Origin: Pythium myriotylum
Taxonomy: Eukaryota > Oomycota > Peronosporomycetes > Pythiales > Pythiaceae
Direction of reading: 5' to 3'
Length of the DNA: 64,000 nt
NCBI GenBank assembly: GCA_023091665.1
Contig: JALJCQ010000011.1
Coordinates: 558,001-622,000, forward strand
A program made the position numbers and the translations under genes. Below the pieces are notes generated by a model. It was given only the letters and a program-made list of their open reading frames with translations. It was not told where the DNA came from and ran no database searches. Below are positions 1 to 64,000 of the stretch, piece after piece. Position 1 is the first letter of the stretch, and each line of letters begins with the position of its first letter.

Positions 1-259
1 GCTAACCCCAATACCTGACCGTCGCCAGCTGCGCAGCAAGATTCTCAGTGCGTGCGCTACAGTGCGTTTACGCGGAGCAGAGGCCATGGTTCTCACCTTT
101 GTGCGCCTGGACTCGCCAAAGGAGGAAAGCATCACTGATATACGAGTGTTCAACGACGCCATCGAGAGCCTCGACACCGTTCTCAGTCTCGCCAAGGTGC
201 ACTACGATGAACTGCTCAGACTCAACCGAACGACCGAACGATTGTCACAAGACAACTAA
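1..259 (+). CDS. Array ORF, 3' fragment cut by the window edge (copy 0)
   Basis: Last 85 codons plus TAA of the array ORF; the first complete codon begins at base 2. It has the common Val163 and Arg187 states and the A allele four bases after the stop (263). It shows that the array continues to the left. Confidence 0.5.
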   Translation, partial: LTPIPDRRQLRSKILSACATVRLRGAEAMVLTFVRLDSPKEESITDIRVFNDAIESLDTVLSLAKVHYDELLRLNRTTERLSQDN

Positions 260-264
260 CGCAC

Positions 265-321
265 GACAAGCAGTTGCTTGACTTTGTCGCGGACACGGTA
301 TTCAGGATGGAAGGGAAGTAA
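265..321 (+). other. Out-of-frame coding-like tail after the array ORF stop (recurs in units followed by a spacer)
   Basis: Beginning five bases after the TAA, in the -1 frame relative to the ORF, the sequence reads DKQLLDFVADTVFRMEGK and then TAA. Its composition resembles a natural amphipathic C-terminus. The preceding ORF end (ERLSQDN) would join it if one base were inserted near the stop. The same arrangement recurs every 1,052 bp and is lost only after the last copy, where the array breaks at 59182. It may be a relic of a longer ancestral reading frame, a second exon (CTAAC at 256-260 resembles a branch point and is followed by CAG at 271-273), or chance. No good GTRNGT donor was found upstream in the ORF. 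Confidence 0.35.
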
Positions 322-353
322 GAGTGCCGTGTGACCCCGTGTATCAAGATTAT

Positions 354-368
354 GTGAGTCATACTCAC
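354..368. promoter_or_regulatory. 15-bp palindrome with TGAGTCA core in each spacer
   Basis: GTGAGT-CAT-ACTCAC is a perfect 6-bp inverted repeat with a 3-bp centre. It contains TGAGTCA (355-361), the classical AP-1/GCN4-type bZIP site. It recurs unchanged every 1,052 bp. The GTGAGT half also matches a consensus 5' splice site, so a binding-site role is only one reading. Confidence 0.3.
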
Positions 369-533
369 TCGCTCGATGCGTGGGGTATAATAACTGTCTC
401 CGACGGTAGTTGATGGATTTTCGAGGCTCGCTCTTTCTGAGGGCTCAAGGTCGTCACCGCATACAAAGAAAACGTGGGAGCGTTTCTTACAACTTCTACG
501 AATCACGATTAATGTTATTGTTGAGAACAAAAT

Positions 534-574
534 CTTGAAGGGTCGCCCTCGACTTCAAGTGTTGTAGTCAACAC
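534..574. repeat. Two adjoining hairpins in each spacer
   Basis: CTTGAAG (534-540) pairs with CTTCAAG (553-559), with an inner AGGG/CCCT. It is followed directly by GTGTTG (559-564) pairing with CAACAC (569-574) over a 4-base loop. Both are perfect and recur in every unit. They lie about 90-130 bp upstream of the initiator-like element. No RNA family was recognised. Confidence 0.4.
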
Positions 575-628
575 TATTTCGGCTGACAATGCAGCGGGTG
601 ATGACCCACATGGGACGTGCGCCGTCAG

Positions 629-650
629 CAACGGCGAGATGCCGCCGTTG
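629..650. promoter_or_regulatory. GC-rich perfect hairpin just upstream of the initiator
   Basis: CAACGGCG (629-636) and CGCCGTTG (643-650) form a perfect 8-bp stem with loop AGATGC. It ends 15 bp before the initiator-like element and recurs every 1,052 bp. It could be a dyad operator for a dimeric regulator or a structured end of an upstream transcript; the sequence does not decide. Confidence 0.4.
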
Positions 651-665
651 GGGTCTTTCTCCGTT

Positions 666-679
666 CCATTCTCGACTTT
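666..679 (+). promoter_or_regulatory. Oomycete-type initiator (Inr plus T-rich element), one per unit
   Basis: CCATTCTCGACTTT matches the oomycete core promoter pattern YCATTYY-N-CAWTTT at 12 of 14 positions by my count. It lies 33 bp before the ATG at 712, typical of the short leaders in this group. An in-frame TAG at 697-699 between it and the ATG fixes 712 as the first usable start. A G at -3 favours initiation there. The element recurs at the same phase in every unit, so each ORF copy would have its own promoter. Confidence 0.5.
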
Positions 680-711
680 TTGTCGTGGGCGCGCCGTAGT
701 CGCCGGACGAG

Positions 712-1311
712 ATGATTAGCCAGCAGTCGGTCGATGCCATGTGCCGAGTCTGGAAGGACGGGGTTCACACTGCCACGCACATGTTGCTCAATCTCGGGCG
801 CCTTTACAAGATCCGAGTGTCTGTGCCAGATCAAGCGAGCCCGTTGACCGAGATCTCCCAACTCGGCTTCGACCTGCTCCCGCTCTTCGGATCGCATGTA
901 TTCTCCGTCAAAGAAGTCAGGCCGTTTGGCCACACGAGTGTTCGCGTACGTTTTTTACCCGTAGAGCGGGATACACCAGTCATAAGACAGGAGCCACTAG
1001 ATGGGATCCACAAAGAAGACGTGCTCGCGGGCATCGATGGGGGTGATCTGCTGCTAACCCCAATACCTGACCGTCGCCAGCTGCGCAGCAAGATTCTCAG
1101 TGCGTGCGCTACAGTGCGTTTACGCGGAGCAGAGGCCATGGTTCTCACCTTTGTGCGCCTGGACTCGCCAAAGGAGGAAAGCATCACTGATATACGAGTG
1201 TTCAACGACGCCATCGAGAGCCTCGACACCGTTCTCAGTCTCGCCAAGGTGCACTACGATGAACTGCTCAGACTCAACCGAACGACCGAACGATTGTCAC
1301 AAGACAACTAA
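712..1311 (+). CDS. Array ORF copy 1: unrecognised 199-aa protein (reference copy)
   Basis: ATG to TAA, 199 aa. I do not recognise the family. Residues 1-35 show no signal peptide. Residues 35-95 alternate hydrophobic and polar residues, suggesting beta strands. The centre (about 95-135) is rich in Asp, Glu, Arg and Pro. Residues 160-199 are charged and Leu-rich, suggesting a helix (for example AIESLDTVLSLAKVHYDELL). No membrane segment or catalytic motif is visible. Codons favour C or G in third position, as in oomycete genes. Start support: initiator 33 bp upstream, in-frame stop at 697-699, G at -3. The antisense 102-aa and 138-aa frames over the same DNA are shadows: in copy 33 a silent sense change puts a stop in the 102-aa antisense frame. 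Following spacer allele is G at 1315. The protein may be C-terminally shortened, given the coding-like out-of-frame tail after the stop. Confidence 0.55.
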   Translation: MISQQSVDAMCRVWKDGVHTATHMLLNLGRLYKIRVSVPDQASPLTEISQLGFDLLPLFGSHVFSVKEVRPFGHTSVRVRFLPVERDTPVIRQEPLDGIHKEDVLAGIDGGDLLLTPIPDRRQLRSKILSACATVRLRGAEAMVLTFVRLDSPKEESITDIRVFNDAIESLDTVLSLAKVHYDELLRLNRTTERLSQDN

Positions 1312-1763
1312 CGCGCGACAAGCAGTTGCTTGACTTTGTCGCGGACACGGTATTCAGGATGGAAGGGAAGTAAGAGTGCCGTGTGACCCCGTGTATCAAG
1401 ATTATGTGAGTCATACTCACTCGCTCGATGCGTGGGGTATAATAACTGTCTCCGACGGTAGTTGATGGATTTTCGAGGCTCGCTCTTTCTGAGGGCTCAA
1501 GGTCGTCACCGCATACAAAGAAAACGTGGGAGCGTTTCTTACAACTTCTACGAATCACGATTAATGTTATTGTTGAGAACAAAATCTTGAAGGGTCGCCC
1601 TCGACTTCAAGTGTTGTAGTCAACACTATTTCGGCTGACAATGCAGCGGGTGATGACCCACATGGGACGTGCGCCGTCAGCAACGGCGAGATGCCGCCGT
1701 TGGGGTCTTTCTCCGTTCCATTCTCGACTTTTTGTCGTGGGCGCGCCGTAGTCGCCGGACGAG

Positions 1764-2363
1764 ATGATTAGCCAGCAGTCGGTCGATGCCATGTGCCGAG
1801 TCTGGAAGGACGGGGTTCACACTGCCACGCACATGTTGCTCAATCTCGGGCGCCTTTACAAGATCCGAGTGTCTGTGCCAGATCAAGCGAGCCCGTTGAC
1901 CGAGATCTCCCAACTCGGCTTCGACCTGCTCCCGCTCTTCGGATCGCATGTATTCTCCGTCAAAGAAGTCAGGCCGTTTGGCCACACGAGTGTTCGCGTA
2001 CGTTTTTTACCCGTAGAGCGGGATACACCAGTCATAAGACAGGAGCCACTAGATGGGATCCACAAAGAAGACGTGCTCGCGGGCATCGATGGGGGTGATC
2101 TGCTGCTAACCCCAATACCTGACCGTCGCCAGCTGCGCAGCAAGATTCTCAGTGCGTGCGCTACAGTGCGTTTACGCGGAGCAGAGGCCATGGTTCTCAC
2201 CTTTGTGCGCCTGGACTCGCCAAAGGAGGAAAGCATCACTGATATACGAGTGTTCAACGACGCCATCGAGAGCCTCGACACCGTTCTCAGTCTCGCCAAG
2301 GTGCACTACGATGAACTGCTCATACTCAACCGAACGACCGAACGATTGTCACAAGACAACTAA
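1764..2363 (+). CDS. Array ORF copy 2 (Ile187 variant)
   Basis: Differs from copy 1 by Arg187Ile (AGA to ATA, base 2323). Following spacer allele A. The same haplotype recurs in copies 6 and 7. Confidence 0.52.
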   Translation: MISQQSVDAMCRVWKDGVHTATHMLLNLGRLYKIRVSVPDQASPLTEISQLGFDLLPLFGSHVFSVKEVRPFGHTSVRVRFLPVERDTPVIRQEPLDGIHKEDVLAGIDGGDLLLTPIPDRRQLRSKILSACATVRLRGAEAMVLTFVRLDSPKEESITDIRVFNDAIESLDTVLSLAKVHYDELLILNRTTERLSQDN

Positions 2364-2815
2364 CGCACGACAAGCAGTTGCTTGACTTTGTCGCGGACAC
2401 GGTATTCAGGATGGAAGGGAAGTAAGAGTGCCGTGTGACCCCGTGTATCAAGATTATGTGAGTCATACTCACTCGCTCGATGCGTGGGGTATAATAACTG
2501 TCTCCGACGGTAGTTGATGGATTTTCGAGGCTCGCTCTTTCTGAGGGCTCAAGGTCGTCACCGCATACAAAGAAAACGTGGGAGCGTTTCTTACAACTTC
2601 TACGAATCACGATTAATGTTATTGTTGAGAACAAAATCTTGAAGGGTCGCCCTCGACTTCAAGTGTTGTAGTCAACACTATTTCGGCTGACAATGCAGCG
2701 GGTGATGACCCACATGGGACGTGCGCCGTCAGCAACGGCGAGATGCCGCCGTTGGGGTCTTTCTCCGTTCCATTCTCGACTTTTTGTCGTGGGCGCGCCG
2801 TAGTCGCCGGACGAG

Positions 2816-3415
2816 ATGATTAGCCAGCAGTCGGTCGATGCCATGTGCCGAGTCTGGAAGGACGGGGTTCACACTGCCACGCACATGTTGCTCAATCTCG
2901 GGCGCCTTTACAAGATCCGAGTGTCTGTGCCAGATCAAGCGAGCCCGTTGACCGAGATCTCCCAACTCGGCTTCGACCTGCTCCCGCTCTTCGGATCGCA
3001 TGTATTCTCCGTCAAAGAAGTCAGGCCGTTTGGCCACACGAGTGTTCGCGTACGTTTTTTACCCGTAGAGCGGGATACACCAGTCATAAGACAGGAGCCA
3101 CTAGATGGGATCCACAAAGAAGACGTGCTCGCGGGCATCGATGGGGGTGATCTGCTGCTAACCCCAATACCTGACCGTCGCCAGCTGCGCAGCAAGATTC
3201 TCAGTGCGTGCGCTACAGTGCGTTTACGCGGAGCAGAGGCCATGGTTCTCACCTTTGTGCGCCTGGACTCGCCAAAGGAGGAAAGCATCACTGATATACG
3301 AGTGTTCAACGACGCCATCGAGAGCCTCGACACCGTTCTCAGTCTCGCCAAGGTGCACTACGATGAACTGCTCAGACTCAACCGAACGACCGAACGATTG
3401 TCACAAGACAACTAA
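2816..3415 (+). CDS. Array ORF copy 3
   Basis: Protein identical to copy 1; following spacer allele G. Confidence 0.52.
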   Translation: MISQQSVDAMCRVWKDGVHTATHMLLNLGRLYKIRVSVPDQASPLTEISQLGFDLLPLFGSHVFSVKEVRPFGHTSVRVRFLPVERDTPVIRQEPLDGIHKEDVLAGIDGGDLLLTPIPDRRQLRSKILSACATVRLRGAEAMVLTFVRLDSPKEESITDIRVFNDAIESLDTVLSLAKVHYDELLRLNRTTERLSQDN

Positions 3416-3867
3416 CGCGCGACAAGCAGTTGCTTGACTTTGTCGCGGACACGGTATTCAGGATGGAAGGGAAGTAAGAGTGCCGTGTGACCCCGTGTAT
3501 CAAGATTATGTGAGTCATACTCACTCGCTCGATGCGTGGGGTATAATAACTGTCTCCGACGGTAGTTGATGGATTTTCGAGGCTCGCTCTTTCTGAGGGC
3601 TCAAGGTCGTCACCGCATACAAAGAAAACGTGGGAGCGTTTCTTACAACTTCTACGAATCACGATTAATGTTATTGTTGAGAACAAAATCTTGAAGGGTC
3701 GCCCTCGACTTCAAGTGTTGTAGTCAACACTATTTCGGCTGACAATGCAGCGGGTGATGACCCACATGGGACGTGCGCCGTCAGCAACGGCGAGATGCCG
3801 CCGTTGGGGTCTTTCTCCGTTCCATTCTCGACTTTTTGTCGTGGGCGCGCCGTAGTCGCCGGACGAG

Positions 3868-4467
3868 ATGATTAGCCAGCAGTCGGTCGATGCCATGTGC
3901 CGAGTCTGGAAGGACGGGGTTCACACTGCCACGCACATGTTGCTCAATCTCGGGCGCCTTTACAAGATCCGAGTGTCTGTGCCAGATCAAGCGAGCCCGT
4001 TGACCGAGATCTCCCAACTCGGCTTCGACCTGCTCCCGCTCTTCGGATCGCATGTATTCTCCGTCAAAGAAGTCAGGCCGTTTGGCCACACGAGTGTTCG
4101 CGTACGTTTTTTACCCGTAGAGCGGGATACACCAGTCATAAGACAGGAGCCACTAGATGGGATCCACAAAGAAGACGTGCTCGCGGGCATCGATGGGGGT
4201 GATCTGCTGCTAACCCCAATACCTGACCGTCGCCAGCTGCGCAGCAAGATTCTCAGTGCGTGCGCTACAGTGCGTTTACGCGGAGCAGAGGCCATGGTTC
4301 TCACCTTTGTGCGCCTGGACTCGCCAAAGGAGGAAAGCATCACTGATATACGAGTGTTCAACGACGCCATCGAGAGCCTCGACACCGTTCTCAGTCTCGC
4401 CAAGGTGCACTACGATGAACTGCTCAGACTCAACCGAACGACCGAACGATTGTCACAAGACAACTAA
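3868..4467 (+). CDS. Array ORF copy 4
   Basis: Protein identical to copy 1; following spacer allele G. Confidence 0.52.
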   Translation: MISQQSVDAMCRVWKDGVHTATHMLLNLGRLYKIRVSVPDQASPLTEISQLGFDLLPLFGSHVFSVKEVRPFGHTSVRVRFLPVERDTPVIRQEPLDGIHKEDVLAGIDGGDLLLTPIPDRRQLRSKILSACATVRLRGAEAMVLTFVRLDSPKEESITDIRVFNDAIESLDTVLSLAKVHYDELLRLNRTTERLSQDN

Positions 4468-4919
4468 CGCGCGACAAGCAGTTGCTTGACTTTGTCGCGG
4501 ACACGGTATTCAGGATGGAAGGGAAGTAAGAGTGCCGTGTGACCCCGTGTATCAAGATTATGTGAGTCATACTCACTCGCTCGATGCGTGGGGTATAATA
4601 ACTGTCTCCGACGGTAGTTGATGGATTTTCGAGGCTCGCTCTTTCTGAGGGCTCAAGGTCGTCACCGCATACAAAGAAAACGTGGGAGCGTTTCTTACAA
4701 CTTCTACGAATCACGATTAATGTTATTGTTGAGAACAAAATCTTGAAGGGTCGCCCTCGACTTCAAGTGTTGTAGTCAACACTATTTCGGCTGACAATGC
4801 AGCGGGTGATGACCCACATGGGACGTGCGCCGTCAGCAACGGCGAGATGCCGCCGTTGGGGTCTTTCTCCGTTCCATTCTCGACTTTTTGTCGTGGGCGC
4901 GCCGTAGTCGCCGGACGAG

Positions 4920-5519
4920 ATGATTAGCCAGCAGTCGGTCGATGCCATGTGCCGAGTCTGGAAGGACGGGGTTCACACTGCCACGCACATGTTGCTCAAT
5001 CTCGGGCGCCTTTACAAGATCCGAGTGTCTGTGCCAGATCAAGCGAGCCCGTTGACCGAGATCTCCCAACTCGGCTTCGACCTGCTCCCGCTCTTCGGAT
5101 CGCATGTATTCTCCGTCAAAGAAGTCAGGCCGTTTGGCCACACGAGTGTTCGCGTACGTTTTTTACCCGTAGAGCGGGATACACCAGTCATAAGACAGGA
5201 GCCACTAGATGGGATCCACAAAGAAGACGTGCTCGCGGGCATCGATGGGGGTGATCTGCTGCTAACCCCAATACCTGACCGTCGCCAGCTGCGCAGCAAG
5301 ATTCTCAGTGCGTGCGCTACAGTGCGTTTACGCGGAGCAGAGGCCATGGTTCTCACCTTTGTGCGCCTGGACTCGCCAAAGGAGGAAAGCATCACTGATA
5401 TACGAGCGTTCAACGACGCCATCGAGAGCCTCGACACCGTTCTCAGTCTCGCCAAGGTGCACTACGATGAACTGCTCAGACTCAACCGAACGACCGAACG
5501 ATTGTCACAAGACAACTAA
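4920..5519 (+). CDS. Array ORF copy 5 (Ala163 variant)
   Basis: Val163Ala (GTG to GCG, base 5407). Following spacer allele G. Same haplotype as copy 8. Confidence 0.52.
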   Translation: MISQQSVDAMCRVWKDGVHTATHMLLNLGRLYKIRVSVPDQASPLTEISQLGFDLLPLFGSHVFSVKEVRPFGHTSVRVRFLPVERDTPVIRQEPLDGIHKEDVLAGIDGGDLLLTPIPDRRQLRSKILSACATVRLRGAEAMVLTFVRLDSPKEESITDIRAFNDAIESLDTVLSLAKVHYDELLRLNRTTERLSQDN

Positions 5520-5971
5520 CGCGCGACAAGCAGTTGCTTGACTTTGTCGCGGACACGGTATTCAGGATGGAAGGGAAGTAAGAGTGCCGTGTGACCCCGT
5601 GTATCAAGATTATGTGAGTCATACTCACTCGCTCGATGCGTGGGGTATAATAACTGTCTCCGACGGTAGTTGATGGATTTTCGAGGCTCGCTCTTTCTGA
5701 GGGCTCAAGGTCGTCACCGCATACAAAGAAAACGTGGGAGCGTTTCTTACAACTTCTACGAATCACGATTAATGTTATTGTTGAGAACAAAATCTTGAAG
5801 GGTCGCCCTCGACTTCAAGTGTTGTAGTCAACACTATTTCGGCTGACAATGCAGCGGGTGATGACCCACATGGGACGTGCGCCGTCAGCAACGGCGAGAT
5901 GCCGCCGTTGGGGTCTTTCTCCGTTCCATTCTCGACTTTTTGTCGTGGGCGCGCCGTAGTCGCCGGACGAG

Positions 5972-6571
5972 ATGATTAGCCAGCAGTCGGTCGATGCCAT
6001 GTGCCGAGTCTGGAAGGACGGGGTTCACACTGCCACGCACATGTTGCTCAATCTCGGGCGCCTTTACAAGATCCGAGTGTCTGTGCCAGATCAAGCGAGC
6101 CCGTTGACCGAGATCTCCCAACTCGGCTTCGACCTGCTCCCGCTCTTCGGATCGCATGTATTCTCCGTCAAAGAAGTCAGGCCGTTTGGCCACACGAGTG
6201 TTCGCGTACGTTTTTTACCCGTAGAGCGGGATACACCAGTCATAAGACAGGAGCCACTAGATGGGATCCACAAAGAAGACGTGCTCGCGGGCATCGATGG
6301 GGGTGATCTGCTGCTAACCCCAATACCTGACCGTCGCCAGCTGCGCAGCAAGATTCTCAGTGCGTGCGCTACAGTGCGTTTACGCGGAGCAGAGGCCATG
6401 GTTCTCACCTTTGTGCGCCTGGACTCGCCAAAGGAGGAAAGCATCACTGATATACGAGTGTTCAACGACGCCATCGAGAGCCTCGACACCGTTCTCAGTC
6501 TCGCCAAGGTGCACTACGATGAACTGCTCATACTCAACCGAACGACCGAACGATTGTCACAAGACAACTAA
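5972..6571 (+). CDS. Array ORF copy 6 (Ile187 variant)
   Basis: Arg187Ile; following spacer allele A; same haplotype as copies 2 and 7. Confidence 0.52.
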   Translation: MISQQSVDAMCRVWKDGVHTATHMLLNLGRLYKIRVSVPDQASPLTEISQLGFDLLPLFGSHVFSVKEVRPFGHTSVRVRFLPVERDTPVIRQEPLDGIHKEDVLAGIDGGDLLLTPIPDRRQLRSKILSACATVRLRGAEAMVLTFVRLDSPKEESITDIRVFNDAIESLDTVLSLAKVHYDELLILNRTTERLSQDN

Positions 6572-7023
6572 CGCACGACAAGCAGTTGCTTGACTTTGTC
6601 GCGGACACGGTATTCAGGATGGAAGGGAAGTAAGAGTGCCGTGTGACCCCGTGTATCAAGATTATGTGAGTCATACTCACTCGCTCGATGCGTGGGGTAT
6701 AATAACTGTCTCCGACGGTAGTTGATGGATTTTCGAGGCTCGCTCTTTCTGAGGGCTCAAGGTCGTCACCGCATACAAAGAAAACGTGGGAGCGTTTCTT
6801 ACAACTTCTACGAATCACGATTAATGTTATTGTTGAGAACAAAATCTTGAAGGGTCGCCCTCGACTTCAAGTGTTGTAGTCAACACTATTTCGGCTGACA
6901 ATGCAGCGGGTGATGACCCACATGGGACGTGCGCCGTCAGCAACGGCGAGATGCCGCCGTTGGGGTCTTTCTCCGTTCCATTCTCGACTTTTTGTCGTGG
7001 GCGCGCCGTAGTCGCCGGACGAG

Positions 7024-7623
7024 ATGATTAGCCAGCAGTCGGTCGATGCCATGTGCCGAGTCTGGAAGGACGGGGTTCACACTGCCACGCACATGTTGCT
7101 CAATCTCGGGCGCCTTTACAAGATCCGAGTGTCTGTGCCAGATCAAGCGAGCCCGTTGACCGAGATCTCCCAACTCGGCTTCGACCTGCTCCCGCTCTTC
7201 GGATCGCATGTATTCTCCGTCAAAGAAGTCAGGCCGTTTGGCCACACGAGTGTTCGCGTACGTTTTTTACCCGTAGAGCGGGATACACCAGTCATAAGAC
7301 AGGAGCCACTAGATGGGATCCACAAAGAAGACGTGCTCGCGGGCATCGATGGGGGTGATCTGCTGCTAACCCCAATACCTGACCGTCGCCAGCTGCGCAG
7401 CAAGATTCTCAGTGCGTGCGCTACAGTGCGTTTACGCGGAGCAGAGGCCATGGTTCTCACCTTTGTGCGCCTGGACTCGCCAAAGGAGGAAAGCATCACT
7501 GATATACGAGTGTTCAACGACGCCATCGAGAGCCTCGACACCGTTCTCAGTCTCGCCAAGGTGCACTACGATGAACTGCTCATACTCAACCGAACGACCG
7601 AACGATTGTCACAAGACAACTAA
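7024..7623 (+). CDS. Array ORF copy 7 (Ile187 variant)
   Basis: Arg187Ile; following spacer allele A; adjacent to copy 6 with the same haplotype, suggesting a local duplication. Confidence 0.52.
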   Translation: MISQQSVDAMCRVWKDGVHTATHMLLNLGRLYKIRVSVPDQASPLTEISQLGFDLLPLFGSHVFSVKEVRPFGHTSVRVRFLPVERDTPVIRQEPLDGIHKEDVLAGIDGGDLLLTPIPDRRQLRSKILSACATVRLRGAEAMVLTFVRLDSPKEESITDIRVFNDAIESLDTVLSLAKVHYDELLILNRTTERLSQDN

Positions 7624-8075
7624 CGCACGACAAGCAGTTGCTTGACTTTGTCGCGGACACGGTATTCAGGATGGAAGGGAAGTAAGAGTGCCGTGTGACC
7701 CCGTGTATCAAGATTATGTGAGTCATACTCACTCGCTCGATGCGTGGGGTATAATAACTGTCTCCGACGGTAGTTGATGGATTTTCGAGGCTCGCTCTTT
7801 CTGAGGGCTCAAGGTCGTCACCGCATACAAAGAAAACGTGGGAGCGTTTCTTACAACTTCTACGAATCACGATTAATGTTATTGTTGAGAACAAAATCTT
7901 GAAGGGTCGCCCTCGACTTCAAGTGTTGTAGTCAACACTATTTCGGCTGACAATGCAGCGGGTGATGACCCACATGGGACGTGCGCCGTCAGCAACGGCG
8001 AGATGCCGCCGTTGGGGTCTTTCTCCGTTCCATTCTCGACTTTTTGTCGTGGGCGCGCCGTAGTCGCCGGACGAG

Positions 8076-8675
8076 ATGATTAGCCAGCAGTCGGTCGATG
8101 CCATGTGCCGAGTCTGGAAGGACGGGGTTCACACTGCCACGCACATGTTGCTCAATCTCGGGCGCCTTTACAAGATCCGAGTGTCTGTGCCAGATCAAGC
8201 GAGCCCGTTGACCGAGATCTCCCAACTCGGCTTCGACCTGCTCCCGCTCTTCGGATCGCATGTATTCTCCGTCAAAGAAGTCAGGCCGTTTGGCCACACG
8301 AGTGTTCGCGTACGTTTTTTACCCGTAGAGCGGGATACACCAGTCATAAGACAGGAGCCACTAGATGGGATCCACAAAGAAGACGTGCTCGCGGGCATCG
8401 ATGGGGGTGATCTGCTGCTAACCCCAATACCTGACCGTCGCCAGCTGCGCAGCAAGATTCTCAGTGCGTGCGCTACAGTGCGTTTACGCGGAGCAGAGGC
8501 CATGGTTCTCACCTTTGTGCGCCTGGACTCGCCAAAGGAGGAAAGCATCACTGATATACGAGCGTTCAACGACGCCATCGAGAGCCTCGACACCGTTCTC
8601 AGTCTCGCCAAGGTGCACTACGATGAACTGCTCAGACTCAACCGAACGACCGAACGATTGTCACAAGACAACTAA
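8076..8675 (+). CDS. Array ORF copy 8 (Ala163 variant)
   Basis: Val163Ala (base 8563); following spacer allele G; same haplotype as copy 5. Confidence 0.52.
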   Translation: MISQQSVDAMCRVWKDGVHTATHMLLNLGRLYKIRVSVPDQASPLTEISQLGFDLLPLFGSHVFSVKEVRPFGHTSVRVRFLPVERDTPVIRQEPLDGIHKEDVLAGIDGGDLLLTPIPDRRQLRSKILSACATVRLRGAEAMVLTFVRLDSPKEESITDIRAFNDAIESLDTVLSLAKVHYDELLRLNRTTERLSQDN

Positions 8676-9127
8676 CGCGCGACAAGCAGTTGCTTGACTT
8701 TGTCGCGGACACGGTATTCAGGATGGAAGGGAAGTAAGAGTGCCGTGTGACCCCGTGTATCAAGATTATGTGAGTCATACTCACTCGCTCGATGCGTGGG
8801 GTATAATAACTGTCTCCGACGGTAGTTGATGGATTTTCGAGGCTCGCTCTTTCTGAGGGCTCAAGGTCGTCACCGCATACAAAGAAAACGTGGGAGCGTT
8901 TCTTACAACTTCTACGAATCACGATTAATGTTATTGTTGAGAACAAAATCTTGAAGGGTCGCCCTCGACTTCAAGTGTTGTAGTCAACACTATTTCGGCT
9001 GACAATGCAGCGGGTGATGACCCACATGGGACGTGCGCCGTCAGCAACGGCGAGATGCCGCCGTTGGGGTCTTTCTCCGTTCCATTCTCGACTTTTTGTC
9101 GTGGGCGCGCCGTAGTCGCCGGACGAG

Positions 9128-9727
9128 ATGATTAGCCAGCAGTCGGTCGATGCCATGTGCCGAGTCTGGAAGGACGGGGTTCACACTGCCACGCACATGT
9201 TGCTCAATCTCGGGCGCCTTTACAAGATCCGAGTGTCTGTGCCAGATCAAGCGAGCCCGTTGACCGAGATCTCCCAACTCGGCTTCGACCTGCTCCCGCT
9301 CTTCGGATCGCATGTATTCTCCGTCAAAGAAGTCAGGCCGTTTGGCCACACGAGTGTTCGCGTACGTTTTTTACCCGTAGAGCGGGATACACCAGTCATA
9401 AGACAGGAGCCACTAGATGGGATCCACAAAGAAGACGTGCTCGCGGGCATCGATGGGGGTGATCTGCTGCTAACCCCAATACCTGACCGTCGCCAGCTGC
9501 GCAGCAAGATTCTCAGTGCGTGCGCTACAGTGCGTTTACGCGGAGCAGAGGCCATGGTTCTCACCTTTGTGCGCCTGGACTCGCCAAAGGAGGAAAGCAT
9601 CACTGATATACGAGTGTTCAACGACGCCATCGAGAGCCTCGACACCGTTCTCAGTCTCGCCAAGGTGCACTACGATGAACTGCTCAGACTCAACCGAACG
9701 ACCGAACGATTGTCACAAGACAACTAA
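9128..9727 (+). CDS. Array ORF copy 9
   Basis: Protein identical to copy 1; spacer allele A. First copy of an A-allele block that runs through copy 18. Confidence 0.52.
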   Translation: MISQQSVDAMCRVWKDGVHTATHMLLNLGRLYKIRVSVPDQASPLTEISQLGFDLLPLFGSHVFSVKEVRPFGHTSVRVRFLPVERDTPVIRQEPLDGIHKEDVLAGIDGGDLLLTPIPDRRQLRSKILSACATVRLRGAEAMVLTFVRLDSPKEESITDIRVFNDAIESLDTVLSLAKVHYDELLRLNRTTERLSQDN

Positions 9728-10179
9728 CGCACGACAAGCAGTTGCTTGACTTTGTCGCGGACACGGTATTCAGGATGGAAGGGAAGTAAGAGTGCCGTGT
9801 GACCCCGTGTATCAAGATTATGTGAGTCATACTCACTCGCTCGATGCGTGGGGTATAATAACTGTCTCCGACGGTAGTTGATGGATTTTCGAGGCTCGCT
9901 CTTTCTGAGGGCTCAAGGTCGTCACCGCATACAAAGAAAACGTGGGAGCGTTTCTTACAACTTCTACGAATCACGATTAATGTTATTGTTGAGAACAAAA
10001 TCTTGAAGGGTCGCCCTCGACTTCAAGTGTTGTAGTCAACACTATTTCGGCTGACAATGCAGCGGGTGATGACCCACATGGGACGTGCGCCGTCAGCAAC
10101 GGCGAGATGCCGCCGTTGGGGTCTTTCTCCGTTCCATTCTCGACTTTTTGTCGTGGGCGCGCCGTAGTCGCCGGACGAG

Positions 10180-10779
10180 ATGATTAGCCAGCAGTCGGTC
10201 GATGCCATGTGCCGAGTCTGGAAGGACGGGGTTCACACTGCCACGCACATGTTGCTCAATCTCGGGCGCCTTTACAAGATCCGAGTGTCTGTGCCAGATC
10301 AAGCGAGCCCGTTGACCGAGATCTCCCAACTCGGCTTCGACCTGCTCCCGCTCTTCGGATCGCATGTATTCTCCGTCAAAGAAGTCAGGCCGTTTGGCCA
10401 CACGAGTGTTCGCGTACGTTTTTTACCCGTAGAGCGGGATACACCAGTCATAAGACAGGAGCCACTAGATGGGATCCACAAAGAAGACGTGCTCGCGGGC
10501 ATCGATGGGGGTGATCTGCTGCTAACCCCAATACCTGACCGTCGCCAGCTGCGCAGCAAGATTCTCAGTGCGTGCGCTACAGTGCGTTTACGCGGAGCAG
10601 AGGCCATGGTTCTCACCTTTGTGCGCCTGGACTCGCCAAAGGAGGAAAGCATCACTGATATACGAGTGTTCAACGACGCCATCGAGAGCCTCGACACCGT
10701 TCTCAGTCTCGCCAAGGTGCACTACGATGAACTGCTCAGACTCAACCGAACGACCGAACGATTGTCACAAGACAACTAA
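10180..10779 (+). CDS. Array ORF copy 10
   Basis: Protein identical to copy 1; spacer allele A. Confidence 0.52.
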   Translation: MISQQSVDAMCRVWKDGVHTATHMLLNLGRLYKIRVSVPDQASPLTEISQLGFDLLPLFGSHVFSVKEVRPFGHTSVRVRFLPVERDTPVIRQEPLDGIHKEDVLAGIDGGDLLLTPIPDRRQLRSKILSACATVRLRGAEAMVLTFVRLDSPKEESITDIRVFNDAIESLDTVLSLAKVHYDELLRLNRTTERLSQDN

Positions 10780-11231
10780 CGCACGACAAGCAGTTGCTTG
10801 ACTTTGTCGCGGACACGGTATTCAGGATGGAAGGGAAGTAAGAGTGCCGTGTGACCCCGTGTATCAAGATTATGTGAGTCATACTCACTCGCTCGATGCG
10901 TGGGGTATAATAACTGTCTCCGACGGTAGTTGATGGATTTTCGAGGCTCGCTCTTTCTGAGGGCTCAAGGTCGTCACCGCATACAAAGAAAACGTGGGAG
11001 CGTTTCTTACAACTTCTACGAATCACGATTAATGTTATTGTTGAGAACAAAATCTTGAAGGGTCGCCCTCGACTTCAAGTGTTGTAGTCAACACTATTTC
11101 GGCTGACAATGCAGCGGGTGATGACCCACATGGGACGTGCGCCGTCAGCAACGGCGAGATGCCGCCGTTGGGGTCTTTCTCCGTTCCATTCTCGACTTTT
11201 TGTCGTGGGCGCGCCGTAGTCGCCGGACGAG

Positions 11232-11831
11232 ATGATTAGCCAGCAGTCGGTCGATGCCATGTGCCGAGTCTGGAAGGACGGGGTTCACACTGCCACGCAC
11301 ATGTTGCTCAATCTCGGGCGCCTTTACAAGATCCGAGTGTCTGTGCCAGATCAAGCGAGCCCGTTGACCGAGATCTCCCAACTCGGCTTCGACCTGCTCC
11401 CGCTCTTCGGATCGCATGTATTCTCCGTCAAAGAAGTCAGGCCGTTTGGCCACACGAGTGTTCGCGTACGTTTTTTACCCGTAGAGCGGGATACACCAGT
11501 CATAAGACAGGAGCCACTAGATGGGATCCACAAAGAAGACGTGCTCGCGGGCATCGATGGGGGTGATCTGCTGCTAACCCCAATACCTGACCGTCGCCAG
11601 CTGCGCAGCAAGATTCTCAGTGCGTGCGCTACAGTGCGTTTACGCGGAGCAGAGGCCATGGTTCTCACCTTTGTGCGCCTGGACTCGCCAAAGGAGGAAA
11701 GCATCACTGATATACGAGTGTTCAACGACGCCATCGAGAGCCTCGACACCGTTCTCAGTCTCGCCAAGGTGCACTACGATGAACTGCTCAGACTCAACCG
11801 AACGACCGAACGATTGTCACAAGACAACTAA
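11232..11831 (+). CDS. Array ORF copy 11
   Basis: Protein identical to copy 1; spacer allele A. Confidence 0.52.
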   Translation: MISQQSVDAMCRVWKDGVHTATHMLLNLGRLYKIRVSVPDQASPLTEISQLGFDLLPLFGSHVFSVKEVRPFGHTSVRVRFLPVERDTPVIRQEPLDGIHKEDVLAGIDGGDLLLTPIPDRRQLRSKILSACATVRLRGAEAMVLTFVRLDSPKEESITDIRVFNDAIESLDTVLSLAKVHYDELLRLNRTTERLSQDN

Positions 11832-12283
11832 CGCACGACAAGCAGTTGCTTGACTTTGTCGCGGACACGGTATTCAGGATGGAAGGGAAGTAAGAGTGCC
11901 GTGTGACCCCGTGTATCAAGATTATGTGAGTCATACTCACTCGCTCGATGCGTGGGGTATAATAACTGTCTCCGACGGTAGTTGATGGATTTTCGAGGCT
12001 CGCTCTTTCTGAGGGCTCAAGGTCGTCACCGCATACAAAGAAAACGTGGGAGCGTTTCTTACAACTTCTACGAATCACGATTAATGTTATTGTTGAGAAC
12101 AAAATCTTGAAGGGTCGCCCTCGACTTCAAGTGTTGTAGTCAACACTATTTCGGCTGACAATGCAGCGGGTGATGACCCACATGGGACGTGCGCCGTCAG
12201 CAACGGCGAGATGCCGCCGTTGGGGTCTTTCTCCGTTCCATTCTCGACTTTTTGTCGTGGGCGCGCCGTAGTCGCCGGACGAG

Positions 12284-12883
12284 ATGATTAGCCAGCAGTC
12301 GGTCGATGCCATGTGCCGAGTCTGGAAGGACGGGGTTCACACTGCCACGCACATGTTGCTCAATCTCGGGCGCCTTTACAAGATCCGAGTGTCTGTGCCA
12401 GATCAAGCGAGCCCGTTGACCGAGATCTCCCAACTCGGCTTCGACCTGCTCCCGCTCTTCGGATCGCATGTATTCTCCGTCAAAGAAGTCAGGCCGTTTG
12501 GCCACACGAGTGTTCGCGTACGTTTTTTACCCGTAGAGCGGGATACACCAGTCATAAGACAGGAGCCACTAGATGGGATCCACAAAGAAGACGTGCTCGC
12601 GGGCATCGATGGGGGTGATCTGCTGCTAACCCCAATACCTGACCGTCGCCAGCTGCGCAGCAAGATTCTCAGTGCGTGCGCTACAGTGCGTTTACGCGGA
12701 GCAGAGGCCATGGTTCTCACCTTTGTGCGCCTGGACTCGCCAAAGGAGGAAAGCATCACTGATATACGAGTGTTCAACGACGCCATCGAGAGCCTCGACA
12801 CCGTTCTCAGTCTCGCCAAGGTGCACTACGATGAACTGCTCAGACTCAACCGAACGACCGAACGATTGTCACAAGACAACTAA
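12284..12883 (+). CDS. Array ORF copy 12
   Basis: Protein identical to copy 1; spacer allele A. Confidence 0.52.
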   Translation: MISQQSVDAMCRVWKDGVHTATHMLLNLGRLYKIRVSVPDQASPLTEISQLGFDLLPLFGSHVFSVKEVRPFGHTSVRVRFLPVERDTPVIRQEPLDGIHKEDVLAGIDGGDLLLTPIPDRRQLRSKILSACATVRLRGAEAMVLTFVRLDSPKEESITDIRVFNDAIESLDTVLSLAKVHYDELLRLNRTTERLSQDN

Positions 12884-13335
12884 CGCACGACAAGCAGTTG
12901 CTTGACTTTGTCGCGGACACGGTATTCAGGATGGAAGGGAAGTAAGAGTGCCGTGTGACCCCGTGTATCAAGATTATGTGAGTCATACTCACTCGCTCGA
13001 TGCGTGGGGTATAATAACTGTCTCCGACGGTAGTTGATGGATTTTCGAGGCTCGCTCTTTCTGAGGGCTCAAGGTCGTCACCGCATACAAAGAAAACGTG
13101 GGAGCGTTTCTTACAACTTCTACGAATCACGATTAATGTTATTGTTGAGAACAAAATCTTGAAGGGTCGCCCTCGACTTCAAGTGTTGTAGTCAACACTA
13201 TTTCGGCTGACAATGCAGCGGGTGATGACCCACATGGGACGTGCGCCGTCAGCAACGGCGAGATGCCGCCGTTGGGGTCTTTCTCCGTTCCATTCTCGAC
13301 TTTTTGTCGTGGGCGCGCCGTAGTCGCCGGACGAG

Positions 13336-13935
13336 ATGATTAGCCAGCAGTCGGTCGATGCCATGTGCCGAGTCTGGAAGGACGGGGTTCACACTGCCAC
13401 GCACATGTTGCTCAATCTCGGGCGCCTTTACAAGATCCGAGTGTCTGTGCCAGATCAAGCGAGCCCGTTGACCGAGATCTCCCAACTCGGCTTCGACCTG
13501 CTCCCGCTCTTCGGATCGCATGTATTCTCCGTCAAAGAAGTCAGGCCGTTTGGCCACACGAGTGTTCGCGTACGTTTTTTACCCGTAGAGCGGGATACAC
13601 CAGTCATAAGACAGGAGCCACTAGATGGGATCCACAAAGAAGACGTGCTCGCGGGCATCGATGGGGGTGATCTGCTGCTAACCCCAATACCTGACCGTCG
13701 CCAGCTGCGCAGCAAGATTCTCAGTGCGTGCGCTACAGTGCGTTTACGCGGAGCAGAGGCCATGGTTCTCACCTTTGTGCGCCTGGACTCGCCAAAGGAG
13801 GAAAGCATCACTGATATACGAGTGTTCAACGACGCCATCGAGAGCCTCGACACCGTTCTCAGTCTCGCCAAGGTGCACTACGATGAACTGCTCAGACTCA
13901 ACCGAACGACCGAACGATTGTCACAAGACAACTAA
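13336..13935 (+). CDS. Array ORF copy 13
   Basis: Protein identical to copy 1; spacer allele A. Confidence 0.52.
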   Translation: MISQQSVDAMCRVWKDGVHTATHMLLNLGRLYKIRVSVPDQASPLTEISQLGFDLLPLFGSHVFSVKEVRPFGHTSVRVRFLPVERDTPVIRQEPLDGIHKEDVLAGIDGGDLLLTPIPDRRQLRSKILSACATVRLRGAEAMVLTFVRLDSPKEESITDIRVFNDAIESLDTVLSLAKVHYDELLRLNRTTERLSQDN

Positions 13936-14387
13936 CGCACGACAAGCAGTTGCTTGACTTTGTCGCGGACACGGTATTCAGGATGGAAGGGAAGTAAGAG
14001 TGCCGTGTGACCCCGTGTATCAAGATTATGTGAGTCATACTCACTCGCTCGATGCGTGGGGTATAATAACTGTCTCCGACGGTAGTTGATGGATTTTCGA
14101 GGCTCGCTCTTTCTGAGGGCTCAAGGTCGTCACCGCATACAAAGAAAACGTGGGAGCGTTTCTTACAACTTCTACGAATCACGATTAATGTTATTGTTGA
14201 GAACAAAATCTTGAAGGGTCGCCCTCGACTTCAAGTGTTGTAGTCAACACTATTTCGGCTGACAATGCAGCGGGTGATGACCCACATGGGACGTGCGCCG
14301 TCAGCAACGGCGAGATGCCGCCGTTGGGGTCTTTCTCCGTTCCATTCTCGACTTTTTGTCGTGGGCGCGCCGTAGTCGCCGGACGAG

Positions 14388-14987
14388 ATGATTAGCCAGC
14401 AGTCGGTCGATGCCATGTGCCGAGTCTGGAAGGACGGGGTTCACACTGCCACGCACATGTTGCTCAATCTCGGGCGCCTTTACAAGATCCGAGTGTCTGT
14501 GCCAGATCAAGCGAGCCCGTTGACCGAGATCTCCCAACTCGGCTTCGACCTGCTCCCGCTCTTCGGATCGCATGTATTCTCCGTCAAAGAAGTCAGGCCG
14601 TTTGGCCACACGAGTGTTCGCGTACGTTTTTTACCCGTAGAGCGGGATACACCAGTCATAAGACAGGAGCCACTAGATGGGATCCACAAAGAAGACGTGC
14701 TCGCGGGCATCGATGGGGGTGATCTGCTGCTAACCCCAATACCTGACCGTCGCCAGCTGCGCAGCAAGATTCTCAGTGCGTGCGCTACAGTGCGTTTACG
14801 CGGAGCAGAGGCCATGGTTCTCACCTTTGTGCGCCTGGACTCGCCAAAGGAGGAAAGCATCACTGATATACGAGTGTTCAACGACGCCATCGAGAGCCTC
14901 GACACCGTTCTCAGTCTCGCCAAGGTGCACTACGATGAACTGCTCAGACTCAACCGAACGACCGAACGATTGTCACAAGACAACTAA
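14388..14987 (+). CDS. Array ORF copy 14
   Basis: Protein identical to copy 1; spacer allele A. Confidence 0.52.
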   Translation: MISQQSVDAMCRVWKDGVHTATHMLLNLGRLYKIRVSVPDQASPLTEISQLGFDLLPLFGSHVFSVKEVRPFGHTSVRVRFLPVERDTPVIRQEPLDGIHKEDVLAGIDGGDLLLTPIPDRRQLRSKILSACATVRLRGAEAMVLTFVRLDSPKEESITDIRVFNDAIESLDTVLSLAKVHYDELLRLNRTTERLSQDN

Positions 14988-15439
14988 CGCACGACAAGCA
15001 GTTGCTTGACTTTGTCGCGGACACGGTATTCAGGATGGAAGGGAAGTAAGAGTGCCGTGTGACCCCGTGTATCAAGATTATGTGAGTCATACTCACTCGC
15101 TCGATGCGTGGGGTATAATAACTGTCTCCGACGGTAGTTGATGGATTTTCGAGGCTCGCTCTTTCTGAGGGCTCAAGGTCGTCACCGCATACAAAGAAAA
15201 CGTGGGAGCGTTTCTTACAACTTCTACGAATCACGATTAATGTTATTGTTGAGAACAAAATCTTGAAGGGTCGCCCTCGACTTCAAGTGTTGTAGTCAAC
15301 ACTATTTCGGCTGACAATGCAGCGGGTGATGACCCACATGGGACGTGCGCCGTCAGCAACGGCGAGATGCCGCCGTTGGGGTCTTTCTCCGTTCCATTCT
15401 CGACTTTTTGTCGTGGGCGCGCCGTAGTCGCCGGACGAG

Positions 15440-16039
15440 ATGATTAGCCAGCAGTCGGTCGATGCCATGTGCCGAGTCTGGAAGGACGGGGTTCACACTG
15501 CCACGCACATGTTGCTCAATCTCGGGCGCCTTTACAAGATCCGAGTGTCTGTGCCAGATCAAGCGAGCCCGTTGACCGAGATCTCCCAACTCGGCTTCGA
15601 CCTGCTCCCGCTCTTCGGATCGCATGTATTCTCCGTCAAAGAAGTCAGGCCGTTTGGCCACACGAGTGTTCGCGTACGTTTTTTACCCGTAGAGCGGGAT
15701 ACACCAGTCATAAGACAGGAGCCACTAGATGGGATCCACAAAGAAGACGTGCTCGCGGGCATCGATGGGGGTGATCTGCTGCTAACCCCAATACCTGACC
15801 GTCGCCAGCTGCGCAGCAAGATTCTCAGTGCGTGCGCTACAGTGCGTTTACGCGGAGCAGAGGCCATGGTTCTCACCTTTGTGCGCCTGGACTCGCCAAA
15901 GGAGGAAAGCATCACTGATATACGAGTGTTCAACGACGCCATCGAGAGCCTCGACACCGTTCTCAGTCTCGCCAAGGTGCACTACGATGAACTGCTCAGA
16001 CTCAACCGAACGACCGAACGATTGTCACAAGACAACTAA
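15440..16039 (+). CDS. Array ORF copy 15
   Basis: Protein identical to copy 1; spacer allele A. Confidence 0.52.
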   Translation: MISQQSVDAMCRVWKDGVHTATHMLLNLGRLYKIRVSVPDQASPLTEISQLGFDLLPLFGSHVFSVKEVRPFGHTSVRVRFLPVERDTPVIRQEPLDGIHKEDVLAGIDGGDLLLTPIPDRRQLRSKILSACATVRLRGAEAMVLTFVRLDSPKEESITDIRVFNDAIESLDTVLSLAKVHYDELLRLNRTTERLSQDN

Positions 16040-16491
16040 CGCACGACAAGCAGTTGCTTGACTTTGTCGCGGACACGGTATTCAGGATGGAAGGGAAGTA
16101 AGAGTGCCGTGTGACCCCGTGTATCAAGATTATGTGAGTCATACTCACTCGCTCGATGCGTGGGGTATAATAACTGTCTCCGACGGTAGTTGATGGATTT
16201 TCGAGGCTCGCTCTTTCTGAGGGCTCAAGGTCGTCACCGCATACAAAGAAAACGTGGGAGCGTTTCTTACAACTTCTACGAATCACGATTAATGTTATTG
16301 TTGAGAACAAAATCTTGAAGGGTCGCCCTCGACTTCAAGTGTTGTAGTCAACACTATTTCGGCTGACAATGCAGCGGGTGATGACCCACATGGGACGTGC
16401 GCCGTCAGCAACGGCGAGATGCCGCCGTTGGGGTCTTTCTCCGTTCCATTCTCGACTTTTTGTCGTGGGCGCGCCGTAGTCGCCGGACGAG

Positions 16492-17091
16492 ATGATTAGC
16501 CAGCAGTCGGTCGATGCCATGTGCCGAGTCTGGAAGGACGGGGTTCACACTGCCACGCACATGTTGCTCAATCTCGGGCGCCTTTACAAGATCCGAGTGT
16601 CTGTGCCAGATCAAGCGAGCCCGTTGACCGAGATCTCCCAACTCGGCTTCGACCTGCTCCCGCTCTTCGGATCGCATGTATTCTCCGTCAAAGAAGTCAG
16701 GCCGTTTGGCCACACGAGTGTTCGCGTACGTTTTTTACCCGTAGAGCGGGATACACCAGTCATAAGACAGGAGCCACTAGATGGGATCCACAAAGAAGAC
16801 GTGCTCGCGGGCATCGATGGGGGTGATCTGCTGCTAACCCCAATACCTGACCGTCGCCAGCTGCGCAGCAAGATTCTCAGTGCGTGCGCTACAGTGCGTT
16901 TACGCGGAGCAGAGGCCATGGTTCTCACCTTTGTGCGCCTGGACTCGCCAAAGGAGGAAAGCATCACTGATATACGAGTGTTCAACGACGCCATCGAGAG
17001 CCTCGACACCGTTCTCAGTCTCGCCAAGGTGCACTACGATGAACTGCTCAGACTCAACCGAACGACTGAACGATTGTCACAAGACAACTAA
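16492..17091 (+). CDS. Array ORF copy 16 (silent Thr192 variant)
   Basis: Thr192 codon ACC to ACT at 17067, silent and private to this copy; spacer allele A. Confidence 0.52.
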   Translation: MISQQSVDAMCRVWKDGVHTATHMLLNLGRLYKIRVSVPDQASPLTEISQLGFDLLPLFGSHVFSVKEVRPFGHTSVRVRFLPVERDTPVIRQEPLDGIHKEDVLAGIDGGDLLLTPIPDRRQLRSKILSACATVRLRGAEAMVLTFVRLDSPKEESITDIRVFNDAIESLDTVLSLAKVHYDELLRLNRTTERLSQDN

Positions 17092-17543
17092 CGCACGACA
17101 AGCAGTTGCTTGACTTTGTCGCGGACACGGTATTCAGGATGGAAGGGAAGTAAGAGTGCCGTGTGACCCCGTGTATCAAGATTATGTGAGTCATACTCAC
17201 TCGCTCGATGCGTGGGGTATAATAACTGTCTCCGACGGTAGTTGATGGATTTTCGAGGCTCGCTCTTTCTGAGGGCTCAAGGTCGTCACCGCATACAAAG
17301 AAAACGTGGGAGCGTTTCTTACAACTTCTACGAATCACGATTAATGTTATTGTTGAGAACAAAATCTTGAAGGGTCGCCCTCGACTTCAAGTGTTGTAGT
17401 CAACACTATTTCGGCTGACAATGCAGCGGGTGATGACCCACATGGGACGTGCGCCGTCAGCAACGGCGAGATGCCGCCGTTGGGGTCTTTCTCCGTTCCA
17501 TTCTCGACTTTTTGTCGTGGGCGCGCCGTAGTCGCCGGACGAG

Positions 17544-18143
17544 ATGATTAGCCAGCAGTCGGTCGATGCCATGTGCCGAGTCTGGAAGGACGGGGTTCAC
17601 ACTGCCACGCACATGTTGCTCAATCTCGGGCGCCTTTACAAGATCCGAGTGTCTGTGCCAGATCAAGCGAGCCCGTTGACCGAGATCTCCCAACTCGGCT
17701 TCGACCTGCTCCCGCTCTTCGGATCGCATGTATTCTCCGTCAAAGAAGTCAGGCCGTTTGGCCACACGAGTGTTCGCGTACGTTTTTTACCCGTAGAGCG
17801 GGATACACCAGTCATAAGACAGGAGCCACTAGATGGGATCCACAAAGAAGACGTGCTCGCGGGCATCGATGGGGGTGATCTGCTGCTAACCCCAATACCT
17901 GACCGTCGCCAGCTGCGCAGCAAGATTCTCAGTGCGTGCGCTACAGTGCGTTTACGCGGAGCAGAGGCCATGGTTCTCACCTTTGTGCGCCTGGACTCGC
18001 CAAAGGAGGAAAGCATCACTGATATACGAGTGTTCAACGACGCCATCGAGAGCCTCGACACCGTTCTCAGTCTCGCCAAGGTGCACTACGATGAACTGCT
18101 CAGACTCAACCGAACGACCGAACGATTGTCACAAGACAACTAA
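17544..18143 (+). CDS. Array ORF copy 17
   Basis: Protein identical to copy 1; spacer allele A. Confidence 0.52.
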   Translation: MISQQSVDAMCRVWKDGVHTATHMLLNLGRLYKIRVSVPDQASPLTEISQLGFDLLPLFGSHVFSVKEVRPFGHTSVRVRFLPVERDTPVIRQEPLDGIHKEDVLAGIDGGDLLLTPIPDRRQLRSKILSACATVRLRGAEAMVLTFVRLDSPKEESITDIRVFNDAIESLDTVLSLAKVHYDELLRLNRTTERLSQDN

Positions 18144-18595
18144 CGCACGACAAGCAGTTGCTTGACTTTGTCGCGGACACGGTATTCAGGATGGAAGGGA
18201 AGTAAGAGTGCCGTGTGACCCCGTGTATCAAGATTATGTGAGTCATACTCACTCGCTCGATGCGTGGGGTATAATAACTGTCTCCGACGGTAGTTGATGG
18301 ATTTTCGAGGCTCGCTCTTTCTGAGGGCTCAAGGTCGTCACCGCATACAAAGAAAACGTGGGAGCGTTTCTTACAACTTCTACGAATCACGATTAATGTT
18401 ATTGTTGAGAACAAAATCTTGAAGGGTCGCCCTCGACTTCAAGTGTTGTAGTCAACACTATTTCGGCTGACAATGCAGCGGGTGATGACCCACATGGGAC
18501 GTGCGCCGTCAGCAACGGCGAGATGCCGCCGTTGGGGTCTTTCTCCGTTCCATTCTCGACTTTTTGTCGTGGGCGCGCCGTAGTCGCCGGACGAG

Positions 18596-19195
18596 ATGAT
18601 TAGCCAGCAGTCGGTCGATGCCATGTGCCGAGTCTGGAAGGACGGGGTTCACACTGCCACGCACATGTTGCTCAATCTCGGGCGCCTTTACAAGATCCGA
18701 GTGTCTGTGCCAGATCAAGCGAGCCCGTTGACCGAGATCTCCCAACTCGGCTTCGACCTGCTCCCGCTCTTCGGATCGCATGTATTCTCCGTCAAAGAAG
18801 TCAGGCCGTTTGGCCACACGAGTGTTCGCGTACGTTTTTTACCCGTAGAGCGGGATACACCAGTCATAAGACAGGAGCCACTAGATGGGATCCACAAAGA
18901 AGACGTGCTCGCGGGCATCGATGGGGGTGATCTGCTGCTAACCCCAATACCTGACCGTCGCCAGCTGCGCAGCAAGATTCTCAGTGCGTGCGCTACAGTG
19001 CGTTTACGCGGAGCAGAGGCCATGGTTCTCACCTTTGTGCGCCTGGACTCGCCAAAGGAGGAAAGCATCACTGATATACGAGTGTTCAACGACGCCATCG
19101 AGAGCCTCGACACCGTTCTCAGTCTCGCCAAGGTGCACTACGATGAACTGCTCAGACTCAACCGAACGACCGAACGATTGTCACAAGACAACTAA
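18596..19195 (+). CDS. Array ORF copy 18
   Basis: Protein identical to copy 1; spacer allele A, end of the first A block. Confidence 0.52.
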   Translation: MISQQSVDAMCRVWKDGVHTATHMLLNLGRLYKIRVSVPDQASPLTEISQLGFDLLPLFGSHVFSVKEVRPFGHTSVRVRFLPVERDTPVIRQEPLDGIHKEDVLAGIDGGDLLLTPIPDRRQLRSKILSACATVRLRGAEAMVLTFVRLDSPKEESITDIRVFNDAIESLDTVLSLAKVHYDELLRLNRTTERLSQDN

Positions 19196-19647
19196 CGCAC
19201 GACAAGCAGTTGCTTGACTTTGTCGCGGACACGGTATTCAGGATGGAAGGGAAGTAAGAGTGCCGTGTGACCCCGTGTATCAAGATTATGTGAGTCATAC
19301 TCACTCGCTCGATGCGTGGGGTATAATAACTGTCTCCGACGGTAGTTGATGGATTTTCGAGGCTCGCTCTTTCTGAGGGCTCAAGGTCGTCACCGCATAC
19401 AAAGAAAACGTGGGAGCGTTTCTTACAACTTCTACGAATCACGATTAATGTTATTGTTGAGAACAAAATCTTGAAGGGTCGCCCTCGACTTCAAGTGTTG
19501 TAGTCAACACTATTTCGGCTGACAATGCAGCGGGTGATGACCCACATGGGACGTGCGCCGTCAGCAACGGCGAGATGCCGCCGTTGGGGTCTTTCTCCGT
19601 TCCATTCTCGACTTTTTGTCGTGGGCGCGCCGTAGTCGCCGGACGAG

Positions 19648-20247
19648 ATGATTAGCCAGCAGTCGGTCGATGCCATGTGCCGAGTCTGGAAGGACGGGGT
19701 TCACACTGCCACGCACATGTTGCTCAATCTCGGGCGCCTTTACAAGATCCGAGTGTCTGTGCCAGATCAAGCGAGCCCGTTGACCGAGATCTCCCAACTC
19801 GGCTTCGACCTGCTCCCGCTCTTCGGATCGCATGTATTCTCCGTCAAAGAAGTCAGGCCGTTTGGCCACACGAGTGTTCGCGTACGTTTTTTACCCGTAG
19901 AGCGGGATACACCAGTCATAAGACAGGAGCCACTAGATGGGATCCACAAAGAAGACGTGCTCGCGGGCATCGATGGGGGTGATCTGCTGCTAACCCCAAT
20001 ACCTGACCGTCGCCAGCTGCGCAGCAAGATTCTCAGTGCGTGCGCTACAGTGCGTTTACGCGGAGCAGAGGCCATGGTTCTCACCTTTGTGCGCCTGGAC
20101 TCGCCAAAGGAGGAAAGCATCACTGATATACGAGTGTTCAACGACGCCATCGAGAGCCTCGACACCGTTCTCAGTCTCGCCAAGGTGCACTACGATGAAC
20201 TGCTCAGACTCAACCGAACGACCGAACGATTGTCACAAGACAACTAA
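19648..20247 (+). CDS. Array ORF copy 19
   Basis: Protein identical to copy 1; spacer allele G, a lone G inside an A-rich stretch. Confidence 0.52.
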   Translation: MISQQSVDAMCRVWKDGVHTATHMLLNLGRLYKIRVSVPDQASPLTEISQLGFDLLPLFGSHVFSVKEVRPFGHTSVRVRFLPVERDTPVIRQEPLDGIHKEDVLAGIDGGDLLLTPIPDRRQLRSKILSACATVRLRGAEAMVLTFVRLDSPKEESITDIRVFNDAIESLDTVLSLAKVHYDELLRLNRTTERLSQDN

Positions 20248-20699
20248 CGCGCGACAAGCAGTTGCTTGACTTTGTCGCGGACACGGTATTCAGGATGGAA
20301 GGGAAGTAAGAGTGCCGTGTGACCCCGTGTATCAAGATTATGTGAGTCATACTCACTCGCTCGATGCGTGGGGTATAATAACTGTCTCCGACGGTAGTTG
20401 ATGGATTTTCGAGGCTCGCTCTTTCTGAGGGCTCAAGGTCGTCACCGCATACAAAGAAAACGTGGGAGCGTTTCTTACAACTTCTACGAATCACGATTAA
20501 TGTTATTGTTGAGAACAAAATCTTGAAGGGTCGCCCTCGACTTCAAGTGTTGTAGTCAACACTATTTCGGCTGACAATGCAGCGGGTGATGACCCACATG
20601 GGACGTGCGCCGTCAGCAACGGCGAGATGCCGCCGTTGGGGTCTTTCTCCGTTCCATTCTCGACTTTTTGTCGTGGGCGCGCCGTAGTCGCCGGACGAG

Positions 20700-21299
20700 A
20701 TGATTAGCCAGCAGTCGGTCGATGCCATGTGCCGAGTCTGGAAGGACGGGGTTCACACTGCCACGCACATGTTGCTCAATCTCGGGCGCCTTTACAAGAT
20801 CCGAGTGTCTGTGCCAGATCAAGCGAGCCCGTTGACCGAGATCTCCCAACTCGGCTTCGACCTGCTCCCGCTCTTCGGATCGCATGTATTCTCCGTCAAA
20901 GAAGTCAGGCCGTTTGGCCACACGAGTGTTCGCGTACGTTTTTTACCCGTAGAGCGGGATACACCAGTCATAAGACAGGAGCCACTAGATGGGATCCACA
21001 AAGAAGACGTGCTCGCGGGCATCGATGGGGGTGATCTGCTGCTAACCCCAATACCTGACCGTCGCCAGCTGCGCAGCAAGATTCTCAGTGCGTGCGCTAC
21101 AGTGCGTTTACGCGGAGCAGAGGCCATGGTTCTCACCTTTGTGCGCCTGGACTCGCCAAAGGAGGAAAGCATCACTGATATACGAGTGTTCAACGACGCC
21201 ATCGAGAGCCTCGACACCGTTCTCAGTCTCGCCAAGGTGCACTACGATGAACTGCTCAGACTCAACCGAACGACCGAACGATTGTCACAAGACAACTAA
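20700..21299 (+). CDS. Array ORF copy 20
   Basis: Protein identical to copy 1; spacer allele A. Confidence 0.52.
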   Translation: MISQQSVDAMCRVWKDGVHTATHMLLNLGRLYKIRVSVPDQASPLTEISQLGFDLLPLFGSHVFSVKEVRPFGHTSVRVRFLPVERDTPVIRQEPLDGIHKEDVLAGIDGGDLLLTPIPDRRQLRSKILSACATVRLRGAEAMVLTFVRLDSPKEESITDIRVFNDAIESLDTVLSLAKVHYDELLRLNRTTERLSQDN

Positions 21300-21751
21300 C
21301 GCACGACAAGCAGTTGCTTGACTTTGTCGCGGACACGGTATTCAGGATGGAAGGGAAGTAAGAGTGCCGTGTGACCCCGTGTATCAAGATTATGTGAGTC
21401 ATACTCACTCGCTCGATGCGTGGGGTATAATAACTGTCTCCGACGGTAGTTGATGGATTTTCGAGGCTCGCTCTTTCTGAGGGCTCAAGGTCGTCACCGC
21501 ATACAAAGAAAACGTGGGAGCGTTTCTTACAACTTCTACGAATCACGATTAATGTTATTGTTGAGAACAAAATCTTGAAGGGTCGCCCTCGACTTCAAGT
21601 GTTGTAGTCAACACTATTTCGGCTGACAATGCAGCGGGTGATGACCCACATGGGACGTGCGCCGTCAGCAACGGCGAGATGCCGCCGTTGGGGTCTTTCT
21701 CCGTTCCATTCTCGACTTTTTGTCGTGGGCGCGCCGTAGTCGCCGGACGAG

Positions 21752-22351
21752 ATGATTAGCCAGCAGTCGGTCGATGCCATGTGCCGAGTCTGGAAGGACG
21801 GGGTTCACACTGCCACGCACATGTTGCTCAATCTCGGGCGCCTTTACAAGATCCGAGTGTCTGTGCCAGATCAAGCGAGCCCGTTGACCGAGATCTCCCA
21901 ACTCGGCTTCGACCTGCTCCCGCTCTTCGGATCGCATGTATTCTCCGTCAAAGAAGTCAGGCCGTTTGGCCACACGAGTGTTCGCGTACGTTTTTTACCC
22001 GTAGAGCGGGATACACCAGTCATAAGACAGGAGCCACTAGATGGGATCCACAAAGAAGACGTGCTCGCGGGCATCGATGGGGGTGATCTGCTGCTAACCC
22101 CAATACCTGACCGTCGCCAGCTGCGCAGCAAGATTCTCAGTGCGTGCGCTACAGTGCGTTTACGCGGAGCAGAGGCCATGGTTCTCACCTTTGTGCGCCT
22201 GGACTCGCCAAAGGAGGAAAGCATCACTGATATACGAGTGTTCAACGACGCCATCGAGAGCCTCGACACCGTTCTCAGTCTCGCCAAGGTGCACTACGAT
22301 GAACTGCTCAGACTCAACCGAACGACCGAACGATTGTCACAAGACAACTAA
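21752..22351 (+). CDS. Array ORF copy 21
   Basis: Protein identical to copy 1; spacer allele A. Confidence 0.52.
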   Translation: MISQQSVDAMCRVWKDGVHTATHMLLNLGRLYKIRVSVPDQASPLTEISQLGFDLLPLFGSHVFSVKEVRPFGHTSVRVRFLPVERDTPVIRQEPLDGIHKEDVLAGIDGGDLLLTPIPDRRQLRSKILSACATVRLRGAEAMVLTFVRLDSPKEESITDIRVFNDAIESLDTVLSLAKVHYDELLRLNRTTERLSQDN

Positions 22352-22803
22352 CGCACGACAAGCAGTTGCTTGACTTTGTCGCGGACACGGTATTCAGGAT
22401 GGAAGGGAAGTAAGAGTGCCGTGTGACCCCGTGTATCAAGATTATGTGAGTCATACTCACTCGCTCGATGCGTGGGGTATAATAACTGTCTCCGACGGTA
22501 GTTGATGGATTTTCGAGGCTCGCTCTTTCTGAGGGCTCAAGGTCGTCACCGCATACAAAGAAAACGTGGGAGCGTTTCTTACAACTTCTACGAATCACGA
22601 TTAATGTTATTGTTGAGAACAAAATCTTGAAGGGTCGCCCTCGACTTCAAGTGTTGTAGTCAACACTATTTCGGCTGACAATGCAGCGGGTGATGACCCA
22701 CATGGGACGTGCGCCGTCAGCAACGGCGAGATGCCGCCGTTGGGGTCTTTCTCCGTTCCATTCTCGACTTTTTGTCGTGGGCGCGCCGTAGTCGCCGGAC
22801 GAG

Positions 22804-23403
22804 ATGATTAGCCAGCAGTCGGTCGATGCCATGTGCCGAGTCTGGAAGGACGGGGTTCACACTGCCACGCACATGTTGCTCAATCTCGGGCGCCTTTACA
22901 AGATCCGAGTGTCTGTGCCAGATCAAGCGAGCCCGTTGACCGAGATCTCCCAACTCGGCTTCGACCTGCTCCCGCTCTTCGGATCGCATGTATTCTCCGT
23001 CAAAGAAGTCAGGCCGTTTGGCCACACGAGTGTTCGCGTACGTTTTTTACCCGTAGAGCGGGATACACCAGTCATAAGACAGGAGCCACTAGATGGGATC
23101 CACAAAGAAGACGTGCTCGCGGGCATCGATGGGGGTGATCTGCTGCTAACCCCAATACCTGACCGTCGCCAGCTGCGCAGCAAGATTCTCAGTGCGTGCG
23201 CTACAGTGCGTTTACGCGGAGCAGAGGCCATGGTTCTCACCTTTGTGCGCCTGGACTCGCCAAAGGAGGAAAGCATCACTGATATACGAGTGTTCAACGA
23301 CGCCATCGAGAGCCTCGACACCGTTCTCAGTCTCGCCAAGGTGCACTACGATGAACTGCTCAGACTCAACCGAACGACCGAACGATTGTCACAAGACAAC
23401 TAA
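22804..23403 (+). CDS. Array ORF copy 22
   Basis: Protein identical to copy 1; spacer allele A. Confidence 0.52.
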   Translation: MISQQSVDAMCRVWKDGVHTATHMLLNLGRLYKIRVSVPDQASPLTEISQLGFDLLPLFGSHVFSVKEVRPFGHTSVRVRFLPVERDTPVIRQEPLDGIHKEDVLAGIDGGDLLLTPIPDRRQLRSKILSACATVRLRGAEAMVLTFVRLDSPKEESITDIRVFNDAIESLDTVLSLAKVHYDELLRLNRTTERLSQDN

Positions 23404-23855
23404 CGCACGACAAGCAGTTGCTTGACTTTGTCGCGGACACGGTATTCAGGATGGAAGGGAAGTAAGAGTGCCGTGTGACCCCGTGTATCAAGATTATGTG
23501 AGTCATACTCACTCGCTCGATGCGTGGGGTATAATAACTGTCTCCGACGGTAGTTGATGGATTTTCGAGGCTCGCTCTTTCTGAGGGCTCAAGGTCGTCA
23601 CCGCATACAAAGAAAACGTGGGAGCGTTTCTTACAACTTCTACGAATCACGATTAATGTTATTGTTGAGAACAAAATCTTGAAGGGTCGCCCTCGACTTC
23701 AAGTGTTGTAGTCAACACTATTTCGGCTGACAATGCAGCGGGTGATGACCCACATGGGACGTGCGCCGTCAGCAACGGCGAGATGCCGCCGTTGGGGTCT
23801 TTCTCCGTTCCATTCTCGACTTTTTGTCGTGGGCGCGCCGTAGTCGCCGGACGAG

Positions 23856-24455
23856 ATGATTAGCCAGCAGTCGGTCGATGCCATGTGCCGAGTCTGGAAG
23901 GACGGGGTTCACACTGCCACGCACATGTTGCTCAATCTCGGGCGCCTTTACAAGATCCGAGTGTCTGTGCCAGATCAAGCGAGCCCGTTGACCGAGATCT
24001 CCCAACTCGGCTTCGACCTGCTCCCGCTCTTCGGATCGCATGTATTCTCCGTCAAAGAAGTCAGGCCGTTTGGCCACACGAGTGTTCGCGTACGTTTTTT
24101 ACCCGTAGAGCGGGATACACCAGTCATAAGACAGGAGCCACTAGATGGGATCCACAAAGAAGACGTGCTCGCGGGCATCGATGGGGGTGATCTGCTGCTA
24201 ACCCCAATACCTGACCGTCGCCAGCTGCGCAGCAAGATTCTCAGTGCGTGCGCTACAGTGCGTTTACGCGGAGCAGAGGCCATGGTTCTCACCTTTGTGC
24301 GCCTGGACTCGCCAAAGGAGGAAAGCATCACTGATATACGAGTGTTCAACGACGCCATCGAGAGCCTCGACACCGTTCTCAGTCTCGCCAAGGTGCACTA
24401 CGATGAACTGCTCAGACTCAACCGAACGACCGAACGATTGTCACAAGACAACTAA
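23856..24455 (+). CDS. Array ORF copy 23
   Basis: Protein identical to copy 1; spacer allele A. Confidence 0.52.
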   Translation: MISQQSVDAMCRVWKDGVHTATHMLLNLGRLYKIRVSVPDQASPLTEISQLGFDLLPLFGSHVFSVKEVRPFGHTSVRVRFLPVERDTPVIRQEPLDGIHKEDVLAGIDGGDLLLTPIPDRRQLRSKILSACATVRLRGAEAMVLTFVRLDSPKEESITDIRVFNDAIESLDTVLSLAKVHYDELLRLNRTTERLSQDN

Positions 24456-24907
24456 CGCACGACAAGCAGTTGCTTGACTTTGTCGCGGACACGGTATTCA
24501 GGATGGAAGGGAAGTAAGAGTGCCGTGTGACCCCGTGTATCAAGATTATGTGAGTCATACTCACTCGCTCGATGCGTGGGGTATAATAACTGTCTCCGAC
24601 GGTAGTTGATGGATTTTCGAGGCTCGCTCTTTCTGAGGGCTCAAGGTCGTCACCGCATACAAAGAAAACGTGGGAGCGTTTCTTACAACTTCTACGAATC
24701 ACGATTAATGTTATTGTTGAGAACAAAATCTTGAAGGGTCGCCCTCGACTTCAAGTGTTGTAGTCAACACTATTTCGGCTGACAATGCAGCGGGTGATGA
24801 CCCACATGGGACGTGCGCCGTCAGCAACGGCGAGATGCCGCCGTTGGGGTCTTTCTCCGTTCCATTCTCGACTTTTTGTCGTGGGCGCGCCGTAGTCGCC
24901 GGACGAG

Positions 24908-25507
24908 ATGATTAGCCAGCAGTCGGTCGATGCCATGTGCCGAGTCTGGAAGGACGGGGTTCACACTGCCACGCACATGTTGCTCAATCTCGGGCGCCTT
25001 TACAAGATCCGAGTGTCTGTGCCAGATCAAGCGAGCCCGTTGACCGAGATCTCCCAACTCGGCTTCGACCTGCTCCCGCTCTTCGGATCGCATGTATTCT
25101 CCGTCAAAGAAGTCAGGCCGTTTGGCCACACGAGTGTTCGCGTACGTTTTTTACCCGTAGAGCGGGATACACCAGTCATAAGACAGGAGCCACTAGATGG
25201 GATCCACAAAGAAGACGTGCTCGCGGGCATCGATGGGGGTGATCTGCTGCTAACCCCAATACCTGACCGTCGCCAGCTGCGCAGCAAGATTCTCAGTGCG
25301 TGCGCTACAGTGCGTTTACGCGGAGCAGAGGCCATGGTTCTCACCTTTGTGCGCCTGGACTCGCCAAAGGAGGAAAGCATCACTGATATACGAGTGTTCA
25401 ACGACGCCATCGAGAGCCTCGACACCGTTCTCAGTCTCGCCAAGGTGCACTACGATGAACTGCTCAGACTCAACCGAACGACCGAACGATTGTCACAAGA
25501 CAACTAA
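24908..25507 (+). CDS. Array ORF copy 24
   Basis: Protein identical to copy 1; spacer allele G. Confidence 0.52.
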   Translation: MISQQSVDAMCRVWKDGVHTATHMLLNLGRLYKIRVSVPDQASPLTEISQLGFDLLPLFGSHVFSVKEVRPFGHTSVRVRFLPVERDTPVIRQEPLDGIHKEDVLAGIDGGDLLLTPIPDRRQLRSKILSACATVRLRGAEAMVLTFVRLDSPKEESITDIRVFNDAIESLDTVLSLAKVHYDELLRLNRTTERLSQDN

Positions 25508-25959
25508 CGCGCGACAAGCAGTTGCTTGACTTTGTCGCGGACACGGTATTCAGGATGGAAGGGAAGTAAGAGTGCCGTGTGACCCCGTGTATCAAGATTA
25601 TGTGAGTCATACTCACTCGCTCGATGCGTGGGGTATAATAACTGTCTCCGACGGTAGTTGATGGATTTTCGAGGCTCGCTCTTTCTGAGGGCTCAAGGTC
25701 GTCACCGCATACAAAGAAAACGTGGGAGCGTTTCTTACAACTTCTACGAATCACGATTAATGTTATTGTTGAGAACAAAATCTTGAAGGGTCGCCCTCGA
25801 CTTCAAGTGTTGTAGTCAACACTATTTCGGCTGACAATGCAGCGGGTGATGACCCACATGGGACGTGCGCCGTCAGCAACGGCGAGATGCCGCCGTTGGG
25901 GTCTTTCTCCGTTCCATTCTCGACTTTTTGTCGTGGGCGCGCCGTAGTCGCCGGACGAG

Positions 25960-26559
25960 ATGATTAGCCAGCAGTCGGTCGATGCCATGTGCCGAGTCTG
26001 GAAGGACGGGGTTCACACTGCCACGCACATGTTGCTCAATCTCGGGCGCCTTTACAAGATCCGAGTGTCTGTGCCAGATCAAGCGAGCCCGTTGACCGAG
26101 ATCTCCCAACTCGGCTTCGACCTGCTCCCGCTCTTCGGATCGCATGTATTCTCCGTCAAAGAAGTCAGGCCGTTTGGCCACACGAGTGTTCGCGTACGTT
26201 TTTTACCCGTAGAGCGGGATACACCAGTCATAAGACAGGAGCCACTAGATGGGATCCACAAAGAAGACGTGCTCGCGGGCATCGATGGGGGTGATCTGCT
26301 GCTAACCCCAATACCTGACCGTCGCCAGCTGCGCAGCAAGATTCTCAGTGCGTGCGCTACAGTGCGTTTACGCGGAGCAGAGGCCATGGTTCTCACCTTT
26401 GTGCGCCTGGACTCGCCAAAGGAGGAAAGCATCACTGATATACGAGTGTTCAACGACGCCATCGAGAGCCTCGACACCGTTCTCAGTCTCGCCAAGGTGC
26501 ACTACGATGAACTGCTCAGACTCAACCGAACGACCGAACGATTGTCACAAGACAACTAA
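25960..26559 (+). CDS. Array ORF copy 25
   Basis: Protein identical to copy 1; spacer allele A. Confidence 0.52.
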   Translation: MISQQSVDAMCRVWKDGVHTATHMLLNLGRLYKIRVSVPDQASPLTEISQLGFDLLPLFGSHVFSVKEVRPFGHTSVRVRFLPVERDTPVIRQEPLDGIHKEDVLAGIDGGDLLLTPIPDRRQLRSKILSACATVRLRGAEAMVLTFVRLDSPKEESITDIRVFNDAIESLDTVLSLAKVHYDELLRLNRTTERLSQDN

Positions 26560-27011
26560 CGCACGACAAGCAGTTGCTTGACTTTGTCGCGGACACGGTA
26601 TTCAGGATGGAAGGGAAGTAAGAGTGCCGTGTGACCCCGTGTATCAAGATTATGTGAGTCATACTCACTCGCTCGATGCGTGGGGTATAATAACTGTCTC
26701 CGACGGTAGTTGATGGATTTTCGAGGCTCGCTCTTTCTGAGGGCTCAAGGTCGTCACCGCATACAAAGAAAACGTGGGAGCGTTTCTTACAACTTCTACG
26801 AATCACGATTAATGTTATTGTTGAGAACAAAATCTTGAAGGGTCGCCCTCGACTTCAAGTGTTGTAGTCAACACTATTTCGGCTGACAATGCAGCGGGTG
26901 ATGACCCACATGGGACGTGCGCCGTCAGCAACGGCGAGATGCCGCCGTTGGGGTCTTTCTCCGTTCCATTCTCGACTTTTTGTCGTGGGCGCGCCGTAGT
27001 CGCCGGACGAG

Positions 27012-27611
27012 ATGATTAGCCAGCAGTCGGTCGATGCCATGTGCCGAGTCTGGAAGGACGGGGTTCACACTGCCACGCACATGTTGCTCAATCTCGGGCG
27101 CCTTTACAAGATCCGAGTGTCTGTGCCAGATCAAGCGAGCCCGTTGACCGAGATCTCCCAACTCGGCTTCGACCTGCTCCCGCTCTTCGGATCGCATGTA
27201 TTCTCCGTCAAAGAAGTCAGGCCGTTTGGCCACACGAGTGTTCGCGTACGTTTTTTACCCGTAGAGCGGGATACACCAGTCATAAGACAGGAGCCACTAG
27301 ATGGGATCCACAAAGAAGACGTGCTCGCGGGCATCGATGGGGGTGATCTGCTGCTAACCCCAATACCTGACCGTCGCCAGCTGCGCAGCAAGATTCTCAG
27401 TGCGTGCGCTACAGTGCGTTTACGCGGAGCAGAGGCCATGGTTCTCACCTTTGTGCGCCTGGACTCGCCAAAGGAGGAAAGCATCACTGATATACGAGTG
27501 TTCAACGACGCCATCGAGAGCCTCGACACCGTTCTCAGTCTCGCCAAGGTGCACTACGATGAACTGCTCAGACTCAACCGAACGACCGAACGATTGTCAC
27601 AAGACAACTAA
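27012..27611 (+). CDS. Array ORF copy 26
   Basis: Protein identical to copy 1; spacer allele G. Confidence 0.52.
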   Translation: MISQQSVDAMCRVWKDGVHTATHMLLNLGRLYKIRVSVPDQASPLTEISQLGFDLLPLFGSHVFSVKEVRPFGHTSVRVRFLPVERDTPVIRQEPLDGIHKEDVLAGIDGGDLLLTPIPDRRQLRSKILSACATVRLRGAEAMVLTFVRLDSPKEESITDIRVFNDAIESLDTVLSLAKVHYDELLRLNRTTERLSQDN

Positions 27612-28063
27612 CGCGCGACAAGCAGTTGCTTGACTTTGTCGCGGACACGGTATTCAGGATGGAAGGGAAGTAAGAGTGCCGTGTGACCCCGTGTATCAAG
27701 ATTATGTGAGTCATACTCACTCGCTCGATGCGTGGGGTATAATAACTGTCTCCGACGGTAGTTGATGGATTTTCGAGGCTCGCTCTTTCTGAGGGCTCAA
27801 GGTCGTCACCGCATACAAAGAAAACGTGGGAGCGTTTCTTACAACTTCTACGAATCACGATTAATGTTATTGTTGAGAACAAAATCTTGAAGGGTCGCCC
27901 TCGACTTCAAGTGTTGTAGTCAACACTATTTCGGCTGACAATGCAGCGGGTGATGACCCACATGGGACGTGCGCCGTCAGCAACGGCGAGATGCCGCCGT
28001 TGGGGTCTTTCTCCGTTCCATTCTCGACTTTTTGTCGTGGGCGCGCCGTAGTCGCCGGACGAG

Positions 28064-28663
28064 ATGATTAGCCAGCAGTCGGTCGATGCCATGTGCCGAG
28101 TCTGGAAGGACGGGGTTCACACTGCCACGCACATGTTGCTCAATCTCGGGCGCCTTTACAAGATCCGAGTGTCTGTGCCAGATCAAGCGAGCCCGTTGAC
28201 CGAGATCTCCCAACTCGGCTTCGACCTGCTCCCGCTCTTCGGATCGCATGTATTCTCCGTCAAAGAAGTCAGGCCGTTTGGCCACACGAGTGTTCGCGTA
28301 CGTTTTTTACCCGTAGAGCGGGATACACCAGTCATAAGACAGGAGCCACTAGATGGGATCCACAAAGAAGACGTGCTCGCGGGCATCGATGGGGGTGATC
28401 TGCTGCTAACCCCAATACCTGACCGTCGCCAGCTGCGCAGCAAGATTCTCAGTGCGTGCGCTACAGTGCGTTTACGCGGAGCAGAGGCCATGGTTCTCAC
28501 CTTTGTGCGCCTGGACTCGCCAAAGGAGGAAAGCATCACTGATATACGAGTGTTCAACGACGCCATCGAGAGCCTCGACACCGTTCTCAGTCTCGCCAAG
28601 GTGCACTACGATGAACTGCTCAGACTCAACCGAACGACCGAACGATTGTCACAAGACAACTAA
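28064..28663 (+). CDS. Array ORF copy 27
   Basis: Protein identical to copy 1; spacer allele G. Confidence 0.52.
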   Translation: MISQQSVDAMCRVWKDGVHTATHMLLNLGRLYKIRVSVPDQASPLTEISQLGFDLLPLFGSHVFSVKEVRPFGHTSVRVRFLPVERDTPVIRQEPLDGIHKEDVLAGIDGGDLLLTPIPDRRQLRSKILSACATVRLRGAEAMVLTFVRLDSPKEESITDIRVFNDAIESLDTVLSLAKVHYDELLRLNRTTERLSQDN

Positions 28664-29115
28664 CGCGCGACAAGCAGTTGCTTGACTTTGTCGCGGACAC
28701 GGTATTCAGGATGGAAGGGAAGTAAGAGTGCCGTGTGACCCCGTGTATCAAGATTATGTGAGTCATACTCACTCGCTCGATGCGTGGGGTATAATAACTG
28801 TCTCCGACGGTAGTTGATGGATTTTCGAGGCTCGCTCTTTCTGAGGGCTCAAGGTCGTCACCGCATACAAAGAAAACGTGGGAGCGTTTCTTACAACTTC
28901 TACGAATCACGATTAATGTTATTGTTGAGAACAAAATCTTGAAGGGTCGCCCTCGACTTCAAGTGTTGTAGTCAACACTATTTCGGCTGACAATGCAGCG
29001 GGTGATGACCCACATGGGACGTGCGCCGTCAGCAACGGCGAGATGCCGCCGTTGGGGTCTTTCTCCGTTCCATTCTCGACTTTTTGTCGTGGGCGCGCCG
29101 TAGTCGCCGGACGAG

Positions 29116-29715
29116 ATGATTAGCCAGCAGTCGGTCGATGCCATGTGCCGAGTCTGGAAGGACGGGGTTCACACTGCCACGCACATGTTGCTCAATCTCG
29201 GGCGCCTTTACAAGATCCGAGTGTCTGTGCCAGATCAAGCGAGCCCGTTGACCGAGATCTCCCAACTCGGCTTCGACCTGCTCCCGCTCTTCGGATCGCA
29301 TGTATTCTCCGTCAAAGAAGTCAGGCCGTTTGGCCACACGAGTGTTCGCGTACGTTTTTTACCCGTAGAGCGGGATACACCAGTCATAAGACAGGAGCCA
29401 CTAGATGGGATCCACAAAGAAGACGTGCTCGCGGGCATCGATGGGGGTGATCTGCTGCTAACCCCAATACCTGACCGTCGCCAGCTGCGCAGCAAGATTC
29501 TCAGTGCGTGCGCTACAGTGCGTTTACGCGGAGCAGAGGCCATGGTTCTCACCTTTGTGCGCCTGGACTCGCCAAAGGAGGAAAGCATCACTGATATACG
29601 AGTGTTCAACGACGCCATCGAGAGCCTCGACACCGTTCTCAGTCTCGCCAAGGTGCACTACGATGAACTGCTCAGACTCAACCGAACGACCGAACGATTG
29701 TCACAAGACAACTAA
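29116..29715 (+). CDS. Array ORF copy 28
   Basis: Protein identical to copy 1; spacer allele A, the last A in the window. Confidence 0.52.
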   Translation: MISQQSVDAMCRVWKDGVHTATHMLLNLGRLYKIRVSVPDQASPLTEISQLGFDLLPLFGSHVFSVKEVRPFGHTSVRVRFLPVERDTPVIRQEPLDGIHKEDVLAGIDGGDLLLTPIPDRRQLRSKILSACATVRLRGAEAMVLTFVRLDSPKEESITDIRVFNDAIESLDTVLSLAKVHYDELLRLNRTTERLSQDN

Positions 29716-30167
29716 CGCACGACAAGCAGTTGCTTGACTTTGTCGCGGACACGGTATTCAGGATGGAAGGGAAGTAAGAGTGCCGTGTGACCCCGTGTAT
29801 CAAGATTATGTGAGTCATACTCACTCGCTCGATGCGTGGGGTATAATAACTGTCTCCGACGGTAGTTGATGGATTTTCGAGGCTCGCTCTTTCTGAGGGC
29901 TCAAGGTCGTCACCGCATACAAAGAAAACGTGGGAGCGTTTCTTACAACTTCTACGAATCACGATTAATGTTATTGTTGAGAACAAAATCTTGAAGGGTC
30001 GCCCTCGACTTCAAGTGTTGTAGTCAACACTATTTCGGCTGACAATGCAGCGGGTGATGACCCACATGGGACGTGCGCCGTCAGCAACGGCGAGATGCCG
30101 CCGTTGGGGTCTTTCTCCGTTCCATTCTCGACTTTTTGTCGTGGGCGCGCCGTAGTCGCCGGACGAG

Positions 30168-30767
30168 ATGATTAGCCAGCAGTCGGTCGATGCCATGTGC
30201 CGAGTCTGGAAGGACGGGGTTCACACTGCCACGCACATGTTGCTCAATCTCGGGCGCCTTTACAAGATCCGAGTGTCTGTGCCAGATCAAGCGAGCCCGT
30301 TGACCGAGATCTCCCAACTCGGCTTCGACCTGCTCCCGCTCTTCGGATCGCATGTATTCTCCGTCAAAGAAGTCAGGCCGTTTGGCCACACGAGTGTTCG
30401 CGTACGTTTTTTACCCGTAGAGCGGGATACACCAGTCATAAGACAGGAGCCACTAGATGGGATCCACAAAGAAGACGTGCTCGCGGGCATCGATGGGGGT
30501 GATCTGCTGCTAACCCCAATACCTGACCGTCGCCAGCTGCGCAGCAAGATTCTCAGTGCGTGCGCTACAGTGCGTTTACGCGGAGCAGAGGCCATGGTTC
30601 TCACCTTTGTGCGCCTGGACTCGCCAAAGGAGGAAAGCATCACTGATATACGAGTGTTCAACGACGCCATCGAGAGCCTCGACACCGTTCTCAGTCTCGC
30701 CAAGGTGCACTACGATGAACTGCTCAGACTCAACCGAACGACCGAACGATTGTCACAAGACAACTAA
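30168..30767 (+). CDS. Array ORF copy 29
   Basis: Protein identical to copy 1; spacer allele G, first of an unbroken G block through copy 56. Confidence 0.52.
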   Translation: MISQQSVDAMCRVWKDGVHTATHMLLNLGRLYKIRVSVPDQASPLTEISQLGFDLLPLFGSHVFSVKEVRPFGHTSVRVRFLPVERDTPVIRQEPLDGIHKEDVLAGIDGGDLLLTPIPDRRQLRSKILSACATVRLRGAEAMVLTFVRLDSPKEESITDIRVFNDAIESLDTVLSLAKVHYDELLRLNRTTERLSQDN

Positions 30768-31219
30768 CGCGCGACAAGCAGTTGCTTGACTTTGTCGCGG
30801 ACACGGTATTCAGGATGGAAGGGAAGTAAGAGTGCCGTGTGACCCCGTGTATCAAGATTATGTGAGTCATACTCACTCGCTCGATGCGTGGGGTATAATA
30901 ACTGTCTCCGACGGTAGTTGATGGATTTTCGAGGCTCGCTCTTTCTGAGGGCTCAAGGTCGTCACCGCATACAAAGAAAACGTGGGAGCGTTTCTTACAA
31001 CTTCTACGAATCACGATTAATGTTATTGTTGAGAACAAAATCTTGAAGGGTCGCCCTCGACTTCAAGTGTTGTAGTCAACACTATTTCGGCTGACAATGC
31101 AGCGGGTGATGACCCACATGGGACGTGCGCCGTCAGCAACGGCGAGATGCCGCCGTTGGGGTCTTTCTCCGTTCCATTCTCGACTTTTTGTCGTGGGCGC
31201 GCCGTAGTCGCCGGACGAG

Positions 31220-31819
31220 ATGATTAGCCAGCAGTCGGTCGATGCCATGTGCCGAGTCTGGAAGGACGGGGTTCACACTGCCACGCACATGTTGCTCAAT
31301 CTCGGGCGCCTTTACAAGATCCGAGTGTCTGTGCCAGATCAAGCGAGCCCGTTGACCGAGATCTCCCAACTCGGCTTCGACCTGCTCCCGCTCTTCGGAT
31401 CGCATGTATTCTCCGTCAAAGAAGTCAGGCCGTTTGGCCACACGAGTGTTCGCGTACGTTTTTTACCCGTAGAGCGGGATACACCAGTCATAAGACAGGA
31501 GCCACTAGATGGGATCCACAAAGAAGACGTGCTCGCGGGCATCGATGGGGGTGATCTGCTGCTAACCCCAATACCTGACCGTCGCCAGCTGCGCAGCAAG
31601 ATTCTCAGTGCGTGCGCTACAGTGCGTTTACGCGGAGCAGAGGCCATGGTTCTCACCTTTGTGCGCCTGGACTCGCCAAAGGAGGAAAGCATCACTGATA
31701 TACGAGTGTTCAACGACGCCATCGAGAGCCTCGACACCGTTCTCAGTCTCGCCAAGGTGCACTACGATGAACTGCTCAGACTCAACCGAACGACCGAACG
31801 ATTGTCACAAGACAACTAA
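31220..31819 (+). CDS. Array ORF copy 30
   Basis: Protein identical to copy 1; spacer allele G. Confidence 0.52.
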   Translation: MISQQSVDAMCRVWKDGVHTATHMLLNLGRLYKIRVSVPDQASPLTEISQLGFDLLPLFGSHVFSVKEVRPFGHTSVRVRFLPVERDTPVIRQEPLDGIHKEDVLAGIDGGDLLLTPIPDRRQLRSKILSACATVRLRGAEAMVLTFVRLDSPKEESITDIRVFNDAIESLDTVLSLAKVHYDELLRLNRTTERLSQDN

Positions 31820-32271
31820 CGCGCGACAAGCAGTTGCTTGACTTTGTCGCGGACACGGTATTCAGGATGGAAGGGAAGTAAGAGTGCCGTGTGACCCCGT
31901 GTATCAAGATTATGTGAGTCATACTCACTCGCTCGATGCGTGGGGTATAATAACTGTCTCCGACGGTAGTTGATGGATTTTCGAGGCTCGCTCTTTCTGA
32001 GGGCTCAAGGTCGTCACCGCATACAAAGAAAACGTGGGAGCGTTTCTTACAACTTCTACGAATCACGATTAATGTTATTGTTGAGAACAAAATCTTGAAG
32101 GGTCGCCCTCGACTTCAAGTGTTGTAGTCAACACTATTTCGGCTGACAATGCAGCGGGTGATGACCCACATGGGACGTGCGCCGTCAGCAACGGCGAGAT
32201 GCCGCCGTTGGGGTCTTTCTCCGTTCCATTCTCGACTTTTTGTCGTGGGCGCGCCGTAGTCGCCGGACGAG

Positions 32272-32871
32272 ATGATTAGCCAGCAGTCGGTCGATGCCAT
32301 GTGCCGAGTCTGGAAGGACGGGGTTCACACTGCCACGCACATGTTGCTCAATCTCGGGCGCCTTTACAAGATCCGAGTGTCTGTGCCAGATCAAGCGAGC
32401 CCGTTGACCGAGATCTCCCAACTCGGCTTCGACCTGCTCCCGCTCTTCGGATCGCATGTATTCTCCGTCAAAGAAGTCAGGCCGTTTGGCCACACGAGTG
32501 TTCGCGTACGTTTTTTACCCGTAGAGCGGGATACACCAGTCATAAGACAGGAGCCACTAGATGGGATCCACAAAGAAGACGTGCTCGCGGGCATCGATGG
32601 GGGTGATCTGCTGCTAACCCCAATACCTGACCGTCGCCAGCTGCGCAGCAAGATTCTCAGTGCGTGCGCTACAGTGCGTTTACGCGGAGCAGAGGCCATG
32701 GTTCTCACCTTTGTGCGCCTGGACTCGCCAAAGGAGGAAAGCATCACTGATATACGAGTGTTCAACGACGCCATCGAGAGCCTCGACACCGTTCTCAGTC
32801 TCGCCAAGGTGCACTACGATGAACTGCTCAGACTCAACCGAACGACCGAACGATTGTCACAAGACAACTAA
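32272..32871 (+). CDS. Array ORF copy 31
   Basis: Protein identical to copy 1; spacer allele G. Confidence 0.52.
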   Translation: MISQQSVDAMCRVWKDGVHTATHMLLNLGRLYKIRVSVPDQASPLTEISQLGFDLLPLFGSHVFSVKEVRPFGHTSVRVRFLPVERDTPVIRQEPLDGIHKEDVLAGIDGGDLLLTPIPDRRQLRSKILSACATVRLRGAEAMVLTFVRLDSPKEESITDIRVFNDAIESLDTVLSLAKVHYDELLRLNRTTERLSQDN

Positions 32872-33323
32872 CGCGCGACAAGCAGTTGCTTGACTTTGTC
32901 GCGGACACGGTATTCAGGATGGAAGGGAAGTAAGAGTGCCGTGTGACCCCGTGTATCAAGATTATGTGAGTCATACTCACTCGCTCGATGCGTGGGGTAT
33001 AATAACTGTCTCCGACGGTAGTTGATGGATTTTCGAGGCTCGCTCTTTCTGAGGGCTCAAGGTCGTCACCGCATACAAAGAAAACGTGGGAGCGTTTCTT
33101 ACAACTTCTACGAATCACGATTAATGTTATTGTTGAGAACAAAATCTTGAAGGGTCGCCCTCGACTTCAAGTGTTGTAGTCAACACTATTTCGGCTGACA
33201 ATGCAGCGGGTGATGACCCACATGGGACGTGCGCCGTCAGCAACGGCGAGATGCCGCCGTTGGGGTCTTTCTCCGTTCCATTCTCGACTTTTTGTCGTGG
33301 GCGCGCCGTAGTCGCCGGACGAG

Positions 33324-33923
33324 ATGATTAGCCAGCAGTCGGTCGATGCCATGTGCCGAGTCTGGAAGGACGGGGTTCACACTGCCACGCACATGTTGCT
33401 CAATCTCGGGCGCCTTTACAAGATCCGAGTGTCTGTGCCAGATCAAGCGAGCCCGTTGACCGAGATCTCCCAACTCGGCTTCGACCTGCTCCCGCTCTTC
33501 GGATCGCATGTATTCTCCGTCAAAGAAGTCAGGCCGTTTGGCCACACGAGTGTTCGCGTACGTTTTTTACCCGTAGAGCGGGATACACCAGTCATAAGAC
33601 AGGAGCCACTAGATGGGATCCACAAAGAAGACGTGCTCGCGGGCATCGATGGGGGTGATCTGCTGCTAACCCCAATACCTGACCGTCGCCAGCTGCGCAG
33701 CAAGATTCTCAGTGCGTGCGCTACAGTGCGTTTACGCGGAGCAGAGGCCATGGTTCTCACCTTTGTGCGCCTGGACTCGCCAAAGGAGGAAAGCATCACT
33801 GATATACGAGTGTTCAACGACGCCATCGAGAGCCTCGACACCGTTCTCAGTCTCGCCAAGGTGCACTACGATGAACTGCTCAGACTCAACCGAACGACCG
33901 AACGATTGTCACAAGACAACTAA
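33324..33923 (+). CDS. Array ORF copy 32
   Basis: Protein identical to copy 1; spacer allele G. Confidence 0.52.
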   Translation: MISQQSVDAMCRVWKDGVHTATHMLLNLGRLYKIRVSVPDQASPLTEISQLGFDLLPLFGSHVFSVKEVRPFGHTSVRVRFLPVERDTPVIRQEPLDGIHKEDVLAGIDGGDLLLTPIPDRRQLRSKILSACATVRLRGAEAMVLTFVRLDSPKEESITDIRVFNDAIESLDTVLSLAKVHYDELLRLNRTTERLSQDN

Positions 33924-34375
33924 CGCGCGACAAGCAGTTGCTTGACTTTGTCGCGGACACGGTATTCAGGATGGAAGGGAAGTAAGAGTGCCGTGTGACC
34001 CCGTGTATCAAGATTATGTGAGTCATACTCACTCGCTCGATGCGTGGGGTATAATAACTGTCTCCGACGGTAGTTGATGGATTTTCGAGGCTCGCTCTTT
34101 CTGAGGGCTCAAGGTCGTCACCGCATACAAAGAAAACGTGGGAGCGTTTCTTACAACTTCTACGAATCACGATTAATGTTATTGTTGAGAACAAAATCTT
34201 GAAGGGTCGCCCTCGACTTCAAGTGTTGTAGTCAACACTATTTCGGCTGACAATGCAGCGGGTGATGACCCACATGGGACGTGCGCCGTCAGCAACGGCG
34301 AGATGCCGCCGTTGGGGTCTTTCTCCGTTCCATTCTCGACTTTTTGTCGTGGGCGCGCCGTAGTCGCCGGACGAG

Positions 34376-34975
34376 ATGATTAGCCAGCAGTCGGTCGATG
34401 CCATGTGCCGAGTCTGGAAGGACGGGGTTCACACTGCCACGCACATGTTGCTCAATCTAGGGCGCCTTTACAAGATCCGAGTGTCTGTGCCAGATCAAGC
34501 GAGCCCGTTGACCGAGATCTCCCAACTCGGCTTCGACCTGCTCCCGCTCTTCGGATCGCATGTATTCTCCGTCAAAGAAGTCAGGCCGTTTGGCCACACG
34601 AGTGTTCGCGTACGTTTTTTACCCGTAGAGCGGGATACACCAGTCATAAGACAGGAGCCACTAGATGGGATCCACAAAGAAGACGTGCTCGCGGGCATCG
34701 ATGGGGGTGATCTGCTGCTAACCCCAATACCTGACCGTCGCCAGCTGCGCAGCAAGATTCTCAGTGCGTGCGCTACAGTGCGTTTACGCGGAGCAGAGGC
34801 CATGGTTCTCACCTTTGTGCGCCTGGACTCGCCAAAGGAGGAAAGCATCACTGATATACGAGTGTTCAACGACGCCATCGAGAGCCTCGACACCGTTCTC
34901 AGTCTCGCCAAGGTGCACTACGATGAACTGCTCAGACTCAACCGAACGACCGAACGATTGTCACAAGACAACTAA
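34376..34975 (+). CDS. Array ORF copy 33 (silent Leu28 variant)
   Basis: Leu28 codon CTC to CTA at 34459, silent in sense. On the other strand it creates a TAG inside the 102-aa antisense frame, the only copy where that frame is broken. Spacer allele G. Confidence 0.55.
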   Translation: MISQQSVDAMCRVWKDGVHTATHMLLNLGRLYKIRVSVPDQASPLTEISQLGFDLLPLFGSHVFSVKEVRPFGHTSVRVRFLPVERDTPVIRQEPLDGIHKEDVLAGIDGGDLLLTPIPDRRQLRSKILSACATVRLRGAEAMVLTFVRLDSPKEESITDIRVFNDAIESLDTVLSLAKVHYDELLRLNRTTERLSQDN

Positions 34976-35427
34976 CGCGCGACAAGCAGTTGCTTGACTT
35001 TGTCGCGGACACGGTATTCAGGATGGAAGGGAAGTAAGAGTGCCGTGTGACCCCGTGTATCAAGATTATGTGAGTCATACTCACTCGCTCGATGCGTGGG
35101 GTATAATAACTGTCTCCGACGGTAGTTGATGGATTTTCGAGGCTCGCTCTTTCTGAGGGCTCAAGGTCGTCACCGCATACAAAGAAAACGTGGGAGCGTT
35201 TCTTACAACTTCTACGAATCACGATTAATGTTATTGTTGAGAACAAAATCTTGAAGGGTCGCCCTCGACTTCAAGTGTTGTAGTCAACACTATTTCGGCT
35301 GACAATGCAGCGGGTGATGACCCACATGGGACGTGCGCCGTCAGCAACGGCGAGATGCCGCCGTTGGGGTCTTTCTCCGTTCCATTCTCGACTTTTTGTC
35401 GTGGGCGCGCCGTAGTCGCCGGACGAG

Positions 35428-36027
35428 ATGATTAGCCAGCAGTCGGTCGATGCCATGTGCCGAGTCTGGAAGGACGGGGTTCACACTGCCACGCACATGT
35501 TGCTCAATCTCGGGCGCCTTTACAAGATCCGAGTGTCTGTGCCAGATCAAGCGAGCCCGTTGACCGAGATCTCCCAACTCGGCTTCGACCTGCTCCCGCT
35601 CTTCGGATCGCATGTATTCTCCGTCAAAGAAGTCAGGCCGTTTGGCCACACGAGTGTTCGCGTACGTTTTTTACCCGTAGAGCGGGATACACCAGTCATA
35701 AGACAGGAGCCACTAGATGGGATCCACAAAGAAGACGTGCTCGCGGGCATCGATGGGGGTGATCTGCTGCTAACCCCAATACCTGACCGTCGCCAGCTGC
35801 GCAGCAAGATTCTCAGTGCGTGCGCTACAGTGCGTTTACGCGGAGCAGAGGCCATGGTTCTCACCTTTGTGCGCCTGGACTCGCCAAAGGAGGAAAGCAT
35901 CACTGATATACGAGTGTTCAACGACGCCATCGAGAGCCTCGACACCGTTCTCAGTCTCGCCAAGGTGCACTACGATGAACTGCTCAGACTCAACCGAACG
36001 ACCGAACGATTGTCACAAGACAACTAA
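35428..36027 (+). CDS. Array ORF copy 34
   Basis: Protein identical to copy 1; spacer allele G. Confidence 0.52.
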   Translation: MISQQSVDAMCRVWKDGVHTATHMLLNLGRLYKIRVSVPDQASPLTEISQLGFDLLPLFGSHVFSVKEVRPFGHTSVRVRFLPVERDTPVIRQEPLDGIHKEDVLAGIDGGDLLLTPIPDRRQLRSKILSACATVRLRGAEAMVLTFVRLDSPKEESITDIRVFNDAIESLDTVLSLAKVHYDELLRLNRTTERLSQDN

Positions 36028-36479
36028 CGCGCGACAAGCAGTTGCTTGACTTTGTCGCGGACACGGTATTCAGGATGGAAGGGAAGTAAGAGTGCCGTGT
36101 GACCCCGTGTATCAAGATTATGTGAGTCATACTCACTCGCTCGATGCGTGGGGTATAATAACTGTCTCCGACGGTAGTTGATGGATTTTCGAGGCTCGCT
36201 CTTTCTGAGGGCTCAAGGTCGTCACCGCATACAAAGAAAACGTGGGAGCGTTTCTTACAACTTCTACGAATCACGATTAATGTTATTGTTGAGAACAAAA
36301 TCTTGAAGGGTCGCCCTCGACTTCAAGTGTTGTAGTCAACACTATTTCGGCTGACAATGCAGCGGGTGATGACCCACATGGGACGTGCGCCGTCAGCAAC
36401 GGCGAGATGCCGCCGTTGGGGTCTTTCTCCGTTCCATTCTCGACTTTTTGTCGTGGGCGCGCCGTAGTCGCCGGACGAG

Positions 36480-37079
36480 ATGATTAGCCAGCAGTCGGTC
36501 GATGCCATGTGCCGAGTCTGGAAGGACGGGGTTCACACTGCCACGCACATGTTGCTCAATCTCGGGCGCCTTTACAAGATCCGAGTGTCTGTGCCAGATC
36601 AAGCGAGCCCGTTGACCGAGATCTCCCAACTCGGCTTCGACCTGCTCCCGCTCTTCGGATCGCATGTATTCTCCGTCAAAGAAGTCAGGCCGTTTGGCCA
36701 CACGAGTGTTCGCGTACGTTTTTTACCCGTAGAGCGGGATACACCAGTCATAAGACAGGAGCCACTAGATGGGATCCACAAAGAAGACGTGCTCGCGGGC
36801 ATCGATGGGGGTGATCTGCTGCTAACCCCAATACCTGACCGTCGCCAGCTGCGCAGCAAGATTCTCAGTGCGTGCGCTACAGTGCGTTTACGCGGAGCAG
36901 AGGCCATGGTTCTCACCTTTGTGCGCCTGGACTCGCCAAAGGAGGAAAGCATCACTGATATACGAGTGTTCAACGACGCCATCGAGAGCCTCGACACCGT
37001 TCTCAGTCTCGCCAAGGTGCACTACGATGAACTGCTCAGACTCAACCGAACGACCGAACGATTGTCACAAGACAACTAA
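36480..37079 (+). CDS. Array ORF copy 35
   Basis: Protein identical to copy 1; spacer allele G. Confidence 0.52.
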   Translation: MISQQSVDAMCRVWKDGVHTATHMLLNLGRLYKIRVSVPDQASPLTEISQLGFDLLPLFGSHVFSVKEVRPFGHTSVRVRFLPVERDTPVIRQEPLDGIHKEDVLAGIDGGDLLLTPIPDRRQLRSKILSACATVRLRGAEAMVLTFVRLDSPKEESITDIRVFNDAIESLDTVLSLAKVHYDELLRLNRTTERLSQDN

Positions 37080-37531
37080 CGCGCGACAAGCAGTTGCTTG
37101 ACTTTGTCGCGGACACGGTATTCAGGATGGAAGGGAAGTAAGAGTGCCGTGTGACCCCGTGTATCAAGATTATGTGAGTCATACTCACTCGCTCGATGCG
37201 TGGGGTATAATAACTGTCTCCGACGGTAGTTGATGGATTTTCGAGGCTCGCTCTTTCTGAGGGCTCAAGGTCGTCACCGCATACAAAGAAAACGTGGGAG
37301 CGTTTCTTACAACTTCTACGAATCACGATTAATGTTATTGTTGAGAACAAAATCTTGAAGGGTCGCCCTCGACTTCAAGTGTTGTAGTCAACACTATTTC
37401 GGCTGACAATGCAGCGGGTGATGACCCACATGGGACGTGCGCCGTCAGCAACGGCGAGATGCCGCCGTTGGGGTCTTTCTCCGTTCCATTCTCGACTTTT
37501 TGTCGTGGGCGCGCCGTAGTCGCCGGACGAG

Positions 37532-38131
37532 ATGATTAGCCAGCAGTCGGTCGATGCCATGTGCCGAGTCTGGAAGGACGGGGTTCACACTGCCACGCAC
37601 ATGTTGCTCAATCTCGGGCGCCTTTACAAGATCCGAGTGTCTGTGCCAGATCAAGCGAGCCCGTTGACCGAGATCTCCCAACTCGGCTTCGACCTGCTCC
37701 CGCTCTTCGGATCGCATGTATTCTCCGTCAAAGAAGTCAGGCCGTTTGGCCACACGAGTGTTCGCGTACGTTTTTTACCCGTAGAGCGGGATACACCAGT
37801 CATAAGACAGGAGCCACTAGATGGGATCCACAAAGAAGACGTGCTCGCGGGCATCGATGGGGGTGATCTGCTGCTAACCCCAATACCTGACCGTCGCCAG
37901 CTGCGCAGCAAGATTCTCAGTGCGTGCGCTACAGTGCGTTTACGCGGAGCAGAGGCCATGGTTCTCACCTTTGTGCGCCTGGACTCGCCAAAGGAGGAAA
38001 GCATCACTGATATACGAGTGTTCAACGACGCCATCGAGAGCCTCGACACCGTTCTCAGTCTCGCCAAGGTGCACTACGATGAACTGCTCAGACTCAACCG
38101 AACGACCGAACGATTGTCACAAGACAACTAA
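37532..38131 (+). CDS. Array ORF copy 36
   Basis: Protein identical to copy 1; its spacer carries the G-to-A variant at 38331 (phase 459), the leftmost occurrence. Confidence 0.52.
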   Translation: MISQQSVDAMCRVWKDGVHTATHMLLNLGRLYKIRVSVPDQASPLTEISQLGFDLLPLFGSHVFSVKEVRPFGHTSVRVRFLPVERDTPVIRQEPLDGIHKEDVLAGIDGGDLLLTPIPDRRQLRSKILSACATVRLRGAEAMVLTFVRLDSPKEESITDIRVFNDAIESLDTVLSLAKVHYDELLRLNRTTERLSQDN

Positions 38132-38583
38132 CGCGCGACAAGCAGTTGCTTGACTTTGTCGCGGACACGGTATTCAGGATGGAAGGGAAGTAAGAGTGCC
38201 GTGTGACCCCGTGTATCAAGATTATGTGAGTCATACTCACTCGCTCGATGCGTGGGGTATAATAACTGTCTCCGACGGTAGTTGATGGATTTTCGAGGCT
38301 CGCTCTTTCTGAGGGCTCAAGGTCGTCACCACATACAAAGAAAACGTGGGAGCGTTTCTTACAACTTCTACGAATCACGATTAATGTTATTGTTGAGAAC
38401 AAAATCTTGAAGGGTCGCCCTCGACTTCAAGTGTTGTAGTCAACACTATTTCGGCTGACAATGCAGCGGGTGATGACCCACATGGGACGTGCGCCGTCAG
38501 CAACGGCGAGATGCCGCCGTTGGGGTCTTTCTCCGTTCCATTCTCGACTTTTTGTCGTGGGCGCGCCGTAGTCGCCGGACGAG

Positions 38584-39183
38584 ATGATTAGCCAGCAGTC
38601 GGTCGATGCCATGTGCCGAGTCTGGAAGGACGGGGTTCACACTGCCACGCACATGTTGCTCAATCTCGGGCGCCTTTACAAGATCCGAGTGTCTGTGCCA
38701 GATCAAGCGAGCCCGTTGACCGAGATCTCCCAACTCGGCTTCGACCTGCTCCCGCTCTTCGGATCGCATGTATTCTCCGTCAAAGAAGTCAGGCCGTTTG
38801 GCCACACGAGTGTTCGCGTACGTTTTTTACCCGTAGAGCGGGATACACCAGTCATAAGACAGGAGCCACTAGATGGGATCCACAAAGAAGACGTGCTCGC
38901 GGGCATCGATGGGGGTGATCTGCTGCTAACCCCAATACCTGACCGTCGCCAGCTGCGCAGCAAGATTCTCAGTGCGTGCGCTACAGTGCGTTTACGCGGA
39001 GCAGAGGCCATGGTTCTCACCTTTGTGCGCCTGGACTCGCCAAAGGAGGAAAGCATCACTGATATACGAGTGTTCAACGACGCCATCGAGAGCCTCGACA
39101 CCGTTCTCAGTCTCGCCAAGGTGCACTACGATGAACTGCTCAGACTCAACCGAACGACCGAACGATTGTCACAAGACAACTAA
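38584..39183 (+). CDS. Array ORF copy 37
   Basis: Protein identical to copy 1; its spacer lacks the phase-459 variant but has a private G-to-A at 39215 (phase 291). Confidence 0.52.
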   Translation: MISQQSVDAMCRVWKDGVHTATHMLLNLGRLYKIRVSVPDQASPLTEISQLGFDLLPLFGSHVFSVKEVRPFGHTSVRVRFLPVERDTPVIRQEPLDGIHKEDVLAGIDGGDLLLTPIPDRRQLRSKILSACATVRLRGAEAMVLTFVRLDSPKEESITDIRVFNDAIESLDTVLSLAKVHYDELLRLNRTTERLSQDN

Positions 39184-39635
39184 CGCGCGACAAGCAGTTG
39201 CTTGACTTTGTCGCAGACACGGTATTCAGGATGGAAGGGAAGTAAGAGTGCCGTGTGACCCCGTGTATCAAGATTATGTGAGTCATACTCACTCGCTCGA
39301 TGCGTGGGGTATAATAACTGTCTCCGACGGTAGTTGATGGATTTTCGAGGCTCGCTCTTTCTGAGGGCTCAAGGTCGTCACCGCATACAAAGAAAACGTG
39401 GGAGCGTTTCTTACAACTTCTACGAATCACGATTAATGTTATTGTTGAGAACAAAATCTTGAAGGGTCGCCCTCGACTTCAAGTGTTGTAGTCAACACTA
39501 TTTCGGCTGACAATGCAGCGGGTGATGACCCACATGGGACGTGCGCCGTCAGCAACGGCGAGATGCCGCCGTTGGGGTCTTTCTCCGTTCCATTCTCGAC
39601 TTTTTGTCGTGGGCGCGCCGTAGTCGCCGGACGAG

Positions 39636-40235
39636 ATGATTAGCCAGCAGTCGGTCGATGCCATGTGCCGAGTCTGGAAGGACGGGGTTCACACTGCCAC
39701 GCACATGTTGCTCAATCTCGGGCGCCTTTACAAGATCCGAGTGTCTGTGCCAGATCAAGCGAGCCCGTTGACCGAGATCTCCCAACTCGGCTTCGACCTG
39801 CTCCCGCTCTTCGGATCGCATGTATTCTCCGTCAAAGAAGTCAGGCCGTTTGGCCACACGAGTGTTCGCGTACGTTTTTTACCCGTAGAGCGGGATACAC
39901 CAGTCATAAGACAGGAGCCACTAGATGGGATCCACAAAGAAGACGTGCTCGCGGGCATCGATGGGGGTGATCTGCTGCTAACCCCAATACCTGACCGTCG
40001 CCAGCTGCGCAGCAAGATTCTCAGTGCGTGCGCTACAGTGCGTTTACGCGGAGCAGAGGCCATGGTTCTCACCTTTGTGCGCCTGGACTCGCCAAAGGAG
40101 GAAAGCATCACTGATATACGAGTGTTCAACGACGCCATCGAGAGCCTCGACACCGTTCTCAGTCTCGCCAAGGTGCACTACGATGAACTGCTCAGACTCA
40201 ACCGAACGACCGAACGATTGTCACAAGACAACTAA
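39636..40235 (+). CDS. Array ORF copy 38
   Basis: Protein identical to copy 1; spacer has the phase-459 A variant (40435). Confidence 0.52.
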   Translation: MISQQSVDAMCRVWKDGVHTATHMLLNLGRLYKIRVSVPDQASPLTEISQLGFDLLPLFGSHVFSVKEVRPFGHTSVRVRFLPVERDTPVIRQEPLDGIHKEDVLAGIDGGDLLLTPIPDRRQLRSKILSACATVRLRGAEAMVLTFVRLDSPKEESITDIRVFNDAIESLDTVLSLAKVHYDELLRLNRTTERLSQDN

Positions 40236-40687
40236 CGCGCGACAAGCAGTTGCTTGACTTTGTCGCGGACACGGTATTCAGGATGGAAGGGAAGTAAGAG
40301 TGCCGTGTGACCCCGTGTATCAAGATTATGTGAGTCATACTCACTCGCTCGATGCGTGGGGTATAATAACTGTCTCCGACGGTAGTTGATGGATTTTCGA
40401 GGCTCGCTCTTTCTGAGGGCTCAAGGTCGTCACCACATACAAAGAAAACGTGGGAGCGTTTCTTACAACTTCTACGAATCACGATTAATGTTATTGTTGA
40501 GAACAAAATCTTGAAGGGTCGCCCTCGACTTCAAGTGTTGTAGTCAACACTATTTCGGCTGACAATGCAGCGGGTGATGACCCACATGGGACGTGCGCCG
40601 TCAGCAACGGCGAGATGCCGCCGTTGGGGTCTTTCTCCGTTCCATTCTCGACTTTTTGTCGTGGGCGCGCCGTAGTCGCCGGACGAG

Positions 40688-41287
40688 ATGATTAGCCAGC
40701 AGTCGGTCGATGCCATGTGCCGAGTCTGGAAGGACGGGGTTCACACTGCCACGCACATGTTGCTCAATCTCGGGCGCCTTTACAAGATCCGAGTGTCTGT
40801 GCCAGATCAAGCGAGCCCGTTGACCGAGATCTCCCAACTCGGCTTCGACCTGCTCCCGCTCTTCGGATCGCATGTATTCTCCGTCAAAGAAGTCAGGCCG
40901 TTTGGCCACACGAGTGTTCGCGTACGTTTTTTACCCGTAGAGCGGGATACACCAGTCATAAGACAGGAGCCACTAGATGGGATCCACAAAGAAGACGTGC
41001 TCGCGGGCATCGATGGGGGTGATCTGCTGCTAACCCCAATACCTGACCGTCGCCAGCTGCGCAGCAAGATTCTCAGTGCGTGCGCTACAGTGCGTTTACG
41101 CGGAGCAGAGGCCATGGTTCTCACCTTTGTGCGCCTGGACTCGCCAAAGGAGGAAAGCATCACTGATATACGAGTGTTCAACGACGCCATCGAGAGCCTC
41201 GACACCGTTCTCAGTCTCGCCAAGGTGCACTACGATGAACTGCTCAGACTCAACCGAACGACCGAACGATTGTCACAAGACAACTAA
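40688..41287 (+). CDS. Array ORF copy 39
   Basis: Protein identical to copy 1; spacer has the phase-459 A variant (41487). Confidence 0.52.
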   Translation: MISQQSVDAMCRVWKDGVHTATHMLLNLGRLYKIRVSVPDQASPLTEISQLGFDLLPLFGSHVFSVKEVRPFGHTSVRVRFLPVERDTPVIRQEPLDGIHKEDVLAGIDGGDLLLTPIPDRRQLRSKILSACATVRLRGAEAMVLTFVRLDSPKEESITDIRVFNDAIESLDTVLSLAKVHYDELLRLNRTTERLSQDN

Positions 41288-41739
41288 CGCGCGACAAGCA
41301 GTTGCTTGACTTTGTCGCGGACACGGTATTCAGGATGGAAGGGAAGTAAGAGTGCCGTGTGACCCCGTGTATCAAGATTATGTGAGTCATACTCACTCGC
41401 TCGATGCGTGGGGTATAATAACTGTCTCCGACGGTAGTTGATGGATTTTCGAGGCTCGCTCTTTCTGAGGGCTCAAGGTCGTCACCACATACAAAGAAAA
41501 CGTGGGAGCGTTTCTTACAACTTCTACGAATCACGATTAATGTTATTGTTGAGAACAAAATCTTGAAGGGTCGCCCTCGACTTCAAGTGTTGTAGTCAAC
41601 ACTATTTCGGCTGACAATGCAGCGGGTGATGACCCACATGGGACGTGCGCCGTCAGCAACGGCGAGATGCCGCCGTTGGGGTCTTTCTCCGTTCCATTCT
41701 CGACTTTTTGTCGTGGGCGCGCCGTAGTCGCCGGACGAG

Positions 41740-42339
41740 ATGATTAGCCAGCAGTCGGTCGATGCCATGTGCCGAGTCTGGAAGGACGGGGTTCACACTG
41801 CCACGCACATGTTGCTCAATCTCGGGCGCCTTTACAAGATCCGAGTGTCTGTGCCAGATCAAGCGAGCCCGTTGACCGAGATCTCCCAACTCGGCTTCGA
41901 CCTGCTCCCGCTCTTCGGATCGCATGTATTCTCCGTCAAAGAAGTCAGGCCGTTTGGCCACACGAGTGTTCGCGTACGTTTTTTACCCGTAGAGCGGGAT
42001 ACACCAGTCATAAGACAGGAGCCACTAGATGGGATCCACAAAGAAGACGTGCTCGCGGGCATCGATGGGGGTGATCTGCTGCTAACCCCAATACCTGACC
42101 GTCGCCAGCTGCGCAGCAAGATTCTCAGTGCGTGCGCTACAGTGCGTTTACGCGGAGCAGAGGCCATGGTTCTCACCTTTGTGCGCCTGGACTCGCCAAA
42201 GGAGGAAAGCATCACTGATATACGAGTGTTCAACGACGCCATCGAGAGCCTCGACACCGTTCTCAGTCTCGCCAAGGTGCACTACGATGAACTGCTCAGA
42301 CTCAACCGAACGACCGAACGATTGTCACAAGACAACTAA
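41740..42339 (+). CDS. Array ORF copy 40
   Basis: Protein identical to copy 1; spacer has the phase-459 A variant (42539). Confidence 0.52.
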   Translation: MISQQSVDAMCRVWKDGVHTATHMLLNLGRLYKIRVSVPDQASPLTEISQLGFDLLPLFGSHVFSVKEVRPFGHTSVRVRFLPVERDTPVIRQEPLDGIHKEDVLAGIDGGDLLLTPIPDRRQLRSKILSACATVRLRGAEAMVLTFVRLDSPKEESITDIRVFNDAIESLDTVLSLAKVHYDELLRLNRTTERLSQDN

Positions 42340-42791
42340 CGCGCGACAAGCAGTTGCTTGACTTTGTCGCGGACACGGTATTCAGGATGGAAGGGAAGTA
42401 AGAGTGCCGTGTGACCCCGTGTATCAAGATTATGTGAGTCATACTCACTCGCTCGATGCGTGGGGTATAATAACTGTCTCCGACGGTAGTTGATGGATTT
42501 TCGAGGCTCGCTCTTTCTGAGGGCTCAAGGTCGTCACCACATACAAAGAAAACGTGGGAGCGTTTCTTACAACTTCTACGAATCACGATTAATGTTATTG
42601 TTGAGAACAAAATCTTGAAGGGTCGCCCTCGACTTCAAGTGTTGTAGTCAACACTATTTCGGCTGACAATGCAGCGGGTGATGACCCACATGGGACGTGC
42701 GCCGTCAGCAACGGCGAGATGCCGCCGTTGGGGTCTTTCTCCGTTCCATTCTCGACTTTTTGTCGTGGGCGCGCCGTAGTCGCCGGACGAG

Positions 42792-43391
42792 ATGATTAGC
42801 CAGCAGTCGGTCGATGCCATGTGCCGAGTCTGGAAGGACGGGGTTCACACTGCCACGCACATGTTGCTCAATCTCGGGCGCCTTTACAAGATCCGAGTGT
42901 CTGTGCCAGATCAAGCGAGCCCGTTGACCGAGATCTCCCAACTCGGCTTCGACCTGCTCCCGCTCTTCGGATCGCATGTATTCTCCGTCAAAGAAGTCAG
43001 GCCGTTTGGCCACACGAGTGTTCGCGTACGTTTTTTACCCGTAGAGCGGGATACACCAGTCATAAGACAGGAGCCACTAGATGGGATCCACAAAGAAGAC
43101 GTGCTCGCGGGCATCGATGGGGGTGATCTGCTGCTAACCCCAATACCTGACCGTCGCCAGCTGCGCAGCAAGATTCTCAGTGCGTGCGCTACAGTGCGTT
43201 TACGCGGAGCAGAGGCCATGGTTCTCACCTTTGTGCGCCTGGACTCGCCAAAGGAGGAAAGCATCACTGATATACGAGTGTTCAACGACGCCATCGAGAG
43301 CCTCGACACCGTTCTCAGTCTCGCCAAGGTGCACTACGATGAACTGCTCAGACTCAACCGAACGACCGAACGATTGTCACAAGACAACTAA
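42792..43391 (+). CDS. Array ORF copy 41
   Basis: Protein identical to copy 1; spacer has the phase-459 A variant (43591). Confidence 0.52.
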   Translation: MISQQSVDAMCRVWKDGVHTATHMLLNLGRLYKIRVSVPDQASPLTEISQLGFDLLPLFGSHVFSVKEVRPFGHTSVRVRFLPVERDTPVIRQEPLDGIHKEDVLAGIDGGDLLLTPIPDRRQLRSKILSACATVRLRGAEAMVLTFVRLDSPKEESITDIRVFNDAIESLDTVLSLAKVHYDELLRLNRTTERLSQDN

Positions 43392-43843
43392 CGCGCGACA
43401 AGCAGTTGCTTGACTTTGTCGCGGACACGGTATTCAGGATGGAAGGGAAGTAAGAGTGCCGTGTGACCCCGTGTATCAAGATTATGTGAGTCATACTCAC
43501 TCGCTCGATGCGTGGGGTATAATAACTGTCTCCGACGGTAGTTGATGGATTTTCGAGGCTCGCTCTTTCTGAGGGCTCAAGGTCGTCACCACATACAAAG
43601 AAAACGTGGGAGCGTTTCTTACAACTTCTACGAATCACGATTAATGTTATTGTTGAGAACAAAATCTTGAAGGGTCGCCCTCGACTTCAAGTGTTGTAGT
43701 CAACACTATTTCGGCTGACAATGCAGCGGGTGATGACCCACATGGGACGTGCGCCGTCAGCAACGGCGAGATGCCGCCGTTGGGGTCTTTCTCCGTTCCA
43801 TTCTCGACTTTTTGTCGTGGGCGCGCCGTAGTCGCCGGACGAG

Positions 43844-44443
43844 ATGATTAGCCAGCAGTCGGTCGATGCCATGTGCCGAGTCTGGAAGGACGGGGTTCAC
43901 ACTGCCACGCACATGTTGCTCAATCTCGGGCGCCTTTACAAGATCCGAGTGTCTGTGCCAGATCAAGCGAGCCCGTTGACCGAGATCTCCCAACTCGGCT
44001 TCGACCTGCTCCCGCTCTTCGGATCGCATGTATTCTCCGTCAAAGAAGTCAGGCCGTTTGGCCACACGAGTGTTCGCGTACGTTTTTTACCCGTAGAGCG
44101 GGATACACCAGTCATAAGACAGGAGCCACTAGATGGGATCCACAAAGAAGACGTGCTCGCGGGCATCGATGGGGGTGATCTGCTGCTAACCCCAATACCT
44201 GACCGTCGCCAGCTGCGCAGCAAGATTCTCAGTGCGTGCGCTACAGTGCGTTTACGCGGAGCAGAGGCCATGGTTCTCACCTTTGTGCGCCTGGACTCGC
44301 CAAAGGAGGAAAGCATCACTGATATACGAGTGTTCAACGACGCCATCGAGAGCCTCGACACCGTTCTCAGTCTCGCCAAGGTGCACTACGATGAACTGCT
44401 CAGACTCAACCGAACGACCGAACGATTGTCACAAGACAACTAA
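43844..44443 (+). CDS. Array ORF copy 42
   Basis: Protein identical to copy 1; spacer reverts to the common G at phase 459. Confidence 0.52.
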   Translation: MISQQSVDAMCRVWKDGVHTATHMLLNLGRLYKIRVSVPDQASPLTEISQLGFDLLPLFGSHVFSVKEVRPFGHTSVRVRFLPVERDTPVIRQEPLDGIHKEDVLAGIDGGDLLLTPIPDRRQLRSKILSACATVRLRGAEAMVLTFVRLDSPKEESITDIRVFNDAIESLDTVLSLAKVHYDELLRLNRTTERLSQDN

Positions 44444-44895
44444 CGCGCGACAAGCAGTTGCTTGACTTTGTCGCGGACACGGTATTCAGGATGGAAGGGA
44501 AGTAAGAGTGCCGTGTGACCCCGTGTATCAAGATTATGTGAGTCATACTCACTCGCTCGATGCGTGGGGTATAATAACTGTCTCCGACGGTAGTTGATGG
44601 ATTTTCGAGGCTCGCTCTTTCTGAGGGCTCAAGGTCGTCACCGCATACAAAGAAAACGTGGGAGCGTTTCTTACAACTTCTACGAATCACGATTAATGTT
44701 ATTGTTGAGAACAAAATCTTGAAGGGTCGCCCTCGACTTCAAGTGTTGTAGTCAACACTATTTCGGCTGACAATGCAGCGGGTGATGACCCACATGGGAC
44801 GTGCGCCGTCAGCAACGGCGAGATGCCGCCGTTGGGGTCTTTCTCCGTTCCATTCTCGACTTTTTGTCGTGGGCGCGCCGTAGTCGCCGGACGAG

Positions 44896-45495
44896 ATGAT
44901 TAGCCAGCAGTCGGTCGATGCCATGTGCCGAGTCTGGAAGGACGGGGTTCACACTGCCACGCACATGTTGCTCAATCTCGGGCGCCTTTACAAGATCCGA
45001 GTGTCTGTGCCAGATCAAGCGAGCCCGTTGACCGAGATCTCCCAACTCGGCTTCGACCTGCTCCCGCTCTTCGGATCGCATGTATTCTCCGTCAAAGAAG
45101 TCAGGCCGTTTGGCCACACGAGTGTTCGCGTACGTTTTTTACCCGTAGAGCGGGATACACCAGTCATAAGACAGGAGCCACTAGATGGGATCCACAAAGA
45201 AGACGTGCTCGCGGGCATCGATGGGGGTGATCTGCTGCTAACCCCAATACCTGACCGTCGCCAGCTGCGCAGCAAGATTCTCAGTGCGTGCGCTACAGTG
45301 CGTTTACGCGGAGCAGAGGCCATGGTTCTCACCTTTGTGCGCCTGGACTCGCCAAAGGAGGAAAGCATCACTGATATACGAGTGTTCAACGACGCCATCG
45401 AGAGCCTCGACACCGTTCTCAGTCTCGCCAAGGTGCACTACGATGAACTGCTCAGACTCAACCGAACGACCGAACGATTGTCACAAGACAACTAA
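44896..45495 (+). CDS. Array ORF copy 43
   Basis: Protein identical to copy 1; spacer has the phase-459 A variant (45695). Confidence 0.52.
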   Translation: MISQQSVDAMCRVWKDGVHTATHMLLNLGRLYKIRVSVPDQASPLTEISQLGFDLLPLFGSHVFSVKEVRPFGHTSVRVRFLPVERDTPVIRQEPLDGIHKEDVLAGIDGGDLLLTPIPDRRQLRSKILSACATVRLRGAEAMVLTFVRLDSPKEESITDIRVFNDAIESLDTVLSLAKVHYDELLRLNRTTERLSQDN

Positions 45496-45947
45496 CGCGC
45501 GACAAGCAGTTGCTTGACTTTGTCGCGGACACGGTATTCAGGATGGAAGGGAAGTAAGAGTGCCGTGTGACCCCGTGTATCAAGATTATGTGAGTCATAC
45601 TCACTCGCTCGATGCGTGGGGTATAATAACTGTCTCCGACGGTAGTTGATGGATTTTCGAGGCTCGCTCTTTCTGAGGGCTCAAGGTCGTCACCACATAC
45701 AAAGAAAACGTGGGAGCGTTTCTTACAACTTCTACGAATCACGATTAATGTTATTGTTGAGAACAAAATCTTGAAGGGTCGCCCTCGACTTCAAGTGTTG
45801 TAGTCAACACTATTTCGGCTGACAATGCAGCGGGTGATGACCCACATGGGACGTGCGCCGTCAGCAACGGCGAGATGCCGCCGTTGGGGTCTTTCTCCGT
45901 TCCATTCTCGACTTTTTGTCGTGGGCGCGCCGTAGTCGCCGGACGAG

Positions 45948-46547
45948 ATGATTAGCCAGCAGTCGGTCGATGCCATGTGCCGAGTCTGGAAGGACGGGGT
46001 TCACACTGCCACGCACATGTTGCTCAATCTCGGGCGCCTTTACAAGATCCGAGTGTCTGTGCCAGATCAAGCGAGCCCGTTGACCGAGATCTCCCAACTC
46101 GGCTTCGACCTGCTCCCGCTCTTCGGATCGCATGTATTCTCCGTCAAAGAAGTCAGGCCGTTTGGCCACACGAGTGTTCGCGTACGTTTTTTACCCGTAG
46201 AGCGGGATACACCAGTCATAAGACAGGAGCCACTAGATGGGATCCACAAAGAAGACGTGCTCGCGGGCATCGATGGGGGTGATCTGCTGCTAACCCCAAT
46301 ACCTGACCGTCGCCAGCTGCGCAGCAAGATTCTCAGTGCGTGCGCTACAGTGCGTTTACGCGGAGCAGAGGCCATGGTTCTCACCTTTGTGCGCCTGGAC
46401 TCGCCAAAGGAGGAAAGCATCACTGATATACGAGTGTTCAACGACGCCATCGAGAGCCTCGACACCGTTCTCAGTCTCGCCAAGGTGCACTACGATGAAC
46501 TGCTCAGACTCAACCGAACGACCGAACGATTGTCACAAGACAACTAA
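45948..46547 (+). CDS. Array ORF copy 44
   Basis: Protein identical to copy 1; spacer has the phase-459 A variant (46747), the rightmost occurrence. Confidence 0.52.
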   Translation: MISQQSVDAMCRVWKDGVHTATHMLLNLGRLYKIRVSVPDQASPLTEISQLGFDLLPLFGSHVFSVKEVRPFGHTSVRVRFLPVERDTPVIRQEPLDGIHKEDVLAGIDGGDLLLTPIPDRRQLRSKILSACATVRLRGAEAMVLTFVRLDSPKEESITDIRVFNDAIESLDTVLSLAKVHYDELLRLNRTTERLSQDN

Positions 46548-46999
46548 CGCGCGACAAGCAGTTGCTTGACTTTGTCGCGGACACGGTATTCAGGATGGAA
46601 GGGAAGTAAGAGTGCCGTGTGACCCCGTGTATCAAGATTATGTGAGTCATACTCACTCGCTCGATGCGTGGGGTATAATAACTGTCTCCGACGGTAGTTG
46701 ATGGATTTTCGAGGCTCGCTCTTTCTGAGGGCTCAAGGTCGTCACCACATACAAAGAAAACGTGGGAGCGTTTCTTACAACTTCTACGAATCACGATTAA
46801 TGTTATTGTTGAGAACAAAATCTTGAAGGGTCGCCCTCGACTTCAAGTGTTGTAGTCAACACTATTTCGGCTGACAATGCAGCGGGTGATGACCCACATG
46901 GGACGTGCGCCGTCAGCAACGGCGAGATGCCGCCGTTGGGGTCTTTCTCCGTTCCATTCTCGACTTTTTGTCGTGGGCGCGCCGTAGTCGCCGGACGAG

Positions 47000-47599
47000 A
47001 TGATTAGCCAGCAGTCGGTCGATGCCATGTGCCGAGTCTGGAAGGACGGGGTTCACACTGCCACGCACATGTTGCTCAATCTCGGGCGCCTTTACAAGAT
47101 CCGAGTGTCTGTGCCAGATCAAGCGAGCCCGTTGACCGAGATCTCCCAACTCGGCTTCGACCTGCTCCCGCTCTTCGGATCGCATGTATTCTCCGTCAAA
47201 GAAGTCAGGCCGTTTGGCCACACGAGTGTTCGCGTACGTTTTTTACCCGTAGAGCGGGATACACCAGTCATAAGACAGGAGCCACTAGATGGGATCCACA
47301 AAGAAGACGTGCTCGCGGGCATCGATGGGGGTGATCTGCTGCTAACCCCAATACCTGACCGTCGCCAGCTGCGCAGCAAGATTCTCAGTGCGTGCGCTAC
47401 AGTGCGTTTACGCGGAGCAGAGGCCATGGTTCTCACCTTTGTGCGCCTGGACTCGCCAAAGGAGGAAAGCATCACTGATATACGAGTGTTCAACGACGCC
47501 ATCGAGAGCCTCGACACCGTTCTCAGTCTCGCCAAGGTGCACTACGATGAACTGCTCAGACTCAACCGAACGACCGAACGATTGTCACAAGACAACTAA
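47000..47599 (+). CDS. Array ORF copy 45
   Basis: Protein identical to copy 1; common spacer type. Confidence 0.52.
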   Translation: MISQQSVDAMCRVWKDGVHTATHMLLNLGRLYKIRVSVPDQASPLTEISQLGFDLLPLFGSHVFSVKEVRPFGHTSVRVRFLPVERDTPVIRQEPLDGIHKEDVLAGIDGGDLLLTPIPDRRQLRSKILSACATVRLRGAEAMVLTFVRLDSPKEESITDIRVFNDAIESLDTVLSLAKVHYDELLRLNRTTERLSQDN

Positions 47600-48051
47600 C
47601 GCGCGACAAGCAGTTGCTTGACTTTGTCGCGGACACGGTATTCAGGATGGAAGGGAAGTAAGAGTGCCGTGTGACCCCGTGTATCAAGATTATGTGAGTC
47701 ATACTCACTCGCTCGATGCGTGGGGTATAATAACTGTCTCCGACGGTAGTTGATGGATTTTCGAGGCTCGCTCTTTCTGAGGGCTCAAGGTCGTCACCGC
47801 ATACAAAGAAAACGTGGGAGCGTTTCTTACAACTTCTACGAATCACGATTAATGTTATTGTTGAGAACAAAATCTTGAAGGGTCGCCCTCGACTTCAAGT
47901 GTTGTAGTCAACACTATTTCGGCTGACAATGCAGCGGGTGATGACCCACATGGGACGTGCGCCGTCAGCAACGGCGAGATGCCGCCGTTGGGGTCTTTCT
48001 CCGTTCCATTCTCGACTTTTTGTCGTGGGCGCGCCGTAGTCGCCGGACGAG

Positions 48052-48651
48052 ATGATTAGCCAGCAGTCGGTCGATGCCATGTGCCGAGTCTGGAAGGACG
48101 GGGTTCACACTGCCACGCACATGTTGCTCAATCTCGGGCGCCTTTACAAGATCCGAGTGTCTGTGCCAGATCAAGCGAGCCCGTTGACCGAGATCTCCCA
48201 ACTCGGCTTCGACCTGCTCCCGCTCTTCGGATCGCATGTATTCTCCGTCAAAGAAGTCAGGCCGTTTGGCCACACGAGTGTTCGCGTACGTTTTTTACCC
48301 GTAGAGCGGGATACACCAGTCATAAGACAGGAGCCACTAGATGGGATCCACAAAGAAGACGTGCTCGCGGGCATCGATGGGGGTGATCTGCTGCTAACCC
48401 CAATACCTGACCGTCGCCAGCTGCGCAGCAAGATTCTCAGTGCGTGCGCTACAGTGCGTTTACGCGGAGCAGAGGCCATGGTTCTCACCTTTGTGCGCCT
48501 GGACTCGCCAAAGGAGGAAAGCATCACTGATATACGAGTGTTCAACGACGCCATCGAGAGCCTCGACACCGTTCTCAGTCTCGCCAAGGTGCACTACGAT
48601 GAACTGCTCAGACTCAACCGAACGACCGAACGATTGTCACAAGACAACTAA
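48052..48651 (+). CDS. Array ORF copy 46
   Basis: Protein identical to copy 1; common spacer type. Confidence 0.52.
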   Translation: MISQQSVDAMCRVWKDGVHTATHMLLNLGRLYKIRVSVPDQASPLTEISQLGFDLLPLFGSHVFSVKEVRPFGHTSVRVRFLPVERDTPVIRQEPLDGIHKEDVLAGIDGGDLLLTPIPDRRQLRSKILSACATVRLRGAEAMVLTFVRLDSPKEESITDIRVFNDAIESLDTVLSLAKVHYDELLRLNRTTERLSQDN

Positions 48652-49103
48652 CGCGCGACAAGCAGTTGCTTGACTTTGTCGCGGACACGGTATTCAGGAT
48701 GGAAGGGAAGTAAGAGTGCCGTGTGACCCCGTGTATCAAGATTATGTGAGTCATACTCACTCGCTCGATGCGTGGGGTATAATAACTGTCTCCGACGGTA
48801 GTTGATGGATTTTCGAGGCTCGCTCTTTCTGAGGGCTCAAGGTCGTCACCGCATACAAAGAAAACGTGGGAGCGTTTCTTACAACTTCTACGAATCACGA
48901 TTAATGTTATTGTTGAGAACAAAATCTTGAAGGGTCGCCCTCGACTTCAAGTGTTGTAGTCAACACTATTTCGGCTGACAATGCAGCGGGTGATGACCCA
49001 CATGGGACGTGCGCCGTCAGCAACGGCGAGATGCCGCCGTTGGGGTCTTTCTCCGTTCCATTCTCGACTTTTTGTCGTGGGCGCGCCGTAGTCGCCGGAC
49101 GAG

Positions 49104-49703
49104 ATGATTAGCCAGCAGTCGGTCGATGCCATGTGCCGAGTCTGGAAGGACGGGGTTCACACTGCCACGCACATGTTGCTCAATCTCGGGCGCCTTTACA
49201 AGATCCGAGTGTCTGTGCCAGATCAAGCGAGCCCGTTGACCGAGATCTCCCAACTCGGCTTCGACCTGCTCCCGCTCTTCGGATCGCATGTATTCTCCGT
49301 CAAAGAAGTCAGGCCGTTTGGCCACACGAGTGTTCGCGTACGTTTTTTACCCGTAGAGCGGGATACACCAGTCATAAGACAGGAGCCACTAGATGGGATC
49401 CACAAAGAAGACGTGCTCGCGGGCATCGATGGGGGTGATCTGCTGCTAACCCCAATACCTGACCGTCGCCAGCTGCGCAGCAAGATTCTCAGTGCGTGCG
49501 CTACAGTGCGTTTACGCGGAGCAGAGGCCATGGTTCTCACCTTTGTGCGCCTGGACTCGCCAAAGGAGGAAAGCATCACTGATATACGAGTGTTCAACGA
49601 CGCCATCGAGAGCCTCGACACCGTTCTCAGTCTCGCCAAGGTGCACTACGATGAACTGCTCAGACTCAACCGAACGACCGAACGATTGTCACAAGACAAC
49701 TAA
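49104..49703 (+). CDS. Array ORF copy 47
   Basis: Protein identical to copy 1; common spacer type. Confidence 0.52.
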   Translation: MISQQSVDAMCRVWKDGVHTATHMLLNLGRLYKIRVSVPDQASPLTEISQLGFDLLPLFGSHVFSVKEVRPFGHTSVRVRFLPVERDTPVIRQEPLDGIHKEDVLAGIDGGDLLLTPIPDRRQLRSKILSACATVRLRGAEAMVLTFVRLDSPKEESITDIRVFNDAIESLDTVLSLAKVHYDELLRLNRTTERLSQDN

Positions 49704-50155
49704 CGCGCGACAAGCAGTTGCTTGACTTTGTCGCGGACACGGTATTCAGGATGGAAGGGAAGTAAGAGTGCCGTGTGACCCCGTGTATCAAGATTATGTG
49801 AGTCATACTCACTCGCTCGATGCGTGGGGTATAATAACTGTCTCCGACGGTAGTTGATGGATTTTCGAGGCTCGCTCTTTCTGAGGGCTCAAGGTCGTCA
49901 CCGCATACAAAGAAAACGTGGGAGCGTTTCTTACAACTTCTACGAATCACGATTAATGTTATTGTTGAGAACAAAATCTTGAAGGGTCGCCCTCGACTTC
50001 AAGTGTTGTAGTCAACACTATTTCGGCTGACAATGCAGCGGGTGATGACCCACATGGGACGTGCGCCGTCAGCAACGGCGAGATGCCGCCGTTGGGGTCT
50101 TTCTCCGTTCCATTCTCGACTTTTTGTCGTGGGCGCGCCGTAGTCGCCGGACGAG

Positions 50156-50755
50156 ATGATTAGCCAGCAGTCGGTCGATGCCATGTGCCGAGTCTGGAAG
50201 GACGGGGTTCACACTGCCACGCACATGTTGCTCAATCTCGGGCGCCTTTACAAGATCCGAGTGTCTGTGCCAGATCAAGCGAGCCCGTTGACCGAGATCT
50301 CCCAACTCGGCTTCGACCTGCTCCCGCTCTTCGGATCGCATGTATTCTCCGTCAAAGAAGTCAGGCCGTTTGGCCACACGAGTGTTCGCGTACGTTTTTT
50401 ACCCGTAGAGCGGGATACACCAGTCATAAGACAGGAGCCACTAGATGGGATCCACAAAGAAGACGTGCTCGCGGGCATCGATGGGGGTGATCTGCTGCTA
50501 ACCCCAATACCTGACCGTCGCCAGCTGCGCAGCAAGATTCTCAGTGCGTGCGCTACAGTGCGTTTACGCGGAGCAGAGGCCATGGTTCTCACCTTTGTGC
50601 GCCTGGACTCGCCAAAGGAGGAAAGCATCACTGATATACGAGTGTTCAACGACGCCATCGAGAGCCTCGACACCGTTCTCAGTCTCGCCAAGGTGCACTA
50701 CGATGAACTGCTCAGACTCAACCGAACGACCGAACGATTGTCACAAGACAACTAA
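50156..50755 (+). CDS. Array ORF copy 48
   Basis: Protein identical to copy 1; common spacer type. Confidence 0.52.
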   Translation: MISQQSVDAMCRVWKDGVHTATHMLLNLGRLYKIRVSVPDQASPLTEISQLGFDLLPLFGSHVFSVKEVRPFGHTSVRVRFLPVERDTPVIRQEPLDGIHKEDVLAGIDGGDLLLTPIPDRRQLRSKILSACATVRLRGAEAMVLTFVRLDSPKEESITDIRVFNDAIESLDTVLSLAKVHYDELLRLNRTTERLSQDN

Positions 50756-51207
50756 CGCGCGACAAGCAGTTGCTTGACTTTGTCGCGGACACGGTATTCA
50801 GGATGGAAGGGAAGTAAGAGTGCCGTGTGACCCCGTGTATCAAGATTATGTGAGTCATACTCACTCGCTCGATGCGTGGGGTATAATAACTGTCTCCGAC
50901 GGTAGTTGATGGATTTTCGAGGCTCGCTCTTTCTGAGGGCTCAAGGTCGTCACCGCATACAAAGAAAACGTGGGAGCGTTTCTTACAACTTCTACGAATC
51001 ACGATTAATGTTATTGTTGAGAACAAAATCTTGAAGGGTCGCCCTCGACTTCAAGTGTTGTAGTCAACACTATTTCGGCTGACAATGCAGCGGGTGATGA
51101 CCCACATGGGACGTGCGCCGTCAGCAACGGCGAGATGCCGCCGTTGGGGTCTTTCTCCGTTCCATTCTCGACTTTTTGTCGTGGGCGCGCCGTAGTCGCC
51201 GGACGAG

Positions 51208-51807
51208 ATGATTAGCCAGCAGTCGGTCGATGCCATGTGCCGAGTCTGGAAGGACGGGGTTCACACTGCCACGCACATGTTGCTCAATCTCGGGCGCCTT
51301 TACAAGATCCGAGTGTCTGTGCCAGATCAAGCGAGCCCGTTGACCGAGATCTCCCAACTCGGCTTCGACCTGCTCCCGCTCTTCGGATCGCATGTATTCT
51401 CCGTCAAAGAAGTCAGGCCGTTTGGCCACACGAGTGTTCGCGTACGTTTTTTACCCGTAGAGCGGGATACACCAGTCATAAGACAGGAGCCACTAGATGG
51501 GATCCACAAAGAAGACGTGCTCGCGGGCATCGATGGGGGTGATCTGCTGCTAACCCCAATACCTGACCGTCGCCAGCTGCGCAGCAAGATTCTCAGTGCG
51601 TGCGCTACAGTGCGTTTACGCGGAGCAGAGGCCATGGTTCTCACCTTTGTGCGCCTGGACTCGCCAAAGGAGGAAAGCATCACTGATATACGAGTGTTCA
51701 ACGACGCCATCGAGAGCCTCGACACCGTTCTCAGTCTCGCCAAGGTGCACTACGATGAACTGCTCAGACTCAACCGAACGACCGAACGATTGTCACAAGA
51801 CAACTAA
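51208..51807 (+). CDS. Array ORF copy 49
   Basis: Protein identical to copy 1; common spacer type. Confidence 0.52.
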   Translation: MISQQSVDAMCRVWKDGVHTATHMLLNLGRLYKIRVSVPDQASPLTEISQLGFDLLPLFGSHVFSVKEVRPFGHTSVRVRFLPVERDTPVIRQEPLDGIHKEDVLAGIDGGDLLLTPIPDRRQLRSKILSACATVRLRGAEAMVLTFVRLDSPKEESITDIRVFNDAIESLDTVLSLAKVHYDELLRLNRTTERLSQDN

Positions 51808-52259
51808 CGCGCGACAAGCAGTTGCTTGACTTTGTCGCGGACACGGTATTCAGGATGGAAGGGAAGTAAGAGTGCCGTGTGACCCCGTGTATCAAGATTA
51901 TGTGAGTCATACTCACTCGCTCGATGCGTGGGGTATAATAACTGTCTCCGACGGTAGTTGATGGATTTTCGAGGCTCGCTCTTTCTGAGGGCTCAAGGTC
52001 GTCACCGCATACAAAGAAAACGTGGGAGCGTTTCTTACAACTTCTACGAATCACGATTAATGTTATTGTTGAGAACAAAATCTTGAAGGGTCGCCCTCGA
52101 CTTCAAGTGTTGTAGTCAACACTATTTCGGCTGACAATGCAGCGGGTGATGACCCACATGGGACGTGCGCCGTCAGCAACGGCGAGATGCCGCCGTTGGG
52201 GTCTTTCTCCGTTCCATTCTCGACTTTTTGTCGTGGGCGCGCCGTAGTCGCCGGACGAG

Positions 52260-52859
52260 ATGATTAGCCAGCAGTCGGTCGATGCCATGTGCCGAGTCTG
52301 GAAGGACGGGGTTCACACTGCCACGCACATGTTGCTCAATCTCGGGCGCCTTTACAAGATCCGAGTGTCTGTGCCAGATCAAGCGAGCCCGTTGACCGAG
52401 ATCTCCCAACTCGGCTTCGACCTGCTCCCGCTCTTCGGATCGCATGTATTCTCCGTCAAAGAAGTCAGGCCGTTTGGCCACACGAGTGTTCGCGTACGTT
52501 TTTTACCCGTAGAGCGGGATACACCAGTCATAAGACAGGAGCCACTAGATGGGATCCACAAAGAAGACGTGCTCGCGGGCATCGATGGGGGTGATCTGCT
52601 GCTAACCCCAATACCTGACCGTCGCCAGCTGCGCAGCAAGATTCTCAGTGCGTGCGCTACAGTGCGTTTACGCGGAGCAGAGGCCATGGTTCTCACCTTT
52701 GTGCGCCTGGACTCGCCAAAGGAGGAAAGCATCACTGATATACGAGTGTTCAACGACGCCATCGAGAGCCTCGACACCGTTCTCAGTCTCGCCAAGGTGC
52801 ACTACGATGAACTGCTCAGACTCAACCGAACGACCGAACGATTGTCACAAGACAACTAA
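52260..52859 (+). CDS. Array ORF copy 50
   Basis: Protein identical to copy 1; its spacer has a private T-to-C at 53115 (phase 515). Confidence 0.52.
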   Translation: MISQQSVDAMCRVWKDGVHTATHMLLNLGRLYKIRVSVPDQASPLTEISQLGFDLLPLFGSHVFSVKEVRPFGHTSVRVRFLPVERDTPVIRQEPLDGIHKEDVLAGIDGGDLLLTPIPDRRQLRSKILSACATVRLRGAEAMVLTFVRLDSPKEESITDIRVFNDAIESLDTVLSLAKVHYDELLRLNRTTERLSQDN

Positions 52860-53311
52860 CGCGCGACAAGCAGTTGCTTGACTTTGTCGCGGACACGGTA
52901 TTCAGGATGGAAGGGAAGTAAGAGTGCCGTGTGACCCCGTGTATCAAGATTATGTGAGTCATACTCACTCGCTCGATGCGTGGGGTATAATAACTGTCTC
53001 CGACGGTAGTTGATGGATTTTCGAGGCTCGCTCTTTCTGAGGGCTCAAGGTCGTCACCGCATACAAAGAAAACGTGGGAGCGTTTCTTACAACTTCTACG
53101 AATCACGATTAATGCTATTGTTGAGAACAAAATCTTGAAGGGTCGCCCTCGACTTCAAGTGTTGTAGTCAACACTATTTCGGCTGACAATGCAGCGGGTG
53201 ATGACCCACATGGGACGTGCGCCGTCAGCAACGGCGAGATGCCGCCGTTGGGGTCTTTCTCCGTTCCATTCTCGACTTTTTGTCGTGGGCGCGCCGTAGT
53301 CGCCGGACGAG

Positions 53312-53911
53312 ATGATTAGCCAGCAGTCGGTCGATGCCATGTGCCGAGTCTGGAAGGACGGGGTTCACACTGCCACGCACATGTTGCTCAATCTCGGGCG
53401 CCTTTACAAGATCCGAGTGTCTGTGCCAGATCAAGCGAGCCCGTTGACCGAGATCTCCCAACTCGGCTTCGACCTGCTCCCGCTCTTCGGATCGCATGTA
53501 TTCTCCGTCAAAGAAGTCAGGCCGTTTGGCCACACGAGTGTTCGCGTACGTTTTTTACCCGTAGAGCGGGATACACCAGTCATAAGACAGGAGCCACTAG
53601 ATGGGATCCACAAAGAAGACGTGCTCGCGGGCATCGATGGGGGTGATCTGCTGCTAACCCCAATACCTGACCGTCGCCAGCTGCGCAGCAAGATTCTCAG
53701 TGCGTGCGCTACAGTGCGTTTACGCGGAGCAGAGGCCATGGTTCTCACCTTTGTGCGCCTGGACTCGCCAAAGGAGGAAAGCATCACTGATATACGAGTG
53801 TTCAACGACGCCATCGAGAGCCTCGACACCGTTCTCAGTCTCGCCAAGGTGCACTACGATGAACTGCTCAGACTCAACCGAACGACCGAACGATTGTCAC
53901 AAGACAACTAA
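53312..53911 (+). CDS. Array ORF copy 51
   Basis: Protein identical to copy 1; common spacer type. Confidence 0.52.
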   Translation: MISQQSVDAMCRVWKDGVHTATHMLLNLGRLYKIRVSVPDQASPLTEISQLGFDLLPLFGSHVFSVKEVRPFGHTSVRVRFLPVERDTPVIRQEPLDGIHKEDVLAGIDGGDLLLTPIPDRRQLRSKILSACATVRLRGAEAMVLTFVRLDSPKEESITDIRVFNDAIESLDTVLSLAKVHYDELLRLNRTTERLSQDN

Positions 53912-54363
53912 CGCGCGACAAGCAGTTGCTTGACTTTGTCGCGGACACGGTATTCAGGATGGAAGGGAAGTAAGAGTGCCGTGTGACCCCGTGTATCAAG
54001 ATTATGTGAGTCATACTCACTCGCTCGATGCGTGGGGTATAATAACTGTCTCCGACGGTAGTTGATGGATTTTCGAGGCTCGCTCTTTCTGAGGGCTCAA
54101 GGTCGTCACCGCATACAAAGAAAACGTGGGAGCGTTTCTTACAACTTCTACGAATCACGATTAATGTTATTGTTGAGAACAAAATCTTGAAGGGTCGCCC
54201 TCGACTTCAAGTGTTGTAGTCAACACTATTTCGGCTGACAATGCAGCGGGTGATGACCCACATGGGACGTGCGCCGTCAGCAACGGCGAGATGCCGCCGT
54301 TGGGGTCTTTCTCCGTTCCATTCTCGACTTTTTGTCGTGGGCGCGCCGTAGTCGCCGGACGAG

Positions 54364-54963
54364 ATGATTAGCCAGCAGTCGGTCGATGCCATGTGCCGAG
54401 TCTGGAAGGACGGGGTTCACACTGCCACGCACATGTTGCTCAATCTCGGGCGCCTTTACAAGATCCGAGTGTCTGTGCCAGATCAAGCGAGCCCGTTGAC
54501 CGAGATCTCCCAACTCGGCTTCGACCTGCTCCCGCTCTTCGGATCGCATGTATTCTCCGTCAAAGAAGTCAGGCCGTTTGGCCACACGAGTGTTCGCGTA
54601 CGTTTTTTACCCGTAGAGCGGGATACACCAGTCATAAGACAGGAGCCACTAGATGGGATCCACAAAGAAGACGTGCTCGCGGGCATCGATGGGGGTGATC
54701 TGCTGCTAACCCCAATACCTGACCGTCGCCAGCTGCGCAGCAAGATTCTCAGTGCGTGCGCTACAGTGCGTTTACGCGGAGCAGAGGCCATGGTTCTCAC
54801 CTTTGTGCGCCTGGACTCGCCAAAGGAGGAAAGCATCACTGATATACGAGTGTTCAACGACGCCATCGAGAGCCTCGACACCGTTCTCAGTCTCGCCAAG
54901 GTGCACTACGATGAACTGCTCAGACTCAACCGAACGACCGAACGATTGTCACAAGACAACTAA
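54364..54963 (+). CDS. Array ORF copy 52
   Basis: Protein identical to copy 1; common spacer type. Confidence 0.52.
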   Translation: MISQQSVDAMCRVWKDGVHTATHMLLNLGRLYKIRVSVPDQASPLTEISQLGFDLLPLFGSHVFSVKEVRPFGHTSVRVRFLPVERDTPVIRQEPLDGIHKEDVLAGIDGGDLLLTPIPDRRQLRSKILSACATVRLRGAEAMVLTFVRLDSPKEESITDIRVFNDAIESLDTVLSLAKVHYDELLRLNRTTERLSQDN

Positions 54964-55415
54964 CGCGCGACAAGCAGTTGCTTGACTTTGTCGCGGACAC
55001 GGTATTCAGGATGGAAGGGAAGTAAGAGTGCCGTGTGACCCCGTGTATCAAGATTATGTGAGTCATACTCACTCGCTCGATGCGTGGGGTATAATAACTG
55101 TCTCCGACGGTAGTTGATGGATTTTCGAGGCTCGCTCTTTCTGAGGGCTCAAGGTCGTCACCGCATACAAAGAAAACGTGGGAGCGTTTCTTACAACTTC
55201 TACGAATCACGATTAATGTTATTGTTGAGAACAAAATCTTGAAGGGTCGCCCTCGACTTCAAGTGTTGTAGTCAACACTATTTCGGCTGACAATGCAGCG
55301 GGTGATGACCCACATGGGACGTGCGCCGTCAGCAACGGCGAGATGCCGCCGTTGGGGTCTTTCTCCGTTCCATTCTCGACTTTTTGTCGTGGGCGCGCCG
55401 TAGTCGCCGGACGAG

Positions 55416-56015
55416 ATGATTAGCCAGCAGTCGGTCGATGCCATGTGCCGAGTCTGGAAGGACGGGGTTCACACTGCCACGCACATGTTGCTCAATCTCG
55501 GGCGCCTTTACAAGATCCGAGTGTCTGTGCCAGATCAAGCGAGCCCGTTGACCGAGATCTCCCAACTCGGCTTCGACCTGCTCCCGCTCTTCGGATCGCA
55601 TGTATTCTCCGTCAAAGAAGTCAGGCCGTTTGGCCACACGAGTGTTCGCGTACGTTTTTTACCCGTAGAGCGGGATACACCAGTCATAAGACAGGAGCCA
55701 CTAGATGGGATCCACAAAGAAGACGTGCTCGCGGGCATCGATGGGGGTGATCTGCTGCTAACCCCAATACCTGACCGTCGCCAGCTGCGCAGCAAGATTC
55801 TCAGTGCGTGCGCTACAGTGCGTTTACGCGGAGCAGAGGCCATGGTTCTCACCTTTGTGCGCCTGGACTCGCCAAAGGAGGAAAGCATCACTGATATACG
55901 AGTGTTCAACGACGCCATCGAGAGCCTCGACACCGTTCTCAGTCTCGCCAAGGTGCACTACGATGAACTGCTCAGACTCAACCGAACGACCGAACGATTG
56001 TCACAAGACAACTAA
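55416..56015 (+). CDS. Array ORF copy 53
   Basis: Protein identical to copy 1; common spacer type. Confidence 0.52.
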   Translation: MISQQSVDAMCRVWKDGVHTATHMLLNLGRLYKIRVSVPDQASPLTEISQLGFDLLPLFGSHVFSVKEVRPFGHTSVRVRFLPVERDTPVIRQEPLDGIHKEDVLAGIDGGDLLLTPIPDRRQLRSKILSACATVRLRGAEAMVLTFVRLDSPKEESITDIRVFNDAIESLDTVLSLAKVHYDELLRLNRTTERLSQDN

Positions 56016-56467
56016 CGCGCGACAAGCAGTTGCTTGACTTTGTCGCGGACACGGTATTCAGGATGGAAGGGAAGTAAGAGTGCCGTGTGACCCCGTGTAT
56101 CAAGATTATGTGAGTCATACTCACTCGCTCGATGCGTGGGGTATAATAACTGTCTCCGACGGTAGTTGATGGATTTTCGAGGCTCGCTCTTTCTGAGGGC
56201 TCAAGGTCGTCACCGCATACAAAGAAAACGTGGGAGCGTTTCTTACAACTTCTACGAATCACGATTAATGTTATTGTTGAGAACAAAATCTTGAAGGGTC
56301 GCCCTCGACTTCAAGTGTTGTAGTCAACACTATTTCGGCTGACAATGCAGCGGGTGATGACCCACATGGGACGTGCGCCGTCAGCAACGGCGAGATGCCG
56401 CCGTTGGGGTCTTTCTCCGTTCCATTCTCGACTTTTTGTCGTGGGCGCGCCGTAGTCGCCGGACGAG

Positions 56468-57067
56468 ATGATTAGCCAGCAGTCGGTCGATGCCATGTGC
56501 CGAGTCTGGAAGGACGGGGTTCACACTGCCACGCACATGTTGCTCAATCTCGGGCGCCTTTACAAGATCCGAGTGTCTGTGCCAGATCAAGCGAGCCCGT
56601 TGACCGAGATCTCCCAACTCGGCTTCGACCTGCTCCCGCTCTTCGGATCGCATGTATTCTCCGTCAAAGAAGTCAGGCCGTTTGGCCACACGAGTGTTCG
56701 CGTACGTTTTTTACCCGTAGAGCGGGATACACCAGTCATAAGACAGGAGCCACTAGATGGGATCCACAAAGAAGACGTGCTCGCGGGCATCGATGGGGGT
56801 GATCTGCTGCTAACCCCAATACCTGACCGTCGCCAGCTGCGCAGCAAGATTCTCAGTGCGTGCGCTACAGTGCGTTTACGCGGAGCAGAGGCCATGGTTC
56901 TCACCTTTGTGCGCCTGGACTCGCCAAAGGAGGAAAGCATCACTGATATACGAGTGTTCAACGACGCCATCGAGAGCCTCGACACCGTTCTCAGTCTCGC
57001 CAAGGTGCACTACGATGAACTGCTCAGACTCAACCGAACGACCGAACGATTGTCACAAGACAACTAA
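56468..57067 (+). CDS. Array ORF copy 54
   Basis: Protein identical to copy 1; common spacer type. Confidence 0.52.
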   Translation: MISQQSVDAMCRVWKDGVHTATHMLLNLGRLYKIRVSVPDQASPLTEISQLGFDLLPLFGSHVFSVKEVRPFGHTSVRVRFLPVERDTPVIRQEPLDGIHKEDVLAGIDGGDLLLTPIPDRRQLRSKILSACATVRLRGAEAMVLTFVRLDSPKEESITDIRVFNDAIESLDTVLSLAKVHYDELLRLNRTTERLSQDN

Positions 57068-57519
57068 CGCGCGACAAGCAGTTGCTTGACTTTGTCGCGG
57101 ACACGGTATTCAGGATGGAAGGGAAGTAAGAGTGCCGTGTGACCCCGTGTATCAAGATTATGTGAGTCATACTCACTCGCTCGATGCGTGGGGTATAATA
57201 ACTGTCTCCGACGGTAGTTGATGGATTTTCGAGGCTCGCTCTTTCTGAGGGCTCAAGGTCGTCACCGCATACAAAGAAAACGTGGGAGCGTTTCTTACAA
57301 CTTCTACGAATCACGATTAATGTTATTGTTGAGAACAAAATCTTGAAGGGTCGCCCTCGACTTCAAGTGTTGTAGTCAACACTATTTCGGCTGACAATGC
57401 AGCGGGTGATGACCCACATGGGACGTGCGCCGTCAGCAACGGCGAGATGCCGCCGTTGGGGTCTTTCTCCGTTCCATTCTCGACTTTTTGTCGTGGGCGC
57501 GCCGTAGTCGCCGGACGAG

Positions 57520-58119
57520 ATGATTAGCCAGCAGTCGGTCGATGCCATGTGCCGAGTCTGGAAGGACGGGGTTCACACTGCCACGCACATGTTGCTCAAT
57601 CTCGGGCGCCTTTACAAGATCCGAGTGTCTGTGCCAGATCAAGCGAGCCCGTTGACCGAGATCTCCCAACTCGGCTTCGACCTGCTCCCGCTCTTCGGAT
57701 CGCATGTATTCTCCGTCAAAGAAGTCAGGCCGTTTGGCCACACGAGTGTTCGCGTACGTTTTTTACCCGTAGAGCGGGATACACCAGTCATAAGACAGGA
57801 GCCACTAGATGGGATCCACAAAGAAGACGTGCTCGCGGGCATCGATGGGGGTGATCTGCTGCTAACCCCAATACCTGACCGTCGCCAGCTGCGCAGCAAG
57901 ATTCTCAGTGCGTGCGCTACAGTGCGTTTACGCGGAGCAGAGGCCATGGTTCTCACCTTTGTGCGCCTGGACTCGCCAAAGGAGGAAAGCATCACTGATA
58001 TACGAGTGTTCAACGACGCCATCGAGAGCCTCGACACCGTTCTCAGTCTCGCCAAGGTGCACTACGATGAACTGCTCAGACTCAACCGAACGACCGAACG
58101 ATTGTCACAAGACAACTAA
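57520..58119 (+). CDS. Array ORF copy 55
   Basis: Protein identical to copy 1; common spacer type. Confidence 0.52.
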   Translation: MISQQSVDAMCRVWKDGVHTATHMLLNLGRLYKIRVSVPDQASPLTEISQLGFDLLPLFGSHVFSVKEVRPFGHTSVRVRFLPVERDTPVIRQEPLDGIHKEDVLAGIDGGDLLLTPIPDRRQLRSKILSACATVRLRGAEAMVLTFVRLDSPKEESITDIRVFNDAIESLDTVLSLAKVHYDELLRLNRTTERLSQDN

Positions 58120-58571
58120 CGCGCGACAAGCAGTTGCTTGACTTTGTCGCGGACACGGTATTCAGGATGGAAGGGAAGTAAGAGTGCCGTGTGACCCCGT
58201 GTATCAAGATTATGTGAGTCATACTCACTCGCTCGATGCGTGGGGTATAATAACTGTCTCCGACGGTAGTTGATGGATTTTCGAGGCTCGCTCTTTCTGA
58301 GGGCTCAAGGTCGTCACCGCATACAAAGAAAACGTGGGAGCGTTTCTTACAACTTCTACGAATCACGATTAATGTTATTGTTGAGAACAAAATCTTGAAG
58401 GGTCGCCCTCGACTTCAAGTGTTGTAGTCAACACTATTTCGGCTGACAATGCAGCGGGTGATGACCCACATGGGACGTGCGCCGTCAGCAACGGCGAGAT
58501 GCCGCCGTTGGGGTCTTTCTCCGTTCCATTCTCGACTTTTTGTCGTGGGCGCGCCGTAGTCGCCGGACGAG

Positions 58572-59171
58572 ATGATTAGCCAGCAGTCGGTCGATGCCAT
58601 GTGCCGAGTCTGGAAGGACGGGGTTCACACTGCCACGCACATGTTGCTCAATCTCGGGCGCCTTTACAAGATCCGAGTGTCTGTGCCAGATCAAGCGAGC
58701 CCGTTGACCGAGATCTCCCAACTCGGCTTCGACCTGCTCCCGCTCTTCGGATCGCATGTATTCTCCGTCAAAGAAGTCAGGCCGTTTGGCCACACGAGTG
58801 TTCGCGTACGTTTTTTACCCGTAGAGCGGGATACACCAGTCATAAGACAGGAGCCACTAGATGGGATCCACAAAGAAGACGTGCTCGCGGGCATCGATGG
58901 GGGTGATCTGCTGCTAACCCCAATACCTGACCGTCGCCAGCTGCGCAGCAAGATTCTCAGTGCGTGCGCTACAGTGCGTTTACGCGGAGCAGAGGCCATG
59001 GTTCTCACCTTTGTGCGCCTGGACTCGCCAAAGGAGGAAAGCATCACTGATATACGAGTGTTCAACGACGCCATCGAGAGCCTCGACACCGTTCTCAGTC
59101 TCGCCAAGGTGCACTACGATGAACTGCTCAGACTCAACCGAACGACCGAACGATTGTCACAAGACAACTAA
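58572..59171 (+). CDS. Array ORF copy 56 (last copy, at the array edge)
   Basis: Complete 199-aa ORF identical to copy 1. Only 11 bp of array sequence follow its TAA before the array stops at 59182, so this copy lacks the normal spacer and any 3' signal in it. Its transcript, if made, would end in foreign DNA, and the out-of-frame tail seen after other copies is absent. Confidence 0.52.
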   Translation: MISQQSVDAMCRVWKDGVHTATHMLLNLGRLYKIRVSVPDQASPLTEISQLGFDLLPLFGSHVFSVKEVRPFGHTSVRVRFLPVERDTPVIRQEPLDGIHKEDVLAGIDGGDLLLTPIPDRRQLRSKILSACATVRLRGAEAMVLTFVRLDSPKEESITDIRVFNDAIESLDTVLSLAKVHYDELLRLNRTTERLSQDN

Positions 59172-59182
59172 CGCGCGACAAG

Positions 59183-59334
59183 AAAAACGTTCCCACGTGC
59201 GAATGGTATCTACGGATACGTTGCTCACACGCGACGCTATTAAGGAATGGGATAGGATTCAGCGAACTTCCTGCTCTTACGCTCTGTTATTGAGCTCGTG
59301 GGAGTGAAGCCATTCACCCGCAACTCTGGTGGAA
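59183..59334. other. Array-edge DNA without a recognisable gene
   Basis: Unique DNA directly right of the array. The first 20 bases contain AAACG.TCCCACGT-like sequence that resembles the reverse complement of unit phase 470-487. No gene was seen. Confidence 0.4.
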
Positions 59335-59834
59335 TTACGCATACATCAACGTCTTTAAGACCTCCAGCCTTGAAGCGCAAGACACGCCTTTATTGTTCTT
59401 ATCCCCATAGTCTCCAATATGGTTGATGGACTTGCCCCGGTCGAAACACGCTTGAATCGCGAAGAGGAATCTGGGTAGCTTGTCGTCGTCGTGTTCTGCA
59501 AACTCGATCTCGATGCGTGCCATAGGGCATCTTCGATTTGGGTCAGTGTTGACTTCTCGGGCCATGGGACCTTGTGTTCTTCGCTCGGTACTTCCCCATC
59601 GACTAGCCATCTGCCATTGGCTTCGACTTCGTAGTTCACATCGCTACTGCATTTACTGCGTAGCTTCACCGTGCAAGTCCAATCAGTGTGCTCGAAGTCG
59701 GCAAAAGCTGTTCTCCTCTTTGGCCAGACTTGGACCGTGCATCTTGGTGCTCAAATTTGTGAGAAAGACAATGGTGCTGCTTGTTGCCAGCGCGATTGAC
59801 TCCTCTCTGTTCTCTGCGTCCACCCTGTACACAG

Positions 59835-59838
<4 letters not shown>
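59335..59838 (-). pseudogene. Decayed protein-coding fragment spread over three frames
   Basis: Read on the minus strand, three successive stretches in different frames each look protein-like. They are about 59838-59690 (VYRVDAENREESIALATSS and on), about 59705-59516 (DFEHTDWTCTVKLRSK, VNYEVEANGRWLVDGEVPSE) and 59522-59335 (ARIEIEFAEHDDDKLPRFLF, ending in TGA/TAA context after LMYA). The second and third overlap where DALWHA meets MARIEIEF. A TGA interrupts the second frame upstream. The simplest reading is one gene with at least two frameshifts. I do not recognise the family. The poly-C run abuts its 5' side, so its upstream part is lost or interrupted. Confidence 0.35.

Positions 59839-59869
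<31 letters not shown>
59839..59869. repeat. 31-base poly-C tract
   Basis: An uninterrupted run of 31 C on the plus strand (G on the minus strand), capable of G-quadruplex or i-motif structure. It produces spurious proline-run and glycine-run ORFs on the two strands. Its length is likely unstable in replication and sequencing. Confidence 0.95.
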
Positions 59870-59871
<2 letters not shown>

Positions 59872-59910
59872 CATGCATGGCACGCTTAGAACTGGCGGCT
59901 TGCCTATTCT

Positions 59911-60222
59911 CAGCTGTGACACATTGCTCGATCTGGTTGTCATTGACCACTAGTGAGTCTACCCATGGCACTCATCTCTTTCTCGCACATAACTTACCTT
60001 TGTGATATGTACTTTAGAGCGCGGCGCTTGACTCGGCGGCTCGCGGGAGGTGTCAAGCGTGGCGTAAAAATCATTAAGATCGGAATCGCGTCTGCCAGAT
60101 GCTTTCAATGCGCTGTGCCAAGTACATCTCACAAGGTAAATTATGTGCGAGAAAGCGATGAATGCCATGCGTAGACTCACTAGTGGCCTATGACGACCAG
60201 ATCGAGCCATGTTTCACAGCTG
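59911..60222. repeat. Long imperfect inverted repeat (foldback or MITE-like)
   Basis: The left arm 59911-60014 matches the reverse complement of 60120-60222 over about 103 bp with roughly 12 differences and one indel by eye. Both outer ends begin CAGCTGTGA. The central loop (60015-60119) is 105 bp and unrelated. The arms share blocks such as CCACTAGTGAGTCTAC and TTTCTCGCACATAA. The structure would fold into a stem of about 100 bp. No clear target-site duplication is visible. It lies exactly where the pogo-like transposase loses homology, so it may be an insertion into that element or part of the element's own end. Confidence 0.8.
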
Positions 60223-61164
60223 AATGTAGTTGAGTTCAAAATCAGTTTGAATTTGAACATGTGAACATAATGTAGTACCTTGTGTGATGTGGGTCCAGCT
60301 GTTATCCAGCAAAAGGATGACTGGAAACTCGATTTTATTGGCGATAAGTTGGCGGTGGATATGGTGCAGCCACAGCTTGAACACATCTTGGTTGCCGAAG
60401 CCCTTGGGGGCTCCAATCAGGCAGGTGTTTGGGATGAATATCGCGTCGACGTCTATGTTGAGAATACGGTTGCTTGGGACGATAATCATCGGCGCTGGCG
60501 CAAACCCCGCTGCGCTAATTGCAGCTACAACCTTCATGCGAAAGTTAGCCTTCATTTCCTTGGTCCACACGATTGGCGACACTCTAATCGCAACAACCGT
60601 CTTCCGCGAGTTGCCGGGGGGAAAATGATGTCTCATCCATATTGAACATGCGCGTGGAGCCGATGCGGTGCTCGATCACGAGCTTGGCGAGTGTCCCAAA
60701 CAGCGTATTGACCACTGCCTGGTCCACGACATGGCGGACGCGTGCAATCGTCTGCGCTCGGGGGTCGGCAAGCTCTGGGTGCCGACCACGAAACCGCTTT
60801 TGTACCAGCCTGAGGTGAGAGGTTTGCTGGCAGTGGTGGACCGAGTTGACGCGGCGTCGATTCGAACTTTGATCTCGTTGGCTCTACGAAGAATCTCTCG
60901 TCGGGTCGGTGGCAGTCCAGCACGCTGCATTTCTGCCACCCACTCCACGATGTCTCGCTCAATCCCGTCTGGAACAACAGGTTTCGTGCCACGACACTTG
61001 CTGGACAAACTGCCAGACTCACGAAGCTGCTTCTTTTTCTTTAACAGAGCACGCAAGCTAACAGGCGATGTCGCGGCTACGTGGGCGTGGGTCTCGCCGT
61101 TGCTGACCCTCTCAAGAGCATCACGAAGCTCTTGCTTGCTGTGGCGACCTCGAGGCCGCCCCAT
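60214..61164 (-). pseudogene. pogo-like (Tc1/mariner superfamily) transposase, frameshifted and truncated
   Basis: ATG at 61164 (MGRPRGRHSK). The N-terminal part, about residues 5-110, reads as the HTH/CENP-B-like DNA-binding region typical of pogo transposases: KQELRDALERVSNGE, then AEMQRAGLPPTRREILRRAN, then GWYK. Near 60797 the homologous reading moves to another frame (RFRGRHPELADPRAQTIARV, then STRMFNMDETSFSP). That segment contains the first catalytic Asp (codon 60637-60635). Near the six-base G/C run at 60616-60621 it returns to the first frame (GNSRKTVVAIR and on) and reaches ILLLDNSWTHI with the second catalytic Asp at 60306-60304. After 60286 homology is lost, and the third acidic residue and C-terminus are missing. 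The ORF then drifts to a stop at 60214. The DDE_1 pattern and HTH make the family call fairly safe. The copy cannot make an active transposase. Confidence 0.8.
60234..60258. repeat. AT-rich short inverted repeat
   Basis: GTTCAAA (60234-60240) and TTTGAAC (60252-60258) are perfect inverted copies, between the foldback arm and the last recognisable transposase codon. It may mark the rearrangement point that truncated the transposase. Confidence 0.4.
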
Positions 61165-61409
61165 CACCACCCGGAACCGAACTGGGCCAATCAGTGACTG
61201 GTAACTAGCAGTCACTCGCCATTTCCTGGACCACTAATTTTCAAAATCTAATACTACACAGCAAAACTTGATTTAGTCGTGCCCAAAACAGGTCCCAAAT
61301 CGAGCGGCCAAACAAATGCACTGATTCGCTCAAATTGCCATCAGATTGGCTGCGAGTCAAAATCGTGAACCAAACTGGGGTCATGCACGAAAGTGGTCAA
61401 ACACGCACC
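61165..61409. other. A/T-richer DNA upstream of the transposase, no gene seen
   Basis: Probably the 5' end and flank of the pogo-like element. GTG- and TTG-started frames extend into it but no ATG ORF or clear terminal inverted repeat was found. Confidence 0.3.
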
Positions 61410-61515
61410 GCAAAATGCTGATGGATTCAGCACCCTGAAAAGTTCGGCAGGGTGCATTTTGCCTTATATGAGGAACGACCTATCAGCACTCAGCACCCAG
61501 ATTTTGCACCCAGTT
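61410..61515. repeat. Cluster of inverted and direct GCACCC / ATTTTGC motifs
   Basis: GCAAAATGC (61410-61418) and GCATTTTGC (61454-61462) are perfect inverted copies, and GCACCCTG (61430-61437) and CAGGGTGC (61448-61455) nested inside are too. The right side is contiguous (CAGGGTGCATTTTGC) while the left is split by about 13 bp, as if a 15-bp inverted repeat had been interrupted. TCAGCAC and ATTTTGCACCCAG-like copies continue to about 61515. It may be a decayed transposon terminus. Confidence 0.5.
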
Positions 61516-61525
61516 TTGGAACAAC

Positions 61526-61939
61526 TCAGATTGATTGTTGGCGCCAAAAAGTCAAAAAGTGCAAATGTTGGTTTAGAAGATCAGTCTCAGAGGGCATGGT
61601 ATGGGTCGGGGCTCTCGGCCCAAACGGAAGGAAAGGACCCGACGTGTAGAACGACTTGCGAATAGTAGGAGGAGGTTCAAAGGGGACGTACGGCCACTCC
61701 ACCCACTGCCAATCGTCTTGTTCGTCGCTCTTCTTGCCGAAGTCGATCACAGTTCTTGTCCCATGTCTGGTGCGTTGATGCGAGGGTACGGCTTTCCCAC
61801 ACAAAACTGCACGCGGTTCAAAATGGGACGCTCGATATTGTTCTACCTGTTTTAACTTGTACTCGACTGTCTGGTCGAGTTGGAGGCGTTGCGGTGGCAT
61901 GACCGAAAATGGCGCGAACGTGACCTCACAATTGAACAT
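61526..61939 (-). CDS. Unrecognised ORF, 137 aa, possible gene remnant
   Basis: First ATG at 61939 (MFNCEVTFAPF), open to a stop at 61526. The middle is hydrophilic and coding-like (TVIDFGKKSDEQDDWQWVEW), with Trp-rich and Pro-rich parts (PYVPFEPPPTIRKS). The C-terminal third is less convincing. No family, signal peptide or membrane segment was recognised. A CCAAT-like sequence lies about 60-70 bp upstream on the other side (GACCAATGAGAG near 62004-62016), but no clear initiator was seen. It may be a fragment of a transposon protein or a non-coding frame. Confidence 0.3.
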   Translation of the reverse strand: MFNCEVTFAPFSVMPPQRLQLDQTVEYKLKQVEQYRASHFEPRAVLCGKAVPSHQRTRHGTRTVIDFGKKSDEQDDWQWVEWPYVPFEPPPTIRKSFYTSGPFLPFGPRAPTHTMPSETDLLNQHLHFLTFWRQQSI

Positions 61940-62058
61940 GACCACCCACTTTTGGGATATGGCCTGTGGGCACCCACCTCAAACGCCAAAATTATCAAAT
62001 CTGATTGACCAATGAGAGCGCACTAGGATGTATATAATGAATGCATTTTTGATAGGGT

Positions 62059-62922
62059 CTAAATCAAGGTCTCACGGCACGACGTGATTGGGCAAATATA
62101 GAAATGTGTGACATGTGTTTGACGTGCACCATACAGTTTGACCAGTGCTTTGGCGCGGCAGTGACTCATGTGATCTTTGGACTCGATATCCCGTGCACGA
62201 ACAGTCAAATAGTACGGGTGGATCCCACAGCTTGGGTGACCAAAATGCCATAAATCCCACATTGGCTCCATGTGGACCGCACCGGGAATCTCCAGCCCCT
62301 CGGCACTGCGTGTCACAGAGTGCCATCATTCCAAAGCCATGACTTCCATCTTTCACGTTGCACATCCGTGTCCCTGGTTCTGAGCCATCATCTCTCGAAA
62401 ACTATTTACGGCGGGAATCATGAAATTGTTGGAGCCGTTCATCAACGTCTCTGGTAGTCAGTGGCAAAAGTCCTTGGATAGCAACACTTTGACGTAATTT
62501 CTCAACGACCACGTCCGAGAACGGCAGCGCCTCGAGCGTGGACTGCAGTTTTTCGAGCTCGCCTCCGATCTCTTTCACCCTGGCAGCGATCGCTAGTGCG
62601 GCGGTATTCCGGTTGCTCGTAACCACACCAGGAAATTTGGCCAGCAGCCAGTCCCGCATGATGTCAGTATTTGACGAGTACGTACGCATTGTACTCGCGT
62701 TCGTGCGTCTTGCTTCGAGTAGCTCCGCGATTGCTGTGCCTTCATACTCGTAACCACACCAGGAAATTTGGCCAGCAGCCAGTCCCGCATGATGTCAGTA
62801 TTTGACGAGTACGTACGCATTGTACTCGCGTTCGTGCGTCTTGCTTCGAGTAGCTCCGCGATTGCTGTGCCTTCATCTGCGCCAAGATCTGTCTCCGCCT
62901 TGCGTTTTTGATCTCGCGCCAT
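62059..62922 (-). pseudogene. Crypton/GCR1_C-like gene, broken by a tandem duplication and frameshifts
   Basis: ATG at 62922 (MARDQKRKAETDLGADE). About residues 20-60 (EARRTNASTMRTYSSNTDIM, then RDWLLAKFP) resemble a core-binding-type helical domain of tyrosine-recombinase elements. A 130-bp duplication then shifts the frame. Past it the original frame resumes at NRNTAALAIAARVKEIGGEL with a likely coiled coil (LEKLQSTLEAL) and stops at 62402 (HDSRRK). Downstream, in another frame and without its own early ATG, lies EPMWDLWHFGHPSCGIHPYY (about 62268-62209). This is a W-x2-W-x-FG-x-P-x5-P block like GCR1_C-type DNA-binding domains of Crypton-derived and oomycete repeat proteins, followed by RARDIESKDHMSHCRAKALV. 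The open frame ends at 62059. No R..HxRH..Y recombinase core is present. The order helical N-terminus then GCR1_C fits a Crypton derivative; that identity is inference from motif memory. Confidence 0.45.
62616..62876. repeat. Perfect 130-bp tandem duplication
   Basis: 62616-62745 and 62747-62876 are identical as read, with one extra A (62746) between; the offset is 131 bp. Because 131 is not a multiple of three, it shifts the reading frame of the minus-strand gene across it. Perfect identity means a very recent event or an assembly error. Confidence 0.95.
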
Positions 62923-62931
62923 GATGGATTG

Positions 62932-62942
62932 CTGCAGAATGA
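62932..62942 (-). promoter_or_regulatory. Possible initiator of the broken Crypton-like gene
   Basis: On the minus strand TCATTCTGCAG lies about 10 bp upstream of the ATG at 62922. It matches the oomycete Inr half (TCATTYYNCA), but a T-rich second element is absent, and the leader would be very short. Confidence 0.3.
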
Positions 62943-63593
62943 CAACGAACCGTCGCGAGGCAGCCGAGATAGCTGTGCTATCAAAGACACAACGAACCAG
63001 GCGCCTTCTCAGGTTCAATACTCAATCCAAGTATAACGGAGGGGGTTGCATCTTGATTTGAGGCATTTTTTGATAGGATTCTTATCAAGCATGGGCTCCA
63101 AAACTTGCTCTATCAAAGTTGCTACAGATACTCTTATTGATTCGGCACCTTTTAAATCTGATTGAGGGAGGGTTGCCGAATCTATCGCCGTTTTGCGGTA
63201 TCGTGTAACGTATTGCAGCAGATTATGAGCGCAAATCGGGAACCTTAGCTTTTTGGCCATAAATTTACACAGGTGGTTGAGAATTTGGCAATTAAACCAT
63301 GCCCGGATAGCTGAAATAAGCGACTAGAACGTGATGATATCCAAACCCTTAGTGAAGCAGGTTAGTTGTCACACCTGCCCTTGCCAGTCGAAAATTCGGC
63401 TATTTCCAACATCAGTTTATGGCGGGGCCACTAATCGCACGTAAGACCACTATTCGAAGCATTATGTGATAGACGGGACAAAAAACATGTGGGAACAAAC
63501 GAAAGATATATTTTTTCAGTAACTACAGGGTGAAAGTCAGCTGCTCCGGTTGGATTCTGGGGTCCAGCTTGAAGTCCACCACCAGGCATGAGT
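62943..63593. other. No supported gene; A/T-rich DNA with short repeats
   Basis: An 81-codon minus frame (63260-63015) starts with ATG but uses A/T-ending codons, unlike the better genes here, and resembles nothing known to me. GCATTTTTTGATAGGATTCT near 63063-63082 resembles GCATTTTTGATAGGGTCT near 62043-62060, so similar short sequences lie on either side of the Crypton-like remnant. TTGATA and TATCAA at 63071-63089 form a short inverted repeat. Confidence 0.3.
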
Positions 63594-63737
63594 TTAGCCG
63601 TCGGAAGCTTCGAGGTCGTCGTTTGTCAGCAAGCTGCGCTTGACGTCGACTGTCTTGCGCCGGCGTGGCTTGGCATCAATCTCTGCTACAGCCGCCTCGA
63701 AATCCTCTGGAGTCCACATCTTCCTCTTCATTCTCAT
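63594..63737 (-). CDS. Possible small gene or 5' exon, 47 aa
   Basis: ATG at 63737 (MRMKRKMWTPEDFEAAVAEI) to stop at 63594 (ends NDDLEASDG). The composition is acidic/basic and coding-like; GC-ending codons predominate. I chose this ATG over the in-frame one at 63869 because an initiator-like CCATTCCACC (minus strand, 63777-63768) and a CCAAT box (63845-63841) lie between them. It is very short and may be a first exon or the N-terminal stub of a transposon gene. The function is not recognised. Confidence 0.35.
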   Translation of the reverse strand: MRMKRKMWTPEDFEAAVAEIDAKPRRRKTVDVKRSLLTNDDLEASDG

Positions 63738-63767
63738 GCTTGGACTCCAAGCAATGTGTGACTCTGG

Positions 63768-63777
63768 GTGGAATGGG
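63768..63777 (-). promoter_or_regulatory. Initiator-like element before the 47-aa ORF
   Basis: CCATTCCACC on the minus strand fits the oomycete Inr (YCATTYYNC), about 30 bp before the ATG at 63737. Confidence 0.4.
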
Positions 63778-63840
63778 CCATAAACTGCTGCCACAAAACT
63801 CCCGCCAATCATTAATACCAATTCAGGAATAATTGATGCT

Positions 63841-63845
63841 GATTG
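63841..63845 (-). promoter_or_regulatory. CCAAT box
   Basis: Minus-strand TTAGCCAATCAGC, about 65 bp upstream of the initiator-like element at 63777, a usual CCAAT-box distance. Confidence 0.35.
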
Positions 63846-63869
63846 GCTAATCTCACTTTTTGCGCTCAT

Positions 63870-64000
63870 AAATTGACGTCGCTCCTGTTGTCATTTTCAC
63901 CAAATTTTGTGGAACTGGCAGTGAAACTGGAAGATATCCAAATCGTTTTTGATTTGGTTTTAGGCCAGTCAGAGAAGGCAAAGAGATTCTTGTCTGTCCG
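63870..64000. other. Right window edge, no gene seen
   Basis: Contains CCAAATCGTTTTTGATTTGG (63940-63959), a near-palindrome; nothing else recognised. Confidence 0.3.

Follow-up and report, generated by a model that had tools for sequence, protein, structure and literature searches.

A macrosatellite-like array of short genes in Pythium myriotylum, probably born of a broken paralogue of a TFIIS_M-domain gene

The array and its surroundings

The window analysed here is a stretch of 64,000 nucleotides of Pythium myriotylum DNA, positions 558001-622000 of the 2.77-Mb contig C11, and the genome that was searched consists of 58.7 Mb in 55 contigs. From its first nucleotide to position 59182 the window is filled by a 1,052-bp unit repeated in tandem (59182/1052 = 56.26 units), which includes an ORF of 199 codons plus a stop (Table 1). 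The original prediction, of an uninterrupted tandem array of at least 56 near-identical copies of a 199-amino-acid ORF with this unit length and number of units, agrees with what was found: 56 copies of the ORF start inside the window, their spacing is always exactly 1,052 bp, and a comparison at a lag of 1,052 up to the end of the array revealed 35 mismatches. The whole assembled array exceeds the window. It encompasses nucleotides 553334 to 617182 of C11 (63.8 kb) and includes 61 copies of the ORF, all of them free of stops, the exact copy number being that of one assembly. The array is absent from the listing of the tandem-repeat tool because the longest period that this tool considers is 500.

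Table 1. Location of the features discussed in the text (positions are those of the window)
Feature	Position	Strand	Characteristics
Array portion inside the window	1..59182	+	56.26 units of 1,052 bp with 56 complete ORFs; extends left to C11:553334
Match to INR consensus YCAYTYY	666..672	+	46 bases before the ATG, one per unit; consensus from the available text of PMC3599244
Representative ORF, 199 aa plus stop	712..1311	+	Related to residues ~154-342 of the C4 783-aa ORF; recurs every 1,052 bp until 58572-59171
Continued C4 homology in another frame	1284..1337	+	18 codons overlapping and passing the ORF stop, 10/18 identical
Spacer separating two array ORFs	1312..1763	+	Matches in the array alone (40 of 61 candidates scored, all on C11)
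Decayed tail piece	59312..59844	-	Residues ~30-207 of the C4 241-aa last-exon ORF; frames -2, -3, -2, -1

The uniformity that had been predicted was also observed. Among the 60 complete units only 9 of the 1,052 columns are variable, four of them in the ORF (two silent changes and two replacements) and five outside it, defining 11 unit haplotypes with a mean pairwise difference between units of 0.00097 per site. The variants are clustered in ordered runs, as unequal exchange leaves them: 30 of the 59 pairs of neighbouring units are identical versus 15.7 expected, a number reached in none of 10,000 permutations. These runs speak for a genuine array that has been homogenised by unequal exchange. 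An array of 64 kb made of near-identical units is difficult for most long reads, and an assembly artefact could have inflated the copy number or misplaced the array; this is very unlikely in view of the ordered runs, the unique junctions at both edges, and an adjoining tRNA array that varies in unit length by itself.

That tRNA array lies to the left, from C11:491667 to about 553150, and is composed of approximately 50 dimeric units of tRNA-Gln(TTG) and tRNA-Gln(CTG). Exact matches numbered 49 for tRNA-Gln(TTG), which are all of the exact matches to the TTG pattern in the genome, and 50 for tRNA-Gln(CTG). The TTG-to-TTG spacings range from 1,224 to 1,265 bp in 47 of 48 cases, the other one being 2,524 bp, and ARAGORN confirmed tRNA genes in both stretches of this array that were submitted. 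The gene array starts within a tRNA unit. At its right edge there is a run of 31 C residues, and further to the right are found the remnant of a tail described below, a broken Tc5-like transposase at a distance of about 1 kb from the array, and, some 13 kb off, a UPF0029-family gene. Five ORFs of the window were scanned, of which one was above the curated cut-off (Tc5 DNA-binding), one was a sub-threshold DDE_1 and three showed nothing notable; five flank ORFs yielded one Pfam match (E 0.01). A search of the window from 57000 to 64000 against Rfam, up to E 1, found no match to an RNA gene.

One of three guesses in the original prediction was a centromeric or heterochromatic locus, in which case the array would be a structural satellite and the ORF incidental. 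While this could account for a long uniform tandem array, it is most improbable for one that is interstitial, found at a single place in the genome, and bordered by tRNA genes on one side with the UPF0029-family gene about 13 kb off on the other. The centromeres of P. sojae are described, in the available text of PMC11139960, as clusters of Copia-like elements, and no Copia was found by Pfam in the 10 flank ORFs scanned.

The ORF and its relative on C4

The product of the ORF had been called unrecognised, and as regards protein families this still holds: no match was found in Pfam, NCBIfam or, among solved structures, the PDB. At the thresholds used, the protein had no relatives in about 5.8 billion clustered proteins, viral contigs and prokaryote genome contigs, but since these collections are probably poor in oomycetes this absence does not make the gene an orphan. 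A relative was indeed identified in its own genome. The sole match outside the array is located on contig C4 (C4:1136024-1136590, minus strand; E 1.8e-38, 45% identity over 183 aligned residues), inside a 783-aa ORF that includes TFIIS_M (PF07500) at residues 460-573 (E 2e-15). With 57.6 bits against a cut-off of 29.2 the TFIIS central domain is present in the C4 gene, but a whole-length TFIIS match is not (TIGR01385, 33.4 bits versus a cut-off of 237.1). The region common to the two proteins (Table 1) falls outside this domain; family searches found no TFIIS central domain in the array protein, and in the comparison of the C4 protein with solved structures TFIIS was matched at residues 505-575, also outside the common region. 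On the strength of the alignment, the array ORF is a relative of the N-terminal part of a TFIIS_M-domain gene.

When the bases of one unit were shuffled 1,000 times, an ORF of at least 199 codons appeared in 7 of the shuffles, and length alone is modest evidence of coding. On the other hand, the array ORF and the C4 gene align with a score of 352, the maximum among 500 codon shuffles being 65, and this homology argues strongly for coding. A plain satellite is not supported, and a unit that is a transposon or the relic of one is the least probable of the alternatives: a broken Tc5-like transposase does lie about 1 kb past the array, but matches to the unit are confined to one place, its ORF has no family match, and the relative of this ORF is a TFIIS_M-domain gene.

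Other attempts to characterise the unit and its product were negative. A profile built from the two paralogues had one match among solved structures (E 2), which was taken as chance, and a single-sequence structure model of the array protein had a mean pLDDT of 39.3, too poor for a fold search. A likeness to PDZ domains noticed by eye was rejected; no PDZ match was found up to E 10, and the 27 PDZ matches found in the genome include neither the array nor the C4 locus. A B box was sought in the unit and none was found.

The homology to C4 does not end where the ORF ends. It continues in another frame over 18 codons that overlap and pass the stop, with a score that 0 of 5,000 shuffles reached, and no more similarity to the C4 protein was found beyond these 18 residues. 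Because the homology persists past the stop in another frame, the array ORF is a truncated 5′ fragment, ended by a frame change. Over the 183 aligned codons, the identities at codon positions 1, 2 and 3 are 0.62, 0.65 and 0.51, and dN/dS between the paralogues was 0.45-0.62 by four methods. A neutral null was simulated in which the C4 sequence took the place of the ancestor and indels were ignored, in a comparison with no outgroup and therefore with branches that are indistinguishable. Out of 1,000 runs per setting, 36 ended with an open frame at 0.3 substitutions per site and 7 at 0.5, as opposed to 521 and 266 at 0.05 and 0.1, respectively. Since a neutral frame is rarely open at 0.3-0.5 substitutions per site, the domain was probably constrained during much of the time since the paralogues split, while the proportions at 0.05-0.1 would be compatible with recent neutrality.

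Each unit had also been credited with its own initiator-like element. One match per unit to YCAYTYY, the oomycete INR consensus according to the available text of PMC3599244, was indeed found, and none on the minus strand. Its frequency, one per kilobase, is near that expected by chance, and it is the plausible location 46 bases before the ATG that is suggestive. There were no FPR or DPEP matches within 200 bases upstream of the ATG. As for promoter DNA common to the array and C4, the best match was the 8-base GTTCCATT and was rejected, 1,261 of 2,000 shuffles being as good. An extension of the C4 match at the protein level upstream of the array ATG crosses two TAG codons and was not relied on.

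A decayed last exon beside the array

The 783-aa ORF of C4 is followed on the same strand by an ORF of 703 aa and then by a tail ORF of 241 aa. A 72-nt GT-AG intron in phase 0 would link the 703-aa and 241-aa ORFs, and a GTTAAG/GTATGT donor is found close to the end of the 783-aa ORF, the donor side alone having been identified at that junction. From these splice signals only, we infer that the three ORFs are one gene. A search of the genome with 144 of the 241 residues of the tail revealed a single match outside C4, at C11:617529-617708 on the minus strand (E 1.9e-7), that is, 347 bp beyond the array. A fuller comparison, in which the 4.8-kb flank alone was searched with filters off, extended it to six segments with three frame changes, no stops inside the segments, and a combined E of 6e-27; this decayed, inverted match to the last exon spans from about 130 to about 660 bp past the right edge of the array. 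A plus-strand match of the last residues of the tail (window 59205-59237, E 0.34) was taken as chance. On C11 the array unit, related to the first exon, thus stands next to a piece related to the last exon and in the opposite orientation to it, neither having another match outside C4, and none of the four TFIIS_M places found in the genome is on C11. This arrangement suggests that a paralogue stood there, broke and lost its middle.

We consider it probable that the array is a gene-bearing macrosatellite born of a broken gene. A whole paralogue of the C4 TFIIS_M-domain gene would once have stood on C11 until a rearrangement broke it, with loss of the middle and decay of the tail as the sequel. 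What was left at the 5′ end, cut short by a frame change, would have become the 1,052-bp unit, which unequal exchange would have amplified to about 61 copies and would keep uniform; the adjoining amplified tRNA-Gln array suggests that this is a site prone to exchange. Transcription of the ORF could start at an initiator of its own; even so, amplification would need no protein function, the gene being first a passenger and its product coming second. Two considerations weigh against this origin. One is the intact 5′ frame with its dN/dS values, as a long neutral history usually brings stops; the other is that the unity of the C4 ORFs is deduced from splice signals only.

The two remnants have fared differently, with no frame changes over the 183 aligned codons of the 5′ ORF as opposed to three in the tail. 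This asymmetry is the best evidence we have of a use retained by the short ORF once the gene had broken, although it may only mean that the truncating frame change released the tail from constraint earlier. With an open 5′ ORF next to a decayed tail, the N-terminal domain may be translated by itself. Another candidate explanation is the selected dosage array, also among the guesses originally put forward, in which an abundant 199-aa N-terminal domain would compete with or tune the C4 TFIIS_M protein, or drive its own spread. We hold it to be the less probable alternative. That every one of the 61 ORFs is open, that an INR match precedes the ATG, that constraint probably persisted over a large part of the period after the paralogues separated (36 and 7 open frames per 1,000 in the null at 0.3 and 0.5), and that the ORF survived longer than the tail of the gene are all consistent with selection for the product. 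However, two of the four ORF variants are replacements and five of the nine variants lie outside the ORF, which gives no sign of constraint in numbers too few to tell; the null left 521 and 266 of 1,000 frames open at 0.05 and 0.1, so that neutrality could be recent; and the last residues of the ORF derive from a frame change. We think that the passenger origin stands above dosage because the array variants, few as they are, show no bias against replacements and the end of the ORF is accidental. A megasatellite, the remaining one of the three early guesses, is the one that fits best.

Comparison with known systems

The tandemly repeated Stellate gene of Drosophila arose from a portion of a cellular gene's coding sequence and has a known silencing partner. 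The array gene of C11 resembles it in that it, too, is tandemly repeated and would stem from a portion of such a sequence.

The closest of the known kinds is the human TAF11-Like macrosatellite at 5p15.1, with a 594-bp ORF per 3.4-kb unit, conserved among primates and with expression in testis and brain, according to the available text of PMC3018141. Going by that description, the two arrays have in common that their units follow one another in tandem at a single place, that every unit has a short open ORF (597 bp plus the stop in the C11 array) related to a general transcription protein, and that variants are few, none of them frame-breaking. They differ in the size of the unit, 1.05 kb here versus 3.4 kb there, and in the neighbourhood, where a decayed piece of what else the source gene contained adjoins the array here. 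Tens of tandem units at one place (61 ORF copies) and an open frame per unit (61 of 61), as in D4Z4, RS447 and TAF11-Like, are characteristics of macrosatellites; their units are given as "several kilobases" in the same text, and the C11 array, with a unit of 1,052 bp, works like a macrosatellite but is a small one. It is conceivable, though we hold it to be doubtful, that what survives of a transcription-elongation-type protein, its N-terminal piece, acts as a high-dose decoy, 61 copies against the full-length C4 factor, and that an oomycete counterpart of Stellate or TAF11-Like thereby arose at an exchange hotspot beside tRNA repeats.

Among oomycetes, P. infestans has dimeric tRNA-Gln arrays with variants grouped near one edge, for which growth by unequal crossing-over has been proposed (available text of PMC9584435). 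The left neighbour of the gene array is of this known oomycete kind, and the gene array shares with those described there the grouping of variants but encodes a protein instead of a tRNA. We met no oomycete gene macrosatellite in the literature searched, which covered few subscription papers. The searches that yielded PpSat and AeSat kept units of 100-500 bp, and according to the available texts prediction gave no significant ORF for the first PpSat contigs, nor did the AeSat regions have a predicted coding sequence (PMC7290008, PMC8780586). The C11 array is similar to these satellites, as there described, in having tens of similar units head to tail; on the other hand, its 1,052-bp unit is outside the 100-500 bp range and has an ORF. 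Since the oomycete satellite searches, as these texts present them, were limited to that range, they would have missed arrays like the present one.

From the C11 array one could read how a gene-bearing macrosatellite was born, since a paralogue of the source gene, a broken remnant, an amplified 5′ piece and an amplified tRNA neighbour survive in one assembly. One could then ask directly about the origin of such arrays, as passengers of local unequal exchange or as a product of selection for dosage.

The tRNA-Gln array and the gene array

About 50 units of 1.22-1.27 kb, every one of them carrying a tRNA-Gln(TTG) and a tRNA-Gln(CTG), make up the dimer array that precedes the array of 199-codon ORFs on contig C11 (JALJCQ010000011.1), and the start of the latter falls within one of these units.

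Transposase remnant and other TFIIS_M matches

In the Tc5-like remnant the Tc5 DNA-binding domain scored above its cut-off and DDE_1 below its own. Besides the TFIIS_M-domain gene on contig C4, three matches to this domain were found in the genome.

Coordinates of the features
Feature	Position	Strand	Remarks
tRNA-Gln dimer array	C11:491667 to about 553150		directly left of gene array; loci L038-L043, L010
Run of 31 C	window 59839-59869		borders decayed last-exon piece
Broken Tc5-like transposase	window 60214-61233	minus	domain matches spread over two ORFs
131-bp stretch, two tandem copies	window 62616-62876		copies match 100%
TFIIS_M match	C12:2230095		
TFIIS_M match	C15:1793450		
TFIIS_M match	C4:2104500		below family's cut-off

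The rDNA locus

The sequence of the rDNA locus on contig C52 (L046) is partly N, and its internal transcribed spacer appears to resemble Phytopythium rather than Phytophthora.
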